Below, in pieces: positions 1-64,000 of a stretch of DNA of 64,000 nucleotides; the first letter of the stretch is position 1, and each line of letters opens with the position of its first letter. The DNA lies in assembly GCF_029873215.1 (NCBI RefSeq), contig NZ_CP123620.1, forward strand, positions 2,108,001 through 2,172,000, read 5' to 3'. The notes beneath the pieces were generated by a model. It did no database searches, was not told where the DNA came from, and saw only the letters and a program-made list of their open reading frames with translations. The position numbers and the translations under genes are program-made. The stretch is from Nocardioides sp. BP30. Its GTDB lineage: Bacteria; Actinomycetota; Actinomycetes; Propionibacteriales; Nocardioidaceae.

Positions 1-1
1 G

Positions 2-637
2 GAGACGGGCGAGGGTCAGCACGTCGACGTCTCCATGCTGGGCGCTCTGACCGCCCTCGTCGCCGTCGAGCCCTGGGATGCCTACGAGGCCGTGGGGATG
101 GAGCCCCGGACGGGCAACTTCCTCAATCGCCTCGCGCCCTTCGGACTCTTCGAGTGCCTCGACGGACGGGTGGCCATCTGCGCCGCCACCGACAAGTTCT
201 TCGCCCGCGTTCCGGCGGCGATCGGGAGGCCCGAGCTGCTCGAGGACGAGCGCTTCGCGCGGCGGGCGAGGCGCGCCTCGAACGCCGAGGCGATCCACGC
301 GATCCTCGGCGCCTGGACCGCCGAGCGGACCGTCGAGGAGATCGTCAAGACCCTGAACGCCGCCGACATCCCGGTGGCGCCGGTGCGGACGCCTCGCGAG
401 GCGATCCGCGACCCGCGCGTGCTGGACCGCCACGAGACGGTGCCGCTGGCCCATCCCACCCACGGCGAGGTCGGCGCGCTGATCGGCAGCGGTCTGCCGA
501 TCCGGTTCTCCCGGGACGAGGCCGGCTTCGCCGGCCCGGCACCGATCCACGCCCAGCACAACTCCGAGGTCTACGGACGTCTCCTCGGATACACCCCGGA
601 CCAGCTCGAGCAGATGGCCTCCGACGGCCTGATCTGA
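2..637 (+). CDS. CaiB/BaiF family CoA-transferase, 5' truncated
   Basis: This is the C-terminal 211 residues of a type III (CaiB/BaiF) CoA-transferase; the reading frame is open to the left edge, so the start lies outside the window. The first residues read GEGQHVDVSMLGALTAL, the family's GQ-x-VDVSM strand, followed by the region with TDKFFARV and the C-terminal VPLAHPTHGEVG segment. Such enzymes move CoA between an acyl donor and a carboxylic acid. It is followed at 38 nt by an enoyl-CoA hydratase and two acyl-CoA dehydrogenases, so it probably activates the acid that they degrade. The family call is secure; the substrate is unknown. Confidence 0.88.
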   Translation, partial: ETGEGQHVDVSMLGALTALVAVEPWDAYEAVGMEPRTGNFLNRLAPFGLFECLDGRVAICAATDKFFARVPAAIGRPELLEDERFARRARRASNAEAIHAILGAWTAERTVEEIVKTLNAADIPVAPVRTPREAIRDPRVLDRHETVPLAHPTHGEVGALIGSGLPIRFSRDEAGFAGPAPIHAQHNSEVYGRLLGYTPDQLEQMASDGLI

Positions 638-675
638 CCGCGGCGACGCCCGTCGGTCACTGGAAGGAACCCCCG

Positions 676-1608
676 ATGACGCAGTACGACTACCTCACCT
701 ACACGCCGTCCGCCGACGGACGCGTGGTCCGGATCATGCTCGACCGGCCCGAGACCCGCAACGCGCAGAACCGCGGCATGCTCACCGAGCTCCACGACGC
801 CTTCCTGCGCGCCGAGGCCGACGACCAGGTCCGGGTGGTGGTCCTCGGCGGCAACGGCGCGATGTTCTCGTCGGGGCACGACCTGGGGACTCCGGTGCGG
901 ATCGAGGAGCGCGAGCCGGGTCCGAACCAGCACTGGAGCCACCAGGTGAACGGTGGCACCCGCGCGGGTGCCGAGAAGCGGATGCTGCAGGAATGGCAGT
1001 GGTTCTTCGAGGCCACCCGGCGCTGGCGCGACCTGCGCAAGATCACCGTCGCCGAGGTCCACGGGAAGGTGTTCTCCGCTGGTCTGATGCTGATGTGGGC
1101 CTGCGACCTCATCGTCGCCGAGGAGAACGCCGAGTTCGCCGACGTGGTCGGCACCCGGATGGGCATGTGCGGGGTGGAGTACTTCGCGCACCCCTGGGAG
1201 TTCGGCCTGCGCAAGACCAAGGAGCTGATGCTCACCGGCGACAGCATCACCGCCGAGGAGGCCTACCGGCTGGGGATGGTCTCGAAGCTGTTCAAGCGCG
1301 AGGTGCTGGCCGAGCGCACCGACGCGTTCGCCGCCCAGATCGCCGAGCTGCCGACGATGACCGCCCTGTTGATCAAGGAGTCGGTCAACCAGACGCAGGA
1401 CATCATGGGGTTCCACAACGCGCTCAACGCCTGCTTCACCCTGCACCAGCTGAACCACTCGCACTGGGGCGAGATCCACCACGAGGAGATCGCCCGGGCC
1501 AAGCCCGAGGACGGCATCCCGCCGTGGAAGGACGCCCCGCCGGTCACGCCGGCGACGCGCGACAGCGTCGGCTCGCTGTTCGCGTCCTCGCCGCGGAGCG
1601 CCGTCTGA
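676..1608 (+). CDS. Enoyl-CoA hydratase/isomerase family protein
   Basis: A 310-aa crotonase-fold protein. Near the N-terminus is VVRIMLDRPETRNAQN, followed by the oxyanion-hole segment MFSSGHDLG and the second segment VHGKVFSAGLMLMWACDLIVA, both diagnostic of the family. It is longer than a typical 260-aa hydratase because of an insert (about residues 75-105) and a C-terminal tail. The ATG is preceded by GGAAGG about 8 nt upstream. The stop overlaps the start of the next gene by one base (TGATG), so translation is coupled to the acyl-CoA dehydrogenase. The likely role is hydration of an enoyl-CoA made by that dehydrogenase; isomerase activity is also possible. Confidence 0.88.
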   Translation: MTQYDYLTYTPSADGRVVRIMLDRPETRNAQNRGMLTELHDAFLRAEADDQVRVVVLGGNGAMFSSGHDLGTPVRIEEREPGPNQHWSHQVNGGTRAGAEKRMLQEWQWFFEATRRWRDLRKITVAEVHGKVFSAGLMLMWACDLIVAEENAEFADVVGTRMGMCGVEYFAHPWEFGLRKTKELMLTGDSITAEEAYRLGMVSKLFKREVLAERTDAFAAQIAELPTMTALLIKESVNQTQDIMGFHNALNACFTLHQLNHSHWGEIHHEEIARAKPEDGIPPWKDAPPVTPATRDSVGSLFASSPRSAV

Positions 1609-2717
1609 TGGAGCTGGAGCTGACAGCGGAGCAGGAGGCGCTGCTGGGTGCGTCGCGCCGGCTCATCGGCGACCACATCCCCCTGTCCCGGGTGCGCGAG
1701 CTGGCCGAGGGAGCCGCGGCGGATCCCAAGCTGATCGTGCGGTGCGCCGAGCTGGGCTGGCTGGCCCCCTTCGTCCCCGAGGAGCTCGGCGGCGGGAGCG
1801 TGTCGGGCGATGCGATGGGCGATGCGGCGTTGGTGGCGGAGGTCAGGGGCACCGGACTCCTGCCCGAGCCGTTCATCGGCGCCAACGCCGCCTCGGTACT
1901 GCTCACCTCCGCACCCGAGGAGCTCGCCGCCGACGTCCTGCCCGAGCACGCGGCGGGGGAGGCGATCGTCGTCGTACCGGTCGACGCTCGCGCCGGTGTC
2001 GCGGGCCTCGCCGTCGAGGCCCGACCCGACGGCACCGACCTGGTGGTCGGGGGGACCGTCCTGATCGCCGGCCGCGAGCAGGTCGCCTCGGTCCTGGTGC
2101 TCGTGGCCGGACCAGAGCACCGCGCCGTTCTGGTGCCCCTCGATGCGGCCGGCGTCACGACCGACGAGGCCGGCGTCCTCGACGTGACGCAACCGCTGAC
2201 GCGCGTGTCGCTGGACGAGGTCCGGATCCCCCGCGAGCGCACCTTCGTCGTACCCGCGGAGACGGTGCAACGCGCGAGTGCCGTCGCGGCGACGCTCTCG
2301 GCGTGCGAATCCGCCGGCGCGATGCAGGCCCTGTTCGGGCTGACCCGTGACTACGCGATGGACCGGGTCGCCTTCGGTCGCCCGATCGGCTCGTTCCAGG
2401 CGATCAAGCACCTGCTCGCCGACCTCAGCCTGACCGTCGAGTCGTCGGTCGCCGTCGCCGGCGCCGCCGCGCGCGCGGCCCGTGGCGACGGCCGGCACCA
2501 CGACGAGGCGGCCCACCTCGCGAAGATCTATATCGGCGAGCGTGTCGCCGGCTTCGTGCAGGGGTGCCAGCAGGTCTTCGGCGGCATCGGCTTCGCCTGG
2601 GAGCACGACCTCCACCTCTTCATGCGCCGTCTCGTCGCCAACGCCGCGCTGTTCGGAACCGTCGAGGCACATCGGAGCCAGGTCCTGGCCGTCCACGCTG
2701 CCGAGTTGAAGGAGTGA
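1608..2717 (+). CDS. Acyl-CoA dehydrogenase, short partner subunit
   Basis: A 369-aa acyl-CoA dehydrogenase. It starts MELELTAEQEALLGASRR, has a short divergent middle domain, and ends with the conserved C-terminal helices (FGRPIGSFQAIKHLLADL; QVFGGIGFAWEHDLHLFMRR). The middle domain lacks the usual crisp FAD/substrate motifs. With the full-type dehydrogenase directly downstream, this resembles the alpha2beta2 acyl-CoA dehydrogenases of steroid side-chain degradation, in which two unlike subunits build one enzyme. The pairing is inferred from gene order and from the divergence of the two sequences. Its start overlaps the hydratase stop. Confidence 0.85.
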   Translation: MELELTAEQEALLGASRRLIGDHIPLSRVRELAEGAAADPKLIVRCAELGWLAPFVPEELGGGSVSGDAMGDAALVAEVRGTGLLPEPFIGANAASVLLTSAPEELAADVLPEHAAGEAIVVVPVDARAGVAGLAVEARPDGTDLVVGGTVLIAGREQVASVLVLVAGPEHRAVLVPLDAAGVTTDEAGVLDVTQPLTRVSLDEVRIPRERTFVVPAETVQRASAVAATLSACESAGAMQALFGLTRDYAMDRVAFGRPIGSFQAIKHLLADLSLTVESSVAVAGAAARAARGDGRHHDEAAHLAKIYIGERVAGFVQGCQQVFGGIGFAWEHDLHLFMRRLVANAALFGTVEAHRSQVLAVHAAELKE

Positions 2718-2722
2718 TCCAG

Positions 2723-3979
2723 GTGTCCAGCCCCACGACCGAGCCCAGCAGGGTCGAGCTCGACGAGTTCCGGGCCGCGCTGCGCGCCTGGCTGCCGCAG
2801 AACCTCGACCGACGCGGCTCCACGGCCCAGCCGCAGAAGCACTCGCCGGAGCACATCAGCGAGCACCGCGCCATCCAGCGCCGCGTCTTCGACGGCGGGT
2901 ACGCCGGCATCACGTGGCCCTCGGCGTACGGCGGGGCCGGACTCACCCCGGCCCACCAGCGGGTCTTCGACGAGGAGGGCGCTGGCTTCGTGACCCCGGA
3001 CTTCGGGTTGCTCAGCATCACGACGTTCGGATCGTGCGTCCCCACGATGCTCGCCCACGCGACGCCGGAGTACCTGCGCCGGCACGTGCCGCGGGTCCTG
3101 CGTGGGGAGGAGCTGTGGTGCCAGTTCTTCTCCGAGCCGGCCGCAGGCTCCGACCTGGCCGGGATCCGGACCCGGGCGCGCCGCCAGGGCGAGGACTGGG
3201 TGCTCGACGGAGCGAAGATCTGGAGCTCGATGGCCCACCTCGCCGACTGGGGGATGTGTCTGGCCCGCACCGACGTCGAGGTGCCCAAGCACCAGGGACT
3301 CACGTGGTTCGCGATCCCGACCGACGCCGAGGGGCTGACGGTCTCGCGCATCCGACAGATCACCGGGGAGAGCGAGTTCTGCGAGGAGACCATCGACGCG
3401 GTGGTCGTGCCCGACAGCGAGCGGATCGGCGAGATCGACCGCGGCTGGGGTGTCACGAACACCCTGCTCGTCTTCGAGCGCGGCGCGGGCCGTCCGGGCG
3501 GGGACGAGGCGCCCGACGATCCGGGACCGCTTCCTGCCGATCTCGTGTCGGCCGCGCGCCGCGGTGGCGGTCTCGCCGACGCGACAGCACTCTCGACGAT
3601 CGCATCGGTCCACGCCGAGGACTACGCGGTGCGCCAGCTCAAGGCGCGGATCGCTGTCATGACCCGGCTCGGCACCGTGAGTCCCGGGGTCGCCTCCTAC
3701 GGCAAGCTCGCCGTCGCCGCGGCGACGGCGCGTCGTGGCCGGGCGTTGATGGAGGTCGGCGGCCTCGGTGCGGTCGCCTGGACCCGCGCCGAGTCCGACG
3801 GCGGCCAGGAGGCGGAGGGCTTCCTCGCCAGCAAGGCTCCCTCGATCGCCGGTGGCACCGAGCAGATGCAGCGCAACGGCGTCGCCGAGCGGGTGCTCGG
3901 CCTGCCGCGGGAGCCGGCGGTCGACACCGACATCCCGTTCCGCCTGATCGCCGAACGTGCGCGCGAGTGGACGCGGTGA
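2723..3979 (+). CDS. Acyl-CoA dehydrogenase, catalytic-type partner
   Basis: A 418-aa acyl-CoA dehydrogenase with well-kept motifs: the middle-domain FAD segment QFFSEPAAGSDLAGI, then GAKIWSSMAHLADW, and the C-terminal SIAGGTEQMQRNGVAERVLGLPRE. The GTG at 2723 is chosen because AAGGAG lies 8 nt upstream; a GTG at 2714 is in frame but overlaps that ribosome-binding site. It follows the shorter dehydrogenase with a 5-nt gap. The pair probably forms one heteromeric enzyme that introduces the 2,3-double bond into an acyl-CoA. A non-conserved linker rich in Gly, Asp and Pro (about residues 255-285) separates the middle and C-terminal domains. Confidence 0.88.
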   Translation: MSSPTTEPSRVELDEFRAALRAWLPQNLDRRGSTAQPQKHSPEHISEHRAIQRRVFDGGYAGITWPSAYGGAGLTPAHQRVFDEEGAGFVTPDFGLLSITTFGSCVPTMLAHATPEYLRRHVPRVLRGEELWCQFFSEPAAGSDLAGIRTRARRQGEDWVLDGAKIWSSMAHLADWGMCLARTDVEVPKHQGLTWFAIPTDAEGLTVSRIRQITGESEFCEETIDAVVVPDSERIGEIDRGWGVTNTLLVFERGAGRPGGDEAPDDPGPLPADLVSAARRGGGLADATALSTIASVHAEDYAVRQLKARIAVMTRLGTVSPGVASYGKLAVAAATARRGRALMEVGGLGAVAWTRAESDGGQEAEGFLASKAPSIAGGTEQMQRNGVAERVLGLPREPAVDTDIPFRLIAERAREWTR

Positions 3980-3988
3980 GCCAGCCGG

Positions 3989-3994
3989 TACGGT
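3989..3994 (+). promoter_or_regulatory. Probable leaderless -10 element for the first BTAD regulator
   Basis: TACGGT (TAnnnT) ends 6 nt before the ATG at 4001, the spacing expected if transcription starts on the start codon. The regulator may thus have its own promoter as well as read-through from the upstream acyl-CoA genes, which end only 21 nt before it. No TAACG repeat pair is seen here. Confidence 0.45.
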
Positions 3995-4000
3995 GACGCC

Positions 4001-6874
4001 ATGGTCGACTCCACCGGCGAGATCTTGAGGGGAAGCGGCCTGGACCAGGCTCCGACCCCTTCTCCCGACACGGTCGATCGCCAGCGACTCCTGATCCGGC
4101 TCTGGCGAGCCTTCGACGCCAGTCCGTACGTCGAGATCCTGGCCGGCAGGGGATGGGGCAAGACAACCGTCGCGGCACAGTTCGCACAGACCGTGGGCGG
4201 ACCCGTGGCCTGGGTCGACGGGGGTGCGGGAAGCAAGGCGCTCGAACCGCTGCTGCAGCTGTGGGACCAGGGCGGCGGCCTCGATCTGACCGTCGTCCTC
4301 GACGCCGCCGAGCAGCTGCTCGACGAGGGGGAGGACGGGGTCGCGGCACTGACCCGACTGGTCGCGGCGCGCCCCCGCGGGGCGCGCGTGCTCCTCTGCT
4401 CCTCACGGCACCTCGGCGCCGCCCTCGAGCAGGCAGGTGCCGGGACCGATCACCCACTGCTGACGGAGAGCGACCTGCGGTTCACCGCGCGCGACGCCCG
4501 GCGGCTGCCGTCGGCCGTCGCGGTGGCCGACCTCCTCAAGGACACCGGGGGGTGGGTCGCCGGCGCCGTACTGCTCGCCCAGGGCCGGCACGACCCGCAC
4601 GCCACGGTGCGCCTCCACCGCCTCATCCGATCGGCCGTCCTCGAGGGCCTGCCGCCCACCGAGCGGGCGTTCCTGAGTCACACGGCGATCCTGCCGATCG
4701 TCACCCAGAGCGACGCCCGAGCCCTGGTCGGGGAGGAGGCCGAGGCCCTGGTGCACAGCGTCAGGCGCCGCGTGCTGCCTCTCGTCCACGCGACCGGCGA
4801 CGCGCTCGTCTACCGGCGGCCCCTGCGCGAGCTGCTGCTGGCCGACCTGAGCTCCGATGACAGCACGATCGTCGACGACCTGAGCCGTCGACATCTCGAC
4901 CACCTCCAGGCGTCCGGCCGGATGCGGGAGGCGGTCGAGTGGTGCGTCGCCGAGGGCGATCGGCAGGGCGCCGTCCACGTCGTCGAGCGCGTCGTCGCCG
5001 GACTGGCGAACCGGACCCCGGCCCAGGAGGAGCTCAGCGAGTGGCTCCAGCTCCTCGGGCCCGACACGGCGCTCGCCAGTGACGTGATCGCGGGTGCGGC
5101 GATCCGACGTCTGCACGCCGATCGGCGCACTCACGAGGCGACGACGCTCATCCGCCGGCTGAGCGAGGACGACCGCATCGAGCGCATCCTGCGGACGAAT
5201 CCCGACCTGCATGCGACGGTGCTCTGGTGCCTGCACGAACGTCCCAAGGACGCGTTGAACTACCTCAGTGAGGAGTACGGCAGCTACCGGATCGACGCCG
5301 TCTCCTACATGGTGTCGGTGCTGGGCGGGACCGAGCCCATCGAGGCTCCCGTCCAGGTCTCGTGGGGCGAGCTCGCGGCCCTCGTCCACTGGGGCCTGAT
5401 CTGGCAGGGCCGGCTGGACGAGGTGATCGACTCCGCCACCGACAGCCAGTCCGCGTTCGAGGACAATCCGAACGTCGTGATCGCGGCGCTGTGGACCGGC
5501 CGCCTGGATCTTGCCAAGAGCGCCTGGGAACGGATCCCGGCCGGCCGCAACGAGCGACCGCAGGCGCAGCTGGCTCGTGCGGCCTTCCTCCTGGCCGAGG
5601 GCCGGCTGGAGGAGGCTCTCGAGGTCCTCGCGCGCAACCGTGCCGCGGCCGAGCGCGCTGGTCAGGAGAGCACCTTCGACGTCCTGTACGCCTACGTGCT
5701 GATCCGGAGGGGAGAGGCGGCTCGAGCGATCCCGCACCTGACGCCCCGCCTGCCCACGATGCGGGGGACCGGGCACCGGGCGATCGAGGAGTGGGCTCGG
5801 ATGGTGCTCGGCATCGCGCATCTCGAGGCGGGTGACCTCGATGCAGCGCAGTCGTACCTCACCGACGCGCTCGCGAGCATGCGGCCGGCCGGCCGGCTGC
5901 TGCTCGCTGCCGCGGCCGAACGGGCGCTCGCGGAGGTGCGGCTCCGCCGCGGCAGCGCAGCGGTAGACCCAGCGGTCGATGTAGCAGTGGCCGAGCTCGT
6001 CCCCGACGAGGCCCCGGCCGGCCTGACGGGCCACGTGGGCAGTCGGTTCTGGGAGGCGGAGGTGGCCGCCCGCACCCCCCTGGTCGAGGCGACGCTCGCC
6101 CAGCGGCGCGCGCCGGTGCCGGCAGCCGCGGCGACGCGCCCCGAGCGATCAGCAGACCCGGCCTCAGCGGTGCTCTACTCCTTCGGGGAGCCGGCGGTGC
6201 TCGAGATCGGGGAAACCCGCAACGTGTTGAGGAGGACCAAACTGGTCGAGCTCATCGCCGACCTCGCGCTGCACGGCGGCGCGATGGACCGCGATCTGCT
6301 CCAGGCCAGGCTGTTCCCCGACATCGACCGTCGCCGGGCGAGCAACTACTTCCGCCAGGTCGTCTTCAAGATCCGGGAGCTGATCGGCGTCTCGCTGCAC
6401 CGCGACGGTGCCCTGCTCGTGTGGCCGGAGGAGATCCCGCTGCGCGCCGTCGACATCGACTTCGAACGACGGATCGAGGCCATCCCGGGTGTGGACGCCG
6501 AGGCCGGTCAGGTCCGTGACGTCTTCGATCTCGCGGCGGCGCCCTACCTCCCGGCGAGCGAGCTGCCGTGGGTCGTCGAGCGACGCAACCACCTGAGCCT
6601 GCTCTACGAGAAGGCGGTGGTCAGCGAGCTGCACAAGGCGTACGACGCCGGCGACCTCGAGCTGATCCGCGACTACGGCGCCCGGGCGATCGCCATCAAT
6701 CCCTACGCCGAGGATCTCTACCTGCTGATGATCCGCGCTGAGCAGAACTGGGGCAGCGTCGCGCGCGGGCGGGCGATGTTCCGCGCGGCGCACGAGTCGA
6801 TGAAGGATCTCGGGATCGAGGTGTCCGAGGAGCTCCGCGACGCGGCACAACGGCTGGGAGCGACCTCCGGGTGA
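4001..6874 (+). CDS. Large ATPase / winged-helix / BTAD transcriptional regulator 1
   Basis: A 957-aa regulator. Residues 49-56 are a P-loop (GRGWGKTT), with a Walker B-like strand LTVVLDAAE at about 96-104, so the N-terminus is a STAND/MalT-type NTPase. The middle (about 200-690) is helical and repeat-like, as in TPR sensor regions. From about residue 724 comes a winged-helix domain (RTKLVELIADLALHGG...), and the last about 140 residues form a bacterial transcriptional activator domain ending SMKDLGIEVSEELRD. SARP-type wHTH-BTAD modules bind tandem direct repeats. The next gene is a clear paralogue. Together they are the best candidates for control of the island through the 12-bp-spaced TAACG repeats; that link is inference. 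Confidence 0.85.
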   Translation: MVDSTGEILRGSGLDQAPTPSPDTVDRQRLLIRLWRAFDASPYVEILAGRGWGKTTVAAQFAQTVGGPVAWVDGGAGSKALEPLLQLWDQGGGLDLTVVLDAAEQLLDEGEDGVAALTRLVAARPRGARVLLCSSRHLGAALEQAGAGTDHPLLTESDLRFTARDARRLPSAVAVADLLKDTGGWVAGAVLLAQGRHDPHATVRLHRLIRSAVLEGLPPTERAFLSHTAILPIVTQSDARALVGEEAEALVHSVRRRVLPLVHATGDALVYRRPLRELLLADLSSDDSTIVDDLSRRHLDHLQASGRMREAVEWCVAEGDRQGAVHVVERVVAGLANRTPAQEELSEWLQLLGPDTALASDVIAGAAIRRLHADRRTHEATTLIRRLSEDDRIERILRTNPDLHATVLWCLHERPKDALNYLSEEYGSYRIDAVSYMVSVLGGTEPIEAPVQVSWGELAALVHWGLIWQGRLDEVIDSATDSQSAFEDNPNVVIAALWTGRLDLAKSAWERIPAGRNERPQAQLARAAFLLAEGRLEEALEVLARNRAAAERAGQESTFDVLYAYVLIRRGEAARAIPHLTPRLPTMRGTGHRAIEEWARMVLGIAHLEAGDLDAAQSYLTDALASMRPAGRLLLAAAAERALAEVRLRRGSAAVDPAVDVAVAELVPDEAPAGLTGHVGSRFWEAEVAARTPLVEATLAQRRAPVPAAAATRPERSADPASAVLYSFGEPAVLEIGETRNVLRRTKLVELIADLALHGGAMDRDLLQARLFPDIDRRRASNYFRQVVFKIRELIGVSLHRDGALLVWPEEIPLRAVDIDFERRIEAIPGVDAEAGQVRDVFDLAAAPYLPASELPWVVERRNHLSLLYEKAVVSELHKAYDAGDLELIRDYGARAIAINPYAEDLYLLMIRAEQNWGSVARGRAMFRAAHESMKDLGIEVSEELRDAAQRLGATSG

Positions 6875-6939
6875 GCAGCCCGCACGTTCTCGCCGCGGGG
6901 AAGATCCCGTTCGAGTGACAGCCGTCACAGGATGCTTGC

Positions 6940-6945
6940 TAGCCT
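6940..6945 (+). promoter_or_regulatory. Probable leaderless -10 element for the second BTAD regulator
   Basis: TAGCCT ends 6 nt before the ATG at 6952, a typical leaderless arrangement. Ten nt upstream is GTCACA, a weak match to the island's repeat hexamer, but there is no second copy 12 bp further up. A GTGACA/GTCACA inverted element lies at about 6915-6929. Confidence 0.45.
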
Positions 6946-6951
6946 GAGCGG

Positions 6952-9852
6952 ATGCTCCAGCTCGATGAGGAAGCCACCCGGCGCCCGGTGGGATGGCTCC
7001 ATCGCCTGAGCCGGTCCCACCTGCGCGACCGGGTCGTCGACCTCCTGCGACACCATCGCGTCGTCGTGGTGCAGGCCGGCCGGGGCTGGGGCAAGTCGAC
7101 GCTGGCCGAGGACGTCTCGCTGTCGTTCGGCGGACCGGCCAGGTGGGTGCGCTGTGCCGAGCTGCTCGAGGGCGGCCTGGAGGAGAGCGTGGCCGGCGGG
7201 CCCGGGCTCATCGTGGTCGTCGACGCCGAGGAACTGGTGCACCACGACGGGCTCGCACGCCAGCTGCGACGGCTCGCCGAGACCGCCGAGGACGTCCCGG
7301 GCTCGGGCGTGGCCGCCCTGCTGCTCACCCACGGTGCACTGCCAGGGACGCTCCGACGCGCGGCCGACGAGCTCCGGATCGCGGTGCTGACCTCCTCGGA
7401 CCTGCGGCTGTCGATGGGGGAGGTCGAGGAGCTCCGCTCCCGCTCCGCGGCGGCCAACCCGCTGTCCGCCACCGAGGTGATGCGTCTGACGGGCGGGTGG
7501 CCGCGCGGCGTCGGGGCCGCTGTCCAGCTGGACGCCCACAACCCTCGGACCGTCGATCTCCTCGACGACGCCATCGAGTCCTCGGTGATGGCCGACCTCG
7601 GCGAGGCCGAGCGTGACCTGATCATCCGGGTCTCCGTGCTCGACTCCGCCGATCCGGCCACTGTCGCAGCGCTCCTCGGCGAGGAGGCCGGGCGGACGTG
7701 GGAGCGGATCGGACGGCTGCACCTCCCGATGGTCATCAGCGAGGGCGGTCGGCTCACCCTGCGGCCTCCGCTGCGCGACTACCTGCGCTCCGAGCTGGCG
7801 CGGGTCCACCCCGGTGCGGCCGAGCAGCTGCGCTCCGCCTACCTGTCGCACCTTCGCGCGCACGGAGCCCTCGTCGAGGTCATCGACTGGTACCTGGATC
7901 GGGGCTCGCGGGCGCAGGCCCTTGACCTGATCGTCGAGGCCGCGGACCTCGACCTCGACCCGCTGCTGCTCGACCAGGCGTTCGACAGGTGGGCGCAGTC
8001 GTTGGGCGTCGACGCGCTGGTCGGGCGTGACGCGACCGCCGGCCTGATGATCCGCGTCCTCCACCGCCGGGGCCAGACCGAGCAGGCCGCGCTGCTGGGT
8101 CAGCAGCTCATCGACGAGGGCCGGATGCAGGCGATCCTGGAGGCCGACCCCGAGCTGCGGCCCGTCGTCGTCTACTGCCTCCACAACCGGCCCGAGGTCG
8201 CCCTCCGGCTGTTGCCGCAGGCGCTGGGCAGCTACTCGCTCGGGTCGATCGCCTACTCGGTCGCCGTCACCGGCAGCACCCGCCCGGTCGAGCCACCGGA
8301 CCGCGCCGAGTGGGGCGACCTGGCCATCCACGTCCTGTGGGGTCTGCTGTGGCAGGGTCGGCTGCAGGAGGCGATCGACGCGATGACGCAGGACGGTGTC
8401 GTCACCGAGCCGACGTCGAGCCTGGCGCTGGCGGCCCTCTGGTCCGACCAGCCGGCACTGGCCGAGGAGGTCTACCGCCGGATCCCGAAGTCCGACGGCT
8501 ACCCCTGGGCGCAGTTCGTCTCCGCCGCCCTGGCGCTCCACGACGGCGATCATCAGCGGGGCCTGCGCGTGCTGAGCGCCGCCATGCCCGCGGCGCAGCG
8601 CCAGCAGGCGGCGCCGACCTTCGAGACGCTCGCGGCGTGCCTCATGCTCAAGGCCGGCGACACCAGACGGGCGATCCGGCATCTCGAGACGCGGTTGCCG
8701 CAGCACCAGACCAGCGGTCGGCGTGCCGTCGGGGAGTGGGCACAGTTCATCCTCGCTCTCGGCTACCTCGAGCAGGATCGTCACGACGCCGCCGCCCAGA
8801 TCCTCGAGCCGGCGATCTCGGCGATGGAGCAGGCGGAGAGGTTCCTGCTGCTCTCCGCCGCGCGGCTGGCGTACGCCGAGGCGTCCGCGCGCGGCGGTGC
8901 GCCGACGCAGGTCGTGCGTCGGCTGCTGGACACCGCCCTGACCACCCGGGCCGGTGTCGGCAGCAGCTACTGGGAGCGCGAGGCGCTGCTGCACGCGCGC
9001 GAGCTGCGACGCCTCGGACTCGTCGACGGCGGCGAGCAGACCTCGAGCGGTCCCGACGTACGCGAGCGCGCGCCTGCCGTCGCCGAGCCGGTAGGCCTCC
9101 CGGGCGGTCCGGTGGGTCGGCTCTCGACGTTCGAGCAACCGGCCGCGCTCGAGCTCGACGGCATCAGACATCCGCTGGGGCGCACCAAGCTCGCCGAGCT
9201 CATCGCTGACCTCGCGGTCCACGGTGGCTCGGTCGACCGGGCCGCGCTGCAGATGAGGCTGTTCCCGTACGTCGGGCAGCGCAGCGCCGGCAACCACTTC
9301 CGGCAGGTGCTGTTCAAGCTGCGCGAGCTGACGGGCGTGGTGCTGGACCGGCCCTCCCGCAACGAGATCGGCTGGCCGGCGGGGGGAACCCTCGACGCCA
9401 CCGACCTCGTCGTGGAGGCGCAACTGCGCCGACTGCTCACCCAGGCCCGGGTCGACACCGAAGCGCTCCGCGCCATGTTGGACCTGATGACCGGGCCCTA
9501 CCTCTCGACCAGCGAGCTGAGCTGGGTGGTCGAGAGGCGTCAGCTGCTCAACCTCCTCTTCGAGGAGGGCGTGCTCCGGCTGCTGCGCGACCCGGACGGC
9601 TCCGTCGACCTCGACATCGTCCGCATCTACGGCATGCGAGCGGTGGTGCTCAGTCCCTACAGCGAGGACGTCTATCGGCTGATGATCGAGGCCGAGCTCG
9701 ACCGGGGGAGCGCGCAGCGGGCGCGCGCCGTCTACCGCCGTGCGGTCCATGCCATGAAGGACCTCGGTCTGGAGCCGTCGGGCGAGATCCGAGCGCTGGC
9801 GCGTCGGTTGGGCCAGCGGTTGTCGGCCGAACAGGGCACCCAGGGCGTGTGA
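6952..9852 (+). CDS. Large ATPase / winged-helix / BTAD transcriptional regulator 2
   Basis: A 966-aa paralogue of the preceding regulator with the same layout: P-loop GRGWGKST at residues 43-50, Walker B-like IVVVDAEELV near 86-95, a helical middle, a winged helix from about residue 720 (RTKLAELIADLAVHGG), and a BTAD end with AMKDLGLEPSGEIRALA. The two proteins share stretches such as LIADLA.HGG and YFRQV.FK.REL (NHFRQVLFKLREL here), so they arose by tandem duplication. Gene 1 ends 77 nt upstream. Divergence outside the ATPase and DNA-binding parts suggests different inputs or a hetero-oligomer. The first direct-repeat promoter lies just downstream. Confidence 0.85.
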   Translation: MLQLDEEATRRPVGWLHRLSRSHLRDRVVDLLRHHRVVVVQAGRGWGKSTLAEDVSLSFGGPARWVRCAELLEGGLEESVAGGPGLIVVVDAEELVHHDGLARQLRRLAETAEDVPGSGVAALLLTHGALPGTLRRAADELRIAVLTSSDLRLSMGEVEELRSRSAAANPLSATEVMRLTGGWPRGVGAAVQLDAHNPRTVDLLDDAIESSVMADLGEAERDLIIRVSVLDSADPATVAALLGEEAGRTWERIGRLHLPMVISEGGRLTLRPPLRDYLRSELARVHPGAAEQLRSAYLSHLRAHGALVEVIDWYLDRGSRAQALDLIVEAADLDLDPLLLDQAFDRWAQSLGVDALVGRDATAGLMIRVLHRRGQTEQAALLGQQLIDEGRMQAILEADPELRPVVVYCLHNRPEVALRLLPQALGSYSLGSIAYSVAVTGSTRPVEPPDRAEWGDLAIHVLWGLLWQGRLQEAIDAMTQDGVVTEPTSSLALAALWSDQPALAEEVYRRIPKSDGYPWAQFVSAALALHDGDHQRGLRVLSAAMPAAQRQQAAPTFETLAACLMLKAGDTRRAIRHLETRLPQHQTSGRRAVGEWAQFILALGYLEQDRHDAAAQILEPAISAMEQAERFLLLSAARLAYAEASARGGAPTQVVRRLLDTALTTRAGVGSSYWEREALLHARELRRLGLVDGGEQTSSGPDVRERAPAVAEPVGLPGGPVGRLSTFEQPAALELDGIRHPLGRTKLAELIADLAVHGGSVDRAALQMRLFPYVGQRSAGNHFRQVLFKLRELTGVVLDRPSRNEIGWPAGGTLDATDLVVEAQLRRLLTQARVDTEALRAMLDLMTGPYLSTSELSWVVERRQLLNLLFEEGVLRLLRDPDGSVDLDIVRIYGMRAVVLSPYSEDVYRLMIEAELDRGSAQRARAVYRRAVHAMKDLGLEPSGEIRALARRLGQRLSAEQGTQGV

Positions 9853-9857
9853 CGGCG

Positions 9858-9891
9858 GTAACGTCGCTCGTAACGGCCCGGATTAGATGCT
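9858..9891 (+). promoter_or_regulatory. Direct-repeat operator A with -10 element (phyH operon)
   Basis: GTAACGtcgctcGTAACG at 9858-9875 is two perfect hexamers with a 12-bp period. After exactly 10 nt comes GATGCT (9886-9891), an nAnnnT -10-like hexamer. The site starts 6 nt after the second regulator's stop and lies 65 nt before the dioxygenase ATG. The repeats would cover the -35 region, the placement used by SARP-type activators. Confidence 0.7.
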
Positions 9892-9940
9892 CGTGGCGTT
9901 CGCCGTCGGCTGGCGACCACGATGCGAAAGGGCTATGAGC

Positions 9941-10891
9941 ATGTCGTATGCAATGAAGGAACTCGAAGAGCACAACCATCTGCTGGGCGACCCCGAGGCG
10001 CTCAACAAGGTCTTCGAGGAGGAGGGCTACCTCTACTTCCGCGACGTCTTGGACAAGGAGGCCGTCGAGGAGGTCCGTGCGAAGTACTTCTCGGTGCTCG
10101 TCGACGACTATGGCGTGGTCGACCCCGGCCAGGACCAGCCGATCTGGAACGGCAAGGACGTCAGCTCCTTCCCGGTGAAGGTCCCCGAGGTCTACGGATC
10201 GGGCACCTACGAGCGCTTCGTCGCCAACCCGGCCATCACCAGGTTCTTCGAGGACGTCGTCGGTGAGCCCATCTCGTGGATCCCGAGCACCGAGTATCGC
10301 CTGAACCCGCCGGTCGCCGAGAAGCCCGAGGACCCGGTGGCCGGGCGTCACCAGGACGGCTTCTTCAACAACGGCTACAACTTCCGGATCTGCTGGATCC
10401 CGTTCGCCGACATCGACGAGGAGATCGGTGGCCTCGCCATCGCTCCGGGCGCGCACAAGCGCGGCTACCTGCACGACGCCTCCGATGCTCCGAAGTTCCC
10501 GATCCCGGCAGGCGCCATCGCCGACGACGAGTGGGCTCGCCCGAAGGTCTACCGGGCCGGCGACGTGCTCATGTTCAGCACCAAGACCCCGCACAGCGGT
10601 CTGGCCAACCTCGGCAAGGCGTTCCGGCTCTCGATGGACGTGCGATTCTCGACGGCCAACGACCCGCAACCGGTCATCGGCGACCTGATCGAGGTCACCA
10701 GGGACTCGATCACGCTGGACACCTCCGTGGGGGCGGTCAGGCTCGTGGTCGACGAGGACACCTACCTGCGCCTCAAGGACGGTGCCCGACTCCCGAACGA
10801 GGAGATCGAGACGCTGCTGCACATCGGCGACCCGCTGATGGTCGGCGCCCAGGACGGTCGGGCTGTTCTGATCCGCCCGCAGAAGGGCTGA
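9941..10891 (+). CDS. Phytanoyl-CoA dioxygenase (PhyH) family protein
   Basis: A 316-aa Fe(II)/2-oxoglutarate oxygenase of the PhyH family. The facial triad is visible: His137 and Asp139 in GRHQDGFFNN, and the distal His218 in TPHSGLANLGKAFRLSMDVRF, whose Arg would bind 2-oxoglutarate. The second of two close ATGs (9935, 9941) is preferred because AAAGGG lies 8 nt before it. PhyH enzymes often hydroxylate the alpha carbon of branched acyl-CoAs, bypassing a beta-methyl block; other members act on small molecules, so the substrate is open. It is first in the operon driven by operator A. The last about 65 residues (DSITLDTSVGAVRLVVDEDTYLRL...) look like an added small domain. Confidence 0.82.
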   Translation: MSYAMKELEEHNHLLGDPEALNKVFEEEGYLYFRDVLDKEAVEEVRAKYFSVLVDDYGVVDPGQDQPIWNGKDVSSFPVKVPEVYGSGTYERFVANPAITRFFEDVVGEPISWIPSTEYRLNPPVAEKPEDPVAGRHQDGFFNNGYNFRICWIPFADIDEEIGGLAIAPGAHKRGYLHDASDAPKFPIPAGAIADDEWARPKVYRAGDVLMFSTKTPHSGLANLGKAFRLSMDVRFSTANDPQPVIGDLIEVTRDSITLDTSVGAVRLVVDEDTYLRLKDGARLPNEEIETLLHIGDPLMVGAQDGRAVLIRPQKG

Positions 10892-10893
10892 CC

Positions 10894-11343
10894 ATGGCCG
10901 ACGTGTCGCCGCCCGCCGGGCCGGCCACCACCCCGTCCTACGCCGACCTCCTCGCTGTCGGGGAGCAGATCTTCGGCCTCGCGCGGGTCGGCGACACCGA
11001 GACACTGGTCGCGCTGGTCGACCGGGGGGTTCCGGTCGACCTGCGTGACGCCGCCGGCAACTCGCTGCTGATGATGGCGGCGTACCACGGGCATGCCGAG
11101 GCCACCGCTGCTCTCGCGGGGCGCGGAGCCGATGTCGATCTGCTCAACGATGCGGGTCGCTCGCCCCTCGCCGGCGCCGTCTTCAAGGGTCACGACCAGG
11201 TCGTGCGCGTCCTGGTCGGCCACGGAGCCTCGCCGTACCGGGGGGCGCCCAACGCGATCGCCACAGCGCTCGCCTTCGGCCGCACCGACCTCGAGCGGAT
11301 GCTGCGAGGAGCAGGGGCCACGGATGCCAGGAAGAAGGATTGA
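10894..11343 (+). CDS. Ankyrin repeat protein
   Basis: A 149-aa protein with about three ankyrin repeats: GNSLLMMAAYHGHAEATAALAGRGADVDLLNDAGRSPLAGAVFKGHDQVV and flanking units, with the typical TPL/AA/GH...V..LL.GA pattern. There is no signal peptide or membrane segment. It begins 2 nt after the dioxygenase stop and ends 2 nt before the aldehyde dehydrogenase start, so it is made from the same mRNA. Bacterial ankyrin proteins of this size are sometimes partners of redox enzymes (for example beside catalases); here it may scaffold or chaperone the dioxygenase or dehydrogenase. That role is inference. Confidence 0.82.
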   Translation: MADVSPPAGPATTPSYADLLAVGEQIFGLARVGDTETLVALVDRGVPVDLRDAAGNSLLMMAAYHGHAEATAALAGRGADVDLLNDAGRSPLAGAVFKGHDQVVRVLVGHGASPYRGAPNAIATALAFGRTDLERMLRGAGATDARKKD

Positions 11344-11345
11344 GG

Positions 11346-12812
11346 ATGGACACCCGCACCTCCTATGACGAGCTGTTCATCGACGGTCGCTGGGCGCCGA
11401 GCCGCAGCGAGGAGGCCACCGCGGTGGTCAACCCCGCCACCGGTGCAGCGTTCGGTCGTGTCCCGCGGGGCGCCGTCGCCGATGTCGAGGCAGCCGTCGC
11501 CGCGGCGCGGCGGGCCTTCGACGAGGGCCCGTGGCCGACCATGTCGGCGCGCGAGCGCAGCGCCGCTCTGCTGCGGTTCGCCGACGTCCTGGAGTCGTGG
11601 CGCGACGTGGTCGAGCCGGTGATCCGGCTCGAGTCCGGGGCGCTTCCGTCGCTGATCGAGGCGACTCACTTCGGCATCGGACTGGCCAGGTTCCGTTACG
11701 CCGCCGAGAAGGCACTCACCTCCTTCGACACCGTGACGCCGTTGCAGGTCGGCCCCGGCGACGTGCTCGGCGCCTCCGCGCTGCTGCACCAGCCGATCGG
11801 AGTGGTCGGAGCGATCACGCCGTTCAACTTCCCGCTCTACCTCAATCTCGCCAAGCTCGGGCCGGCCCTCGCGATGGGCAACACCGTCGTGCTCAAGCCG
11901 TCGCCGCTGACGCCGCTCGAGGGCCTCGTCCTCGGTGCCGTCGCCGCCGAGGCCGACCTGCCGCCCGGGGTGCTCAACGTCGTCACCGGCGAAGGCGACG
12001 TGGGCGACGCGCTGGTCACCGATCCGCGCGTCGACATGATCAGCTTCACCGGCTCGGAGGCGACGGGCAGCCGGGTGATGGCCAGCGCCAGTGGCACCTT
12101 GAAGCGCGTCGTGCTCGAGCTCGGCGGCAAGTCGGCGATGATCGTGCGCGAGGACGCCGACGTCGAGGCGGCCGCTGCCGCGGCGTTCGGCAGCTTCACG
12201 CTGCATGCCGGGCAGGGATGCGTGCTCCTCACCCGCCATCTGGTCCACCGTGCGGTCGCCGACCAGTTCCTGGCCGAGCTCGACCGGCGCGTGCGCGCGA
12301 CGGTCGTCGGCGACCCCGAGGACCCGAGCACCACCATGGGTCCCCTGATCTCGGCCGCACAGCGCGAGAAGGTGCTCGGCTACATCGACGCGGGGGTCGG
12401 CGACGGAGGCACCGTCGCCGCTCGCGGTTCCGATGTGGTCTCGGACGGCTTCTTCGTCCCGCCGGTCGTGCTCAGCGACGTGCCGGCCACGTCGCGAAGC
12501 GTGCAGGAGGAGATCTTCGGGCCGGTCGCGGTCGTTCTTCGTTTCGACGACGACCACCAGGCCGTCCGACTCGCCAACGACAGTCGCTACGGCCTGTCCA
12601 GCGCCATCTTCAGCGGCAACGGCGGCGCGGCCTGGCGGATGGCGCAGCGGCTGCGCACCGGTGGCGTCCGGATCAACGGCGGCGGGACGGCGCTCGACCT
12701 CGACGCGCCGACGACCGGCTGGAAGACCTCCGGACTCGGCACCGAGCACGGGATCCCCGGATTGATGGAGTACACGCTCTCGAAGACTGTCGCCTTCAGG
12801 GCCGGACGATGA
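11346..12812 (+). CDS. Aldehyde dehydrogenase family protein
   Basis: A 488-aa NAD(P)-dependent aldehyde dehydrogenase of normal family length. Visible motifs are the PFNFPLYLNLAKLGPALAMGN cofactor region, LELGGKS with the general base, and the catalytic Cys292 in HAGQGCVLL. The ATG at 11346 is preferred over an in-frame TTG at 11340 because AAGG is about 8 nt upstream. It oxidises an aldehyde to the acid, presumably after the P450 and alcohol dehydrogenase steps encoded further on. Its stop codon lies inside a perfect 17-bp tandem duplication. Confidence 0.9.
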   Translation: MDTRTSYDELFIDGRWAPSRSEEATAVVNPATGAAFGRVPRGAVADVEAAVAAARRAFDEGPWPTMSARERSAALLRFADVLESWRDVVEPVIRLESGALPSLIEATHFGIGLARFRYAAEKALTSFDTVTPLQVGPGDVLGASALLHQPIGVVGAITPFNFPLYLNLAKLGPALAMGNTVVLKPSPLTPLEGLVLGAVAAEADLPPGVLNVVTGEGDVGDALVTDPRVDMISFTGSEATGSRVMASASGTLKRVVLELGGKSAMIVREDADVEAAAAAAFGSFTLHAGQGCVLLTRHLVHRAVADQFLAELDRRVRATVVGDPEDPSTTMGPLISAAQREKVLGYIDAGVGDGGTVAARGSDVVSDGFFVPPVVLSDVPATSRSVQEEIFGPVAVVLRFDDDHQAVRLANDSRYGLSSAIFSGNGGAAWRMAQRLRTGGVRINGGGTALDLDAPTTGWKTSGLGTEHGIPGLMEYTLSKTVAFRAGR

Positions 12813-12835
12813 TGAGGACCGGACGATGATGAGGA
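12802..12835 (+). repeat. Perfect 17-bp tandem duplication at the aldehyde dehydrogenase end
   Basis: CCGGACGATGATGAGGA occurs at 12802-12818 and again at 12819-12835. The first copy contains the aldehyde dehydrogenase stop; the second supplies the GAGGAG ribosome-binding site 9 nt before the flavin reductase GTG at 12846. It looks like a recent slippage duplication. Confidence 0.85.
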
Positions 12836-12845
12836 GTGGTGTCAG

Positions 12846-13412
12846 GTGAACACCGTGACCACCGGGCACGCCGGAGCCGGCGAGCTCACCCCGCAGGTGC
12901 TGCGCACCGCGTTCGCTGCCTTCCCGAGCGGCGTCACCGCCGTGGCCGCGATGGTGGACGGCCGGCCGATGGGGATGGCGGCGAGCTCGTTCACGTCGGT
13001 GTCCCTGGAGCCGGCGCTCGTGTCCGTCTGCGTCGCCCATACCTCCTCGACCTGGAAGCTCCTGGCAGCGGCTCCGCGGATCGGCGTCAGCGTGCTCGCC
13101 GAGCACCACGGTGAGACCGCGCGGAGCCTCGCCGCGCGCGGCGAGGAGAAGTTCGCGAACGTCGAGTGGTCCGCTGACGAGGCCGGAGCGATCTTCATCC
13201 ACGACTCTGCGCTCTGGCTGCGCTGCTCGATCCACGACGCCATCGCCGTCGGCGACCACGACATCGTCGTCCTCGAGGTGGAGTCGCTCGACCGCTTCGA
13301 GGGCGTGGCGCCGATGGTCTTCCACGGCAGCGGCTTCCACGGCATGAGCCGCGGGACCAAGCGCGTTCCGCTGCGCAACGGCTGGGGCTGGGAGTTCGAT
13401 CCCTTCTCCTGA
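12846..13412 (+). CDS. Flavin reductase family protein (FMN-binding split barrel)
   Basis: A 188-aa flavin reductase-like protein: AFPSGVTAVAAMVDGRPMGMAASSFTSVSLEPALVSVCVAHTSSTW is the hallmark split-barrel FMN region, followed by RIGVSVLAEHHGETARSLAARGEEKFANV. Such proteins give reduced FMN to a partner monooxygenase; a candidate partner in the island is the luciferase-family protein at 27.9 kb. The GTG start has GAGGAG 9 nt upstream. It is the last gene of its operon and is followed by a strong terminator. Confidence 0.87.
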   Translation: MNTVTTGHAGAGELTPQVLRTAFAAFPSGVTAVAAMVDGRPMGMAASSFTSVSLEPALVSVCVAHTSSTWKLLAAAPRIGVSVLAEHHGETARSLAARGEEKFANVEWSADEAGAIFIHDSALWLRCSIHDAIAVGDHDIVVLEVESLDRFEGVAPMVFHGSGFHGMSRGTKRVPLRNGWGWEFDPFS

Positions 13413-13417
13413 TCGAC

Positions 13418-13464
13418 GCAAGCACCACGGCCCGACTCCTGCGGAGTCGGGCCGTGGTGCTTGC
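13418..13464. terminator. Strong bidirectional terminator
   Basis: A perfect 21-bp inverted repeat (13418-13438 with 13444-13464) with a 5-nt loop sits between convergent genes, 5 nt after the flavin reductase stop and about 50 nt from the end of the minus-strand reductase. There is no U-tract, as is usual in this group. Confidence 0.88.
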
Positions 13465-13516
13465 GGTGGTCGCTCTCGCTGCCGGGGTCGGTGCCGATGC
13501 CCGCAGCGGGGTCCGC

Positions 13517-15229
13517 TCAGGAGTGGTCGACACCCGATCCGGACGTCGCGCCGGCGAGCCGCTCGGGCCAGAGCGCTGCGGTGATCACCGCACGCTGCGC
13601 CTCGGTGTCGACCACCTTGACGCGCGGCCGGCCCGACTCCCGGCCGGCCTTCTTCTCGTGTGCGTCGAGCGCCGTCCAGCCGGCGACGGTGATGGTGTCG
13701 GGGAGCAGCTCGGCGATGTCGCCAGGCTGCGACGGCGCCGGCAGCTCGCCCGCGAGGAAGTCGTCGAGGAGGGCGTCGGTCGTCTCCGTCGCGCAGTGCC
13801 GGTTGGTGCCGATCGTGCCCTGGGGGCCACGCTTGGCCCAGCCGGTGACGTAGAGGCCTCCGCGAACGGCGCCCGTCTCGGGGTCCAGGACGCGACCGGC
13901 GGTGTTCGGGACCAGCCCCCTGGCCTCGTCGAAGGGCAGCGAGCCCAGGCGCACCGACCGGGAGCCGATCGCGCTGATCACCAGACCGCACGTCAGCTCC
14001 GCGACATCGCCCGGTGCCGTCGACGCCCTGGCGACTCCCGAGGTCGGGTCGATCTCGGTGCGTGCCCACCGCAGGCCCGCGACCCGGTCGGTGCCGGTGA
14101 CGGCGATCGGCGTCCGGCAGAAGTCGAGGACCACCACGAGGCCGGCATCGGCGGGGGCCTCGGTCGGCAGCGCCTCCACCAGCGAGCGCTTGTAGGAGTC
14201 GATCGCCGTGGCTTGCGCCGTGAGCGGCCCGAGCTCCTCGGAACGGACCAACCGCGCACCGAGGGCCGCACGCAGACCGATCAGCTCCGCGACGGTGAAG
14301 GCGGCCATGTCGGCTCCGCGCCGCCCCATCACCCGGATCTCGCGCAGCGCCGTCGCGCTCAGCACGTCGACCGCGTGATCGGCCATGTCGGTGCGACCGC
14401 GCGCCCCGGCGTCGAGGGCCAGCAGCCGGGCGATGTCGAGAGCGACGTTGCCGTTGCCGATGACGACGGCACGCTCGGCATCGATGGCGGGCACGGCCGT
14501 GGCGTGCTCGGGATGACCGTTGTACCAGGCGACGACGTCTGTCGCCGCGTGGCTGCCGGGCAGGTCCTCGCCCTCGATCCCGAGTCGGCGCCCCGCCGGC
14601 GCGCCGACGCCGTAGACCACGGCGTGGTAGCGACGTGCGAGCTCGTCGGGGTCGAGGTCGCGCCCGATCTCGACCCCGAGGAACATCCGAACGCGGTCGT
14701 TGCGCCAGGCGCGCTGGTAGGTGTCGGCGACCTGCTTGGTCGACTGATGGTCCGGGGCGACTCCGAAGCGGACGAGCCCGGTCGGGGTGAGCAGCTTCTC
14801 GAACACGTCGATGCGCACGTCCAGACCGCGCTGGGCCAGGAGGTGCTGGACGGTGTAGCTGGCCGCTGGTCCGGTTCCGACGACAGCGACGCGCAGCGGT
14901 CCCGTCGATCCCTCGGCACTCCACTGTCGGCGGACGGGCCCGGGGTGCGGGACGTGGTCGTAGTCACGGCGCCCGGGTTCGTCGAAGTACGCCGCGTTGA
15001 GCTCGACGAACGGCATCGACTCGGGCGGGAGGTCGTAGTCGGGCTCGATCGCGTTGACCGGGCACTCGACCACGCAGGCACCGCAGTCGATGCACCCCTC
15101 CGGGTCGATGTAGAGCATCTCCGCGGTCAGATAGTCCGGCTCGTCGGGAGTCGGGTGGATGCAGTTCACCGGGCAGACCGGGACGCAGGCCGCGTCGTTG
15201 CAGCACTGCTGGGTGATCACGTGGGTCAT
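13517..15229 (-). CDS. fprB: Ferredoxin fused to ferredoxin-NADP reductase (FprB-like)
   Basis: A 570-aa fusion. Residues 1-60 are a two-cluster ferredoxin (cysteines in CCNDAACVPVCPVNC and GCIDCGACVVECPVNAI), and the rest is an adrenodoxin-reductase-like FAD/NADP oxidoreductase (VAVVGTGPAASYTVQHLL for FAD; VVIGNGNVALDIARLL for NADP). Length and layout match mycobacterial FprB. It would pass electrons from NADPH to the small ferredoxin and P450 of the island. It has its own direct-repeat promoter (operator C) between it and the SDR upstream. The symbol is by similarity of architecture. Confidence 0.85.
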   Translation of the reverse strand: MTHVITQQCCNDAACVPVCPVNCIHPTPDEPDYLTAEMLYIDPEGCIDCGACVVECPVNAIEPDYDLPPESMPFVELNAAYFDEPGRRDYDHVPHPGPVRRQWSAEGSTGPLRVAVVGTGPAASYTVQHLLAQRGLDVRIDVFEKLLTPTGLVRFGVAPDHQSTKQVADTYQRAWRNDRVRMFLGVEIGRDLDPDELARRYHAVVYGVGAPAGRRLGIEGEDLPGSHAATDVVAWYNGHPEHATAVPAIDAERAVVIGNGNVALDIARLLALDAGARGRTDMADHAVDVLSATALREIRVMGRRGADMAAFTVAELIGLRAALGARLVRSEELGPLTAQATAIDSYKRSLVEALPTEAPADAGLVVVLDFCRTPIAVTGTDRVAGLRWARTEIDPTSGVARASTAPGDVAELTCGLVISAIGSRSVRLGSLPFDEARGLVPNTAGRVLDPETGAVRGGLYVTGWAKRGPQGTIGTNRHCATETTDALLDDFLAGELPAPSQPGDIAELLPDTITVAGWTALDAHEKKAGRESGRPRVKVVDTEAQRAVITAALWPERLAGATSGSGVDHS

Positions 15230-15301
15230 GAGAACCTCGAGTTCCGCTCCTCGTCAGCGACGGCACCGGCGAGCGGCTGTCGGCGTACTCGCGATGGAGT
15301 G

Positions 15302-15335
15302 ACGCTAGGGCAGCTGGGGTTACGGGTGGCGTTAC
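15302..15335 (-). promoter_or_regulatory. Direct-repeat operator C with -10 element (fprB-like gene)
   Basis: On the minus strand GTAACGccacccGTAACC runs from 15335 to 15318: two hexamers, 12-bp period. Ten nt later is TAGCGT (15307-15302), a good -10. The gene starts at 15229. The orientation relative to the gene is the same as at operator A. Confidence 0.7.
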
Positions 15336-15367
15336 GCGGCGACGGGCGCCGCAGGCACCGCCGCTCG

Positions 15368-16108
15368 TCACATGAAGCGGCCCCCGGAGACTTCGAGGGT
15401 GGCTCCGGTGACGTAGCTGGCCATCGAGGACCCGAGGTAGACGGCAGCATCGGCGATCTCGGCCGGACGGCCGAGGCGGCCCAGCGGGATGTCCGCCGCC
15501 CGGCGGGCGAGGTCGTCCGGGCTGAGCTGTGCCGCCATCGCCGTCTCGATGATGCCCGGCAGGATCGCATTGACCCGGATGCCGTCACCGGCGAGCTCCT
15601 TCGCCGCGGCCTTCGTCAGGCCGATGACGCCGGCCTTGGCCGCGCTGTAGTTGGTCTGACCCGCGAGTCCGGCCTTGCCGCCGATGCTCGACATGTTGAC
15701 GATGGAGCCGCCTCCGGCTGCCCGCAGCGCCGGAGCGGCGTACTTGATCCCGAGCCAGGCACCTTGCAGATGCACGTCGATCAGGTCGCGGAAGTCGGCC
15801 AGCGTGGCCTCGTCGAGGGCGCAGTTGCGCAGGATGCCGGCGTTGTTGACCAGGATGTCCAGCCCGCCGAAGGCGGAGACCGTCCTGGCCACCAGCTGCT
15901 CCACCGCAACCGGGTCGGCGACATCGCACCCGACACCGATCGCCGCCTCGGTGCCGGAGATGGTGGCGGCGGTGGCGGCTGCCCTGTCTTCGTCGAGGTC
16001 GGCGAGCACGACCCGCGCCCCCTGGTCGACGAACGCGCGGGCGATCGCCTCGCCGAGACCCTGGGCGGCACCGGTGACGATGGCGCGCCTGCCTTCGAGC
16101 AGCTTCAT
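15368..16108 (-). CDS. Short-chain dehydrogenase/reductase
   Basis: A 246-aa classical SDR: cofactor motif TGAAQGLGEAIA near residue 12, ILVNNAGIL, catalytic YSAAK, and the C-terminal GRLGRPAEIADAAVYLGSSMASYVTGATLEVSGG. An acidic residue after the second strand (LADLDED) points to NAD(H). It may oxidise a 3-hydroxyacyl-CoA or an alcohol intermediate of the island pathway. It is the last gene of the minus-strand operon that starts with the ferredoxin at 18160, 16 nt after the small conserved protein. Confidence 0.88.
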   Translation of the reverse strand: MKLLEGRRAIVTGAAQGLGEAIARAFVDQGARVVLADLDEDRAAATAATISGTEAAIGVGCDVADPVAVEQLVARTVSAFGGLDILVNNAGILRNCALDEATLADFRDLIDVHLQGAWLGIKYAAPALRAAGGGSIVNMSSIGGKAGLAGQTNYSAAKAGVIGLTKAAAKELAGDGIRVNAILPGIIETAMAAQLSPDDLARRAADIPLGRLGRPAEIADAAVYLGSSMASYVTGATLEVSGGRFM

Positions 16109-16124
16109 GTTCTCGTCCTCTCGA

Positions 16125-16448
16125 TCAGTCGCTGGCGGGCAGCGGCTTGGCTTCGCGGAGCTCCAGCGGGGTCGGGCCGTCGCCGAGGGTTCCGGCGCCG
16201 GCCTTGGTGACGAGCACCTCGAAGGTGGGGTCGGTCGGGGACGTGTAGCGCTTGCCGATCGCGTTGCCGCTCATCAGCGTCACATCGGCGGCCGCAGCGA
16301 CCGAGCCGGCGCCGGTCGCGGCGTCGATCGCGACGAGTGGGAGTCCGCCACAGGTCGGCTCCACGGAACCGTCACCGGCACGCACGACGACCACCTCGGT
16401 CGCGCAGACCTGGCTGCGCAGGCGCTGGCCGGGGGAGAGCTGGGTCAT
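16125..16448 (-). CDS. Small conserved protein of unknown function
   Basis: A 107-aa protein beginning MTQLSPGQRLRSQVCATEVVVVRA and ending VTKAGAGTLGDGPTPLELREAKPLPASD. I recall similar proteins beside acyl-CoA synthetases in actinobacteria, but no function. It has two Cys (VCATEV and EPTCGG), no signal peptide and no membrane segment. Its ATG sits 1 nt after the stop of the acyl-CoA synthetase, so the two are translationally coupled. An accessory role for the synthetase or its substrate is a guess. Confidence 0.75.
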   Translation of the reverse strand: MTQLSPGQRLRSQVCATEVVVVRAGDGSVEPTCGGLPLVAIDAATGAGSVAAAADVTLMSGNAIGKRYTSPTDPTFEVLVTKAGAGTLGDGPTPLELREAKPLPASD

Positions 16449-16449
16449 G

Positions 16450-17952
16450 TCAGTTTCCTGTCTCGATCGCCTGGGTCAGCTGCGCCAGCACGTCGCGGCG
16501 GATCAGCTTGCCCAGCGGGTTGTAGGGGAGCTCGTCCCACACGGTGATGGACTCGGGGGTCTTCGACCCGCGGAGCCGACTCCGCACGTACGCGACGACG
16601 GCCTCGGTGTCGATCTCGTGGTGCGGGCGCGCGACGACGACGGCGGCGATGCGCTGGCCCCACTGCTCGTCGGGGAGACCGATCACCGCGGCGTCGGCGA
16701 TGGCGGGGTGGGTGAGAAGGACCGCCTCGATCTCGCTCGGCGCGATGTTCTCACCGCCTCGGATGATGGTGTCGTCGGTGCGGCCCTCGATGTAGACGTA
16801 GCCGTCGGCGTCGATGCTGGCCCGGTCACGGGTGTCGAACCATCCGTCGGGGTCCAGGGCGCTGCCGTGGCCCAGGTACTCGCCGGAGACCTGCGGTCCG
16901 CGGACCCACAGCGCACCGGCGACGCCGGGGCCGCACGGCAGGCCGTCCTCGTCGGTGATCCGCAGCTCGACGCCCGGCACCGCGCGTCCGGCCGATCCCA
17001 GGCGCATCCGGACCAGGGGATCGTCGGAGTCGAACGCGGCGCGATGATCGGCGGGGCCCAGCACGGTGATCGTCGAGGAGGTCTCGGTCAGGCCGTAGGC
17101 GTTGACGAATCCCGCGGTGGGAAAGGCGGCGAGCGCCTGCTCGAGCACGGCGGGGGCGAGGCGCGCGCCTCCGTAGGAGATCGTGCGCAGGGAGGGGACG
17201 TCGGCCGCGGATCCGTCGAGGTGCTCGACGATCCGGGCGAGCATGGTCGGCACCACCATCGCCGAGGTGACCCGTTCGCGCCGCACCACGGCCAGCCACT
17301 CGGCCGGGTCGAAGTTCGGCAGGAACACCACCCGGCGACCGGCGTAGGCGTTGCTGAGCACGGAGGCGACGCCGGCGACGTGGTACGGCGGCACGCAGAC
17401 CAGCGCGCACTCCTCGGGCCCCGCGGTGGCGGGCTCCACCGTTTGCAGCACGTAGGAGGCCAGATGGTCGTGCTTGAGCAGCACCCCCTTGGGGGCGCTC
17501 GTCGTACCGCTGGTGAAGAGCATGATCGCGGCCGGGTTCGGATTCCCGGCGTGAGCCGAGGTGTCGTGCACCGTCCCGGCCATCTGCAGGAACTCGGGGG
17601 TGGTCATCATCGCAACGCCGGCGGGCAGGCGTGCCGCCATGTCGGGGTCGGTCACCACCAGCGGAGCGTCGAGCGCGCCGATCAGCTCGTGCACCTGCTC
17701 GTCGGCGAGACGGTAGTTCAGGGGCGTGAGCGGAAGTCCGGCGTAAGCGCACGCGAAGACGGCGAGGCTGAAGGCCGGCCCGTTCAAACCGAGGAAGGCG
17801 ACGCTGCGTGGTCGACGCTCGCGCAGGCCCGCACCGGCCCACTGCGCGTGCAGCGACCAGGACTCGAACGTCTCCTCGTAGCGCTCCGCGACCAGGGCCG
17901 ACCGCTCGCCGCACATGGCGGCCGGGAGCTGCAGCAGGACCTCGATGCCCAC
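16450..17952 (-). CDS. Acyl-CoA synthetase (class I adenylate-forming)
   Basis: A 500-aa AMP-forming ligase. Motifs are the P-loop MLFTSGTTSAPKGVLL, the hinge region GRTDDTIIRGGENIAPSEIEA, and the catalytic lysine in NPLGKLIRRD at the C-terminus. A GTG at 17952 is chosen: it starts 4 nt after the ferredoxin stop and gives the normal N-terminus (IEVLLQLPAAMCGERSALVAERYEETFESW). Open frame continues further upstream but covers the ferredoxin in another frame. It would turn the acid made by the aldehyde dehydrogenase into its CoA ester. The substrate cannot be told from sequence alone. Confidence 0.88.
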   Translation of the reverse strand: MGIEVLLQLPAAMCGERSALVAERYEETFESWSLHAQWAGAGLRERRPRSVAFLGLNGPAFSLAVFACAYAGLPLTPLNYRLADEQVHELIGALDAPLVVTDPDMAARLPAGVAMMTTPEFLQMAGTVHDTSAHAGNPNPAAIMLFTSGTTSAPKGVLLKHDHLASYVLQTVEPATAGPEECALVCVPPYHVAGVASVLSNAYAGRRVVFLPNFDPAEWLAVVRRERVTSAMVVPTMLARIVEHLDGSAADVPSLRTISYGGARLAPAVLEQALAAFPTAGFVNAYGLTETSSTITVLGPADHRAAFDSDDPLVRMRLGSAGRAVPGVELRITDEDGLPCGPGVAGALWVRGPQVSGEYLGHGSALDPDGWFDTRDRASIDADGYVYIEGRTDDTIIRGGENIAPSEIEAVLLTHPAIADAAVIGLPDEQWGQRIAAVVVARPHHEIDTEAVVAYVRSRLRGSKTPESITVWDELPYNPLGKLIRRDVLAQLTQAIETGN

Positions 17953-17956
17953 GTCC

Positions 17957-18160
17957 TCAGCCGACTTCCGTGAGAAGGATCGCACCCTCCGGGCAGGCGG
18001 TCGCTGCGCGTCGAGCGGAGGCGCAGTCCGCCTCGCCGGTGACGGCCGTGCGCAGCGCGACGGCGTACCCCTCGTCATCGGGCTCGAACAGGCCCGGCTC
18101 CAGCACGTAGCAACGCCCGTGGCCGGAACACTTCTCCGAGATCTCGATCCCAAGAGACAT
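17957..18160 (-). CDS. [3Fe-4S]-type ferredoxin (P450 partner)
   Basis: A 67-aa ferredoxin: CSGHGRC near residue 11, a long gap to a third ligand region (EADCASARRAATACPEGAI), the pattern of single-cluster 3Fe-4S ferredoxins that reduce actinobacterial P450s. AAGGAG lies 8 nt before the ATG. It heads the minus-strand operon with the acyl-CoA synthetase and SDR, and its promoter carries operator D. The P450 itself is about 6.5 kb away under the same kind of operator, which supports a shared electron chain. Confidence 0.88.
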   Translation of the reverse strand: MSLGIEISEKCSGHGRCYVLEPGLFEPDDEGYAVALRTAVTGEADCASARRAATACPEGAILLTEVG

Positions 18161-18236
18161 CTCTTCCACTCCTTGATCTAGACGGGGGCATGGCTGGGCC
18201 GGCACCAGCGACCGCTGGGACCGGTGCAGCACGGCC

Positions 18237-18270
18237 ATCCTCGGCGCGGTCGCGTTACGGATCGCATTAC
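18237..18270 (-). promoter_or_regulatory. Direct-repeat operator D with -10 element (ferredoxin operon)
   Basis: On the minus strand GTAATGcgatccGTAACG runs 18270-18253: one hexamer with a single mismatch, one perfect, 12-bp period. After 10 nt comes GAGGAT (18242-18237). The ferredoxin starts at 18160. It forms the left half of a divergent control region with operator E. Confidence 0.65.
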
Positions 18271-18336
18271 CGGCCTGAGGACGGCGTCGGCGGTCGGCCG
18301 GGCGTCCGCTGCCCCGTCGGGACCACCTCACGATCC

Positions 18337-18370
18337 GTAACGGACCGATTAACGAGACCTCGCGGACCGT
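18337..18370 (+). promoter_or_regulatory. Direct-repeat operator E with -10 element (ABC transporter)
   Basis: GTAACGgaccgaTTAACG at 18337-18354 has a 12-bp period; after 10 nt comes GACCGT (18365-18370). The binding-protein gene starts at 18461. Operators D and E are back to back in the 300-nt divergent gap (18161-18460), in which I see no gene. Confidence 0.65.
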
Positions 18371-18460
18371 TGGCCGCTACCTGCCGGATGTGACCGAGGA
18401 CACGTCGTCGCGACGCGGCAGGCCCACGCAACGGACTACCCGAGTTCAAAGGAGCATCTC

Positions 18461-19612
18461 ATGAGGTCTGCGTTCCCGCGCCAAGTCAGGACCGGAGTGG
18501 CCGCGTTCGCGGTACTGGCCGCACTCTCGACCGCCGCCGCCTGCGGTTCGGACAATTCGAGCACCGGCTCGAGCACCGACAAGTCCGGCGGCGCCGACGG
18601 GGCCGCTGCTGTCCCGTCCGAGGTCTCGGCGACCGTCGACCAGTTCCGGGGCGAGGCCCAGTTGGGCCTCAAGCCTCTCTCGGCGAAGCCGGCGACCGGC
18701 AAGCACGTCATCTTCCTCGCCAATGCGGCGGCGCCCACCACCGTCACGACCGGTGGGTTCTTCCTCGAGGCCGCCAAGACGCTCGGGTGGACGGGGAAGA
18801 TGGAGAACTACGCGGGTGACCCGGCTTCCCTGGCGACTGCCGTGGACCAGGCGGTGAGCGAGAAGCCCGACGGGATCGTCATCTCGGGTGCTGACCCGAG
18901 CTCGTTCTCGAACGCCCTGAAGAAGGCCGGCGCGGCGGGTGTCCCGGTCTTCGTCGGTGGCGCGCCCGCGAAGCCGACCGGGATGGACCAGGGCGGCCTC
19001 AGCGGGCTGTCGCTGGGCGAGCAGTACCTCCTGGCCGAGGGCAAGACCAGTGCCGACTGGGTCCTGAAGGACTCCGGGGCCAAGGCGAATGTCGCCATCG
19101 TGACCCTGGCCGGCTTCCCCACCCTCCAGGTCGAGGAGAAGGGCTTCACCGACGAGCTGAAGTCGGTGTGCCCGTCCTGCAAGACGAAGACGGTCGAGAC
19201 CCAGCTCACCGACATCGGCAAGGCGCTGCCCGGCACCGTCGTGTCGACCCTCCAGACCGAGCCCGACATCAACTACGTGTACTTCCCGTACGGCGACATG
19301 TCGGTCGGCGTACCGGCCGCGCTGAAGGCGGCGAACCTCAGCCCGAAGCTGGTCACCGCCATCGCCTCGGACAACACCTACGCCGACCTGAAGTCCGGCA
19401 AGGCCGTCATGACGCTGTCGACCGCCAGCGAGATCCAGGGCTGGCTCGAGGCCGACCTGGTGGCTCGTTACTACGACACCAAGGCTCCGGTCCTCGACGA
19501 TGTGACGCCGTTCCGCATCTACGACAAGACCAATGACCAGGCCGACAAGCTCCCGGTCTCCCCGTCCGACTACCAGGACCAGTTCAAGAAGCTCTGGCTC
19601 CTCGCCAACTAG
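18461..19612 (+). CDS. ABC transporter substrate-binding lipoprotein (type 1 periplasmic fold)
   Basis: A 383-aa binding protein. A basic N-terminus and hydrophobic stretch end in STAAAC followed by GSDNSSTGSS, a lipoprotein signal with Cys28 as the lipidation site and a Ser/Gly-rich linker. The body resembles RbsB/sugar-binding type 1 proteins (GDPASLATAVDQAVSEKPDGIVISGADPSSF; AGVPVFVGGAPA). GGAG precedes the ATG. With the double ATPase and single permease downstream it forms a CUT2-type importer. In an island of CoA and P450 genes the ligand is more likely the growth substrate than a sugar, but this is inference. Confidence 0.87.
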   Translation: MRSAFPRQVRTGVAAFAVLAALSTAAACGSDNSSTGSSTDKSGGADGAAAVPSEVSATVDQFRGEAQLGLKPLSAKPATGKHVIFLANAAAPTTVTTGGFFLEAAKTLGWTGKMENYAGDPASLATAVDQAVSEKPDGIVISGADPSSFSNALKKAGAAGVPVFVGGAPAKPTGMDQGGLSGLSLGEQYLLAEGKTSADWVLKDSGAKANVAIVTLAGFPTLQVEEKGFTDELKSVCPSCKTKTVETQLTDIGKALPGTVVSTLQTEPDINYVYFPYGDMSVGVPAALKAANLSPKLVTAIASDNTYADLKSGKAVMTLSTASEIQGWLEADLVARYYDTKAPVLDDVTPFRIYDKTNDQADKLPVSPSDYQDQFKKLWLLAN

Positions 19613-19631
19613 TCCGACTCCGCAGGCAGGC

Positions 19632-19675
19632 CCGTTACCGGGCGGGGCGAAGCCCTTCCGGGCGCCCGGTAACGG
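19632..19675 (+). promoter_or_regulatory. Intercistronic hairpin between binding protein and ATPase genes
   Basis: A perfect 13-bp inverted repeat (19632-19644 with 19663-19675) with an 18-nt loop lies 20 nt after the binding-protein stop. Such hairpins can end part of the transcripts or protect the 3' end, giving more binding protein than ATPase. Its right arm ends in GTAACGG, the first hexamer of operator I. Confidence 0.75.
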
Positions 19676-19702
19676 CACGGCAAACGCATCCGCGCCGATG
19701 GT
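19669..19702 (+). promoter_or_regulatory. Candidate direct-repeat operator I with -10 element (ABC ATPase)
   Basis: GTAACGgcacggCAAACG at 19669-19686 keeps the 12-bp period, though the second copy is degenerate (AACG kept). After exactly 10 nt comes GATGGT (19697-19702). It would give the ATPase-permease-SDR genes (start 19769) a promoter of their own. The first hexamer is also part of the hairpin arm, so chance is harder to exclude than at the other sites. Confidence 0.45.
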
Positions 19703-19768
19703 GGACCCATCGGATGAGACGCGTGTCACATCCACGTCCGCAACCATGAGACCCGAGGGGACTTGATC

Positions 19769-21352
19769 ATGTCGATCACCCACACCCCGCCCGACCTGAC
19801 CGGTGTCCGGCTCCGCGCCGTGTCCAAGACGTTTCCCGGGACCAAGGCGCTCGACCACGTCGATCTCGACGTCCTGCCGGGCGAGGTGCACGCCCTGGTG
19901 GGCCAGAACGGCTCGGGAAAGTCGACCCTGATCAAGATCCTCGCCGGCTTCCACGAGGCGGACCCGGGGTCCACGGCGACGGTGGGCCCGCGCTCGCTCG
20001 ATCTGGGCGACGCCACCGCGGCCCACGACGTCGGGCTCCGGTTCGTCCACCAGGACCTGGGCCTCGTGCTGACCGAGTCGACGGTCGACAACCTCGCGCT
20101 CGGCAGCGGCTACCGGACCTCGCGCGCGGGCCGGATCCGTTGGCGGGCACAGCGCCAACGTGCCAGGGACCTGATGGACACTGTGGGCCATCCGGTCGAC
20201 ATCGACCGTCCGGTCGAGCAGCTCTCCGCCGTCGAGCGGACCGCCGTCGCGATCGCGCGGGCGATGCAGGGATCGGCCGAGTCGATCGCCCTGCTCGTCC
20301 TGGACGAGCCCACCGCGACCATGCCGGCCGGCGACGTCGAGATGGTCTACGAGATCGTCCGCCGGGTACGAGCCTCGGGCGCGTCCGTGCTGTACGTCTC
20401 CCACCACCTCGACGAGGTCTTTGCCCTCGCCGACCGTGTCACGGTGCTGCGCGATGGCCGTCTGATCGACACGCTCGACGTTGCCGACACCGATCCGCGG
20501 GAGCTGGCCGATCTCATGGCCGGTGAGGTCGTCGACGTCGGCGAGCGGGCTCAGCGCGAGCCCGGCCGGCCGGTGCTTGAGATCTCGGGGCTGTCGTGCC
20601 GTGTCCTGACCGGCCTCGACCTCACGGTCCACGCCGGCGAGGTCGTCGGCCTGGCAGGGGTCGACGGCTCGGGTCGCGATGAGGTCGGTGGGGCCGTCTT
20701 CGGAGGTAGGCCGCGTTCGGGCACCGTCAGGTGCTCCGGGGTGGAGCTGCCCGACGGTCGTCCCGATCTCGCCGTCGCGAACGGAGTCGGCTACGTGCCG
20801 GCCGACCGTGTCGCCGCCGGGCTCGTGATGGACATGTCGGTGCGGGAGAACATGACGCTGCCCAGCCTGAGTGACTTCTGGAGAAGGCTGCGGCTGCGCG
20901 TGCGTGACGAGCGTGCGGACGCTACCGCGTGGAGCCGCAGGCTCGGCGTGAAGTCGGCCGGCCCCGAGGCACCCATGACGTCGTTGTCGGGCGGGAACCA
21001 GCAGAAGGTCGTCCTCGGGAAGTGGCTGAAGACAGGGCCGTCAGCGCTCCTGCTCGAGGAGCCCACCCAGGGAGTCGACGTCGCGGCGAAGGCGGACGTG
21101 CACCGCCTGATCGACGAGGCAGCCGCACAGGGTACGGCGATCCTCGTCTGCTCCTCCGACGAGGTCGAGCTCGTCCGCCTCTGCTCCCGCGTGGTGGTCC
21201 TCGACCACGGCCGCGTCAGCACCGAACTCACCGGCGCCGCCATCACGCGCGCCGCCATCACCCGGGCGAGCCTCGGCATCGCCGATCCCGGCCCTCATCC
21301 CGGCCCTCATCCCGGCCCTCATCCCACGCAGAAGAACGGAGCAGGAGCATGA
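19769..21352 (+). CDS. Sugar-type ABC transporter, double ATP-binding protein (RbsA/MglA-like)
   Basis: A 527-aa protein with two nucleotide-binding domains. The first has Walker A GQNGSGKST and Walker B LLVLDEPTA, with a relaxed signature (QLSAVERTAVAIARAM). The second has the degenerate Walker A (GVDGSGRDE) and canonical signature LSGGNQQKV usual in the CUT2 family. ATG 19769 is preferred to TTG 19763, with GAGGGG 8 nt upstream. The C-terminal tail carries three GPHP repeats. Its stop overlaps the permease start (ATGA). Confidence 0.88.
   Translation: MSITHTPPDLTGVRLRAVSKTFPGTKALDHVDLDVLPGEVHALVGQNGSGKSTLIKILAGFHEADPGSTATVGPRSLDLGDATAAHDVGLRFVHQDLGLVLTESTVDNLALGSGYRTSRAGRIRWRAQRQRARDLMDTVGHPVDIDRPVEQLSAVERTAVAIARAMQGSAESIALLVLDEPTATMPAGDVEMVYEIVRRVRASGASVLYVSHHLDEVFALADRVTVLRDGRLIDTLDVADTDPRELADLMAGEVVDVGERAQREPGRPVLEISGLSCRVLTGLDLTVHAGEVVGLAGVDGSGRDEVGGAVFGGRPRSGTVRCSGVELPDGRPDLAVANGVGYVPADRVAAGLVMDMSVRENMTLPSLSDFWRRLRLRVRDERADATAWSRRLGVKSAGPEAPMTSLSGGNQQKVVLGKWLKTGPSALLLEEPTQGVDVAAKADVHRLIDEAAAQGTAILVCSSDEVELVRLCSRVVVLDHGRVSTELTGAAITRAAITRASLGIADPGPHPGPHPGPHPTQKNGAGA
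21287..21322 (+). repeat. In-frame 12-bp tandem repeat in the ATPase tail
   Basis: CCCGGCCCTCAT is repeated three times without mismatch (21287-21298, 21299-21310, 21311-21322) and encodes Pro-Gly-Pro-His units at the very C-terminus. Copy number is likely to vary between strains. Confidence 0.9.
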
Positions 21353-22392
21353 CGCAGAGCGATGTCCGAACCGAGGTTCCCGAGCTTCCCCTCGCTGACG
21401 GCTTTGCTCAGGAGCCGAAGCGACGCGGTCGAGGACCGCTCGCCGGCCTGGGGGTCGACCGGTTCAGCGGCCTCTACCTGATGCTGCTGTTGATCGTGGT
21501 GTACTCGCTGCTCAAGCCCGACACCTTCTTCACCGTCAACAACTTCCGGATCATCCTCGCCAGCCAGGCGATCACCGGCATCCTCACGCTCGGCCTGATG
21601 ATCTCCCTCATCTGCGGCATCTTCGATCTCTCCGTCGCGGCGAACATGAGCTTCTCGATCCTCTTCGTCGGCTGGTTGCAGTCGGCCCACGGAGTCAACT
21701 GGGTGCTCGCCGTGATCCTCACCGTGCTGGTCGGGGCCCTGATCGGGGTGATCAATGCGGTGGTGGTGACGAAGATGCACGTCGACGCCGTGATCGGGAC
21801 CCTCGGTGTCTCCTCGGTGCTCGCAGCGGCGACGTACTGGCTGACCAACGGCCAATCGGTGACGACCGGCATCGACCAGCAGTTCACCGACCTGGGCAAC
21901 GCCAAGTGGCTGACGGTGCCGGCACCGGCGTACATGTTCGCCATCGTCGCGGTGGTGCTCTGGTACCTGCTGAACCACACCCCGACCGGGCGCTACCTCT
22001 ACGCCGTGGGGTCGAACGCCACCGCTTCGCGTCTCGCCGGGCTGAAGGTGCTGCGGCTGCAGTGGTTCGGCCTGATCGTCTCGGCGGTGCTGGCGAGTTT
22101 CGCCGGCGTCGTCTTCACCGCCCAGCTCGGCACGTCGTCGTTCGATGCCGGCGCCCCATTCCTCCTGCCGGCCTTCTCGGCCGCGTTCCTGGGTGCCACC
22201 CAGATCCGACCGGGACGGTTCAACGTGGTCGGCACGGTGATCTCGATCTACCTGCTCGCCGTGGGCATCAAGGGACTCGAGCTGCTCTACCCGGGCCGTC
22301 CGTGGCTCAACGATCTCTTCGAGGGCCTCGTCCTGATCGTCGCTGTCGGGCTCGCCGCCCGGTCGGCGCGTCGTCGCGCCAAGAACGCATGA
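21349..22392 (+). CDS. ABC transporter permease (CUT2/RbsC-like)
   Basis: A 347-aa inner-membrane permease with about eight to ten hydrophobic segments (for example LYLMLLLIVVYSLL, WVLAVILTVLVGALIGVINAVVV, YMFAIVAVVLWYLL). The family's G.R.YAVG.N..A..LAG motif is seen as GRYLYAVGSNATASRLAGL. A 40-aa cytosolic N-terminus precedes the first helix. Start overlaps the ATPase stop by 4 nt and follows GGAGCAGGAG. Only one permease is encoded, so it probably acts as a homodimer. Confidence 0.88.
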   Translation: MTQSDVRTEVPELPLADGFAQEPKRRGRGPLAGLGVDRFSGLYLMLLLIVVYSLLKPDTFFTVNNFRIILASQAITGILTLGLMISLICGIFDLSVAANMSFSILFVGWLQSAHGVNWVLAVILTVLVGALIGVINAVVVTKMHVDAVIGTLGVSSVLAAATYWLTNGQSVTTGIDQQFTDLGNAKWLTVPAPAYMFAIVAVVLWYLLNHTPTGRYLYAVGSNATASRLAGLKVLRLQWFGLIVSAVLASFAGVVFTAQLGTSSFDAGAPFLLPAFSAAFLGATQIRPGRFNVVGTVISIYLLAVGIKGLELLYPGRPWLNDLFEGLVLIVAVGLAARSARRRAKNA

Positions 22393-23231
22393 CCGGCGCA
22401 GGCGGGCCCCTCGCCGGCAAGGTCGCCCTCGTCACCGGCGCCGCGAGGGGTCAGGGACGCAGTCACTGCGAGCACCTCGCCGCCGCCGGTGCGGACATCA
22501 TCGCGATCGACCTGGCGCACCAGCTCGACACCGTGACCTACCCGATGCCCGACGCGCGCGACCTGGCGCAGACGGCAGCCGTCGTCGAGAGCCTCGGTCG
22601 ACGGATCCACGTCGGGATCGCCGACGTGCGCGATGCCGGCGCGCTGAGCTCGGTGATCGAGGAGGGCGTGCGCGTCCTGGGAGGTCTGGACGTCGTGGTG
22701 GCCAACGCCGGCATCTCCGGCTACGGCGGCGTGGGCACCCTGACGCCCGATGCCTGGGACACCATGATCGGGGTGAATCTGACCGGCGTGTGGAACACGG
22801 TCAACGCCTCGATCCCGCACATCGAGGCCGGCGGCCGTGGTGGATCGCTCGTGCTGATCAGCTCGGTCGGCGGGCTGAGGGGCATCCCCAACCTGGTGCA
22901 CTACACCGCGACCAAGCACGCGGTGGTCGGGATGATGCGGACCTTGGCGTTGGAGCATGCGCCGAGCTCGATCCGGGTGAACACCATCCACCCGACGGCC
23001 GTCGCGACCGAGATGATCTTCAACGAGGTCACGATGAAGCTCTTCCGGCCCGATCTCGACGAGCCCACCCTCGAGGACGTGCGGGTGGCGTTCGGCGGGA
23101 ACAACGCGCTGCCGGTGCCGTGGGTGGAGCCGTCGGACGTCAGCAAGGCAGTGCTCTTCCTCGTCTCCGACGATGCCCGCTACATCACCGGGGTCGCGCT
23201 GCCGGTCGACGCGGGCGCACTGCTGAAGTAG
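22389..23231 (+). CDS. Mycofactocin-coupled SDR family oxidoreductase
   Basis: A 280-aa SDR with the special sequence features of mycofactocin-associated dehydrogenases: VTGAARGQGRSHCEHLAAAGADIIAIDL at the N-terminus, then YPMPDARDLAQTAAVVESLGRRI and the longer insert; catalytic Tyr172 and Lys176 in YTATK. In this subfamily NAD stays bound and electrons leave to the redox peptide-derived cofactor mycofactocin. No mft genes are in the window, so they would have to lie elsewhere. The start overlaps the permease stop by 4 nt, making it part of the transporter operon. It probably oxidises a hydroxylated substrate soon after uptake. Confidence 0.82.
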   Translation: MTGAGGPLAGKVALVTGAARGQGRSHCEHLAAAGADIIAIDLAHQLDTVTYPMPDARDLAQTAAVVESLGRRIHVGIADVRDAGALSSVIEEGVRVLGGLDVVVANAGISGYGGVGTLTPDAWDTMIGVNLTGVWNTVNASIPHIEAGGRGGSLVLISSVGGLRGIPNLVHYTATKHAVVGMMRTLALEHAPSSIRVNTIHPTAVATEMIFNEVTMKLFRPDLDEPTLEDVRVAFGGNNALPVPWVEPSDVSKAVLFLVSDDARYITGVALPVDAGALLK

Positions 23232-23252
23232 TCACCCACCGACCGACCCGCC

Positions 23253-23289
23253 GACGGAGGCGCCGACGATCATCGTCGGCGCCTCCGTC
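23253..23289. terminator. Bidirectional terminator
   Basis: A perfect 16-bp stem (23253-23268 with 23274-23289) and 5-nt loop lies between the convergent SDR and ferredoxin reductase genes, serving both strands. Confidence 0.88.
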
Positions 23290-23299
23290 GTATCTCCTC

Positions 23300-24463
23300 T
23301 CAGGAGACCCGCGCCGCCCGCGGCGCCGCCAGCCGCTCGAGCACCTCGTCGATGTCGGTCCCGCGCTGGATGTCGGCACCCAGCCGCATGACGGCCGCCG
23401 GTGCGCCGAACCCGACCGCGCCGGTCAGCCGGCCCTCGCGCGAGTACACCGCCACGGTGCGCTCCTTGGGGCCCCAGGAGAGCAGCTGGGTCTCGTCGTC
23501 GGGGGCGGGGGAGCCCAGGCCCTGGATCCTGAGGCCGTACTGATCGCTCCACCAGTACGGCGCGGTGGCGGGCTCCACCTCCTGCGCCAGCAGGCGCGCC
23601 GCCACGTGGTCGGCCTGCACCGTCGCCGCCGTCCAGTGCTCGCTGCGGTGACCGTCCCAGCGGGCGACGTCACCGACGGCGAAGACTCCGTCCGCGGCCC
23701 GGCCGTCGGCGTCGCAGACGACCCCGTCGAGCAGGGTCAGTCCGCTTCCGGCGAGCCATCCGACGTTCGGTACGCCGCCGACCGCCTCGACCACCACGTC
23801 GGCCTCGATGCGGTGCTCGCCCGCGCGCAGTCCTCCGTCGGTGTCACGACTGATCCTCACACCCGTGTGCAGGTCGACACCCGCGGACCGGTGCAGGTCG
23901 GCCACCACCGCGGAGGTGGTGACGCCCACGACCCGGATCATTGGCCCGTCGAGCACGTCGTGCAGCTCGACGGGGAGTCCCAGTGTGCGAGCGCTGGCAG
24001 CGACCTCGCAGCCGATCAGCCCTGCGCCGATGACGGCGACGGAGCGGGCGCCGACCAGTGCGCTTCGCAGTGCTACGGCGTCCGCACGGGTCCGCAGGAG
24101 GTGTCCGTCGATGCCGGCGATCCGGCGAGGAACGGACCCGGTCGCCAGCACGACGACGTCGGCTCGGTGGGCGCCTCGCGCTGTCGTGACGACACGGTGT
24201 GCGGCGTCGAGCGAGAGCGCCGCCTCGTCGAAGAGCAGGTTGGCCTGCAACGCCGACAGCTCGGTCTGCGAGCGGAGATCGCTCGACACCTCCTCTCCGA
24301 GCAGCACCCCCTTGGAGAGCGGAGGGCGGTCGTACGGCGCGACGGCTTCGTCGCCGAGGAGCGTGAGGGCACCCGTGTAGCCGCGAGCTCGCAGCCGTTC
24401 CGCCACGGTGAGTCCCGCCAGACCGCTCCCGACGACGATGATGGACTTCGGCTGGTCAGTCAT
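23300..24463 (-). CDS. NAD(P)/FAD-dependent ferredoxin reductase
   Basis: A 387-aa pyridine nucleotide-disulfide-type oxidoreductase resembling putidaredoxin reductase: FAD motif IIVVGSGLAGLTVAERLRARGY, PYDRPPLSKGVL, the NAD motif VAVIGAGLIGCEVAASA, and FAVGDVARW. It lacks the CxxC of disulfide reductases. It is divergent from the P450, and its promoter holds operator F-minus with the -10 only 7 nt before the ATG, so the mRNA should be leaderless. It is a second possible electron entry for the ferredoxin-P450 chain beside the FprB-like fusion. Confidence 0.87.
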   Translation of the reverse strand: MTDQPKSIIVVGSGLAGLTVAERLRARGYTGALTLLGDEAVAPYDRPPLSKGVLLGEEVSSDLRSQTELSALQANLLFDEAALSLDAAHRVVTTARGAHRADVVVLATGSVPRRIAGIDGHLLRTRADAVALRSALVGARSVAVIGAGLIGCEVAASARTLGLPVELHDVLDGPMIRVVGVTTSAVVADLHRSAGVDLHTGVRISRDTDGGLRAGEHRIEADVVVEAVGGVPNVGWLAGSGLTLLDGVVCDADGRAADGVFAVGDVARWDGHRSEHWTAATVQADHVAARLLAQEVEPATAPYWWSDQYGLRIQGLGSPAPDDETQLLSWGPKERTVAVYSREGRLTGAVGFGAPAAVMRLGADIQRGTDIDEVLERLAAPRAARVS

Positions 24464-24470
24464 GCGGGTG

Positions 24471-24504
24471 ATGGTGTCGCACCCGGCGTTACCGCGCGCG
24501 TGAC
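24471..24504 (-). promoter_or_regulatory. Direct-repeat operator F-minus with -10 element (ferredoxin reductase)
   Basis: On the minus strand GTCACGcgcgcgGTAACG runs 24504-24487 (one mismatch in the first hexamer, 12-bp period). Ten nt later is CACCAT (24476-24471), then 7 nt to the ATG at 24463. It lies immediately beside the oppositely directed operator for the P450. Confidence 0.6.
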
Positions 24505-24508
24505 GTGA

Positions 24509-24542
24509 ATAACGACGCTGATAACGCCGCCGGTGTGACGCT
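24509..24542 (+). promoter_or_regulatory. Direct-repeat operator F-plus with -10 element (P450)
   Basis: ATAACGacgctgATAACG at 24509-24526 is a perfect direct repeat with a 12-bp period. Ten nt later is GACGCT (24537-24542). The P450 starts at 24616. Confidence 0.7.
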
Positions 24543-24615
24543 CATCATGCTTCGGTCGCCGATTCGTGGGCGCGCTGAGCGGTGACAGCAGTCGAATGAT
24601 TTCGAGAGGCAAGAC

Positions 24616-25800
24616 ATGGACCAGCAGCTCATCGACCACTTCGTCGAGCACTTCGACCACCACGACCCGCGCCTCGGGGCCGATCCGGACGAGGTGTGCG
24701 AGGCGCTCCTGGAGCGGGCGCCGGTGGCCTACAGCGACAAGCACGGTGGCTTCTGGGTCGTATCGGACTACGAGAGCTCCAAGCGGGTCCTCCAGGACGC
24801 GAAGGTCTTCACCAGCGAGGAGGGCGTTCGGGTGCCGAGGGGCGAGGACACCCCGCCGCTTCCGCCGATCGAGATGGACCCGCCGCTGCACAGCAAGTTC
24901 CGCAGCATCCTGGCCCCGGCGTTCTCGCCGCGCAGCATCAACGCGTTGGAGCCCAGGATCCGGGCGCTGACCAACGACCTGATCGACGCGTTCGAGGCGT
25001 CGGGCTCCTGCGACTTCGTGGAGGATCTCGCCGCCCCGCTCCCGACCGGGATCTTCACCCAGATCATGGGGCTTCCGATCGAGGACGCTCCGCGGTTCTA
25101 TGCCTGGAAGAACGTCATCCTGCACGAGTCGCGGACCGACGAGGACTACGAGTCGGCGGCCAGGGCGACGGGCGAGGTGATGGCATACCTGAAGCAGATC
25201 CTCGACGAACGCCGGGTGAACCCGCAGGACGACATCGCCACGCAGATCGTCCAGGCGGAGGGTGCCGGCGAGAGCATCACCGAGGAGGAGCTGGTGCGGA
25301 TGGCCTTCCTGCTCTTCCTGGGTGGCCTGGACACCGTCACCGCAGCCTTGAGCCTGACCTTCACCTACCTCGCCACGCACCCCGACGACCGCGACCGGCT
25401 GGTCAAGGATCCCGATCTCATCCCGACCGCCATCGAGGAGTTCCTGCGCCGCGATGCCGTCATTCTGATCGGGCGGGTGGCCCGGGAGGACGTCGAGGTC
25501 GGTGGACAGCAGATGAAGGCGGGCGACCGCATCCTGGTCAACACCATCGCGGCCAACCGCGACGGCGCCCAGTTCGCGGACGCGGATGAGGTGCAGCTCG
25601 ACCGGGAGGCCAACCGGCACGTCACCTTCGGCCTCGGCCCCCACCGGTGCGTGGGCTCGCACCTGGCCCGGCTCGAGATGCAGGTGGTCCTCGAGGAGTT
25701 CCACCGCCGGATCCCGACGTACCGGCTCGCCGAGGGGTTCACCCCGACCCGTCACATGAACCAGGTCGCCGGCGTCGAAGAGCTCCGGCTCGCTTGGTAG
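24616..25800 (+). CDS. Cytochrome P450
   Basis: A 394-aa soluble bacterial P450. The I-helix carries LGGLDTVTA (residues about 235-243) with the oxygen-activating Asp-Thr, and the heme loop is FGLGPHRCVGSHLA with Cys345 as the iron ligand. There is no membrane anchor. I cannot name the CYP family. In this island it probably hydroxylates the substrate first, with electrons from the 3Fe-4S ferredoxin (17957-18160) and one of two reductases. The hydrolase follows after 2 nt. Confidence 0.92.
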   Translation: MDQQLIDHFVEHFDHHDPRLGADPDEVCEALLERAPVAYSDKHGGFWVVSDYESSKRVLQDAKVFTSEEGVRVPRGEDTPPLPPIEMDPPLHSKFRSILAPAFSPRSINALEPRIRALTNDLIDAFEASGSCDFVEDLAAPLPTGIFTQIMGLPIEDAPRFYAWKNVILHESRTDEDYESAARATGEVMAYLKQILDERRVNPQDDIATQIVQAEGAGESITEEELVRMAFLLFLGGLDTVTAALSLTFTYLATHPDDRDRLVKDPDLIPTAIEEFLRRDAVILIGRVAREDVEVGGQQMKAGDRILVNTIAANRDGAQFADADEVQLDREANRHVTFGLGPHRCVGSHLARLEMQVVLEEFHRRIPTYRLAEGFTPTRHMNQVAGVEELRLAW

Positions 25801-25802
25801 CC

Positions 25803-26687
25803 GTGCCGGCGGTCGGGTCGGTCCGAGACGCCCGACCACCGGTCGGTCGTCCCTCGGCCGGAAGCGTGGAGGTCCAGGGAGCCACCGTGAGGTGGACGCG
25901 GTGGCCCTCGCCGGCGCCGCGACCGGGGAGACCCGGTTCTCGCGAGACCCTCGTCCTCATCCATGGCGCCGCGGCGCACAGCGGGTGGTGGAGCGGGGTC
26001 GCTCCGATCCTTGCGGAGCGCCGGCCCGTGGTGACGCTCGACCTGAGCGGTCATGGGGCCAGTGACCATCGGTCGTGGTACGACGGTGACGTCTGGGCCG
26101 CCGAGGTGGCAGCGGTCGTCGACCGGACCGCAGGCGGGAGCGCCGTGCTCGTCGGCCACAGCATGGGCGGCCTGGTCGCCATCGCGACGGCGGCACGGAC
26201 CCCTGAAGCGGTCGCCGGGCTGGTCATCGTCGATACCCGCCTGCCGCTGCGACGACCGCCGGGGCTGCCTCCGCTGTCAGCGCCGGTCCGGCTCTTCGCC
26301 TCGCCGGAGGAGGCCCTCGCGCGCTTCCGGCTGTTGCCGGCCGAGACCAGCGCGGAGCCGCGACTCCTCGACGCCGTCGCGCGAGCAGGCCTCGGCGAGA
26401 CCGCCGGTGGCTGGCGCTGGCGCCACCACCCGCGAGCACGGCACCGCTTCACCACCGACAGGGTGCGCCGCGACCTCGCCGCGGTCTCGGCACCCATCGG
26501 CTACGTCTACGGCGACCGCAGCACCATGGGTGGCCCGGACTCCCTGGCGTGGCTCGAGGAGGTCCAGGGGCGTCGCATCGAGCGGGGGGTCGTTCCCGGC
26601 GCCTACCACCACGTGCCCCTGGACAGGCCGGTCGACTGCGCCGACGAGGTGGAGTCGGTGGTCAACCGCCTGAGGGTGCGACGGTAA
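25803..26687 (+). CDS. Alpha/beta hydrolase
   Basis: An alpha/beta-hydrolase with LVLIHGAAAHSGWW (oxyanion hole), nucleophile elbow GHSMGG (Ser120 from the GTG at 25803) and a C-terminal YHHVPLDRP with the likely catalytic His. The start is unsure: GTG 25803 gives 294 aa with a Pro/Arg-rich leader; GTG 25866 would remove 21 residues. It may hydrolyse an ester, lactone or ring product formed after oxygenation. Its stop codon (TAA) lies inside the first hexamer of operator G. Confidence 0.82.
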   Translation: MPAVGSVRDARPPVGRPSAGSVEVQGATVRWTRWPSPAPRPGRPGSRETLVLIHGAAAHSGWWSGVAPILAERRPVVTLDLSGHGASDHRSWYDGDVWAAEVAAVVDRTAGGSAVLVGHSMGGLVAIATAARTPEAVAGLVIVDTRLPLRRPPGLPPLSAPVRLFASPEEALARFRLLPAETSAEPRLLDAVARAGLGETAGGWRWRHHPRARHRFTTDRVRRDLAAVSAPIGYVYGDRSTMGGPDSLAWLEEVQGRRIERGVVPGAYHHVPLDRPVDCADEVESVVNRLRVRR

Positions 26688-26716
26688 CGCGGTGGATAAC
26701 GTGACCTTCGTAACTT
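26684..26716 (+). promoter_or_regulatory. Direct-repeat operator G with -10 element (alcohol dehydrogenase)
   Basis: GTAACGcggtggATAACG at 26684-26701, 12-bp period. The -10 is TAACTT (26711-26716), 9 nt on, and 7 nt before the ATG at 26724, so the mRNA is probably leaderless. A third GTAACT (26710-26715) overlaps the -10. The site starts inside the hydrolase stop codon. Confidence 0.65.
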
Positions 26717-26723
26717 CGGGGGC

Positions 26724-27809
26724 ATGCGGATCAGTGCAGCGATAACCCAGGGTGCCGACTCCAGCTTCGAGATCCAGGAGGTCGAGCTCGACGAGCCCCG
26801 TCCCGACGAAGTGCTGGTACGCACGGTGGCGGTCGGACTGTGCCACAGCGACCTGAGCGCGCGGGGGATCTTCCCCGACGGCGCGGTGCTCGGGCATGAG
26901 GGGGCGGGTGTGGTGGAGGCCGTCGGATCGGCGGTCACGAGCCTGCAGGTCGGTGACCACGTCGTGATGAGCTTCGACAACTGTGGCCACTGCAAGCCAT
27001 GCCTGCAGGGTCGGCCGTACCGCTGTCTGAACTTCGCCCCGATGAACTTCGGCGGCGTGCGGCCCGACGGCTCGCACGCGATCCACGTGGGTGGCGCGCC
27101 GGTCGGCGGCAACTTCTTCGGCCAGTCCTCCTTCGCCACGCACTGTCTCACCACGGAGCGCAACGCCGTCAAGGTCGACCCTGCACTGCCCCTGGAGGTG
27201 TTGGCACCGCTGGGCTGCGGTGTCATCACGGGCGCGGGGACGGTCCTCAACGCGCTGCGCCCGGAGGCCGGCTCCTCGCTGGTCGTCACCGGGGTCGGCG
27301 CGGTCGGCCTGAGTGCTCTGCTCGGCGCTGTCGTGTCCCGGGTCGGAACCCTGATCGCCGTCGATGTCGTTCCCGCCCGGCTCGAGCTCGCTCGCAAGCT
27401 CGGCGCGACCCACGTCATCGACGGTCGCGACGCGGATGTCGCCGAGCAGATCCGCGAGATCACGGGCGGTGGAGCGGACTACGTGGTGGAGACGAGCGGG
27501 GTTCCCTCCGTCGTCCGCACCGCCGTGACGTCGGTTCCCGAGGGCGGCTCGGTGGCGCTCGTCGGGATCGCCGACACCGCCGGCGAGCTCACCCTGGGGC
27601 ACTACGACCTGATCATGGGACGGTCGGTGTTCGGCGTCACCGAGGGGAACTCGGTGCCGAAGCTGTTCATCCCGCGCCTCATCCAGCTCTGGCAGGACGG
27701 GCTCTTCCCGGTCGACGAGCTGATCCGGACCTACCGGTTCGCCGAGATCAACCAGGCGGTCTCCGACTCCCTGGACGGCACGGCGTGCAAGGCGGTCCTG
27801 ACCTTCTGA
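26724..27809 (+). CDS. Zinc-dependent alcohol dehydrogenase
   Basis: A 361-aa medium-chain dehydrogenase of the class III/aryl-alcohol type. Catalytic zinc ligands are in GLCHSDL and GHEGAGVV; the structural zinc cysteines are complete (C-x2-C-x2-C-x7-C in NCGHCKPCLQGRPYRC). The Rossmann motif is VTGVGAVGLSALLGA, followed by an acidic residue (VDVVPARLELA), so NAD(H) is likely. The region NFFGQSSFATHCLTTERNAVKV is typical of benzyl/aryl alcohol dehydrogenases. It would oxidise the alcohol to the aldehyde used by the aldehyde dehydrogenase of the island. Confidence 0.9.
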   Translation: MRISAAITQGADSSFEIQEVELDEPRPDEVLVRTVAVGLCHSDLSARGIFPDGAVLGHEGAGVVEAVGSAVTSLQVGDHVVMSFDNCGHCKPCLQGRPYRCLNFAPMNFGGVRPDGSHAIHVGGAPVGGNFFGQSSFATHCLTTERNAVKVDPALPLEVLAPLGCGVITGAGTVLNALRPEAGSSLVVTGVGAVGLSALLGAVVSRVGTLIAVDVVPARLELARKLGATHVIDGRDADVAEQIREITGGGADYVVETSGVPSVVRTAVTSVPEGGSVALVGIADTAGELTLGHYDLIMGRSVFGVTEGNSVPKLFIPRLIQLWQDGLFPVDELIRTYRFAEINQAVSDSLDGTACKAVLTF

Positions 27810-27916
27810 GGCGGTGAGCGACCGGCTCGTGCGGCGTCGCATCGCAGGGCGGAGCCGGTGGCCGGGTGGCCGGGTGGCCGTCGCCGATCGCACGCGTGGC
27901 GCCCTACGATCTGCGC

Positions 27917-28786
27917 ATGAGACTCGGTGTCGTCATCGTCCAGACCCGGCCGTGGCGCCAGCTTGCGGGCGACTTCCGGCTGATGGAGGAGATCGGGTAC
28001 GACGCGGCGTACGTCTATGACCATCTCACCCACCCGACGGCCGCGGGCGGCTGGTTGGCCGACGGCTTCGCGACCCTGGCCGCTGCCGCCTCCGTCACCG
28101 ACCGGATCGAGTTGGGCCCGCTGGTGGCCTCGGCGATGCTGCACTCGCCGGTCTCGCTGGCACGGCGGGCGGCCACGGTGCAGGACGTCTCCGGCGGACG
28201 GTTGATCCTCGGCGTGGGAGCGGGCTCCCCGCGCGAGCCGCTGGCGGATACCGGCACGCCGGTGACGACCCGCGAGATGAGCGAGCGCTTCGCCGACCTG
28301 GTCACCGGCCTGGACGCCGTCTGGGGCGGCGCGACCGCGTGGCAGGGCAGCGGCCGTTCCTTCGAGGGCCTGCAGACGCGCCCGCTGCCGGCGGGGGCGG
28401 CGAGGCCGTTCCTGCTGCTGGCCGCCCATGGCCCCCGGGCGCTGGCCCTGACGGCTCGCTACGCCGACGGCTGGAACACCTACGGCGGCTGGGAGGCCAG
28501 CCGGCTCGATCCGGCGGCCTACTGGGCCCTGGTGCGCGAGCAGTGCGAGCGCCTCGGTGATGCCTGCGAGCGGGCCGGCCGCGACCCGGGGACCCTGCGC
28601 CGCTCGCTGCTGCTCGGCTTCGGCACGGTGCGACCGACCTCCTCGGTGGCGGCCTACCAGGATGCGATCGGTCGCGCCGGCGAGCTCGGCTTCGACGAGC
28701 TGGTGGTCTACGGGCCGTTCGCGCTGCCGGCTGCCGACACCGCCTCCGACCTGGAGGTGCACGCGGAGGTGCTGGCTGGGCGCTGA
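27917..28786 (+). CDS. Luciferase-like (LLM class) flavin-dependent oxidoreductase
   Basis: A 289-aa TIM-barrel luciferase-family protein: LMEEIGYDAAYVYDHLTHP, the central RRAATVQDVSGGRLILGVGAGSPREP, and AARYADGWNTYGG-like strand (LTARYADGWNTYGGWE). It may use FMNH2 from the flavin reductase at 12.8 kb, or F420; the sequence alone does not decide. TACGAT (27905-27910) lies 6 nt before the ATG, so the mRNA is probably leaderless. No TAACG repeat pair is present here, so it may not belong to the same regulon. It marks the right end of the island. Confidence 0.85.
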   Translation: MRLGVVIVQTRPWRQLAGDFRLMEEIGYDAAYVYDHLTHPTAAGGWLADGFATLAAAASVTDRIELGPLVASAMLHSPVSLARRAATVQDVSGGRLILGVGAGSPREPLADTGTPVTTREMSERFADLVTGLDAVWGGATAWQGSGRSFEGLQTRPLPAGAARPFLLLAAHGPRALALTARYADGWNTYGGWEASRLDPAAYWALVREQCERLGDACERAGRDPGTLRRSLLLGFGTVRPTSSVAAYQDAIGRAGELGFDELVVYGPFALPAADTASDLEVHAEVLAGR

Positions 28787-28837
28787 GGGCGGGTGCCACG
28801 TCGTCACGGGATCTGAATAATCGCTCGATCTCGTGTA

Positions 28838-28851
28838 TCTTGATATCAAGA
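28838..28851. promoter_or_regulatory. Perfect 14-bp palindrome upstream of aconitase
   Basis: TCTTGATATCAAGA is perfectly symmetric and AT-rich in a GC-rich setting, about 120 nt before the aconitase start, in the only long gap between the island and aconitase (28787-28972). It is probably an operator for a dimeric repressor overlapping the promoter; I cannot name the regulator. Confidence 0.6.
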
Positions 28852-28972
28852 CGTTATTCCTGGGTGGTCGTCCCGAAGCAAGGGGAGCCTTACTTTTCCG
28901 CCCGTGACAGCAGGCGGCAGGATGGCGTCGAAGACTTCACAGCCCGTCGCTTGAACCTAGGAGATGTGAGCG

Positions 28973-31807
28973 TTGGCCAGTCAGGACAGCTTCGGTGCCA
29001 AGGGCACCCTGGACGTGGACGGCAAGTCCTACGAGATCTTCCGCCTCGATGCGGTCAAGGGTGAGGGCCTCGACGTCGCCTCGCTCCCGTTCTCCCTCAA
29101 GGTCCTCCTGGAGAACCTGCTCCGCACCGAGGACGGTGCCGACATCACCGCCGATGACATCAAGGCGCTCGCCGGCTGGGACAAGGACGCGGACCCGGAC
29201 AAGGAGATCCAGTTCACGCCGGCGCGCGTGATCATGCAGGACTTCACCGGCGTCCCCTGCATCGTCGACCTGGCCACCCTGCGTGAGGCAGCTGCCGACC
29301 TCGGCGGCGACCCGACCAAGATCAACCCGCTCAGCCCGGCCGAGATGGTCATCGACCACTCCGTGATCGCCGAGGCGTTCGGTACGCCGGAGGCCTTCGC
29401 GAAGAACGTCGAGATCGAGTACGACCGCAACAAGGAGCGCTACCAGTTCCTGCGCTGGGGCCAGACCGCGTTCGACGACTTCAAGGTGGTCCCGCCGGGC
29501 ACCGGCATCGTCCACCAGGTCAACATCGAGCACCTCGCCCGCACGATCTTCACCCGTGAGGTCGACGGCGTCCTGCAGGCCTACCCCGACACCTGCGTCG
29601 GCACGGACTCGCACACCACCATGGTCAACGGGCTCGGCGTGCTGGGCTTCGGCGTGGGCGGCATCGAGGCCGAGGCCGCGCTGCTGGGCCAGCCGGTCTC
29701 GATGCTGATCCCGCGAGTCGTCGGCTTCAAGCTCACCGGTGACCTGCCGGAGGGCTCCACCGCGACCGACCTGGTGCTCACCATCACCGAGATGCTCCGC
29801 AAGCACGGCGTGGTCGGCAAGTTCGTCGAGTTCTACGGCGCCGGCGTGTCCGCGCTGCCGCTGGCCAACCGCGCCACCATCGGCAACATGTCGCCGGAGT
29901 TCGGCTCGACCATCGCCATCTTCCCGGTCGACGAGGAGACCATCAACTACCTCAAGCTCACCGGCCGCAGCGAGGAGCAGCTCAAGCTGGTCGAGGCCTA
30001 CGCCAAGGAGCAGGGCCTCTGGCTGGACCCCGCCGCCGAGCCGCGCTTCTCCGAGAAGCTCGAGCTGGACCTGTCGACGGTCGTCCCCTCGATCGCCGGC
30101 CCCAAGCGGCCGCAGGACCGCGTCCAGCTGACCGACGCCAAGACCTCCTTCCGTGGGGCGCTGGTCGACTACGCCGGCGACGTGCAGGACACCAAGGGGT
30201 ACGACGAGGCGGTCGAGGAGACCTTCCCCGGCTCGGACGCGCCGTCCTACAGCGCCGGCAACGGCCGTTCCCCGGCGCCCGACAACCACCTCTCGGCCGC
30301 ACCGAAGGACGGTGGCCGCGCGAGCAACCCGGTCGAGGTCACCCTGGAGGACGGCTCGAGGTTCGTGCTCGACCACGGCGCTGTCACGATCGCCTCGATC
30401 ACGTCGTGCACGAACACCTCCAACCCCTCGGTCATGCTGGGCGCCGCCCTGCTGGCCAAGAAGGCGGTCGAGAAGGGCCTGGTCCGCAAGCCGTGGGTCA
30501 AGACCACGCTGGCCCCGGGCTCGAAGGTCGTCTCGGACTACTACGACAAGTCCGGCCTGACGCCGTACCTGGAGAAGCTCGGCTTCAACCTGGTGGGCTA
30601 CGGCTGCGTGACCTGCATCGGCAACTCGGGTCCGCTCATCCCCGAGGTCTCGGCCGCTGTGCAGGAGAACGACCTGGCCGTCGTCTCCGTCCTGTCCGGC
30701 AACCGCAACTTCGAGGGCCGGATCAACCCGGACGTGAAGATGAACTACCTCGCGTCCCCGCCGCTGGTCATCGCCTACGCGATCGCCGGGACGATGGACA
30801 TCGACCTGTTCCACGACGCCATCGGGCAGGACACGGACGGCAACGACGTCTTCCTCAAGGACATCTGGCCCACGCCGACCGAGGTCGAGGACGTCATCGC
30901 CTCCTCGATCACCTCGGAGATGTTCACCAAGGACTACGCCGACGTCTTCGCCGGCGACGAGACCTGGCAGAACCTGCCGACGCCCACCGGTGACACGTTC
31001 ACCTGGGCCGAGGACTCGACCTACGTCCGCAAGGCGCCGTACTTCGACGGCATGTCCCTGACCGCCTCGCCGGTCACCGACATCGAGGGCGCCCGCGTCC
31101 TGCTCAAGCTCGGCGACTCGGTCACCACCGACCACATCAGCCCTGCCGGCAACATCAAGTCCGACTCGCCGGCCGGCCGCTACCTCGCCGAGCACGGCGT
31201 GGCGCAGCGCGACTTCAACTCCTACGGCTCGCGCCGCGGCAACCACGAGGTGATGATCCGGGGCACGTTCGCCAACATCCGGATCAAGAACCAGCTCGCC
31301 CCGGGGACCGAGGGTGGCGTCACCCGCGACTTCACCCAGTCCGACGCGCCCGTCGTCGCCGTGTACGACGCCTCGGTGAACTACCAGGCCGCCGGTGTCC
31401 CGCTGGTCGTCCTGGCGGGCAAGGAGTACGGCTCGGGCTCGTCCCGCGACTGGGCTGCGAAGGGCACCTCGCTGCTCGGGGTCAAGGCCGTCATCGCCGA
31501 GAGCTACGAGCGCATCCACCGCTCGAACCTGATCGGCATGGGTGTCATCCCGCTGCAGTTCCCGGCCGGTCAGAACGCCGAGTCGCTCGGTCTGAGCGGC
31601 GAGGAGACCTTCTCCATCTCCGGCATCACCGCCCTCAACGAGGGCACGACGCCGAAGACCGTCAAGGTGACCGCCACGGCGCCTGACGGCGGGGAGGGTG
31701 TGGAGTTCGACGCGGTGGTCCGGATCGACACCCCCGGCGAGGCGAACTACTACCGCAACGGCGGCATCCTGCAGTACGTGCTGCGCAACCTGGTCACCAG
31801 CAACTGA
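28973..31807 (+). CDS. acnA: Aconitate hydratase
   Basis: A 944-aa aconitase of the AcnA/IRP type: [4Fe-4S] ligands in [15 protein letters not shown] and [14 protein letters not shown], and the swivel-domain motif [14 protein letters not shown]. It interconverts citrate and isocitrate. The start is a TTG with AGGAG 9 nt upstream; the nearby ATG (28964) runs straight into a stop and the GTG (28966) is out of frame. A linker of about 40 residues ([22 protein letters not shown]) separates the domains. It is followed by a terminator and so is probably monocistronic. Confidence 0.96.
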
Positions 31808-31829
31808 AGGTGATCGGCTGATCGCCCGC

Positions 31830-31862
31830 GCGGCCCGCTCCCGGACTCCGGGGGCGGGCCGC
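31830..31862 (+). terminator. Terminator after aconitase
   Basis: A 15-bp GC-rich stem (31830-31844 with 31848-31862, one G-T wobble) with a 3-nt loop, 22 nt after the aconitase stop. Confidence 0.85.
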
Positions 31863-31881
31863 TGCGGTCTAGGGTGGCGCC

Positions 31882-32193
31882 ATGCTCCTCGCCTTCAGTG
31901 TCGCGCCCACCACCGGTGACGAGAGTGGGGGTGTCGCCGAGGCCGTCGCCGCCGCCGTACGGGTGGTGCGCGCGTCGGGACTCCCGCACGAGACCACCTC
32001 GATGTTCACCACCATCGAGGGGGAGTGGGAGGAGTGCTTCGAGGTGGTGCGGCGCGCCACCGAGGCGGTGGTAGCCGTCGCCCCCCGGGTCTCGTTGGTG
32101 ATCAAGGCCGACATCCGGCCGGGGTTCACCGGTCAGCTCCGGGCGAAGGTCGAGCGCGTGGACCGGATCCTCGGCGAGCAAAATCCGGCCTGA
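31882..32193 (+). CDS. Thiamine-binding protein, MTH1187/YkoF-like family
   Basis: A 103-aa protein of the MTH1187 (UPF0045) family: starts MLLAFSVAPTTGD, contains a conserved SMFTTIEGEWEECFEVVRRA and ends in IKADIRPGFTGQL. Family members bind thiamine or its pieces in the cytosol and form small oligomers; a physiological role is not settled. TAGGGT (31870-31875) is 6 nt before the ATG, so a leaderless mRNA is likely. A YjbQ-family gene, another protein once linked to thiamine phosphate, lies 640 nt downstream. Confidence 0.85.
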   Translation: MLLAFSVAPTTGDESGGVAEAVAAAVRVVRASGLPHETTSMFTTIEGEWEECFEVVRRATEAVVAVAPRVSLVIKADIRPGFTGQLRAKVERVDRILGEQNPA

Positions 32194-32231
32194 GAAGGTT
32201 TGCCGCCCGGCGGGCTGTGCAACGGGGATCT

Positions 32232-32729
32232 ATGACCACATTGACTCGGGCAGCAGCCATCACGGCAACGACAGCGCTCCTCGCCGGCGGGACCGTCGCG
32301 GTCATCCAGACCTCGTCCGACGCCGCGCCCAAGGGCAGCACCTCCACCGGGGTGACGGTCACGGAGGGTGGCTGGGCCACCGTCACCGTCACCCTGCGCA
32401 AGCCGGCCACCAAGACGCTCAGACTGACCTGGAAGACCGTCAACGGGACCGCGACCGGCAAGGACTTCAAGAAGGTCAAGGCCGCCCACCTGGTGTTCTC
32501 GCGGGGGCAGATCGCCGCGACCGTGGCAGTGAAGACGCGCGACGACACCAAGGTGGAGTCCACGGAGTCCTTCTGGGTGAAGTTCTCCGGCAAGGGCATC
32601 AAGCTCGACAAGAAGCGGGTGATGGTCTCCATCACCGACAACGACAGTACGTCGGTCAGCGGCTCGGCGAGCGCCTCGCCGACGGGCACGGTGACCACCA
32701 CCCTCAGCCCGGCGCCCCAGGTGCCCTGA
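32232..32729 (+). CDS. Secreted Calx-beta-like domain protein
   Basis: A 165-aa protein with an N-terminal signal peptide or anchor (AAAITATTALLAGGTVAVIQTSSDAAP) followed by one beta-sandwich unit with Calx-beta features: VTEGGWATVTVTL, TVNGTATGKDFKKV, and the terminal VMVSITDNDS. The C-terminus is a short Ser/Thr/Pro/Ala tail. Calx-beta units bind calcium or act as adhesive modules in surface proteins; here a single unit stands alone. The function is unknown. The expected acidic calcium ligands are only partly kept. Confidence 0.75.
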   Translation: MTTLTRAAAITATTALLAGGTVAVIQTSSDAAPKGSTSTGVTVTEGGWATVTVTLRKPATKTLRLTWKTVNGTATGKDFKKVKAAHLVFSRGQIAATVAVKTRDDTKVESTESFWVKFSGKGIKLDKKRVMVSITDNDSTSVSGSASASPTGTVTTTLSPAPQVP

Positions 32730-32762
32730 CCTTCGACCCGAACCCCGACCCTCGACCGCCCC

Positions 32763-32792
32763 GACCGGCCCCGGACTCCTCCGGGGCCGGTC
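32763..32792 (+). terminator. Terminator after the Calx-beta-like gene
   Basis: A perfect 13-bp stem (32763-32775 with 32780-32792) and 4-nt loop, 33 nt after the stop codon. Confidence 0.87.
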
Positions 32793-32829
32793 GTTCCGGT
32801 CCGACCGGGCACACTCCTAGGCTGGGGCC

Positions 32830-33231
32830 ATGGAGTCCGAGACCAGGTCCTACCGCACCGGCGACAGCGAGGTGGTGCTCGACATCACCGCCGATGCCCG
32901 GGAGTACGCCGCTGCTCGCGGTGACGGGCTGCTGCACCTGTTCGTGCCGCACGCCACGGCCGGCATCGCCATCCTCGAGACGGGGGCCGGAAGTGACGAC
33001 GACCTGTTGGCGGCGCTGGATGACCTGCTGCCGCGCGACGACCGCTGGCAGCATCGCCACGGCTCCCGGGGGCACGGCCGCTCGCACGTGATGCCGGCGC
33101 TGATCCCGCCGTACGCGACCGTGCCGGTGCTCGGTGGCCGACTGACGCTCGGCACCTGGCAGAGCATCTGCCTGGTCGACCTCAACGTCGACAACGACGT
33201 GCGCGAGGTGCGGTTCAGCTTTCTCGGCTGA
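32830..33231 (+). CDS. YjbQ/UPF0047 family protein
   Basis: A 133-aa member of the YjbQ family: LLHLFVPHATAGIAILETG with the conserved His, the HGSRGHGRSHVMPALIPP core, and LGTWQSICLVDLN near the C-terminus. E. coli YjbQ shows weak thiamine phosphate synthase activity, but the true role is unclear. TAGGCT (32818-32823) is 6 nt before the ATG (leaderless). The last 17 bp overlap the 3' end of the minus-strand gene that follows. Confidence 0.87.
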   Translation: MESETRSYRTGDSEVVLDITADAREYAAARGDGLLHLFVPHATAGIAILETGAGSDDDLLAALDDLLPRDDRWQHRHGSRGHGRSHVMPALIPPYATVPVLGGRLTLGTWQSICLVDLNVDNDVREVRFSFLG

Positions 33232-33448
33232 CCAGCACCGCCGGCGCGGTGCGCTTGCGGCCGAGGACCCAGTAGGCGATCGAGCCCAGGGTGTTGACGC
33301 TGCCGAGCAGGCGCCAAATCGCCTTCGGGCCGCGGACGCCGGCCTTGGGGCGACGGTTGATGTCGCGCAGGGTGACCGCCGCCACGGCTGCCTGGACCGC
33401 AACGGCGGCGACGGTGAGACGGGCCTTCTGGGTGCTGTCGAGAGCCAT
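33215..33448 (-). CDS. Small membrane protein, PLDc_N-like
   Basis: A 77-aa protein with two hydrophobic stretches: LTVAAVAVQAAVAAVTL and SVNTLGSIAYWVLGRKR. The segment GPKAIWRLLGSVNTLGSIAYWVLGRKR resembles the N-terminal two-helix domain found ahead of phospholipase D/cardiolipin synthases and in stand-alone small membrane proteins. Its 3' end overlaps the YjbQ gene tail by 17 bp on the other strand. The function is unknown. Confidence 0.72.
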   Translation of the reverse strand: MALDSTQKARLTVAAVAVQAAVAAVTLRDINRRPKAGVRGPKAIWRLLGSVNTLGSIAYWVLGRKRTAPAVLVSRES

Positions 33449-33501
33449 GGCGCGAGTCTGCCACCCCGAGCCAGCGAGGGTTGCCTGGCTACCGTTGCGG
33501 C

Positions 33502-33930
33502 ATGACGGACTTCGCCTGTGTCCTGCTCGTCGACAGCCGTGGCTGGGTGCTGCTGCAGGAGCGCGACGAGCACGCGCCGATCGCGCCCGAGCGTTGGGCG
33601 GCCAGTGGGGGCCACGTCGAGCCGGGGGAGTCGTTCCTGGAGGCGGCGGTGCGCGAGCTGCACGAGGAGACCGGCCTGGTCCTCGCCCCCGAGGAGCTGC
33701 AGCTGGTCGGCGTGTACGACATCCACCATGTGGAGCGTGCCAGCGACGATCGGATGGCGCTGTACGCGGCCTCCACCACGGCGACGGATGCGGACATCGT
33801 GCTCGGTGAGGGCCGCAGGATCGTCTTCGTCGACCCCGAACAGATCCTGGACCTGCCGTTGAGCGACTCCGCCCGCGCGGTCCTGCCGGGGTTCCTCGCC
33901 TCCGAGCTCTATGCCACGCTGCGGTCATGA
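33502..33930 (+). CDS. Nudix hydrolase
   Basis: A 142-aa Nudix protein with a complete box, GGHVEPGESFLEAAVRELHEETGL (G-x5-E-x7-REL-x-EE-x-GL), so it should bind Mg2+ and cleave a nucleoside diphosphate linked to another group. The substrate cannot be predicted. TACCGT (33490-33495) lies 6 nt before the ATG. The stop overlaps the next gene's ATG by 4 nt, linking it to the SMP-30-like protein. Confidence 0.9.
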   Translation: MTDFACVLLVDSRGWVLLQERDEHAPIAPERWAASGGHVEPGESFLEAAVRELHEETGLVLAPEELQLVGVYDIHHVERASDDRMALYAASTTATDADIVLGEGRRIVFVDPEQILDLPLSDSARAVLPGFLASELYATLRS

Positions 33931-34859
33931 CCGGCCTCGAGGTGGTGCCCGTGCCCGCCCACGGCTGCGAGGACGTCGTCGTCGCGACGTCCGGCCCCGA
34001 CGAGGGCTGCGTCTACACCGGCACCGCCGACGGCGCCGTGTGGCGGATCCGGTACGACGGCGGCCGCGTCGACCGGATCGCCGAGACGGGCGGTCGCCCG
34101 CTCGGCATCGAGCTGCATCCCGACGGCCGGCTGCTGGTCTGCGACTCCTCCCTCGGCGTGCTCCTGATCGACCCGCGCAGCGGGGCGGTGGAGCGACGCC
34201 TCGCCGAGGTCGACGGTCGGCCGATGCGGTTCTGCAACAACGCCGCCGTCGCCGCCGACGGCACGGTGTGGTTCTCCGACTCCTCCACCCGGTTCGGCCA
34301 GTCGCAGTGGAAGGACGACCTCGTGCAGAACACCCGCACCGGCCGGCTGCTGCGGCTGGAGCCGTCCGGGGACGTCCGGGTCGTGCTCGACGGCCTCGCC
34401 TTCGCCAACGGCGTCGCGCTGGCGCCGGACGGCTCGTTCGTGGCAGTGGCCGAGACGGGCGCGTGCACCGTCGTACGGCAGTGGCTCACCGGGGAGCGGG
34501 CCGGCACCCGCGACCTGCTCGTCGCCGACCTGCCGGGGCATCCGGACAACATCGCCACCGGGTCGGACGGATTGATCTGGGTGACGATCGCCAGCCCGGT
34601 CAACGCCGCCCTCGCCCGGCTGCAGCGAGCGCCGTCCTGGCTCCAGCGCGGAGCCACCCGGGTGCCGGAGTGGCTCCAGCCCAAGGTCGAGCCGAGCTGC
34701 CGCGTCCAGGCGTACGACGTGACCGGTCGCGTGGTGCACGACCTCCGGCTGCCGGCTGACCGCTACGCGATGGTGACCGGGGTGCGTGAGCACGACGGGA
34801 CGGTGTGGCTCGGAAGCCTGGAGCAGCCGGCCGTGGCCCGGGTCGTCGGCCTCTCCTGA
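33927..34859 (+). CDS. SMP-30/gluconolactonase/strictosidine synthase-like beta-propeller
   Basis: A 310-aa predicted six-bladed propeller: [18 protein letters not shown] blades ([19 protein letters not shown]), [37 protein letters not shown] and [20 protein letters not shown]. The [11 protein letters not shown] and LPGxPDNI segments are typical of the strictosidine synthase-like branch. The probable activity is hydrolysis of a lactone or similar ester; no signal peptide is seen. It overlaps the Nudix gene by 4 nt. Confidence 0.85.
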
Positions 34860-34882
34860 GGCGTCGTCGTAGACTGCCGGGC

Positions 34883-36778
34883 ATGGGTGTCCTCGCGTCG
34901 TTGTCCTCGCCCCGCGATCTGCACGAGCTCTCCGACGACGAGCTGGCCCTTCTCGCCAGCGAGATCCGCGACCTGCTCGTCGAGACCTGCGCGAAGATCG
35001 GCGGTCATCTCGGTCCCAACCTCGGGGTGGTCGAGCTGACGATGGCGATCCACCGCGTCTTCGACTCGCCGGTGGACCGGATCGTCTTCGACACCGGTCA
35101 CCAGGCCTACGTGCACAAGATGCTCACCGGCCGCGCCGGTGACTTCGGCGGCCTACGGCAGGAGGGCGGCCTCTCGGGCTATCCGAGCCGGACCGAGTCC
35201 GAGCACGACATCGTGGAGAACTCGCACGCCTCCACGGCGCTCTCCTATGCGGACGGACTGGCCAAGGCCTACCGCATCCGCGGCGATGCCCGGCACACCG
35301 TCGCCGTCATCGGCGACGGGGCGCTCACCGGCGGGATGGCCTGGGAGGCGCTCAACAACATCGCCGTGGCCAAGGACAGCCGGCTGGTCATCGTGGTCAA
35401 CGACAACGGGCGCAGCTACACCCCGACGGTCGGTGGCCTGACCACTGCCCTCACGTCGTTGCGGACCAACCCGCGCTACGAGAAGGTGCTCGACCTGGTC
35501 AAGCGTCGGCTCAACGCGGTCCCGGGCGTCGGCGGCACCGCCTACGACGTGCTGCACGCGATGAAGAAGGGTCTCAAGGACGCGCTCGCCCCCCAGGGTC
35601 TGTTCGAGGACCTGGGTCTGAAGTACGTCGGCCCCGTCGACGGCCACGACCGCGAGGCGATGGAGCAGGCGCTGCGGCACGCCAAGGGCTTCGGTGGCCC
35701 GGTGATCGTGCATGCGATGACGCGCAAGGGCTTCGGCTACGACGCCGCCGAGAAGCACGAGGCCGACCAGTTCCACAGCCCCGGCCCGTTCGACGTCGCC
35801 ACCGGTGCCGAGACACCCAAGGGCAGCATCTGGACCGACGCGTTCGCCGATGAGATCGTCGCGATCGGCGAGCGCCGGCGTGACGTCGTGGCCATCACGG
35901 CGGCCATGATGCACCCGGTGGGCCTGCACGGCTTCCAGGCGCGCTTCCCCGAGCGCACCTTCGACGTCGGCATCGCCGAGCAGCACGCCGCCACCTCGGC
36001 GGCCGGGCTCGCACTCGGCGGCCTCCACCCGGTGGTGGCGGTGTACGCGACGTTCCTCAACCGCGCCTTCGACCAGGTCCTGATGGACTGCGCGCTGCAT
36101 CGCACGGGCGTCACGTTCGTGCTCGACCGAGCAGGCGTGACAGGCGACGACGGAGCCTCGCACAACGGCATGTGGGACATGTCGATCCTGCAGGTCGTGC
36201 CGGGCCTGCGGCTGGCGGCGCCGCGCGACACGGCGCGGTTGCGCGAGCTGCTCAACGAGGCGGTCGACGTCGACGACGCGCCGACAGTGCTGCGCTTCCC
36301 CAAGGGTGCTCCGCCTCAGGAGATCCCGGCGGTGGGTACGGCGGGCGGCTGCGACGTCCTGCTCCGCGACGGGACCAAGGACGTCCTGGTCGTCGGCGTG
36401 GGCGCCATGGCCGCCACCGCCGTGGAGGTGGGGGAGCGGCTGGTCGCTCAGGGGATCGGCGTGACCGTCGTCGATCCGCGCTGGGTCAAGCCGGTCGACC
36501 CGGCCCTGGTCGAGCTGGCGGCCGCCCACCGGCTGGTCGTGAGCATCGAGGACAACGGTGTCGTCGGTGGCGTCGGCTCGGTGCTGCTGCAGACGCTGGC
36601 CGAGGCTGGTGTCGGCACGCCGGTGCGACTGCACGGCATCCCGCAGGAGTTCCTCGACCACGCCAAGCGGGCGGCCATCCTGGAGCGGATCGGCCTGACT
36701 CCGCAGGCCGTCGCCCTCGACACGATCACCCGGCTCAGCGCGCTGGTGGACTCCGACACGGCGCCGTCGCTCTCCTAG
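34883..36778 (+). CDS. dxs: 1-deoxy-D-xylulose-5-phosphate synthase
   Basis: A 631-aa thiamine diphosphate enzyme that joins pyruvate and glyceraldehyde 3-phosphate in the first step of the MEP isoprenoid pathway. Visible are [16 protein letters not shown], the ThDP motif [16 protein letters not shown], and the transketolase-like [18 protein letters not shown]. Length is normal. TAGACT (34870-34875) lies 7 nt before the ATG, so the mRNA is probably leaderless; the N-terminus [16 protein letters not shown] is typical of actinobacterial Dxs. Confidence 0.96.
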
Positions 36779-36923
36779 CCGCCCGGGAGCGCTGTGGGGG
36801 TCCTCACGCGGACGGGTCCCCGCTGCCGGTCTCCGGTCTGGGAATATCGTGGGACGCGCCGACGCTGGCCCCGACGCCATGTGGAAGCGGAACAGTGTCA
36901 ACCGGAAGTCCCAGGAGCAGGCC

Positions 36924-37859
36924 GTGTCGAGATCCAAGCTCGTGCATATCGTCGACGAGGTAGCGGAGCTCGAGGAGTTCGAGGGTCCGCTGACCATGAT
37001 CCAGGTGCTGGACGGCTTCCTGGACGCGGGCAACGCGGCCGCTCGGGCGGTGCGGCATCTCGTCGAGGTCTCCGACGCCGCGCCGGTGGTGGCGACGTTC
37101 GACGTCGACGCCTTCCACGACTACCGCGCCCGCCGGCCGGCGATCTCGTTCGTGCGCGACCACTACGAGTCCTATGACGCCCCACGCCTGGTGGTGCGGC
37201 TCCTGCACGACGCGGGCGGTACGCCGTACCTGCTGCTGAGCGGTCCGGAGCCGGACAACCGCTGGGAGGCCTTCGCCAGGGCGGTCCGCGAGGTGGTCGA
37301 GCGCTTCGAGGTGGACAACGTGATCTCGCTCGGCTCGGTGCCGATGGCGGTGCCGCACACGCGGCCGCTGACGGTCACCCACCACGCGAACAACCCCGAC
37401 CTGGTGCCCGAGGAGAGCCACTGGACCGGGGAGATCCGGGTCCCCTCCAGCGCCCAGGCGCTGGTGGAGGTCCGGCTCGGCGAGTGGGGTCACGACGCCC
37501 AGGGGTTCGTGGTGCACATCCCGCACTACGTCGCCCAGCTGGACTACCCGCAGGCGGCGGCGGAGCTGGTGGAGAAGGCCGAGCTCGCAGGCCGGCTGAC
37601 CATCGATCTGACCGAGCTGCGGCTCGAGGCCGAGGCGCGGGCCGAGGAGATCGCCCGCTACCTCGCCGAGAACGAGGAGACGGCCCAGGTCGTGCGCGCC
37701 CTGGAGCAGCAGTACGACGCGTTCGCCCGTGCCGAGGAGCGCGGTTCCTCGCTGCTCGCGGAGAACCAGCCGCTGCCGACTGGGGACGAGTTGGGCCGGG
37801 AGTTCGAGCGGTTCCTCGCCGACCTCGAGGACCCGGACAAGGGCGAGGGGGAGAAGTGA
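36924..37859 (+). CDS. PAC2 family protein
   Basis: A 311-aa PAC2-domain protein (named for a proteasome assembly chaperone): FLDAGNAAARAVRHL, FDVDAFHDYRARRP, LLLSGPEPDNRWEAF, and GSVPMAVPHTRP. The C-terminal 100 residues are acidic and helical (EARAEEIARYLAENEE...). The GTG at 36924 has AGGAG 6 nt upstream; an ATG at 36879 is in frame but lacks a site. It precedes the thioesterase with a GTGA overlap. In actinobacteria the role of PAC2 proteins is not settled. The 145-nt gap upstream holds no other gene. Confidence 0.85.
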   Translation: MSRSKLVHIVDEVAELEEFEGPLTMIQVLDGFLDAGNAAARAVRHLVEVSDAAPVVATFDVDAFHDYRARRPAISFVRDHYESYDAPRLVVRLLHDAGGTPYLLLSGPEPDNRWEAFARAVREVVERFEVDNVISLGSVPMAVPHTRPLTVTHHANNPDLVPEESHWTGEIRVPSSAQALVEVRLGEWGHDAQGFVVHIPHYVAQLDYPQAAAELVEKAELAGRLTIDLTELRLEAEARAEEIARYLAENEETAQVVRALEQQYDAFARAEERGSSLLAENQPLPTGDELGREFERFLADLEDPDKGEGEK

Positions 37860-38794
37860 CCGAGGTGACCGATGTGACGGCGGCGACCGAGGTCGCCGAC
37901 GCCGCCTCTCCCGGTCACTCGGTGATCGCGGACCGCAGCCCGGCCGAGGCGGTGGCCGACCTGCTCGCGGTCCTGGAGCTGGAGACGATCGACGACGACC
38001 TCTTCCGCGGGGCACCGGCGCCCAACGACCGCGGCCGGGCCTTCGGCGGACACGTGGCGGCCCAGACGCTGATGGCGGCGATCCGGACCGCCGGCGAGGG
38101 TTTCACGGTGCACTCGATGCACTCCTACTTCCTGCTCCCCGGCGACCCGATGGAACCGATCGTCTACGACGTGCAGCGCATCCGCGACGGGCGGTCGTTC
38201 CAGACGCGGCGCGTCGCCGCCCGGCAGCACGGGCGCGAGATCTTCTATCTCACGGCGAACTTCCAGCTGCACGAGGAGGGCTTCGAGCACCAGGACGCGA
38301 TGCCTGCCGCGCTGCCGGCCGAGGAGGGCATCGACATGCGCGCCCTGATGAGCAAGGGACGCAACCGGGAGGGCGAGGCACTGGCGCGCGAGTGGGCGGC
38401 CGTGGATGCGCGGATCGTGGGCAACTCGATGATGGGTCTGGAGCCGGATCCGGCGCGACCCTCGCAGCAGCGGATGTGGTTCAAGATCGCCGCGGAGCTG
38501 CCCGCGGACCCCACCGTGCACCTCGGCGCCTTCACCTGGGCCTCCGACATCAGCCTGCTCAGTGCGTCCCTGGCGGCGCACACGCTGGACACCTCGCGGG
38601 TGCAGATGGCCTCGCTCGACCACACCATCTGGTTCCACCGTCCGTTCCGCGCCGATGAGTGGTGGCTCTACGACCAGGAGTCGCCGTCGGCCGAGAACGG
38701 CCGCGGGCTCTCCCTGGGTCGGGTCTTCTCGGCCGACGGGCGACTGGTCGCGACGGTGGCCCAGCAGGGGATCATCCGGCCGCCACGGACGTGA
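37856..38794 (+). CDS. tesB: Acyl-CoA thioesterase II (TesB-like)
   Basis: A 312-aa double-hotdog thioesterase: LFRGAPAPNDRGRAFGGHVAAQTLMAA in the first hotdog, SMHSYFLLPGDP, SFQTRRVAARQHGREIFYLTANFQ, and the second hotdog with MASLDHTIWFHRPFRADEWWLY and the catalytic Asp in LDHTIWFH. It hydrolyses acyl-CoA to acid and CoA. The start overlaps the PAC2 stop (GTGA), giving a short variable leader (VTEVTDVTAATEV). Confidence 0.92.
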   Translation: MTEVTDVTAATEVADAASPGHSVIADRSPAEAVADLLAVLELETIDDDLFRGAPAPNDRGRAFGGHVAAQTLMAAIRTAGEGFTVHSMHSYFLLPGDPMEPIVYDVQRIRDGRSFQTRRVAARQHGREIFYLTANFQLHEEGFEHQDAMPAALPAEEGIDMRALMSKGRNREGEALAREWAAVDARIVGNSMMGLEPDPARPSQQRMWFKIAAELPADPTVHLGAFTWASDISLLSASLAAHTLDTSRVQMASLDHTIWFHRPFRADEWWLYDQESPSAENGRGLSLGRVFSADGRLVATVAQQGIIRPPRT

Positions 38795-38820
38795 CCGTCG
38801 GCGGGCGCGGACCCGGCCGC

Positions 38821-39711
38821 TCAGAGTGCGGACGTGCGTCCCAGCAGGTGCAGGGTGTCGCTGCCGCGCTTGTGCAGTGAGAACGCATGGCCGCCCTCGG
38901 TCGGCCGGCTGCCGTAGGCGACCGAGCTCGGCAGGAAGACCGGCTTCTTGAAGGCGACGTCGACGCGCACCGCATCGGGCAGCCGGTTCTCCAGCATCGC
39001 CACGCAGCGGGCCTTGGTCCACATGCCGTGCGCGATCTGCCGGGGGAAGCCGAGCGCCTTGGCCGTCAGAGCGGTCAGGTGGATCGGGTTGTAGTCGCCC
39101 GAGACAGCGGCGTACCGGCGGCCGAGGTCCGCCTTGAGCGGGAAGACGGGTCCGCTCGGAGGTACGTCGAGGAGCTCGTCGGGCCACGCCGCATCCGGGT
39201 TGCGTCGTCCGCGGCGCAGGTACGTCGACACCGATTCCCAGGCCGTCTCGCCGTCGGCGGCGACAGTGCTGGTGAGCTGCCAGGCGGTACCGACCGGATG
39301 CGGGATCGGGCTGCCCACCTCGACTCGCACCGTGAGCCTCTCGCCGATCGGGATCCGCCGGTGCTGGGAGATCGAGTTCTCCACGTGCACCAGGCCCATG
39401 GCGGGGACCGGGAACCGAGGGTCGGTGAGGATCGCCAGGTGCAGCGGCTGCGCGAGCATGTGGGGATAGGTCAGCGGCACGGTGTCCTTGATCGGGAAGC
39501 CGCAGAGCGCCGCGTACCTCTCGACCGGGGCGCGCTCCACCGTCACCGGCGGCCGCGTCACAGCGAAGCCGGCGGTGGCGTCCCGGTCCTTCCTGATGCC
39601 CGGCAGCTGCCCCACCAGGGGCAGCGCCGGCAGCGCGGCGCGCAGCAGCGCCGCCGGTCCGCCCTCGCCGGAGACCAGGGTGGCCTCGCTCTGCGTCGCC
39701 ACCTCAGGCAC
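38821..39711 (-). CDS. htdX: MaoC-like 3-hydroxyacyl dehydratase (HtdX-like)
   Basis: A 296-aa MaoC/hotdog dehydratase. The hydratase-2 motif is seen as YAAVSGDYNPIHL followed by GFPRQIAHGMWTKA, with the catalytic Asp and His. The GTG start overlaps the FabG4 stop by 8 nt. Gene order and orientation (dehydratase, FabG4 reductase, divergent thiolase) match Rv0241c-Rv0242c-Rv0243 of Mycobacterium tuberculosis, whose dehydratase is HtdX. It would dehydrate (R)-3-hydroxyacyl chains in fatty acid metabolism. Confidence 0.85.
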   Translation of the reverse strand: MPEVATQSEATLVSGEGGPAALLRAALPALPLVGQLPGIRKDRDATAGFAVTRPPVTVERAPVERYAALCGFPIKDTVPLTYPHMLAQPLHLAILTDPRFPVPAMGLVHVENSISQHRRIPIGERLTVRVEVGSPIPHPVGTAWQLTSTVAADGETAWESVSTYLRRGRRNPDAAWPDELLDVPPSGPVFPLKADLGRRYAAVSGDYNPIHLTALTAKALGFPRQIAHGMWTKARCVAMLENRLPDAVRVDVAFKKPVFLPSSVAYGSRPTEGGHAFSLHKRGSDTLHLLGRTSAL

Positions 39712-41038
39712 CGAGCATCATCTGGCCGCAGACCCGGACCACGTTGCCGTTGACGCCGGTGGAGGCGGGCGAGGCGTACCACGCGATCGTCTCGGCGACG
39801 TCGACCGGGAGGCCGCCCTGCGCCATCGCGTTGAGCCGCTGGCCGACCTCGCGCGTCGCGAACGGTACGGCGGCGGTCATCTGGGTGACGATGAAGCCGG
39901 GTGCGACGGCGTTGATGGTGATGCCGTCGGCCAGCTCGCGGGTCAGCGCGTCGACGAAGCCGATCACGCCGGCCTTGGAGGCGGCGTAGCTGGTCTGGCC
40001 CAGGTTGCCGGCGATGCCGGCGATCGAGGCCACCCCGATGATGCGCCCGTTCGGGTTGATCACGCCCTGCTTCAACAGCTCGGCAGTGATCCGCTCGGGC
40101 GCCTCGATGTTGACCGCGAGCACCTTGCCGAAGCGCTCGGGGGTCTGGTTGGCGAGCTTCTTGTCCAGGGTGATGCCCGCGTTGTGCACCACGATGTCCA
40201 CGCCGCCGTGCTTCTCCTGGAGCTGCTGGGCGATGCGCTGCGGGGCGTCCTTGGCGGTGATGTCGAGCGTCAGCCAGTCGCCGTCGAGCTCCTTCATCAG
40301 GTGCTGGAGCTCGCTGGCCGATGCGGGCACGTCGAGGCCGACGATGGTGGCGCCGTCGCGGTGCAGCACCCGGGCGATCTCCTCGCCGATGCCGCGGCCG
40401 GCGCCGGTCACGAACGCGACCTTGCCCTCCAGCGGCCGGGTCCAGTCGGCGACCTCGGCGGCCTTCTGCTCGCCGTGGGCGCCGATCCGCACCACCTGGC
40501 CCGACACGTACGCCGACTTCGGGCTGAGCAGGAAGCCGATCGTGCTGAGCAGGGAGTCCTCGTAGCCCTCGGCGACGTAGACGAGCTGGACCGTCCCGCC
40601 CCGGCCGATCTCCTTGCCGAGGCTGCGGGTGAAGCCCTCCAGAGCGCGCTGAGCCACCCGCTCGCCACCCTCGAGGAGCTCGGGCGGGGTCCCGATCACG
40701 ACGACACGAGGGCAGGTCTGCAGGCTGCGCAGCACCGGCGTGAAGAACTCCTGGAGCGCCACGAGCTCCTCGATCGAGGTGAGCCCGGTGGCATCGAAGA
40801 CGAGCCCCTTGTACTTCTGGCCCGCCGTCTGCTCGGTCGTCGTGGTCACGCCCAGGACGTCGAGGAGCCCCGGCAGCTCGTCGGCCAGCCGGCCGCTGCC
40901 GCCGACCAGGATCGTGCCCCGGACCAACGGGTCGCCGGCGGTGTACCGCTCGAGCTTCGTCGGCTGGGGCAGGCCGAGGTTCTTGACCAGCAGCTTGCCG
41001 ATCGGGGTCTGGGTGAAGGCCTGGTACTTGTCGCTCAT
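39704..41038 (-). CDS. fabG4: High-molecular-weight 3-oxoacyl reductase (FabG4-like)
   Basis: A 444-aa protein: about 200 residues of a degenerate flavodoxin-like N-terminal domain, then a full SDR domain with VTGAGRGIGEEIARVL, VHNAGIT, catalytic YAASK, and PGFIVTQMTAAVPFATREVGQRL. This two-domain layout defines the HMW FabG (FabG4) class, which uses NADH and 3-oxoacyl-CoA or ACP. It is co-transcribed with the MaoC dehydratase and divergent from the thiolase. Confidence 0.9.
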   Translation of the reverse strand: MSDKYQAFTQTPIGKLLVKNLGLPQPTKLERYTAGDPLVRGTILVGGSGRLADELPGLLDVLGVTTTTEQTAGQKYKGLVFDATGLTSIEELVALQEFFTPVLRSLQTCPRVVVIGTPPELLEGGERVAQRALEGFTRSLGKEIGRGGTVQLVYVAEGYEDSLLSTIGFLLSPKSAYVSGQVVRIGAHGEQKAAEVADWTRPLEGKVAFVTGAGRGIGEEIARVLHRDGATIVGLDVPASASELQHLMKELDGDWLTLDITAKDAPQRIAQQLQEKHGGVDIVVHNAGITLDKKLANQTPERFGKVLAVNIEAPERITAELLKQGVINPNGRIIGVASIAGIAGNLGQTSYAASKAGVIGFVDALTRELADGITINAVAPGFIVTQMTAAVPFATREVGQRLNAMAQGGLPVDVAETIAWYASPASTGVNGNVVRVCGQMMLGA

Positions 41039-41079
41039 GCTCGGCTTCCTTGGTGGCGGACGCGTTGGACGGTACAGAT

Positions 41080-41097
41080 GTAACTAGAGGTGTAACT
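41080..41097 (+). promoter_or_regulatory. GTAACT direct repeat upstream of thiolase (candidate operator H)
   Basis: GTAACTagaggtGTAACT is a perfect direct repeat with the same 12-bp period as the island operators, differing only in the last base of each hexamer. It lies 70 nt before the thiolase start in the 129-nt divergent gap with FabG4. A -10 hexamer at the standard 10-nt spacing is not evident (ATTTCG); CACATT is 7 nt away. Confidence 0.5.
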
Positions 41098-41167
41098 CAG
41101 TGTCCACATTTCGTGGTGTCGCTCTCATACCCTTCTCTGCAAGAGACCTCGAGGCAAGGATGTACCC

Positions 41168-42451
41168 ATGACCAAGACCACCCGCCGCGTCGCGATCATC
41201 GGCGGCAACCGCATCCCGTTCGCCCGCTCCAACGGCGCCTATGCCACCGCGTCCAACCAGGAGATGCTCACCGCGGCCATCGACGGCCTGGTGGACCGGT
41301 TCGGCCTGGCCGGCGAGCGCATCGGCGAGGTGGCAGCGGGCGCCGTGCTGAAGCACAGCCGCGACTTCAACCTGACGCGCGAGTCGGTGCTCGGCTCGAA
41401 GCTCGCGCCCGAGACCGCAGCCGTCGACCTCCAGCAGGCGTGCGGGACCGGCCTGCAGGCGGCGACGTACATCGCCAACAAGATCGCGCTCGGACAGCTC
41501 GAGTCGGGCATCGCGGGCGGCACCGACACCACCTCCGACGCCCCGATCGCGCTCGGTGAGAACCTCCGCAAGATCCTGCTGGAGGCCAACCGTGCCAAGA
41601 CGACCTCGGCGCGGCTCAAGGCCCTGCTGAGGATCCGTCCGGGCGACATCGTGCCGAACATCCCGGCCAACGTGGAGCCGCGCACCCGGCTCTCGATGGG
41701 TGAGCACGCGGCGCTGACCGCGCTGGAGTGGCAGATCACCCGGGAGGACCAGGACGCGTTGGCGGCCGCCTCGCACCAGAAGCTGGCCGCGGCGTACGAG
41801 CGGGGCTGGTTCGACGACCAGATCACACCGTTCCGTGGGCTGGAGCGTGACAACAACCTGCGTGCCGACTCGACCGCGGAGAAGCTGGCCAAGCTCAAGC
41901 CGGTCTTCGGCCGGGGCGAGGCCGCCACCATGACGGCCGGCAACTCCACGCCGCTGACCGACGGTGCCTCGACCGTGCTGCTCGCCTCGGAGGAGTGGGC
42001 GCAGGAGCGCGGCCTGCCGATCCTGGCCTACTTCGTCGACGCGGAGGTCGCCGCCGTCGACTACGTGCACGGGGGCGAGGGGCTGCTGATGGCGCCGGCG
42101 TACGCGATGCCGCGGATGCTGGCCCGCAACGGGCTGACCTTCGACGACTTCGACTTCTTCGAGATCCACGAGGCCTTCGCCTCCCAGGTGCTGGCCACGC
42201 TGAAGGCGTGGGAGGACCCGATCTTCTGCAAGGAGCGGCTCGGTCTGGACGCCCCGCTCGGCTCGGTGCCGCGGGAGAAGCTCAACGTCAACGGATCCTC
42301 GCTGGCCGCGGGACACCCGTTCGCGGCGACCGGCGGTCGGATCATCAACAACCTGGCCAAGCTGCTCGACGAGAAGGGCTCGGGACGCGGCGTCATCTCG
42401 GTGTGCGCCGCCGGCGGTCAGGGCGTGACGGCCATCATCGAGCGGCCCTGA
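41168..42451 (+). CDS. fadA2: Acetyl-CoA C-acyltransferase (thiolase, FadA2-like)
   Basis: A 427-aa thiolase with the acyl-binding Cys in QQACGTGLQAATYIANKI, the His in NVNGSSLAAGHPFAATGGRII and the second Cys in VCAAGGQGVTA. It cleaves 3-oxoacyl-CoA or condenses acyl-CoA units. Synteny with FabG4 and the MaoC dehydratase on the other strand matches mycobacterial FadA2. The divergent gap carries a GTAACT repeat pair that might tie its control to the catabolic island. Confidence 0.92.
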   Translation: MTKTTRRVAIIGGNRIPFARSNGAYATASNQEMLTAAIDGLVDRFGLAGERIGEVAAGAVLKHSRDFNLTRESVLGSKLAPETAAVDLQQACGTGLQAATYIANKIALGQLESGIAGGTDTTSDAPIALGENLRKILLEANRAKTTSARLKALLRIRPGDIVPNIPANVEPRTRLSMGEHAALTALEWQITREDQDALAAASHQKLAAAYERGWFDDQITPFRGLERDNNLRADSTAEKLAKLKPVFGRGEAATMTAGNSTPLTDGASTVLLASEEWAQERGLPILAYFVDAEVAAVDYVHGGEGLLMAPAYAMPRMLARNGLTFDDFDFFEIHEAFASQVLATLKAWEDPIFCKERLGLDAPLGSVPREKLNVNGSSLAAGHPFAATGGRIINNLAKLLDEKGSGRGVISVCAAGGQGVTAIIERP

Positions 42452-42488
42452 GGAGATCCTCCTCGACTCGGTCGAGGGGGGAGGCATC

Positions 42489-42527
42489 CGGCATCACGGG
42501 CGGGGGTACCTCCCGTCCGTGATGCCG
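42489..42527 (+). promoter_or_regulatory. Inverted repeat spanning the kinase start
   Basis: CGGCATCACGG (42489-42499) pairs perfectly with CCGTGATGCCG (42517-42527); the centre (42501-42515) is nearly symmetric too. It lies 38 nt after the thiolase stop and includes the GTG/ATG (42519, 42522) that would start the kinase. It is either the thiolase terminator, with the kinase starting at GTG 42549, or a hairpin hiding the kinase start. Confidence 0.7.
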
Positions 42528-43904
42528 TGGGGTGAGCCGAGCGCCGACGTGACCGGTCGGCAGCTGTTCGCAGGGCGCTACGAGCTCGGCCGGCTGCTCG
42601 GGACGGGCGGGTCCGGCGCGGTCTACCTCGCGCGCGACACCGTGCTGTGCCGCGACGTCGCGATCAAGCTGCTGCGCTCCGCCCGCGACGAGGTCGCCCG
42701 GGCCCGACTGCGGGCCGAGGCCCGCATCGCCGCCGCGCTGACCCATCCGGGGATCGCTCGGCTGCTCGACATCGGCGAGAGTCGAGGGGTCGACGGCGAG
42801 ATCCCCTACCTGGTGATGGAGTACGTCGAGGGTCGCACGCTGCGGGACCTGGTCAAGTCGGGCGAGCGGCTGGGCGTCGAGCGGGTGCTGAGCATGCTGG
42901 CCCAGCTCGGTGAGGCGCTCGCCGTCGTCCATGCGGCCGGCATCGTGCACCGCGATCTCAAGCCGGGCAACATCATGCTGGCGCCGTCCGGCCGGACGGT
43001 GCTGCTGGACTTCGGCATCGCCCGCCACCACGATGGCGAGCCGCTGACCCTGACCGGGACCATCATCGGCACCGTCGACTACATCAGTCCCGAGCAGGCG
43101 TCCGGCGCCTCGGCCACCGGTGCCTCCGATCTCTACGCCCTGGGGACGGTGGCCTACGAGTGCCTCACGGGGGTGCTGCCGCTGAGTCGCGACACCCAGG
43201 TGTCCACCCTGATGGCGCACGCCGTCGCCCCCGTGCCTCCGCTGCCCCCGACAGTGCCCGCCGCGGTGCGTGAGCTCGTCGAGGCGATGGTCGCGCTCGA
43301 CCCGTCCGTCCGGCCGAGTGCCGCGACGGTCGCCGCGCGTGCGCGCGCCCTGCTGCGCGAGGAGTCGGCCACTCGGGTCGTCGCAGTGCCGGGTCGCCGC
43401 GCGCCCGACTCTCCGGTCGAGCCTGGCCGCGCCGAAGGTCGTCGGCAGGGTTGGCGGGGTCGGCGGGGTCGGCGGCCGGCGCTCCTGATCGCGGGTGCGG
43501 CAGTGCTCGTCGGTACCGGTGCGTTCGTCGTGTTCGGCGAGGCCGGCGAGTCCGGTGCACCGGCGGCAGCAGGTGTCGCAGGTGCGGTGGGAGCCGGCGC
43601 CCCGACACCAGCCACGGCCGGCGCGACGTCGTCCACCGCGTCGGTTCCGACGACGGTGGCGTCGGGATCCACGGCGCGAGCGGTCGCGGACGCGACACCA
43701 CGCTCCACCAAGGTGGTCGTGCACCATCCGGTCCAGGTGGCCCCCAAGCCGCACGCGAAGAGCTCGGGCCGGTCCACGAAGGCGTCGCACCCGGCGAAGG
43801 CCGAGGCGAAGAAGGCGCACCACCCGGCGAAGGGCAAAGCGAAGGGCAAGGCGAAGGGCAAGGCGAAGGCGCCGCACCCGCCGAAGGGCAAGCGCACCCG
43901 CTGA
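42522..43904 (+). CDS. Membrane Ser/Thr protein kinase (PknB-like)
   Basis: A 460-aa kinase. The N-terminal 270 residues hold the Hanks motifs: GTGGSGAVYLA, the lysine in VAIKLL, HRDLKPGN, DFGIA and the activation segment ending in SPEQASG. One transmembrane helix (ALLIAGAAVLVGTGAFVVFG) follows, then an outer part rich in Ala/Thr/Ser ending in a Lys/Ala/Gly/His tail with repeated KGKAKGKA. No PASTA domain is present. GTG 42519 and GTG 42549 are other possible starts, the latter beyond the inverted repeat. Confidence 0.88.
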   Translation: MPWGEPSADVTGRQLFAGRYELGRLLGTGGSGAVYLARDTVLCRDVAIKLLRSARDEVARARLRAEARIAAALTHPGIARLLDIGESRGVDGEIPYLVMEYVEGRTLRDLVKSGERLGVERVLSMLAQLGEALAVVHAAGIVHRDLKPGNIMLAPSGRTVLLDFGIARHHDGEPLTLTGTIIGTVDYISPEQASGASATGASDLYALGTVAYECLTGVLPLSRDTQVSTLMAHAVAPVPPLPPTVPAAVRELVEAMVALDPSVRPSAATVAARARALLREESATRVVAVPGRRAPDSPVEPGRAEGRRQGWRGRRGRRPALLIAGAAVLVGTGAFVVFGEAGESGAPAAAGVAGAVGAGAPTPATAGATSSTASVPTTVASGSTARAVADATPRSTKVVVHHPVQVAPKPHAKSSGRSTKASHPAKAEAKKAHHPAKGKAKGKAKGKAKAPHPPKGKRTR

Positions 43905-43986
43905 CCGACCGAGACCGGTCCAGACCAGTGGGGACCGTTGGCGAGGTCGGGTGCATCCTTCTGGGGCCCGAGGTTACCTCCGGCGC

Positions 43987-44181
43987 ATGCAGTCGTTGCG
44001 AGAGATCGGTGCCGACGTGCCCGGGGGAGAGCGCCAGGTGCGTTCCGTCCGGCGCCGGCACGTGATCGCCGCCATGCTGGCGCTGCTGCTGGCCCTGGTC
44101 GCCGCCGTGCTGCTGGTGCAGAAGGCCGACGAGCAGGCGACGCCGACAGCGCCCGCCGCTGTGCACCACCCGGGCATGTGA
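43987..44181 (+). CDS. Small single-span membrane protein
   Basis: A 64-aa protein: 26 polar residues rich in Arg (VRSVRRRH), one transmembrane helix (VIAAMLALLLALVAAVLLV), then a short outer tail with QKADEQATPTAPAAVHHPGM. I do not recognise it. A GAGGTTACCTC palindrome (43970-43980) lies 6 nt before the ATG. It starts 82 nt after the kinase and could be its partner or substrate, which is only a guess. Confidence 0.5.
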   Translation: MQSLREIGADVPGGERQVRSVRRRHVIAAMLALLLALVAAVLLVQKADEQATPTAPAAVHHPGM

Positions 44182-44208
44182 CCCGCTGCCCGATCCGGAG
44201 GTGGGCCC

Positions 44209-44952
44209 TCAGCCCTTGGCGAGAGCGAGTGCGGCGGTGACGAGGTGGTCGCGGACCTGGTCGGGAGAGACGGTTCCGACGGTCGGTACGCCGGGGGAGG
44301 TCTCCGCTACCAGCACCCCGACATGGGCCAGCTGCAGCGCGCCGAGCCCGATGCCGTAGAGCATGTTGGCGAGCAGGGTGGAGTCCTCCACCGCGAACGC
44401 GCCGGCGGCGGTGCCGTCCTCCAGGAGTTGGCGCACCGGTCCCATGGCGCCCGCCATCGCTCGCCCGAGTCGGAACATCGCACTCTCGGAGATCTCGTCG
44501 AACAGCTCCGGCCCGCGCCGGCGCATCAGCGCGTGGGCGCAGTCGACGAAGGCGGGGTGGCGCACGCCGTACGCGACGAAGGCGCTCACGACGGCCCGCA
44601 GCCGCTCGGTGGCGTCGGCCTGGGTCGGGTCGGCGGCGACCAGAGCGGCGCGGAGCTCCTCGAGGTAGTCGACCAACGTGAGGGCGAAGATCTCCTCCTT
44701 GCCGGTGAAGTGCCGGTAGACGATCGCCCGATTGATGCCCACCGCGCGCGCGATGTCCTCGATCTGCGCGTCGCGCACCCCGCGCTGGTCGAAGAGGTCA
44801 CGGGTCGCCCGGATGATCTCGGCCTCGCGCGCCCGGCGCCTGGCCGCGGCGGCCGACCGGCGGCCGTCCGGCGCCGTCTCGCCGGCGACACCCTGCACAG
44901 GTGCCTGGGCCGACGCCTCGGTGGGATCCGCCGGATCGGTCTGGGGGGGCAT
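44209..44952 (-). CDS. TetR family transcriptional regulator
   Basis: A 247-aa TetR regulator. After a 35-residue variable leader comes the helix-turn-helix: AREAEIIRATRDLFDQRGVRDAQIEDIARAVGINRAIVYRHFTGKEEIF. The C-terminal part is a ligand-binding helical domain. The ATG at 44952 is chosen; the longer frame upstream would start at a TTG inside the operator. A 7-5-7 inverted repeat 18 nt upstream suggests self-repression. The target genes and ligand are unknown; the nearest candidates are the ligase upstream and the kinase region downstream. Confidence 0.9.
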   Translation of the reverse strand: MPPQTDPADPTEASAQAPVQGVAGETAPDGRRSAAAARRRAREAEIIRATRDLFDQRGVRDAQIEDIARAVGINRAIVYRHFTGKEEIFALTLVDYLEELRAALVAADPTQADATERLRAVVSAFVAYGVRHPAFVDCAHALMRRRGPELFDEISESAMFRLGRAMAGAMGPVRQLLEDGTAAGAFAVEDSTLLANMLYGIGLGALQLAHVGVLVAETSPGVPTVGTVSPDQVRDHLVTAALALAKG

Positions 44953-44970
44953 GGGTCCACTGTACGGGCT

Positions 44971-44989
44971 GTGCAACCCGGAGTTGCAC
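44971..44989. promoter_or_regulatory. Probable TetR operator
   Basis: GTGCAACccggaGTTGCAC is a perfect inverted repeat (7-bp arms, 5-bp centre) 18 nt before the TetR start and 10 nt from the end of the ligase gene upstream. Size and position fit autorepression. Confidence 0.7.
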
Positions 44990-44999
44990 CAGTGCCGGC

Positions 45000-46502
45000 T
45001 CAGGCCAGAGCGCGCACAGCATCGATCGGATCGGCCTCCTCGGGCCGCTTGTCGTCGCGATAGCGCACCACCCGCGCGAACCGGAGCGCGAGACCGCCGG
45101 GATAGCGGGTGGAGCGCTGCAGGCCGTCGAAGGCTATCTCGACGACCTGCTCGGGCCGGACGTGGACGACGTGTCCCTCGCGGTGGGTCTCCAGGGCGAG
45201 GAAGCGCTCGGTCTGCCAGGCCAGCATCTGGTCGGTCATCCCCTTGAAGGTCTTACCCAGCATCACCCAGCCGTCGGTGTCCGGGTCGCGCGCGGCCAGG
45301 TGGATGTTGGAGAGCCAGCCGTGGCGCCGCCCCGAGCCCCACTCGACGGCGACGACCACCAGGTCGAGGGTGTGCACCGGCTTGACCTTGATCCAGCCGG
45401 ACCCACGCCGGCCGGCCTCCCAGGCGGCCTCCAGGGACTTGATCACCACGCCCTCGTGGCCGGCCCGCAGCGTCGCGGCGGCGAACGTCTCGGCGGCCTC
45501 GGCGTCGTCGGTGGTCAACCGCTCCACCCGGTGCTCGACGGGCACGATCGCGTCCAGCACCTCGAGCCGCTCGCGCAACGGCAGGTCGAGCAGGTCGCGG
45601 CCGTCGACATGCATCACGTCGAAGAAGTACGGCGCGACCCGGGCGCTCGCCGCGCCCCGGGTGGCGGTACGGGAGGCGGTCTCCTGGAACGGCCGCGGCC
45701 GGCCCGCGTCGTCGAGCGTCATCGCCTCGCCGTCCAGGACGCAGCGCCGCACCGGCAGCGACCGGGCCACCTCGACCACCTCGGGAAGCCGCGCCGTGAT
45801 GTCGTCGAGCGTGCGGGTCGCGATCAGGACGTCGTCACCGTCGCGGTGCACCTGGATCCTGATGCCGTCGAGCTTGGCGTCGACGGCGACCGGCCCGGCG
45901 ATCTTCGCCATCGCCTCGGCCACTGACGGAGCGCTGGCGGCGAGCATCGGCAGCACCGGGCGACCGACGACGAGGCCGACGCCGTCCAGGGCACCCTCGC
46001 CCTCGAACGCGAGCACGGCGATGGCGACGGTCGACCCGGCCAGCATCGCCGCCCGCCGCACCGCTGTGAGCGGAACGCCGGCGGCCACGGCGAGCGCCTC
46101 CTGGACCAGCGAGTCGAGGGCGCCCTGGCGCACCTCCCCGGTGACGACCCCGCGCAACCACGCCTGTTCCGCGGCGGTCGCGCGACCGAACAGGTCGGCC
46201 ACCGCCGCCGATCGCGCCGCGCCGGATCCCGCTCCGGCCAGCAGGGCCATCCGGCCGAACGACTCGTGCACCTCCCGGACCCCGAGCGTCGGTGTGGGTG
46301 CCGGATCGGGCAGCGTCGCCAGCGAGCGCCAGCCCAGGCCGGTCCGCCGCTGGAGCAGCGCGCCGCCCAGGTAGGACACCACGATCGGCAGCTCGTCGCC
46401 CTCGGCCTGGGCCAGACAATCGGCCAGCGCGGCGACCTTCGCCTTGCGGGACCGGGTGGCCGCGACGGCGGCGGAGGTGTCGACGAGCGTGGCGAGCCGC
46501 AT
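45000..46502 (-). CDS. ligB: ATP-dependent DNA ligase (LigB-like)
   Basis: A 500-aa ATP-dependent ligase: an N-terminal helical DNA-binding domain, then the adenylation domain with the nucleotidyl lysine Lys210 in DAKLDGIRIQVHRDG, the motif III segment PYFFDVMHVDG, GHEGVVIKSLEAAWEAGRRGSGWIKVKP (motifs IV-V), and a C-terminal OB fold. The length matches mycobacterial LigB. It is divergent from an AlkA-like glycosylase with a 56-nt gap, suggesting joint use in base repair. Confidence 0.92.
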   Translation of the reverse strand: MRLATLVDTSAAVAATRSRKAKVAALADCLAQAEGDELPIVVSYLGGALLQRRTGLGWRSLATLPDPAPTPTLGVREVHESFGRMALLAGAGSGAARSAAVADLFGRATAAEQAWLRGVVTGEVRQGALDSLVQEALAVAAGVPLTAVRRAAMLAGSTVAIAVLAFEGEGALDGVGLVVGRPVLPMLAASAPSVAEAMAKIAGPVAVDAKLDGIRIQVHRDGDDVLIATRTLDDITARLPEVVEVARSLPVRRCVLDGEAMTLDDAGRPRPFQETASRTATRGAASARVAPYFFDVMHVDGRDLLDLPLRERLEVLDAIVPVEHRVERLTTDDAEAAETFAAATLRAGHEGVVIKSLEAAWEAGRRGSGWIKVKPVHTLDLVVVAVEWGSGRRHGWLSNIHLAARDPDTDGWVMLGKTFKGMTDQMLAWQTERFLALETHREGHVVHVRPEQVVEIAFDGLQRSTRYPGGLALRFARVVRYRDDKRPEEADPIDAVRALA

Positions 46503-46558
46503 GGACCCATATAAGCCGAGAGCACCGACAATTCCACGCCTGCGTAGGGTGGTCGATC

Positions 46559-47470
46559 ATGAGCCAGACCCGGGTGTGGGTCCCGCCGTACGACGTGGGC
46601 CTCGGTGCCCTGCTGATCCACCGGCGGGGGCCGGGCGACCCGACGTACCGCCTGCTCGACGGCGTGCACTGGCGTGGCATCCGCACGCCCGAGGGGCCGG
46701 CGACGCTGGCGGTCCGGGCGCGCGGCGCGCGTGGCGGGGAGGTCGAGGCGACCGCCTGGGGGGAGGGCGCCATGTGGGCGCTCGACAGCCTCCCCGGCCT
46801 GCTCGGCGGCGAGGACGACGCCGCCGGCTTCGAGCCGGAGGACGACCTGCTGCGAGCAGCGGTCCGCCACGTCGGCGTGCCCCGGATCGGGCGCACCGGT
46901 CTCGTGCTGGAGGCCCTGGTGCCGGCGATCCTGGAGCAGAAGGTCACCGGGCAGGAGGCGTTCGCCGGCTACCGCCGCCTGGTCACCACCTACGGCGAGC
47001 CGGCACCGGGACCCGCGGCCGCCGGGATCGGCCTACGCCTCCAGCCGAGCGCGGCGGTGATCCGCCAGGTGCCCAGCTGGTCGTGGCTGCGGATGCACGT
47101 CGACCCGGCGCGCTCCCGGGCCCTGGTGACGGCGGTCCGGGTCGCCGAGAGCCTGGAGCGCACGCTCGGTCTCCCCGGCGAGGAGGTCGAGCGCCGCCTG
47201 ACCAGCCTGCCCGGCATCGGCGAGTGGACGGCCGCCGAGGTGCGACAGCGGGCGCACGGCGACCCGGACGCCGTCAGCTTCGGCGACTACCACGTCGCCA
47301 AGGACATGGGCTGGGCGGTGACGGGCGAGCCGTGGGACGACGACCAGCTCCGCGCGTTCCTGGCGCCGTACCGGCCGCATCGTGGCCGCGTGGTGCGGCT
47401 GCTCTACCGGGCGCGCGGCGGCCGCCCGCGTCGCGGGCCCCGGATGGCGCCGCGGACGCACCTTCCGTGA
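46559..47470 (+). CDS. DNA-3-methyladenine glycosylase II-like (HhH-GPD)
   Basis: A 303-aa AlkA-like protein: ALVPAILEQKVTGQEAFAGYRRLV at the domain start, then the helix-hairpin-helix LTSLPGIGEWTAAEVRQRAHGDPDAVSFGDYHVAKDMGWA, where the conserved catalytic Asp aligns with the D of GDYHV. It removes alkylated bases. The -10-like TAGGGT (46545-46550) lies 8 nt before the ATG. It is divergent from the ligase, so one control region may serve both. Confidence 0.87.
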   Translation: MSQTRVWVPPYDVGLGALLIHRRGPGDPTYRLLDGVHWRGIRTPEGPATLAVRARGARGGEVEATAWGEGAMWALDSLPGLLGGEDDAAGFEPEDDLLRAAVRHVGVPRIGRTGLVLEALVPAILEQKVTGQEAFAGYRRLVTTYGEPAPGPAAAGIGLRLQPSAAVIRQVPSWSWLRMHVDPARSRALVTAVRVAESLERTLGLPGEEVERRLTSLPGIGEWTAAEVRQRAHGDPDAVSFGDYHVAKDMGWAVTGEPWDDDQLRAFLAPYRPHRGRVVRLLYRARGGRPRRGPRMAPRTHLP

Positions 47471-47483
47471 CCGCCCGGCGCCC

Positions 47484-48737
47484 TCACAGGAACGGCCGCA
47501 GCGGCGCGAGCACGAACTCGGTGAACTTGCGGTGCACGTCGCGCGCCTGCCACTCGGCCATGGTCAGCTCGAGGCTGTTGGTGCAGTCGGTGGTGAAGAT
47601 CTCCTCCATCGACTCGGCGAGGGCGTGGTCGATCACCTCGACGTTGATCTCGTAGTTGCCCGAGAGGCTGAGCCGGTCGATGTTCGCCGTACCGACGGTC
47701 GTCCAGCTGCCGTCGACCGTCGCCGTCTTGGCGTGGATCATCGCGTCGCGGAACCGGAAGATCCGTACGCCGGCCTCGAGGAGCTGGGCGAAGTAGCCGC
47801 GACTGATCCAGTCGGTGACGACGTGGTTCGACTTCAGCGGCACCAGGATGCGAACGTCGACGCCGCGCTGGGCGGCGATCTTGATGGCGTCCACGAAGTC
47901 CTGGTCGGGCAGGAAGTAGGCAGTGGTCAGCCAGATGTTGGTGGAGGCCTTGTTGATCGCCTCGAGGTACATCGCGCGGATCGGGAACATCATCAGCCGC
48001 GGCACGTTCCGGTGGAACCGCACCGTCGCCTCCCAGGCGCTCGGCGCCTCGATCAGCAGCGGTGGCTGCGAGGCGCCCAGCCGCTTGCGCCGGTTGAGGT
48101 TCCAGAAGTCGGCGAAGGCGCGCTTGAGGTCGACGACGCCCGGCCCGGTGATGCGCAGGTGCGTGTCGCGCCACTCGGTCGCGTAGGCAGTGCCGACGTT
48201 GTAGCCGCCGATGAAGGCGGCCTCCTCGTCGACCACGAGGATCTTGCGGTGGTCGCGGCCGTAGCGCCGGAAGTCGAAGAACCGCCAGCCGGCGGGATAG
48301 ATCGGGTAGCGCAGCACCTTGATCCCGGCCGGCATCCGCTTGAACCGCGCCGGCACGACGAGGTTGGCGAAGGAGTCGAAGACGCAGTAGACCTCGACCC
48401 CGCGTGCGGCCGCGTCCATCAGGGCGATCTTGAACCGCTGGCCGACCTCGTCGCCCTTCCAGATGTAGCTCTCGAACAGCACCTGCTTCTGCGCGCCCTC
48501 GATCGCCCGGATCATGTCGGCGTACAGGTCCTGGCCGAAGGTGTACGTCGTGATCGTGCTCTCGCCGACGGCTGTCGCCCGCGGCGGTGTGACGGGGAAC
48601 GGCTTGGGCCGCTTGCCGCGGCTGCGGTAGCCGTCGACCAGCGTCATCACGATCGCGAGCGCGATCGGGGTCAGGACGACGGTCAGGAGAGTACGGCGGA
48701 CGACGCGGGCGAGCCGCTCTGGGTCGGGTGCTCTCAC
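47484..48737 (-). CDS. Phospholipase D-like / cardiolipin synthase family protein
   Basis: A 417-aa protein with an N-terminal membrane helix (LLTVVLTPIALAIVMTLV) and two HKD motifs: DHRKILVVDEEAAFIGGYNVG and IHAKTATVDGSWTTVGTANID. Two active motifs on one chain make a complete phosphatidyltransferase or phospholipase site, so cardiolipin synthesis is the best guess. It starts with GTG and ends 13 nt from the convergent glycosylase gene. Confidence 0.87.
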   Translation of the reverse strand: MRAPDPERLARVVRRTLLTVVLTPIALAIVMTLVDGYRSRGKRPKPFPVTPPRATAVGESTITTYTFGQDLYADMIRAIEGAQKQVLFESYIWKGDEVGQRFKIALMDAAARGVEVYCVFDSFANLVVPARFKRMPAGIKVLRYPIYPAGWRFFDFRRYGRDHRKILVVDEEAAFIGGYNVGTAYATEWRDTHLRITGPGVVDLKRAFADFWNLNRRKRLGASQPPLLIEAPSAWEATVRFHRNVPRLMMFPIRAMYLEAINKASTNIWLTTAYFLPDQDFVDAIKIAAQRGVDVRILVPLKSNHVVTDWISRGYFAQLLEAGVRIFRFRDAMIHAKTATVDGSWTTVGTANIDRLSLSGNYEINVEVIDHALAESMEEIFTTDCTNSLELTMAEWQARDVHRKFTEFVLAPLRPFL

Positions 48738-48833
48738 ATCGCCAATCTAGGGCACGCGCCGGTGCGACGAGCCGCGACCGCCGTGGTGGTCGGGGCGGGC
48801 AAGGTTGTCGGGGGTGATGCGTAGGCTCTTGGT

Positions 48834-50960
48834 ATGCGACCTGTGACCGATCTCGAGCGCCGGGTGGCGCCGTTCGAGGTCATCTCCGACTACCAGCCGA
48901 GCGGTGACCAGCCGGCGGCCATCGCCGAGATCTCGAAGCGGATCAAGGCCGGTGTGGAGGACGTCGTGCTGCTGGGTGCGACCGGCACCGGCAAGACCGC
49001 CACCGTCGCGTGGGTCACCGAGCAGCTGCAGCGCCCGGTGCTGGTGCTGCAGCCGAACAAGACGCTGGCCGCCCAGTTCGCCAACGAGCTGCGCCAGCTC
49101 TTCCCGGACAACGCGGTCGAGTACTTCGTCAGCTACTACGACTACTACCAGCCCGAGGCCTACGTCCCGCAGACGGACACCTACATCGAGAAGGACTCCT
49201 CGATCAACGAGGAGGTGGAGCGGCTGCGGCACTCGGCGACCAACTCGCTGCTCACCCGCCGCGACGTCATCGTGGTCTCGACGGTCTCCTGCATCTACGG
49301 CCTGGGCACGCCGCAGGAGTACGTCGACAGGATGATCCGGCTGCGCGTCGGCGAGGAGCACGACCGTGACTCGATCCTGCGCCGGCTCGTCGAGATCCAG
49401 TACACCCGCAACGACATGGCCTTCACCCGCGGCACGTTCCGCGTGCGCGGGGACACCTTGGAGATCTTCCCGGTCTATGAGGAGCACGCCGTCCGGATCG
49501 AGTTCTTCGGCGACGAGATCGAGCGCCTGATGTCCTTGCACGCCGTGACCGGCGAGGTGCTCACCGAGGACCAGGAGCTCTATGTCTTCCCGGCCACCCA
49601 CTACGTCGCCGGTCCGGAGCGGATGGAGCGCGCGATCCGTGGCATCGAGCTCGAGCTGGAGGACCAGCTCGCCAAGTTCGAGCGCGAGGGCAAGCTGCTG
49701 GAGGCCCAGCGGCTGCGGATGCGCACCACCTACGACATCGAGATGATGCGCCAGGTCGGCTCCTGCTCCGGTATCGAGAACTACTCGATGCACATCGACG
49801 GCCGCAGCCGGGGGAGCGCGCCCAACTGCCTGCTCGACTACTTCCCCGAGGACTTCGTCCTCGTCGTCGACGAGTCGCACGTCGCGGTGCCGCAGATCGG
49901 CGGGATGTACGAGGGCGACATGTCGCGCAAGCGCAACCTCGTCGACCACGGCTTCCGGCTGCCGAGCGCCATGGACAACCGGCCGCTGCGCTGGGAGGAG
50001 TTCCTGGAGCGGATCGGCCAGACCATCTACCTGTCCGCGACCCCGGGCGACTACGAGCTCGACAAGGTCGGTGGTGACACCGTCCAGCAGATCATCCGTC
50101 CGACGGGTCTGATCGACCCCGAGGTGATCGTGAAGCCGACCAAGGGCCAGATCGACGACCTCATCCACGAGATCAAGCTCCGCACCGAGAAGAACGAGCG
50201 TGTCCTGGTCACCACGCTGACCAAGAAGATGTCGGAGGACCTGACCGACTACCTCCTCGACGCCGGCATCCGCACCCGCTACCTGCACTCCGAGGTCGAC
50301 ACCCTCAAGCGGGTGGAGCTCCTGCGCGACCTCCGCCTGGGCGAGTACGACGTCCTCGTCGGCATCAACCTGCTGCGCGAGGGCCTCGACCTGCCCGAGG
50401 TCTCCCTGGTGGCGATCCTGGACGCGGACAAGGAGGGCTTCCTGCGGTCGGACAAGTCGCTGATCCAGACCATCGGTCGAGCGGCGCGCAACGTGTCCGG
50501 CCAGGTCCACATGTACGCCGACCGCATCACACCGTCGATGGAGTCCGCGATCGAGGAGACCAACCGTCGCCGGGCGATCCAGGTCGCCTACAACACCGAG
50601 CACGGCATCGACCCGCAGCCGCTGCGCAAGAAGATCGCCGACATCACCGACATGCTCGCCCGCGAGGGTGAGGACACCGAGGCGCTGCTGCAGACCTGGG
50701 CCGGGACGGAGGCCAAGGGCCGAGCCGGCGGCGTGCGGAAGAAGTCGCCGACGCCGGTGCTCGGCGAGCGTGCCGTCGAGGCGCGCCAGCACGGCCTCGT
50801 CGGCCTTCCCTCCACCGACCTCGCGCAGCTCATCCAGGACCTCACCGAGCAGATGAAGGGCGCCGCCGCCGAGCTGCAGTTCGAGGTCGCCGCCCGCCTG
50901 CGCGACGAGATCGGCGACCTGAAGAAGGAGCTGCGCCAGATGATGGAAGCGACGAAGTGA
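48834..50960 (+). CDS. uvrB: Excinuclease ABC subunit B
   Basis: A 708-aa UvrB: Walker [14 protein letters not shown], the beta-hairpin region with [23 protein letters not shown], helicase motifs through QTIGRAARN, and the C-terminal UVR domain ([28 protein letters not shown]) that binds UvrC. It loads onto damaged DNA with UvrA. TAGGCT (48822-48827) lies 6 nt before the ATG. No LexA-type box is visible directly upstream. Confidence 0.97.
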
Positions 50961-51010
50961 GGAGCAGCGCGAGCGCCGGCGACCACATGAGGTAGCCGGC
51001 GCCGGGCTCC
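50961..51010 (+). terminator. Probable terminator after uvrB
   Basis: GCGCCGGC (50973-50980) pairs with GCCGGCGC (50995-51002), extended by GGAGC/GCTCC at the base (50961-50965 with 51006-51010) across small bulges, directly after the uvrB stop. Confidence 0.5.
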
Positions 51011-51116
51011 TGACGATCGCGGGCGCCGGCGACCGGTAGAGCGCCTGCTGGAGTGAGCGGTCGCGGCGCCTCGCAGGTGATTTCCGTCGGCCCGGCGCGA
51101 GCTCTAAAATCGAGTG

Positions 51117-52412
51117 GTGGACCCTGCCCCAGCCTCGCGAGCCTGGTTGGTCTGGGGCGTCGGCGTAGCGGTCTACCTGCTGGCGGTGTTCAATCGCAGC
51201 AGTCTCGCGGTGGCCGGGCTGATCGCGACCGATCGGTTCCACATCAGCGCAGGCCAGCTCTCCACGTTCGCGATGCTCCAGCTGCTCGTCTACGCGGGCA
51301 TGCAGATCCCGGTGGGCCTGATGGTGGACCGGTTCGGCTCGCGGACCGTGCTCACCGGTGGCCTGCTGGTGATGAGCGCAGCGCAGACCGGGTTCGCGTT
51401 GGCGACGACCTACCCGGAGGCGCTGATCGCCCGCGTGTTCGTCGGGATGGGCGACGCGATGACCTTCATCTGCGTGCTGCGGTTGGTCAGTGCCTGGTTC
51501 CCGCTGCGGCGCATCCCCCTGGTCACCCAGCTGACCGGCAACGTGGGCCAGCTGGGCGCGCTGTTCGCGGCGGTACCCATGACGTGGGCGCTGAGCCACC
51601 TGGGTTGGCATGCGGCGTACCTGATCGCCGCCGGCGCCGGCCCGGTCCTCCTCGTGCCGATGCTGCTCTTCCTGCGCGACAGCCCCGGCTCGCGCCACCA
51701 GCGCGGAACGGCGCTCAGCCTGCCGGACCTGGGCCGCAACCTGCGCTCGTCCTGGGCCCAGCCCGGCACCCGGCTCGGCTTCTGGGTGCACTTCACCACG
51801 CCGTTCAGCGCGACCATGCTGGCGCTGCTGTGGGGCTATCCGTTCTTCGTCGAGGGCGAGCACCTCTCCGACGGCGCCGCCGGCAGCCTGTTGAGCCTGA
51901 TCGTGGTCGCCAACATCGTCGCCGGCCCCGTCCTCGGCTGGCTGGTCGGTCGTCACCCCTGGCACCGATCCTCGTTGGCGCTGGTCATCGTCGCCGCGAT
52001 CGTCCTGTGCTGGACCGTCGTCCTGCTGTGGCCGGGCCATGCGCCGTACTGGCTGCTCGCCCTCACCGTGTTCGTCGCCGGTTGCGGCGGTCCCGGCTCG
52101 ATGATCGGCTTCGACGTGGGTCGGACCAGCAACCCGGGCCACCGTCTCGCCAGCGCGAGCGGCATCATCAACGTCGCCGGGTTCGTCGCGGCACTGATCA
52201 CGATCGTCGCCGTGGGCTTCATCCTGGACTGGCGCACCCCGGGCGGCGGCACCGACTACACCGATGCCGCCTTCCACTGGGCGATGTCCTTCCAGTACCT
52301 CCTCTGGGCGCTCGGTGTCGCGATGATCCTGCGCCAGCGGCGGGTAGTCCGAGCGAGGGTGCAGCGGGCCTCGGTGGACTCCGGCGACAGCATGGTCCGG
52401 GCAGTCCTCTGA
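51117..52412 (+). CDS. Major facilitator superfamily transporter
   Basis: A 431-aa, 12-helix MFS protein: WGVGVAVYLLAVFNRSSLAVAG in helix 1, the loop 2-3 motif GLMVDRFGSRTVLTGG (classic G-x3-D-R-x-G-x-R), and a mirrored second half. TAAAAT (51105-51110) sits 6 nt before GTG 51117 (3 nt before the in-frame GTG 51114), pointing to a leaderless mRNA that starts at 51117. The substrate is unknown; the arrangement resembles nitrate/oxalate-type or unspecific exporters. Confidence 0.88.
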   Translation: MDPAPASRAWLVWGVGVAVYLLAVFNRSSLAVAGLIATDRFHISAGQLSTFAMLQLLVYAGMQIPVGLMVDRFGSRTVLTGGLLVMSAAQTGFALATTYPEALIARVFVGMGDAMTFICVLRLVSAWFPLRRIPLVTQLTGNVGQLGALFAAVPMTWALSHLGWHAAYLIAAGAGPVLLVPMLLFLRDSPGSRHQRGTALSLPDLGRNLRSSWAQPGTRLGFWVHFTTPFSATMLALLWGYPFFVEGEHLSDGAAGSLLSLIVVANIVAGPVLGWLVGRHPWHRSSLALVIVAAIVLCWTVVLLWPGHAPYWLLALTVFVAGCGGPGSMIGFDVGRTSNPGHRLASASGIINVAGFVAALITIVAVGFILDWRTPGGGTDYTDAAFHWAMSFQYLLWALGVAMILRQRRVVRARVQRASVDSGDSMVRAVL

Positions 52413-52464
52413 CGCTCGTCGAGCCGTCACTCCGTGACCGTTGAGGCGTCAGGTTGTTCGGCTC

Positions 52465-52544
52465 GAGTCGGGCCTGCGTCCGGGTTGAGTCGGGCCTGCG
52501 TCCGGGTTGAGTCGGGCCTGCGTCCGGGTTGAGTCGGGCCTGCG
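52465..52544. repeat. 22-bp tandem repeat array 1
   Basis: GAGTCGGGCCTGCGTCCGGG plus TT is repeated at 52465-52486, 52487-52508 and 52509-52530, with a partial fourth copy at 52531-52544, without mismatch. It lies 52 nt after the MFS stop. A related 22-bp array is at 60704-60767. In the gap 52413-52787 I see only this array and the LexA box; short frames there lack support. Confidence 0.9.
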
Positions 52545-52744
52545 ACACCGGCCGTCGTTCGGGGTTGGTGCAGGGAAAAACGAGAAGCGTGGGCCAGTCC
52601 CAGCGTGGCCCGGTGTCTTGGCCGGGTCGGGAGCCTTCCCTACGGTTGCGTCGGGCCACCATGGCTGTGATCCAGTACGACGAGATTTCCGCCCTGGTCT
52701 GGTTGTTGAAAGAAGGTTGACCACACACATCCGACCACCTAGAC

Positions 52745-52762
52745 TTCGAACATGCGTTCGAA
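52745..52762. promoter_or_regulatory. LexA (SOS) box
   Basis: TTCGAACATGCGTTCGAA contains TCGAAC-N4-GTTCGA, an exact match to the actinobacterial LexA consensus, 25 nt before the HNH gene ATG. 13E12-type HNH genes are known LexA targets in mycobacteria. Confidence 0.9.
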
Positions 52763-52787
52763 TTGATCTCTCTCGGTGGTGGTCCCC

Positions 52788-54047
52788 ATGCATCAGATCC
52801 AGGCGACACTCGCCACCATCAACGCTGCCCTCGATGACGCCACCGAGGCGAACCCGGTCTTCCTCGCGACACCGGACAAGGCAGAAGCGCTCGCACGACT
52901 GGAGCAGATCACCGCACGGGTCGCCGAGCTACGCCTCCGCGTGATCGCCTCCGCACAGGACCTGGCCGAGGAGGTCGGTGCCCGCGATGTCGCAGCCTGG
53001 CTCATCGCGCAGCAGCGGGTCGAGAGTCCCGCCGCGCACGCCACCCTTCGGTTGGCCCGGGAGTTGGAGGGTCGGCCGGTGGTGCGGGCAAGGCTCGCAC
53101 GCGGTGCGTTCAGTCTCGAGCACGCCCGCGTCATCCTCCACGGCCTGGAGGACCTACCCGACGACCTCGATCCCGAGATCCTCACCCACGCAGAGGCCAC
53201 GCTGTGCGACCTCGCCGGCAAGCACCGCCCCAAAGACCTGCGCCGCCTCACCAGCCACCTGTTGGAGGTCATCGCCCCCGACATTGCCGAAGCCGCCGAA
53301 GCCGCAGCGATCCAGCGGCTCGAGGAACAGGCCCAAGCGAGAGCGACGCTGTCGATCACCGACCAAGGTGACGGGACGACCCGCATCCACGGCATCGTCC
53401 CCGAGACGGTCGGTCACCGGTTGCGGACCTACCTGCAGGCCTACACCCAACCCCGGGTAGCCGCCCTGGAGGCCGACGGCCGGGTCCAGCCCCGCAGCCG
53501 GCTCCTCGCGCACGCGTTCGCCCAACTCCTGGAGAACACCGACCCCACCCGACTCCCCGCCCACGGCGGCGACGCCACCACGGTGGTGGTGACCATGACG
53601 CTGGACCAGCTGCAGGCCGACCTCGGTGTCGCGTGGCTCGATGACGGCACCCCGATCAGCACCGGGGAGACCCGACGCCTGGCCTGCACCGCGGGGATCA
53701 TCCCCGCCGTCCTCGGCGGCAACTCCGAGCCCCTTGATCTGGGCCGGACCCGACGACTCTTCACCGGCCCCCAACGCAAAGCCCTCGCGCTCCGCGACAA
53801 ACACTGCCGAGCCGAAGGCTGCACCGTCCCCACTACGTGGTGCGACGCCCACCACGACCAACCCTGGTCAACCGGCGGCCACACCGACCTGAAACACGGA
53901 TCCCTGCTCTGCGGCCACCACCACAGACGCGCCCACGACCCGACGTACGAGACGATCAGGCTCCCCGACGGCCGCTACCGCTTCCAACACAGAGCCAGGC
54001 GTGGCGGCGTCGGTCGGCACCGACGGCGTCTTACGTTGGGAGCGTGA
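52788..54047 (+). CDS. DUF222/13E12 family HNH endonuclease-like protein
   Basis: A 419-aa protein of the 13E12 family: an N-terminal DUF222 helical region (ITARVAELRLRVIASAQDLAEEVGARDVAAWL), and a C-terminal HNH motif, KHCRAEGCTVPTTWCDAHHDQPWSTGGHTDLKHGSLLCGHHHRRAH. Codons with A in the third place (AAA, CGA, GAA, ACA) are more common than in its neighbours, hinting at transfer. A perfect LexA box lies just upstream, so it should be induced by DNA damage. The GTGA stop overlaps the VanZ start. Confidence 0.92.
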   Translation: MHQIQATLATINAALDDATEANPVFLATPDKAEALARLEQITARVAELRLRVIASAQDLAEEVGARDVAAWLIAQQRVESPAAHATLRLARELEGRPVVRARLARGAFSLEHARVILHGLEDLPDDLDPEILTHAEATLCDLAGKHRPKDLRRLTSHLLEVIAPDIAEAAEAAAIQRLEEQAQARATLSITDQGDGTTRIHGIVPETVGHRLRTYLQAYTQPRVAALEADGRVQPRSRLLAHAFAQLLENTDPTRLPAHGGDATTVVVTMTLDQLQADLGVAWLDDGTPISTGETRRLACTAGIIPAVLGGNSEPLDLGRTRRLFTGPQRKALALRDKHCRAEGCTVPTTWCDAHHDQPWSTGGHTDLKHGSLLCGHHHRRAHDPTYETIRLPDGRYRFQHRARRGGVGRHRRRLTLGA

Positions 54048-54493
54048 CTCCGGTGAGCGTGCCCCTGGCCCGGCTGACGGGTTGGTGCCTGCTGCTCGCA
54101 TCCGTCGCCGTGGTGCTCGGCGTGACGCTCAGCCCGGGCGCCTCCGTGGGCGCGCGCACCCTCAACCTCCGGCCAGGACACGACATCTGGCTCGAGCTGC
54201 ACAACCTGAGCGTCCGCACCGGCCTGGTGAACATCGTCGGCAACATCGCGATGTTCGTGCCCATCGGGTTCCTCCTGGTCGCGGCTGTCGGCGACGGCGT
54301 GGCGCGCGCGGCGACGGGCGGGGCGCTGCTCTCGGCCACGATCGAGTGCTGCCAGTACCAGATCGGCCGCGCTGCCGACATCGACGACGTCCTGCTCAAC
54401 ACCACTGGGGCGCTGTTCGGTGCGCTCGTCGCGCTGGTGGCGCTGACGGTGGTCCGGTCCGCTCTGGCCCGGCGACAACCGCTGCCGTCGTGA
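54044..54493 (+). CDS. VanZ family membrane protein
   Basis: A 149-aa protein with four hydrophobic segments: LLLASVAVVLGVTLSPG, NIVGNIAMFVPIGFLLVAAV, a third at GGALLSATIECCQYQI and GALFGALVALVALTVV. The signature NIVGNIAMFVPIGFLL...IE..Q...GR..DIDDVLLNTTGALFG is the VanZ pattern. The GTG at 54044 overlaps the HNH gene stop by 4 nt, so it may share the SOS promoter. The function in most hosts is unknown. Confidence 0.88.
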   Translation: MTPVSVPLARLTGWCLLLASVAVVLGVTLSPGASVGARTLNLRPGHDIWLELHNLSVRTGLVNIVGNIAMFVPIGFLLVAAVGDGVARAATGGALLSATIECCQYQIGRAADIDDVLLNTTGALFGALVALVALTVVRSALARRQPLPS

Positions 54494-54852
54494 TGAGTCT
54501 CGACGTCGCCGCGCTCACGGCGTACTGCCTGGACAAGCCGGGTGCCTGGGCCGACAACCCGTGGGGGCACGAGCATCCCGTGATCAAGGTCGGGCCCGGC
54601 GAGCGCGGCAGGATCTTCGCCTTCCTGGGCGACGCCACGGTGGGGATCAAGGCGGCCGCCACCCGCGAGGAGGCCGATGAGTGGCTCCAGCGCTATCCCG
54701 GCGACGCGGTCGTGATGGCCTACATCGGTCGGTCCGGCTGGAACACCCTGAGCCTCGGCGGCGCCATCCCCGATGACGAGATCCTCGCCGCGATCGACGA
54801 CTCCTACGAGACCGTCGTGGCCAAGCTGCCGAAGCGGCTGCGCCCTTCCTGA
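54493..54852 (+). CDS. MmcQ/YjbR family protein
   Basis: A 119-aa MmcQ/YjbR-like protein: YCLDKPGAWADNPWGHEHPVIKVG, RIFAFLG, the conserved SGWNTLSLGGAIPDDEILAAIDDSYETVVAKLPK. The fold is CyaY-like and it is annotated as DNA-binding, though the role is not proven. The start overlaps the VanZ stop by 1 nt. Confidence 0.88.
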   Translation: MSLDVAALTAYCLDKPGAWADNPWGHEHPVIKVGPGERGRIFAFLGDATVGIKAAATREEADEWLQRYPGDAVVMAYIGRSGWNTLSLGGAIPDDEILAAIDDSYETVVAKLPKRLRPS

Positions 54853-54926
54853 GTCGACGAGGCGTTCGACGGCAGGGGCGCTTCGCCGGCTGGGGTTCGG
54901 TCGCTCGCTCACGTACCCTCGCCGCG

Positions 54927-56414
54927 ATGCCTGCCCCAGACCTCCGGCCCTCGCTGAAGCCCTCCCGCCGTCTCGTGGCGGCCCTCGGGCTGGTGCTCGT
55001 CCTCGTCGTGGCGGTCGGTGCGACCTGGGCCCTGCGCGGCGGTGGGAGTACGCCGTCCGGCGCCGAGGCCCCCACCCAGACCGCCGGTGCACCCACCCAG
55101 CCGACAAGTCCGACTCCGACCGCGAGCGTCCCGCCGGCGCCGAAGGCGCTCAAGCACACTGCCGCACCGCGCATCGAGGGCACGGTGATGGCCGGTCAGG
55201 TCGTGCGCGCCACGATGCCACGCCACTGGCGACCCCGCCGCGTCTCGCTGACCTACCAATGGCTCGCCGACGGCAAGCCGATCGCGGGCGCGACCAAGGC
55301 CCGGCTGACCGTGCCGGACAAGGTCGCCGGAGCCAAGCTCGCGGTCCAGGTCACCGGCACGCTGCCCGGTTACGTCACCGCCGTCGAGCGCAGTCGCGGC
55401 GCCGAGGTCGAGCGCGACGACCCCCTGATCGGGGACCGTTGGGCGGTCTACCAGGGCCCCTGGAACGGCATCTACCCCGCCTACGAGCACGCGAGCGGGA
55501 CCAACCGCGCGCTGCTCGGCAGGATCGCCCTGCAGCCCCGCGCCATCTGGTTCGCCGCCAACCTGAGCACCGGCCGGATCGGGAACGACGTCCGGCAGTT
55601 CATCGCCGACCAGCAGCACGGCGATCCCGACGCACTGGTCCAGATGGCCATCTTCCGGCAGTGGCCACGCGAGGAGTCCGGTCGCGGCACCCCGCTGAGC
55701 CGGGCCGAGCAGGCCGACTACCGCGCCTGGATCGACCGGGTGGCCGACGCGATCGGCGAGGCCCGCGTGGCCATGATCCTCGAGCCGGACCTGGGTCTGG
55801 ACGCCGTGCCCAACAACCCGGGCGACAAGCGCACCGCCGACCCGGCGGTCCGCCTCGCGCTGGTCCGTTATGCAGCGCAGCGATTCGCCCAGCTCCCGCG
55901 CACCACCGTCTACCTCGACGCCTCCGACAGCGACTGGCTCTCGGTGGAGAAGGAGGTGCCGCTGCTGACCGCCGCCGGCATCGACGACGTCCGCGGCTTC
56001 GCCCTCGGGGCCACCCACTACTCCAGCGTGGCCGACAACATCGACTACGGCACCGAGCTGGCACGCGCTCTCGCGGCGGCAGGACACCCCGGCAAGCACT
56101 TCGTGATCGACACCGCCGACAACGGCAAGCCGTTCACCTGGCAGCAGTACTACGCCAAGCACCCGCACGGCGACTTCGACAACGCCGAGCCGTGCCGCTC
56201 CGCGGCCGAGACGCAGTGCGACACCCTCGGCATCCCACCCACGACCGATGTCACCGACTCCCGCCTCGATCTGACCGGCCTCCAGGCCGCCCGCGCGGAG
56301 AAGTACGTCGACGGCTACCTGTGGTTCGGCCGTCCCTGGCTGGTCAGGCAGGCCTCGCCGTTCTCGCTGGAGCGTTCGTTGCAGGTCGCTCGGACCACGC
56401 CCTTCGCCGGCTGA
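54927..56414 (+). CDS. Glycoside hydrolase family 6 protein, membrane-anchored
   Basis: A 495-aa exported protein. An N-terminal anchor (LVAALGLVLVLVVAVGATWAL) is followed by a Thr/Pro linker, an Ig-like unit (LTYQWLADGKPIAGATKARLTV), then a GH6 domain from about residue 175: AIWFAANL, VAMILEPDLGLDAVP (conserved EPD), TTVYLDASDSDW and the C-terminal YLWFGRPWLVRQASPF. GH6 enzymes cleave beta-1,4-glucans with inversion. No cellulose-binding module is present, so its target may be a cell-surface or storage glucan. Confidence 0.87.
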   Translation: MPAPDLRPSLKPSRRLVAALGLVLVLVVAVGATWALRGGGSTPSGAEAPTQTAGAPTQPTSPTPTASVPPAPKALKHTAAPRIEGTVMAGQVVRATMPRHWRPRRVSLTYQWLADGKPIAGATKARLTVPDKVAGAKLAVQVTGTLPGYVTAVERSRGAEVERDDPLIGDRWAVYQGPWNGIYPAYEHASGTNRALLGRIALQPRAIWFAANLSTGRIGNDVRQFIADQQHGDPDALVQMAIFRQWPREESGRGTPLSRAEQADYRAWIDRVADAIGEARVAMILEPDLGLDAVPNNPGDKRTADPAVRLALVRYAAQRFAQLPRTTVYLDASDSDWLSVEKEVPLLTAAGIDDVRGFALGATHYSSVADNIDYGTELARALAAAGHPGKHFVIDTADNGKPFTWQQYYAKHPHGDFDNAEPCRSAAETQCDTLGIPPTTDVTDSRLDLTGLQAARAEKYVDGYLWFGRPWLVRQASPFSLERSLQVARTTPFAG

Positions 56415-56474
56415 CCGCGGCTCCCGGCGCCAGCCTCTTGAGCCCGGCCGCAGATCGGGAGCAGGATCATCCGG

Positions 56475-57446
56475 GTGAGCGCGCGCCACGAGACCGACCT
56501 CGTCATCGTCGGTGCCGGCCCGACCGGCCTGTTCGCCACCTACTACGCGGGCTTCCGGGGGTTGCGGGTGACGGTGGTCGACTCGCTGCCGGAGCTCGGT
56601 GGTCAGATCACCGCGATGTATCCCGAGAAGCAGATCTTCGACGTCGCCGGCTTCCCCCGGGTGAAGGGCCGAGACCTCGTCGCGGGCCTGGTCGAGCAGG
56701 CCGGTGCGGCGGAGCCGACGTACCTCCTCGACCGGGCGGCCGTCCACCTGGCCGCCCGCGAGGACGGCCTCGGCCTCACCCTCGCCGACGGCACGGTGGT
56801 CGATGCCAGCGCGATGCTGATCACCGCCGGCATCGGCACGTTCCACCCCCGGCCCCTGCCCGCCGCCGAGGGCTGGGTCGGACGGGGCGTGGAGTTCTTC
56901 GTGCCCTCCTTCGTCCCATACGCCGGGAAGGACGTCGTGATCGTCGGCGGTGGCGACTCGGCATGCGACTGGGCGCTGCACCTGGAGCCCATCGCCGCCA
57001 GCGTCACGCTGGTGCACCGCCGCAATGCGTTCCGGGCCCACCAGCGCACGGTCGCGCAGGTGCGGGCCAGCACGGTCCGGATCCTCACCGACGCGGAGGT
57101 GGTCGAGCTGCGTGGGCGGACCACGGTCGAGGAGGCGGAGCTGAAGGTGGAGGGTCGTGCGCTGGTGGTTCCGGCCCAGGCCGTCGTGGCAGCGCTCGGA
57201 TTCGTGGCCGACCTCGGACCGCTGCAGAGCTGGGGCCTGGAGACGAGTCGACGGCACGTGGTGGTCGACCAGGCCATGCGAACCAGCCGGCCGCGTGTCT
57301 TCGCGGCCGGTGACATCACCGACTACCCGGGCAAGGTGCGGCTCATCGCCGTGGGCTTCGGCGAGGCGGCGACCGCGATCAACAACCTCGCACCCGTCAT
57401 CGACCCGGCCGCCCACGTCTTCCCGGGACACTCCAGCGAGGGCTAG
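56475..57446 (+). CDS. Thioredoxin reductase-like ferredoxin-NADP reductase (FNR2/YumC type)
   Basis: A 323-aa protein with FAD motif LVIVGAGPTGLFATYYAGFRGL, ELGGQITAMYPEKQIFDVAGFP, NADP motif VVIVGGGDSACDWALHL and VFAAGDITDYPGKVRLIAVGFGEAATAINN. The redox CxxC of thioredoxin reductases is absent, which together with the FGEAA tail places it with the FNR2/YumC class that reduces ferredoxin or flavodoxin. It starts at GTG. Confidence 0.87.
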   Translation: MSARHETDLVIVGAGPTGLFATYYAGFRGLRVTVVDSLPELGGQITAMYPEKQIFDVAGFPRVKGRDLVAGLVEQAGAAEPTYLLDRAAVHLAAREDGLGLTLADGTVVDASAMLITAGIGTFHPRPLPAAEGWVGRGVEFFVPSFVPYAGKDVVIVGGGDSACDWALHLEPIAASVTLVHRRNAFRAHQRTVAQVRASTVRILTDAEVVELRGRTTVEEAELKVEGRALVVPAQAVVAALGFVADLGPLQSWGLETSRRHVVVDQAMRTSRPRVFAAGDITDYPGKVRLIAVGFGEAATAINNLAPVIDPAAHVFPGHSSEG

Positions 57447-57552
57447 GACCACCCGCGCGCCCGCTGGTGGAACGTGATCTAATCGAGCCCAACGTTACTG
57501 GCGAGTCATATGGGGTGGCACCGCCAACAGCTTCACCGGAGGGTCGTGACGC

Positions 57553-58854
57553 ATGCGGGTAGCCCTGCTGTCCTATCGGAGCAAGCCGCACGTGGGCGGC
57601 CAGGGCATCTACGTCCGTCGACTCAGCCGCGAGCTGGTGGCCCTCGGCCACTCCGTCGAGGTCTTCTCCGGCCAGCCCTACCCCGAGCTCGACGAGGGAG
57701 TGAGGCTCACCAAGGTGCCGAGCCTGGACCTCTACCGTCCCGGCGAGGAGTTCCGGAACCCGGGCCTGCGCGAGTTCCGCGATCTGATCGACGTCGAGGA
57801 GTGGCTCACGATGCGCAGCGGCGCCTTCCCTGAGCCGCTCACCTTCAGCAAGCGGGTGGTGAAGCTCCTGCGAGCGCGTCGCAACGACTTCGACGTCGTG
57901 CTGGACAACCAGACACTGGCGACGCCACTGCTCGAGATCGAGCGGTACGGCCTGCCCCTCGCGGCCGCGATCCATCACCCGATCACGATGGATCGGGCGA
58001 TCGAGCTCGACGTGGCGCCGTGGTTCAGGCGCAAGGCCGGCACCAGGATGAGCCTGGAGCTGCCCAAGCTCGGCGTGTGGCGGTGGTACGCCTTCCTGCG
58101 CCAGCAGAAGCGCACCGCGCCACGCATCCGGCACGTCATCGTGCCGTCGGAGTCCTCGGCGCGCGACGTGGTCCGCGAGTTCGGCGTCGATCCGCGGCGG
58201 ATCACCACCGTCCTGCTCGGCGTCGACGAGCGGTTCCGACCCTCCGGCGCTCCGCGGGTGCCCGGCCGGATCCTCGCGATGGCAAGCGCCGATGCTCCGC
58301 TCAAGGGCATCCACATCCTGCTCGAGGCGTTCGCGAAGCTGCTCACCGAGCGCGAGCTTGAGCTCGTGCTCGTCACCAAGCCCAAGCAGGGCGGCATCAC
58401 CGAGAAGCTGATCGACCGGCTCGGCATCGCCGATCGCGTCAGGTTCGCCAACGGACTCACCGACGACGAGCTGGTCGCGCTGATGGGTTCGGCCGAGCTG
58501 GCGTGCGTGCCCTCGCTCTATGAGGGCTTCTCGCTCCCCACCGCCGAGCTGATGGCCTGCGAGACGCCGCTCGTCGTCTCCCGGGCCGGCGCCATCCCCG
58601 AGGTCGTCGGACCGGACGGCCTCTGCGCCGACGTGGTCGAGCCCGGCGACGTCGGGGCGCTGGCGAACGCGCTCGGTGCCCTGCTCGACGACCCCGAGCG
58701 GCGCGCCCGGATGGGTGCCGCCGGTCGGCGGCGCGTCAAGGAGCTGTTCAGCTGGACGGCTGTCGCGGCCAAGACCGCCGCCGTACTCGACGACGTGATC
58801 GAGGACTTCCGGTCCTCGACCACCCCGGCCACCCCGGCCACGAAGGAGAACTGA
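57553..58854 (+). CDS. Glycosyltransferase family 4 protein
   Basis: A 433-aa GT4 (GT-B fold) enzyme: N-terminal GGQGIYVRRLSRELVALGHSVEVFSG for the acceptor, and C-terminal PSLYEGFSLPTAELMACETPLVVSRAGAIPEVVG, which holds the E-x7-E donor-binding motif. GGAGGG is 9 nt before the ATG. Its stop overlaps the methyltransferase start by one base. With the next two genes it makes an operon of unknown product; a decorated lipid or cell-surface glycan is possible. Confidence 0.9.
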   Translation: MRVALLSYRSKPHVGGQGIYVRRLSRELVALGHSVEVFSGQPYPELDEGVRLTKVPSLDLYRPGEEFRNPGLREFRDLIDVEEWLTMRSGAFPEPLTFSKRVVKLLRARRNDFDVVLDNQTLATPLLEIERYGLPLAAAIHHPITMDRAIELDVAPWFRRKAGTRMSLELPKLGVWRWYAFLRQQKRTAPRIRHVIVPSESSARDVVREFGVDPRRITTVLLGVDERFRPSGAPRVPGRILAMASADAPLKGIHILLEAFAKLLTERELELVLVTKPKQGGITEKLIDRLGIADRVRFANGLTDDELVALMGSAELACVPSLYEGFSLPTAELMACETPLVVSRAGAIPEVVGPDGLCADVVEPGDVGALANALGALLDDPERRARMGAAGRRRVKELFSWTAVAAKTAAVLDDVIEDFRSSTTPATPATKEN

Positions 58855-59609
58855 TGCTGACCGTTGACTTCGACCGCCTCGGCCTGCTGCCGGGGGACCG
58901 GGTGCTCGACATGGGTGCCGGGGCCGGACGGCACAGCTTCGAGATGTACCGGCGCGGCGCGGACGTGATCGCCTTCGACAGGGACGCCGAGGAGCTGGAG
59001 AACGTCCGGGACCTGTTCGCGGCGATGAAGGCCGCGGGCGAGGTGCCCGAGGGCGCCGAGGCCGACGTCAAGCAGGGCGACGCGCTCGCGCTGCCGTTCG
59101 CCGACGGCGAGTTCGACCGGATCGTCGCCGCCGAGGTGCTCGAGCACATCTGGAACGACGTGCAAGCGATCAAGGAGCTGGTCCGGGTGCTGCGGCCGGG
59201 CGGCACGCTGGCCATCTCGGTGCCGCGCTGGCTGCCGGAGGTGATCAACTGGCGGCTCTCGGACGACTACCACAACGCGACCGGTGGCCACATCAGGATC
59301 TACACGGCCGAGGAGCTCATCGACAAGGTCACCAAGGCCGGCCGACCCAACGACGGCACGCCTGGTGAGGCGATGGTCTTCGACGGCAAGGGCTACGCCC
59401 ACGGACTGCACGCGCCGTACTGGTGGATCAAGTGCGCCGTGGGGGTGAACAACGATCAGCATCCGCTGGCCAAGGCCTACCACCGGCTGCTGGTGTGGGA
59501 GATCGTCAAGCAGCCCCGCGCGCTGCGCTGGGCGGGCAAGGTGCTCGACCCGACGATCGGCAAGTCGATCGTCCTGTACTTCCACAAGCCGCTGGCCGAC
59601 GAGCGGTAG
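58854..59609 (+). CDS. Class I SAM-dependent methyltransferase
   Basis: A 251-aa methyltransferase: motif I VLDMGAGAGRHSFEMYRRG, acidic loop AFDRDAEEL, motif post II ALPFADGEFDRIVAAEVLEHIW and LVRVLRPGGTLAISVPRW, as in the Methyltransf_11 group. The C-terminal third (GLHAPYWWIKCAVGVNNDQHPLAKAYHRLLVWEIVKQP) is not part of the core fold and may bind the acceptor or membrane. It overlaps the glycosyltransferase and is 8 nt from the next gene. Confidence 0.88.
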   Translation: MLTVDFDRLGLLPGDRVLDMGAGAGRHSFEMYRRGADVIAFDRDAEELENVRDLFAAMKAAGEVPEGAEADVKQGDALALPFADGEFDRIVAAEVLEHIWNDVQAIKELVRVLRPGGTLAISVPRWLPEVINWRLSDDYHNATGGHIRIYTAEELIDKVTKAGRPNDGTPGEAMVFDGKGYAHGLHAPYWWIKCAVGVNNDQHPLAKAYHRLLVWEIVKQPRALRWAGKVLDPTIGKSIVLYFHKPLADER

Positions 59610-59617
59610 GGGGCTCG

Positions 59618-60703
59618 ATGACGCCCGCTCCGATCCCGTATGTCCGCGGCGTCCTGACCGCCGAGCAGGTGAGCGCCACCGCGGCGTCCCTGGTCGCCAT
59701 GCAGGAGCCGTCCGGGGCGATCCCGTGGGCGGCCGGCGAGCACGTCGACATCTGGAACCACGTCGAGGGCGCGATGGCGATGCTGGTCGGTGGTGAGGTG
59801 GAAGCCGCCGAGCGCGCCCTGACGTGGGTCCCGAGCCTGCAGCGAGCCGACGGGTCCTGGCCGATGAAGATCGTCGACGGATCGGTCGAGGACGAGCGCG
59901 GCGAGGTCAACATGTCGGCCTACCTCGCGGTCGGTCTGTGGCATCACTGGCTGGTCCGCCGCGACCGCGGATTCGTCGAGGCGCTGTGGCCCAGCGTCCG
60001 CGCCGGGCTCGACTGGGTGATCGGGCTGCAGGAGGTGTGGGGCGGCATCCGGTGGACGCCGGTCGACGACCTGTGCCTGCTGACCGGTTGCTCCTCGATC
60101 TACCACGCGCTGCGCGCCGGGGTCGCCCTCGCCGACCTGCTCGACGATCCGCAGCCGGAGTGGGAGCTGGCCGGAGGTCGACTGGGCCACGCGCTTCGGG
60201 AGCACCCCGACCTGTTCGCGGACAAGTCGACGTTCTCGATGGACTGGTACTACCCGGTGCTCGGTGGGGCCGTGCGCGGCTCCGAGGCACGACGGCTGCT
60301 GGCGAGCCGATGGGACGACTTCGTCGTACCCGGCCTGGGGGTGCGGTGCGTGAGCACCAACCCCTGGGTGACAGGCGCCGAGACCTGCGAGCTGGTGCTC
60401 GCCCTCGACGCGATCGGTGACGGCGCCCAGGCGGTGCGACTGCTGGCCGACATGCAGCACCTGCGGCACGAGAACGGGTCCTACTGGACCGGGTGGGTCT
60501 ACGCCGACGAGGGCTACCAGAACGACAACCCGGACGTGTACTGGCCGCAGGAACAGACCACCTACACCGCGGCGGCGGTGCTGCTCGCGGTGGACGCGCT
60601 GGGGGAGCGGTACGGCGCCGCCACGGGCGGCTCCGACATCATGCGAGGCACCTCGCTCGCCCCCGACTTCGCCGAGATCGGGTTGGAATGCGGCTGCCGA
60701 GTC

Positions 60704-60727
<24 letters not shown>
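59618..60727 (+). CDS. Alpha/alpha-toroid protein (prenyltransferase/cyclase-like), unknown function
   Basis: A 369-aa soluble protein with repeated aromatic and Gly motifs: SGAIPWAAGEHVDIWNHVEGAMAML, RADGSWPMKI, VWGGIRWTPVDDL, ENGSYWTGWVYADEGYQNDNPDVYWPQEQTTYTAAAVLLA. These resemble the alpha/alpha barrels of terpene cyclases, prenyltransferase beta subunits and some glycosidases, but the cyclase DXDD motif is not seen. I cannot name the activity. The last residues and the TGA are supplied by a 22-bp repeat array, so the C-terminus may vary. Confidence 0.8.
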
Positions 60728-61606
<879 letters not shown>

Positions 61607-61680
61607 CTAGACAGGTACGCCGCGAAGCCACGCCGGAGACCGCCTCGCGAGAGGTGAATGACACCGGGGTGACCCTCGAT

Positions 61681-61709
61681 TTGGCACGGCATGGGGTCTC
61701 GGCTAGTGT
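61681..61709 (+). promoter_or_regulatory. Promoter of the tRNA operon
   Basis: -35 TTGGCA (61681-61686), 17-nt spacer, -10 TAGTGT (61704-61709), about 60 nt before the first tRNA. It is the clearest housekeeping-type promoter in the window. Confidence 0.75.
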
Positions 61710-61770
61710 TCTCGACGTCGCCGAGGCGAGGGGCTCGACCGCAAGGGAGAGCGCCGATCCGAGGAGATGT

Positions 61771-61843
61771 GCGGACGTAGCTCAGTTGGTAGAGCGCAAC
61801 CTTGCCAAGGTTGAGGTCGCGAGTTCGAGCCTCGTCGTCCGCT
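61771..61843 (+). tRNA. tRNA-Gly (GCC)
   Basis: A full cloverleaf: acceptor GCGGACG/CGTCCGC, D-arm GCTC...GAGC, anticodon stem CAACC/GGTTG with loop TTGCCAA (anticodon GCC, 61804-61806), T-arm GCGAG TTCGAGC CTCGT. Discriminator T; CCA is not encoded. First of three tRNAs in one operon. Confidence 0.96.
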
Positions 61844-61863
61844 CTGAGGTGCACAGCCTCCGC

Positions 61864-61937
61864 GGTGGGTTGGCCGAGAGGCGAGGCAACGGACTGCAAA
61901 TCCGTGTACACGGGTTCAAATCCCGTACCCACCTCCA
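61864..61937 (+). tRNA. tRNA-Cys (GCA)
   Basis: Acceptor GGTGGGT/ACCCACC, anticodon loop CTGCAAA (anticodon GCA), T-loop TTCAAAT, discriminator T typical of tRNA-Cys, and an encoded CCA (61935-61937). It lies 20 nt after tRNA-Gly. Confidence 0.96.
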
Positions 61938-61962
61938 ACCCGCTAGAATTTCATAAAGACCC

Positions 61963-62037
61963 GGACGATTGGCGCAGCGGTAGCGCGCTTCCTTGACACG
62001 GAAGAGGTCACTGGTTCAAACCCAGTATCGTCCACCA
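61963..62037 (+). tRNA. tRNA-Val (GAC)
   Basis: Acceptor GGACGAT/ATCGTCC, anticodon loop TTGACAC (anticodon GAC), T-loop TTCAAAC, discriminator A and encoded CCA (62035-62037). It lies 25 nt after tRNA-Cys. Confidence 0.96.
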
Positions 62038-62041
62038 CTTC

Positions 62042-62069
62042 GAACGGCCTCGCAGATGCGGGGCCGTTC
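62042..62069 (+). terminator. Terminator of the tRNA operon
   Basis: A 12-bp stem (62042-62053 with 62058-62069, one wobble) and 4-nt loop, 4 nt after the last tRNA. Confidence 0.87.
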
Positions 62070-62201
62070 GTCATGCCCCGTGGCCGACGTGATCGGCGAC
62101 AGGGATCGAGTCGGCCACGGCAGCGGAGCTGAAGCGGCCACAGCCCTCTTCGGCCGCGGGTCGATCCGCGGTTGCCGGGCACGCCTTGAGAGACTGCGGA
62201 C

Positions 62202-62819
62202 GTGCCCGAGCCAGTCGTCCGCGTGTGCCGGATCGCGGAGGTCCCACGCGACCCGGGACTGCTCACCGAAGCGGAGGTACGCCGCGTCCGCCGTCTCGTG
62301 CACCGGGCCGATCGAGAGGCCTACCGAGCAGCGCACGTGCTCGCGCGACTGGTCGCCGCGGAGCTCGCCGGGGTCGCGGCGGCGTCGGTGGTGCTGGTCC
62401 AGCGGTGCCCGAGCTGCGGCGCCACCGATCACGGCAGGCCCGCGGTCGCCGGGATGCCGCACGTGCACGTCAGCCTGAGCCACACCCGCGGGGTCGTGGC
62501 CGCTGTGGCAGCGACGACCGTCTGCGGCATCGACGCGGAGACCGTCCGTGCCCGCGTGCCGGTCGAGGCTCTGACCGACCGCGAGCGGAGGTGGGTCGCT
62601 CGGCAGCCGGACCCCGGTACCGCATCCGTGGCGCTGTGGGTGCGCAAGGAGGCGTGGGCCAAGGCCAGCGGGGAGGGGCTCGACCAGGCGATGTCCCGTG
62701 ACGTCCTCGATGCCGGCTGGTTGACCGGCGAGGTCTCCACCGCGGAGTACGCCGCGGCCTGGGTGGTGCTCGCCGACACGACGCCGGCACCCGCGAGCGT
62801 CGGGGCCGACCCCCGCTAG
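62202..62819 (+). CDS. 4'-phosphopantetheinyl transferase (Sfp-type)
   Basis: A 205-aa PPTase with both signature motifs: VCGIDAETVRARV (the G-I/V-D-x-E Mg2+ site) and WVRKEAWAKASGEGL (W-x2-KEA-x2-K). It moves the phosphopantetheine arm of CoA onto carrier proteins. It starts at GTG. The stop codon TAG is part of the -10 hexamer (TAGGGT) of the next gene. Confidence 0.88.
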   Translation: MPEPVVRVCRIAEVPRDPGLLTEAEVRRVRRLVHRADREAYRAAHVLARLVAAELAGVAAASVVLVQRCPSCGATDHGRPAVAGMPHVHVSLSHTRGVVAAVAATTVCGIDAETVRARVPVEALTDRERRWVARQPDPGTASVALWVRKEAWAKASGEGLDQAMSRDVLDAGWLTGEVSTAEYAAAWVVLADTTPAPASVGADPR

Positions 62820-62828
62820 GGTCACTCC

Positions 62829-63650
62829 ATGCGCGCCTGGATCGACGGACAGCTCCTCGAGGACCCCACCGCCCCGGCCGTCAGCGTCTTCGACCACGGT
62901 CTCACCGTGGGGGACGCCGTCTTCGAGGCGATCAAGGTCGTCGACGGGGAGGCGTTCGCGCTGACGCGGCACCTCGAGCGGCTGCAGCGCTCGGCGACAG
63001 GCCTCGGGATCGGTCCGGTGGACGACGCGGCCCTGCGTGAGGGCGTCAGCGCCGTCCTGGCCGCCGAGCCGGTGGGCCTGGGCCGCATCCGGATCACCGT
63101 GACCGGCGGGCCGGCGCCGCTCGGCTCGGGCCGTGGCGATGCGGCGCCAACCATCATCGTCGCGGTGAGCGAGGTGCCTGCGTTCGCCGAGACCACCCGG
63201 GTGATCACGGTGCCGTGGCCGCGCAACGAGCGCGGCGCGCTGGCCGGCCTGAAGACCACGTCGTACGCCGAGAACGTGGTGGCGCTGGCCGAGGCCGCGC
63301 GTCGCGGTGCCGGCGAGGCGGTCTTCGCCAACACGGTGGGCAACCTGTGCGAGGGCACCGGCACGAACGTCTTCTACGTCGTCGACGGCGAGCTGCGCAC
63401 GCCGACGCTGGCGAGCGGCTGCCTGGCGGGAGTGACGCGGGCGCTGATCCTGGAGTGGTATGGCGGCGTGGAGGTCGACGAGCCCATCGGCGTCGTGGCC
63501 GATCAGGCCAGCGAGGTCTTCCTGGCCTCGACCCTGCGCGACGCGCAGGCGGTGCTCGACTGGGACGGGAAGGAGCTTGCGTACGGTCCTGTCACCCGGG
63601 CGGTACGCGAGGTATGGCGGGAGCGGGAGCCCGAGCTGCTCGGGCGCTGA
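62829..63650 (+). CDS. pabC: Aminodeoxychorismate lyase-like class IV aminotransferase
   Basis: A 273-aa PLP fold type IV enzyme: VFDHGLTVGDAVFEAIKVVDG at the N-terminus, the PLP lysine in GLKTTSYAENVVALAEA, and EGTGTNVFYVVDGELRTP...CLAGVTR. This fits 4-amino-4-deoxychorismate lyase (folate pathway) best; a branched-chain or D-amino acid aminotransferase cannot be excluded. TAGGGT (62817-62822) lies 6 nt before the ATG (leaderless). It ends directly against the convergent SsgA-family gene. Confidence 0.85.
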   Translation: MRAWIDGQLLEDPTAPAVSVFDHGLTVGDAVFEAIKVVDGEAFALTRHLERLQRSATGLGIGPVDDAALREGVSAVLAAEPVGLGRIRITVTGGPAPLGSGRGDAAPTIIVAVSEVPAFAETTRVITVPWPRNERGALAGLKTTSYAENVVALAEAARRGAGEAVFANTVGNLCEGTGTNVFYVVDGELRTPTLASGCLAGVTRALILEWYGGVEVDEPIGVVADQASEVFLASTLRDAQAVLDWDGKELAYGPVTRAVREVWREREPELLGR

Positions 63651-64000
63651 TCAGTCGGCGATGCCGAGCAGGTCGGCGATCAGGCCGTCCATGTCCAGGT
63701 GGTCGGTCTCGGTGCCGACCGGAACCGTCGCGAACGTGCGCGACAGGAACGTCTGCAGCTCGTGGGTGCACGCCTGCGCGACCAGCCGTCCATCGGGGGA
63801 GGAGAAGTCGAGCACCGCCACCGCGCGGGCGTCGTCGTCGATGCTCGGATAGATCTTGACGTCGCCCTCGCCCGCCGGCGCGGCCAGCCCCTTCAGCAAC
63901 AGCGTGCGGGCCAGGACCCACTCGACGTCGCCGGTGCCGGAGTGGAAGGTCATGCTGACCGCGTACGGGTCGTCGCGCCGGTAGCCCAGGGTGGTCGGCA
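63651..64000 (-). CDS. SsgA family sporulation/cell division regulator, 5' truncated
   Basis: The C-terminal 115 or so residues of an SsgA-like protein; the frame runs off the right edge. It reads LGYRRDDPYAVSMTFHSG, VEWVLARTLLLKGL, and GDVKIYPS, the family core (SsgB is the most widespread member). These proteins guide FtsZ placement and septation in actinobacteria. An ATG at 63953 is internal, because conserved family sequence continues upstream of it. Confidence 0.87.
   Translation of the reverse strand, partial: PTTLGYRRDDPYAVSMTFHSGTGDVEWVLARTLLLKGLAAPAGEGDVKIYPSIDDDARAVAVLDFSSPDGRLVAQACTHELQTFLSRTFATVPVGTETDHLDMDGLIADLLGIAD

Follow-up and report, generated by a model that had tools for sequence, protein, structure and literature searches.

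Paired TAACG boxes and MalT-like regulators with a C-terminal SARP domain in a catabolic island of Nocardioides sp. BP30

A catabolic island of Nocardioides sp. BP30 carries ten sites at which two TAACG boxes of 12-bp period are followed, after 9 or 10 nt, by an nAnnnT hexamer. We consider it highly probable that they serve a single catabolic regulon as promoters that depend on an activator, and that this role falls to both or either of two neighbouring MalT-like proteins whose SARP domain is C-terminal. Computation gave the sites themselves, their specificity within the genome, the link to one regulator clade and the SARP fold. The window analysed here comprises 64,000 nt of the forward strand of NZ_CP123620.1 (positions 2,108,001-2,172,000), from a genome of 4.28 Mb.

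Sites and genes of the catabolic island

We searched for TAACG-N7-TAACG followed by nAnnnT after 10 nt, and separately after 9 nt, allowing at most one mismatch unless a match is called exact. Controls were 100 dinucleotide shuffles for the window and the reversed pattern for whole genomes. Site coordinates start at the first T of TAACG, one base later than in a preliminary description of this DNA, which started at the G of GTAACG. All eight pairs claimed there are present at their places and on their strands, with nAnnnT exactly 10 nt past the second TAACG in seven of them and 9 nt past it at 26685.

Gene families were assigned by Pfam matches, and the hexamers named below lie at 10 nt unless noted. 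On the plus strand, the exact site 9859..9891 (TAACG pair 9859-9875, GATGCT 9886-9891) precedes a PhyH-family dioxygenase (PF05721; 9935..10891, the start placed by codon reading within an ORF listed from 9887), an ankyrin ORF, and an aldehyde dehydrogenase followed by a flavin reductase (11340..13412). Two minus-strand sites with one mismatch each lie further right: 15302..15334 (TAACG/TAACC, TAGCGT) precedes a fused ferredoxin-FAD reductase (13517..15229, minus strand, also matched in NCBIfam), and 18237..18269 (TAATG/TAACG, GAGGAT) precedes genes for an AMP-ligase, a 107-aa protein without a Pfam match and an SDR (15368..18153, minus strand). An ABC importer and a second SDR (18461..23231, plus strand) have two plus-strand sites, the exact 18338..18370 (GACCGT) before the substrate-binding protein (18461-19612) and 19670..19702 (TAACG/AAACG, GATGGT; one mismatch) before the ATPase, permease and SDR. 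At 24471..24503 on the minus strand (TCACG/TAACG, CACCAT; one mismatch), the ATG of a ferredoxin reductase (23300..24463, minus strand) begins after 7 nt in a leaderless-like arrangement. The exact plus-strand site 24510..24542 (GACGCT) precedes a cytochrome P450 and an alpha/beta hydrolase (24616..26687, plus strand), and the last site, 26685..26716 (plus strand, exact pair, TAACTT at 9 nt), is again leaderless-like, with the ATG of a Zn alcohol dehydrogenase beginning after 7 nt and an LLM-class oxidoreductase next (26724..28786, plus strand). Resemblance of the PhyH and P450 proteins to enzymes of the pentalenolactone pathway stays far below the NCBIfam cut-offs.

With the 10-nt spacer and at most one mismatch, the window holds eight matches against a shuffle mean of 0.01 and a largest shuffle count of 1, which bears out the earlier judgement that the arrangement is unlikely to be chance. 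The same pattern has nine matches in the whole genome, all within 2104526-2134717 (reversed pattern, 1). The 9-nt version has three, all at island sites (reversed pattern, 0); two of them are genuine 9-nt sites, and the third is a 10-nt site read out of register. Counting nAnnnT at either distance, all ten distinct sites of the genome fall inside one 38-kb catabolic island and none elsewhere; two lie outside the window, at 2104526 (3.5 kb to its left) and 2096894 (11 kb to its left). The hexamer stands at 10 nt in eight of the ten sites and at 9 nt in two, so the fixed 10-nt code first described holds for the former and is corrected to 9 or 10 nt, with two more sites left of the window. Among exact TAACG pairs in the island, scanned at gaps of 0-30, six have gap 7 and none has any other gap.

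The code in other genomes and its probable reader

Five loci of other genomes (L018, L019, L020, L021 and L078), chosen by regulator similarity alone, hold 24 TAACG pairs, 19 of them with nAnnnT at 9/10 nt and five with TGnnnT; 11 of the 12 exact pairs in these loci have gap 7. In a ranking of all 5-mers by pairs with gap 7 and a following nAnnnT at 9/10 nt, TAACG came first with 16 instances, spread over 7/7 loci (two being the island itself), and the runner-up had three. Since a matching switch stands beside related regulators in other bacteria, one activator family very probably reads the TAACG pairs. An ATG lies 6-7 nt past the hexamer in 5 of 48 sites and at 0-5 or 8-27 nt in none, positions that would fit leaderless starts.

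Whole-genome scans covered seven genomes with a regulator bearing the recognition helix N[HY]FRQ and three of nine genomes with sibling helices only. In Nocardia sp. alder85J, the motif led to the code at a transporter on another contig; the binding proteins of this transporter and of the window's importer share 56% identity. Matching with at most one mismatch gave no excess over the reversed control in two whole Nocardia genomes (G555, 4 versus 4; G556, 5 versus 9), exact matching in G779 gave 2 against 4 in the reversed control, and two pairs in G1149 have no hexamer. Thirteen further loci carry weaker, sibling homologues; only L104 among them bears a site, and L104 alone has the N[HY]FRQ helix. 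Its genome contains seven exact sites (reversed control, 0). This sibling-locus comparison was an unplanned test. For the sibling helices, word enumeration at gaps 5-7 gave no clear code, and the 20 largest repeat families detected de novo around each of two sibling regulators included no shared short operator.

The repeats might instead be read by another regulator (TetR, LuxR or a separate SARP), with the MalT-SARP genes as bystanders. We regard this as improbable: the regulator of L019 does have a TetR gene as its neighbour, but the sites track the MalT-SARP clade and its helix and are direct repeats, unlike TetR operators, which are usually palindromes. The scanned island ORFs also contain no recognised regulator family besides the two MalT-SARP paralogues, and no recognised sigma gene. 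The lack of a recognised sigma gene among these ORFs speaks against a second rival, less likely still, in which the TAACG boxes would be no activator site but the -35 of an alternative sigma factor, ECF-type or otherwise. ECF -35 elements often contain AAC; against this, two boxes recur exactly 12 bp apart, they track a SARP helix, and the distance to the hexamer is 9-10 nt for the second box and 21-22 nt for the first instead of roughly 16-17. Chance, a codon or composition effect, or copying of a mobile repeat is refuted by the controls: the words are short, the DNA is G+C-rich and the two Nocardia counts do not rise above their reversed controls, but 0.01 matches were expected in the window, the rest of the 4.28 Mb has none, the same code stands beside diverged regulators in other genomes, and the sites are not mobile-repeat copies because their 7-nt and 9-10-nt spacers vary.

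The two regulators and a proposed switch

Regulator 1 (P0001, 957 aa; 4001..6874, plus strand) has a P-loop/MalT-like N-terminus, a TPR-like middle and a C-terminal SARP domain, analysed as a piece from 6146 onwards; its helix is RASNYFRQVVFKIREL. For its paralogue, regulator 2 (P0002, 966 aa; 6952..9852, plus strand), the SARP piece analysed runs from 9097, and the helix is SAGNHFRQVLFKLREL. The N-terminal region matches MalT (8bob) by profile with E 1.7e-23 over positions 3-325 of alignment A2. BTAD scored above the cut-off in the C-terminal pieces of both regulators, in P0001 barely (22.7 versus 22.1 bits), and was not listed in Pfam scans at whole length; neither the whole proteins nor the pieces gave a LuxR domain. 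The model of the regulator 2 SARP domain (pLDDT 87.7) finds its best Foldseek matches in AfsR (8hvr/8k60) and EmbR, with 8hvr, AfsR in its promoter complex, at E 7.5e-8 and TM 0.64. In the model, the domain thus has the OmpR-type winged helix and BTAD fold of SARP activators. A PDB sequence search with the DNA-binding half alone gave no match, and a protein search with the SARP profile yielded seven proteins, 220-433 aa long, with no relative of full length among them. For the tree, P0003-P0006 were taken from gapped alignment rows (printed lengths 1026 and 1089) and realigned by program. The evidence favours neither P0001 nor P0002 over the other as reader of the sites.

The BTAD/SARP regulators of the preliminary description therefore stand, with the correction that they are MalT-like and carry the SARP domain C-terminally. 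The genome-wide specificity, the modelled fold and the way the motif follows regulator family and helix support its proposal of one SARP-type activator system, which would serve the promoters of the island as a single regulon.

From these results we infer binding, activation, an inducer, start sites and operon limits as follows. The ATPase/TPR part at the N-terminus would sense a pathway inducer and ATP, and two SARP domains would then occupy the TAACG boxes as neighbours, the boxes themselves overlying the position of a missing -35 element. Bound in this way, they may hold sigma region 4 and polymerase over the weak nAnnnT -10 located 9-10 nt downstream, by analogy with AfsR at afsS, and transcription would start about 7 nt past the hexamer. 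From their spacing, the ECH, ACAD and ACAD genes (154..3979, plus strand) appear to be distal genes of an operon that starts at site 2104526 and continues into both regulator genes. Because the regulator genes appear at the end of that operon, the switch probably feeds back on itself.

More broadly, we lean towards the view that an old, undescribed clade, in which a C-terminal SARP domain is joined to a MalT-type sensor, controls catabolic islands across several actinobacterial families by its own 12-bp code, that N[HY]FRQ suffices for operator prediction in further genomes, and that the regulator was duplicated in the window's lineage, where a mixed dimer of the paralogues may sit on each site, with one box for each protein. 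What emerges is a short, strict DNA code that goes with a recognisable helix of the protein even where the regulators have diverged, and through this link catabolic regulons of the kind could be found by pattern, including transporters outside the cluster. The sites also supply natural promoters that are probably inducible.

Comparison with known systems

The TpdR promoter was considered as a model and rejected, as TpdR ends in a LuxR helix-turn-helix. AfsR at the afsS promoter combines a SARP domain with NOD and TPR parts, and resembles the present system in its SARP fold, in two direct repeats over the -35 and in a weak nAnnnT -10, CACTGT in its case (PMC10936776). If the hexamer here spans -12 to -7, the T contacted by AfsR R92 matches the second-box T at -27 in sites with the 10-nt spacer. 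The systems differ in period (12 here, 11 bp in AfsR), in the place of the SARP domain (C-terminal here, N-terminal in AfsR, the canonical large SARP) and in their targets, a catabolic island with two paralogous activators as against secondary metabolism.

PimR, a SARP-LAL, likewise joins a SARP domain to a LAL/MalT-like ATPase half and uses cooperative direct repeats; its SARP domain is N-terminal, and its heptamers, of 11-bp (or 10-bp) period, serve one target promoter (PMC5930380, PMC10972967). The present system has ten sites of period 12 and the opposite domain order. MalT, to which the N-terminal ATPase region and TPR-like middle are akin, likewise controls a catabolic regulon by way of direct repeats (PMC6099782). 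The regulators here keep the MalT-like ATPase at the N-terminus, and the C-terminal LuxR helix-turn-helix of MalT and LAL proteins is replaced by what is modelled as a SARP domain. EmbR (2fez) shares the OmpR-like and BTAD fold, and we know of no MalT-like half in it. It is far shorter (388 residues in PDB chain 2fez) and has a C-terminal FHA domain (PMC10936776).

We found no C-terminal SARP regulator of catabolism and no TAACG direct-repeat operator in the literature searched, which lies mostly outside subscription journals. The SARP direct-repeat model of the preliminary description holds in placement: on the predicted promoters the repeats cover the -35, with the 3' repeat standing 9 or 10 nt from the hexamer as a 5-mer and 7 or 8 nt counted as a heptamer, in keeping with the roughly 8 bp of SARP promoters. 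The period departs from the SARP norm of 11 (or 22) bp: gap 6 yields no exact pair in the island, and a 12-bp period is unusual among SARPs. The system is a clean test case for SARP operator grammar, namely the effect of moving from an 11- to a 12-bp period with the SARP domain at the opposite end. Three features set it apart from the SARPs described in the literature examined: a period of 12 bp, a SARP domain placed C-terminally and targets that are catabolic.

Sites and genes of the island

A preliminary description had proposed that eight promoters in the window share a TAACG pair read by a SARP-type activator. A pattern search recovered all eight sites in place. Searching for the direct pair TAACG-N7-TAACG followed after 10 nt by an nAnnnT hexamer, with at most one mismatch, gave 8 matches in the window, against a mean of 0.01 in 100 shuffles. 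Extended to the complete single-contig genome of 4,278,108 bases, where the window spans 2108001-2172000, the same search returned 9 matches, all in 2104526-2134717, and 1 match to the reversed pattern. A 9-nt spacer gave 3 matches, all within the 38-kb catabolic island (one being a 10-nt site viewed shifted), and none to the reversed pattern. Distinct sites number 10 in 38 kb (2096894-2134717), with none elsewhere in the genome at up to one mismatch. In a sample of 394 genomes from the class, this one among them, exact matches to the 10-nt pattern number four here, one in each of nine others and none in 384.

When exact TAACG pairs were counted at gaps of 0-30, all 6 in the island had gap 7, as did 11/12 in five relatives' loci. 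The hexamer lies 10 nt downstream at 8/10 island sites and 9 nt downstream at 2/10, and the base before the first box is G in 8/10. The bases between the boxes and from box to hexamer differ among the sites, which rules out copies of a mobile repeat.

With operon limits inferred from gene spacing and strand, site 2096894, left of the window, precedes ALDH, Zn-ADH, HMGL-like, ECH, ACAD and thiolase genes. Site 2104526, also left of the window, precedes a CoA-transferase, an AMP-ligase and a CoA-transferase and then, in the window, ECH, two ACADs and both regulator genes. The window's own sites are followed by PhyH, an ankyrin ORF, ALDH and flavin reductase; a ferredoxin-FAD reductase; an AMP-ligase, a 107-aa ORF and an SDR; an ABC importer with an SDR; a ferredoxin reductase; a P450 and a hydrolase; and a Zn-ADH and an LLM oxidoreductase. 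Judged from these gene families, the set looks like a degradation pathway whose end stage is CoA-ester beta-oxidation. The ankyrin-repeat ORF, at 10276-11343 (+), stands between PhyH and ALDH. An ORF of exactly 107 aa adjoins an SDR in the window (16125-16448, -) and in the relatives' loci L018 (17970-18293), L019 (18015-18338) and L078 (16576-16899). The window's protein had no match in a Pfam scan and is 61% identical to the L018 and L078 copies; the ORF is a putative conserved small partner.

Sites in relatives and their link to the recognition helix

When the regulator alignment was run against named genomes, four loci of 32-34% identity emerged, from Nocardia aurantia, Nocardia sp. alder85J, a Pseudonocardia MAG and Prescottella defluvii, and a family search added a fifth close locus, in genome G779. 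All five were selected without use of the motif; the Nocardia pair are near-copies of each other, hence not independent. The loci carry 4, 4, 6, 5 and 5 pairs at up to one mismatch, compared to 0.27-0.69 expected from base composition. The hexamer nAnnnT follows 19/24 pairs at 9 or 10 nt; TGnnnT takes its place in 5/24, all of them partners of divergent sites (L018 16096-, L019 16004-, L020 15955-, L021 15993- and L078 14662-). In L019, the one locus where both neighbours were scanned, the TGnnnT site is followed by a Zn-ADH, with an AMP-ligase on the opposite side. When every 5-mer was counted as a gap-7 pair followed by nAnnnT 9 or 10 nt later, TAACG ranked first with 16 occurrences in 7/7 loci (two of them the own island), and the runner-up had 3.

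Divergent sites also stand back to back, at window 24503-/24510+, L018 8585-/8596+ and L110 13820-/13830+. Because their first boxes are only 7-11 bp apart, up to four activator domains could align on one stretch of DNA.

Thirteen further loci hold weaker homologues, L079 and L080 fetched as homologues and eleven as controls. L079 and L080 are without sites. The helix reads YLRQ in eleven of the thirteen regulators and YLRM in a twelfth, and no site was found in those twelve loci (234 kb), against about 3.5 predicted by composition. The remaining locus, L104, carries a single exact site, its nAnnnT 9 nt downstream, and its regulator's helix, SGSNYFRQ, is the sole example among the thirteen of the N[HY]FRQ motif of site-linked regulators, a match that was not a test planned beforehand. 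Its genome, G1149, also encodes a sibling regulator (L105) and holds 7 exact matches versus 0 reversed, 5/7 on the contig of the N[HY]FRQ regulator, as well as two TAACG pairs without a hexamer. Further sites near the L104 regulator lie among ALDH, TRAP-transporter, thiolase, ACAD, amidohydrolase, SDR and P450 genes. Three whole sibling genomes, of nine met, gave no exact site. In a tree, one long, fully supported branch parts N[HY]FRQ regulators (11 rows) from siblings (13 rows), with the G1149 regulator beside it, among the N[HY]FRQ proteins; the tree program warned of long branches near this division.

In two Nocardia genomes, reversed-pattern counts equal or exceed forward ones at up to one mismatch, and exact matching across G779 gave 2 forward versus 4 reversed; in these genomes the evidence is the local clustering of sites. 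Loci L081-L085 and L110-L113 were chosen by the motif, and counts there are descriptive, not proof. On another contig of alder85J (C1:326378), a site precedes a binding protein, an ABC ATPase and a permease; in N. aurantia, the two genes scanned behind a site some 21 kb away from the regulator encode a binding protein and an ABC ATPase. These transporter families are those behind window sites 18338 and 19670, and across 326 residues the binding proteins of alder85J and the window share 56% identity. Another alder85J site pair, in L081, has a CoA-transferase nearby. The alder85J and N. aurantia loci are likely targets of the regulator, as predicted from sequence; having been found through the motif, they are not independent proof.

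The paired regulators

The adjacent regulators P0001 (4001-6874, +) and P0002 (6952-9852, +) are 38% identical, and both have a P-loop N-terminus. A profile of seven relatives (A2) matched MalT (8bob) there at E 1.7e-23. BTAD was absent from the Pfam listing when the proteins were scanned whole; both C-terminal pieces passed its 22.1-bit cut-off, at 27.1 bits (P0002) and 22.7 bits (P0001). In a PDB search, a profile of six C-terminal domains matched EmbR (E 8e-4) and AfsR (E 0.0024) best. The predicted model of the P0002 SARP domain (pLDDT 87.7) most closely matches AfsR in its promoter complex (8hvr; E 7.5e-8, TM 0.64), followed by 8k60 and EmbR.

No third homologue was found in the genome at E 0.001, and among 198 family genomes (this one included, four candidates per genome scored) four others gave weak matches. 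The tandem paralogues at 4001-9852 make two regulators, versus one found per relatives' locus. In a midpoint-rooted tree, the duplication postdates the divergence from the Nocardia-type group and predates the branching of P0003-P0005 from P0002.

Comparison with known SARP promoters

Among 48 nAnnnT sites (ATG starts only, ORFs of at least 150 codons), 5 have an ATG starting 6 or 7 nt beyond the hexamer, two of them in the window (24463 and 26724). None lies at 0-5 or 8-27 nt; the remainder begin from 28 nt onward. Such spacing matches a mixture of leaderless and leadered starts, and would put the start site where a -10 would. Only hexamer positions 2 (A) and 6 (T) are invariant, both demanded by the selection.

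Our literature search found no paper on the C-terminal SARP form or the TAACG-pair operator. Proteins of this make-up are in databases, with PF03704 and PF25873 listed together in 3/5 proteins, so the protein type is already annotated; the operator and the role seem undescribed in the literature searched. The review PMC10972967 divides SARPs into small, medium, large and SARP-LAL types, with an N-terminal SARP domain and secondary-metabolite targets, and gives 11-bp sites, one exception being 10 bp. Since the heptamer spacers it cites span 4-15 nt, it does not exclude periods above 11 bp. PMC5930380 gives 11 bp as the classical unit. In L110, three boxes at 12-bp steps, one mismatched (6388-6416), recall PimR's triple heptamers.

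The AfsR structure paper (PMC10936776) reports that SARP binding sites are direct repeats with a period of 11 or 22 bp, the 3' copy 8 bp away from the -10 (CACTGT in afsS), that AfsR R92 touches T-38 with an equivalent contact at T-27, and that sigma region 4 rests on two SARP protomers and not in the -35 groove. With our hexamer set at -12 to -7, the second-box T falls at -27 (10-nt spacer) or -26 (9-nt spacer) and the first-box T at -39 or -38, respectively. By an indirect mapping (AfsR aligned with a sibling, other siblings with P0002), the R92 equivalent is Lys or Arg in 10/11 N[HY]FRQ proteins (Gln in G1149), and the T88 equivalent is Gln in 11/11. On this basis, we propose that the regulators, by predicted binding, would activate TAACG-pair promoters in the AfsR manner.
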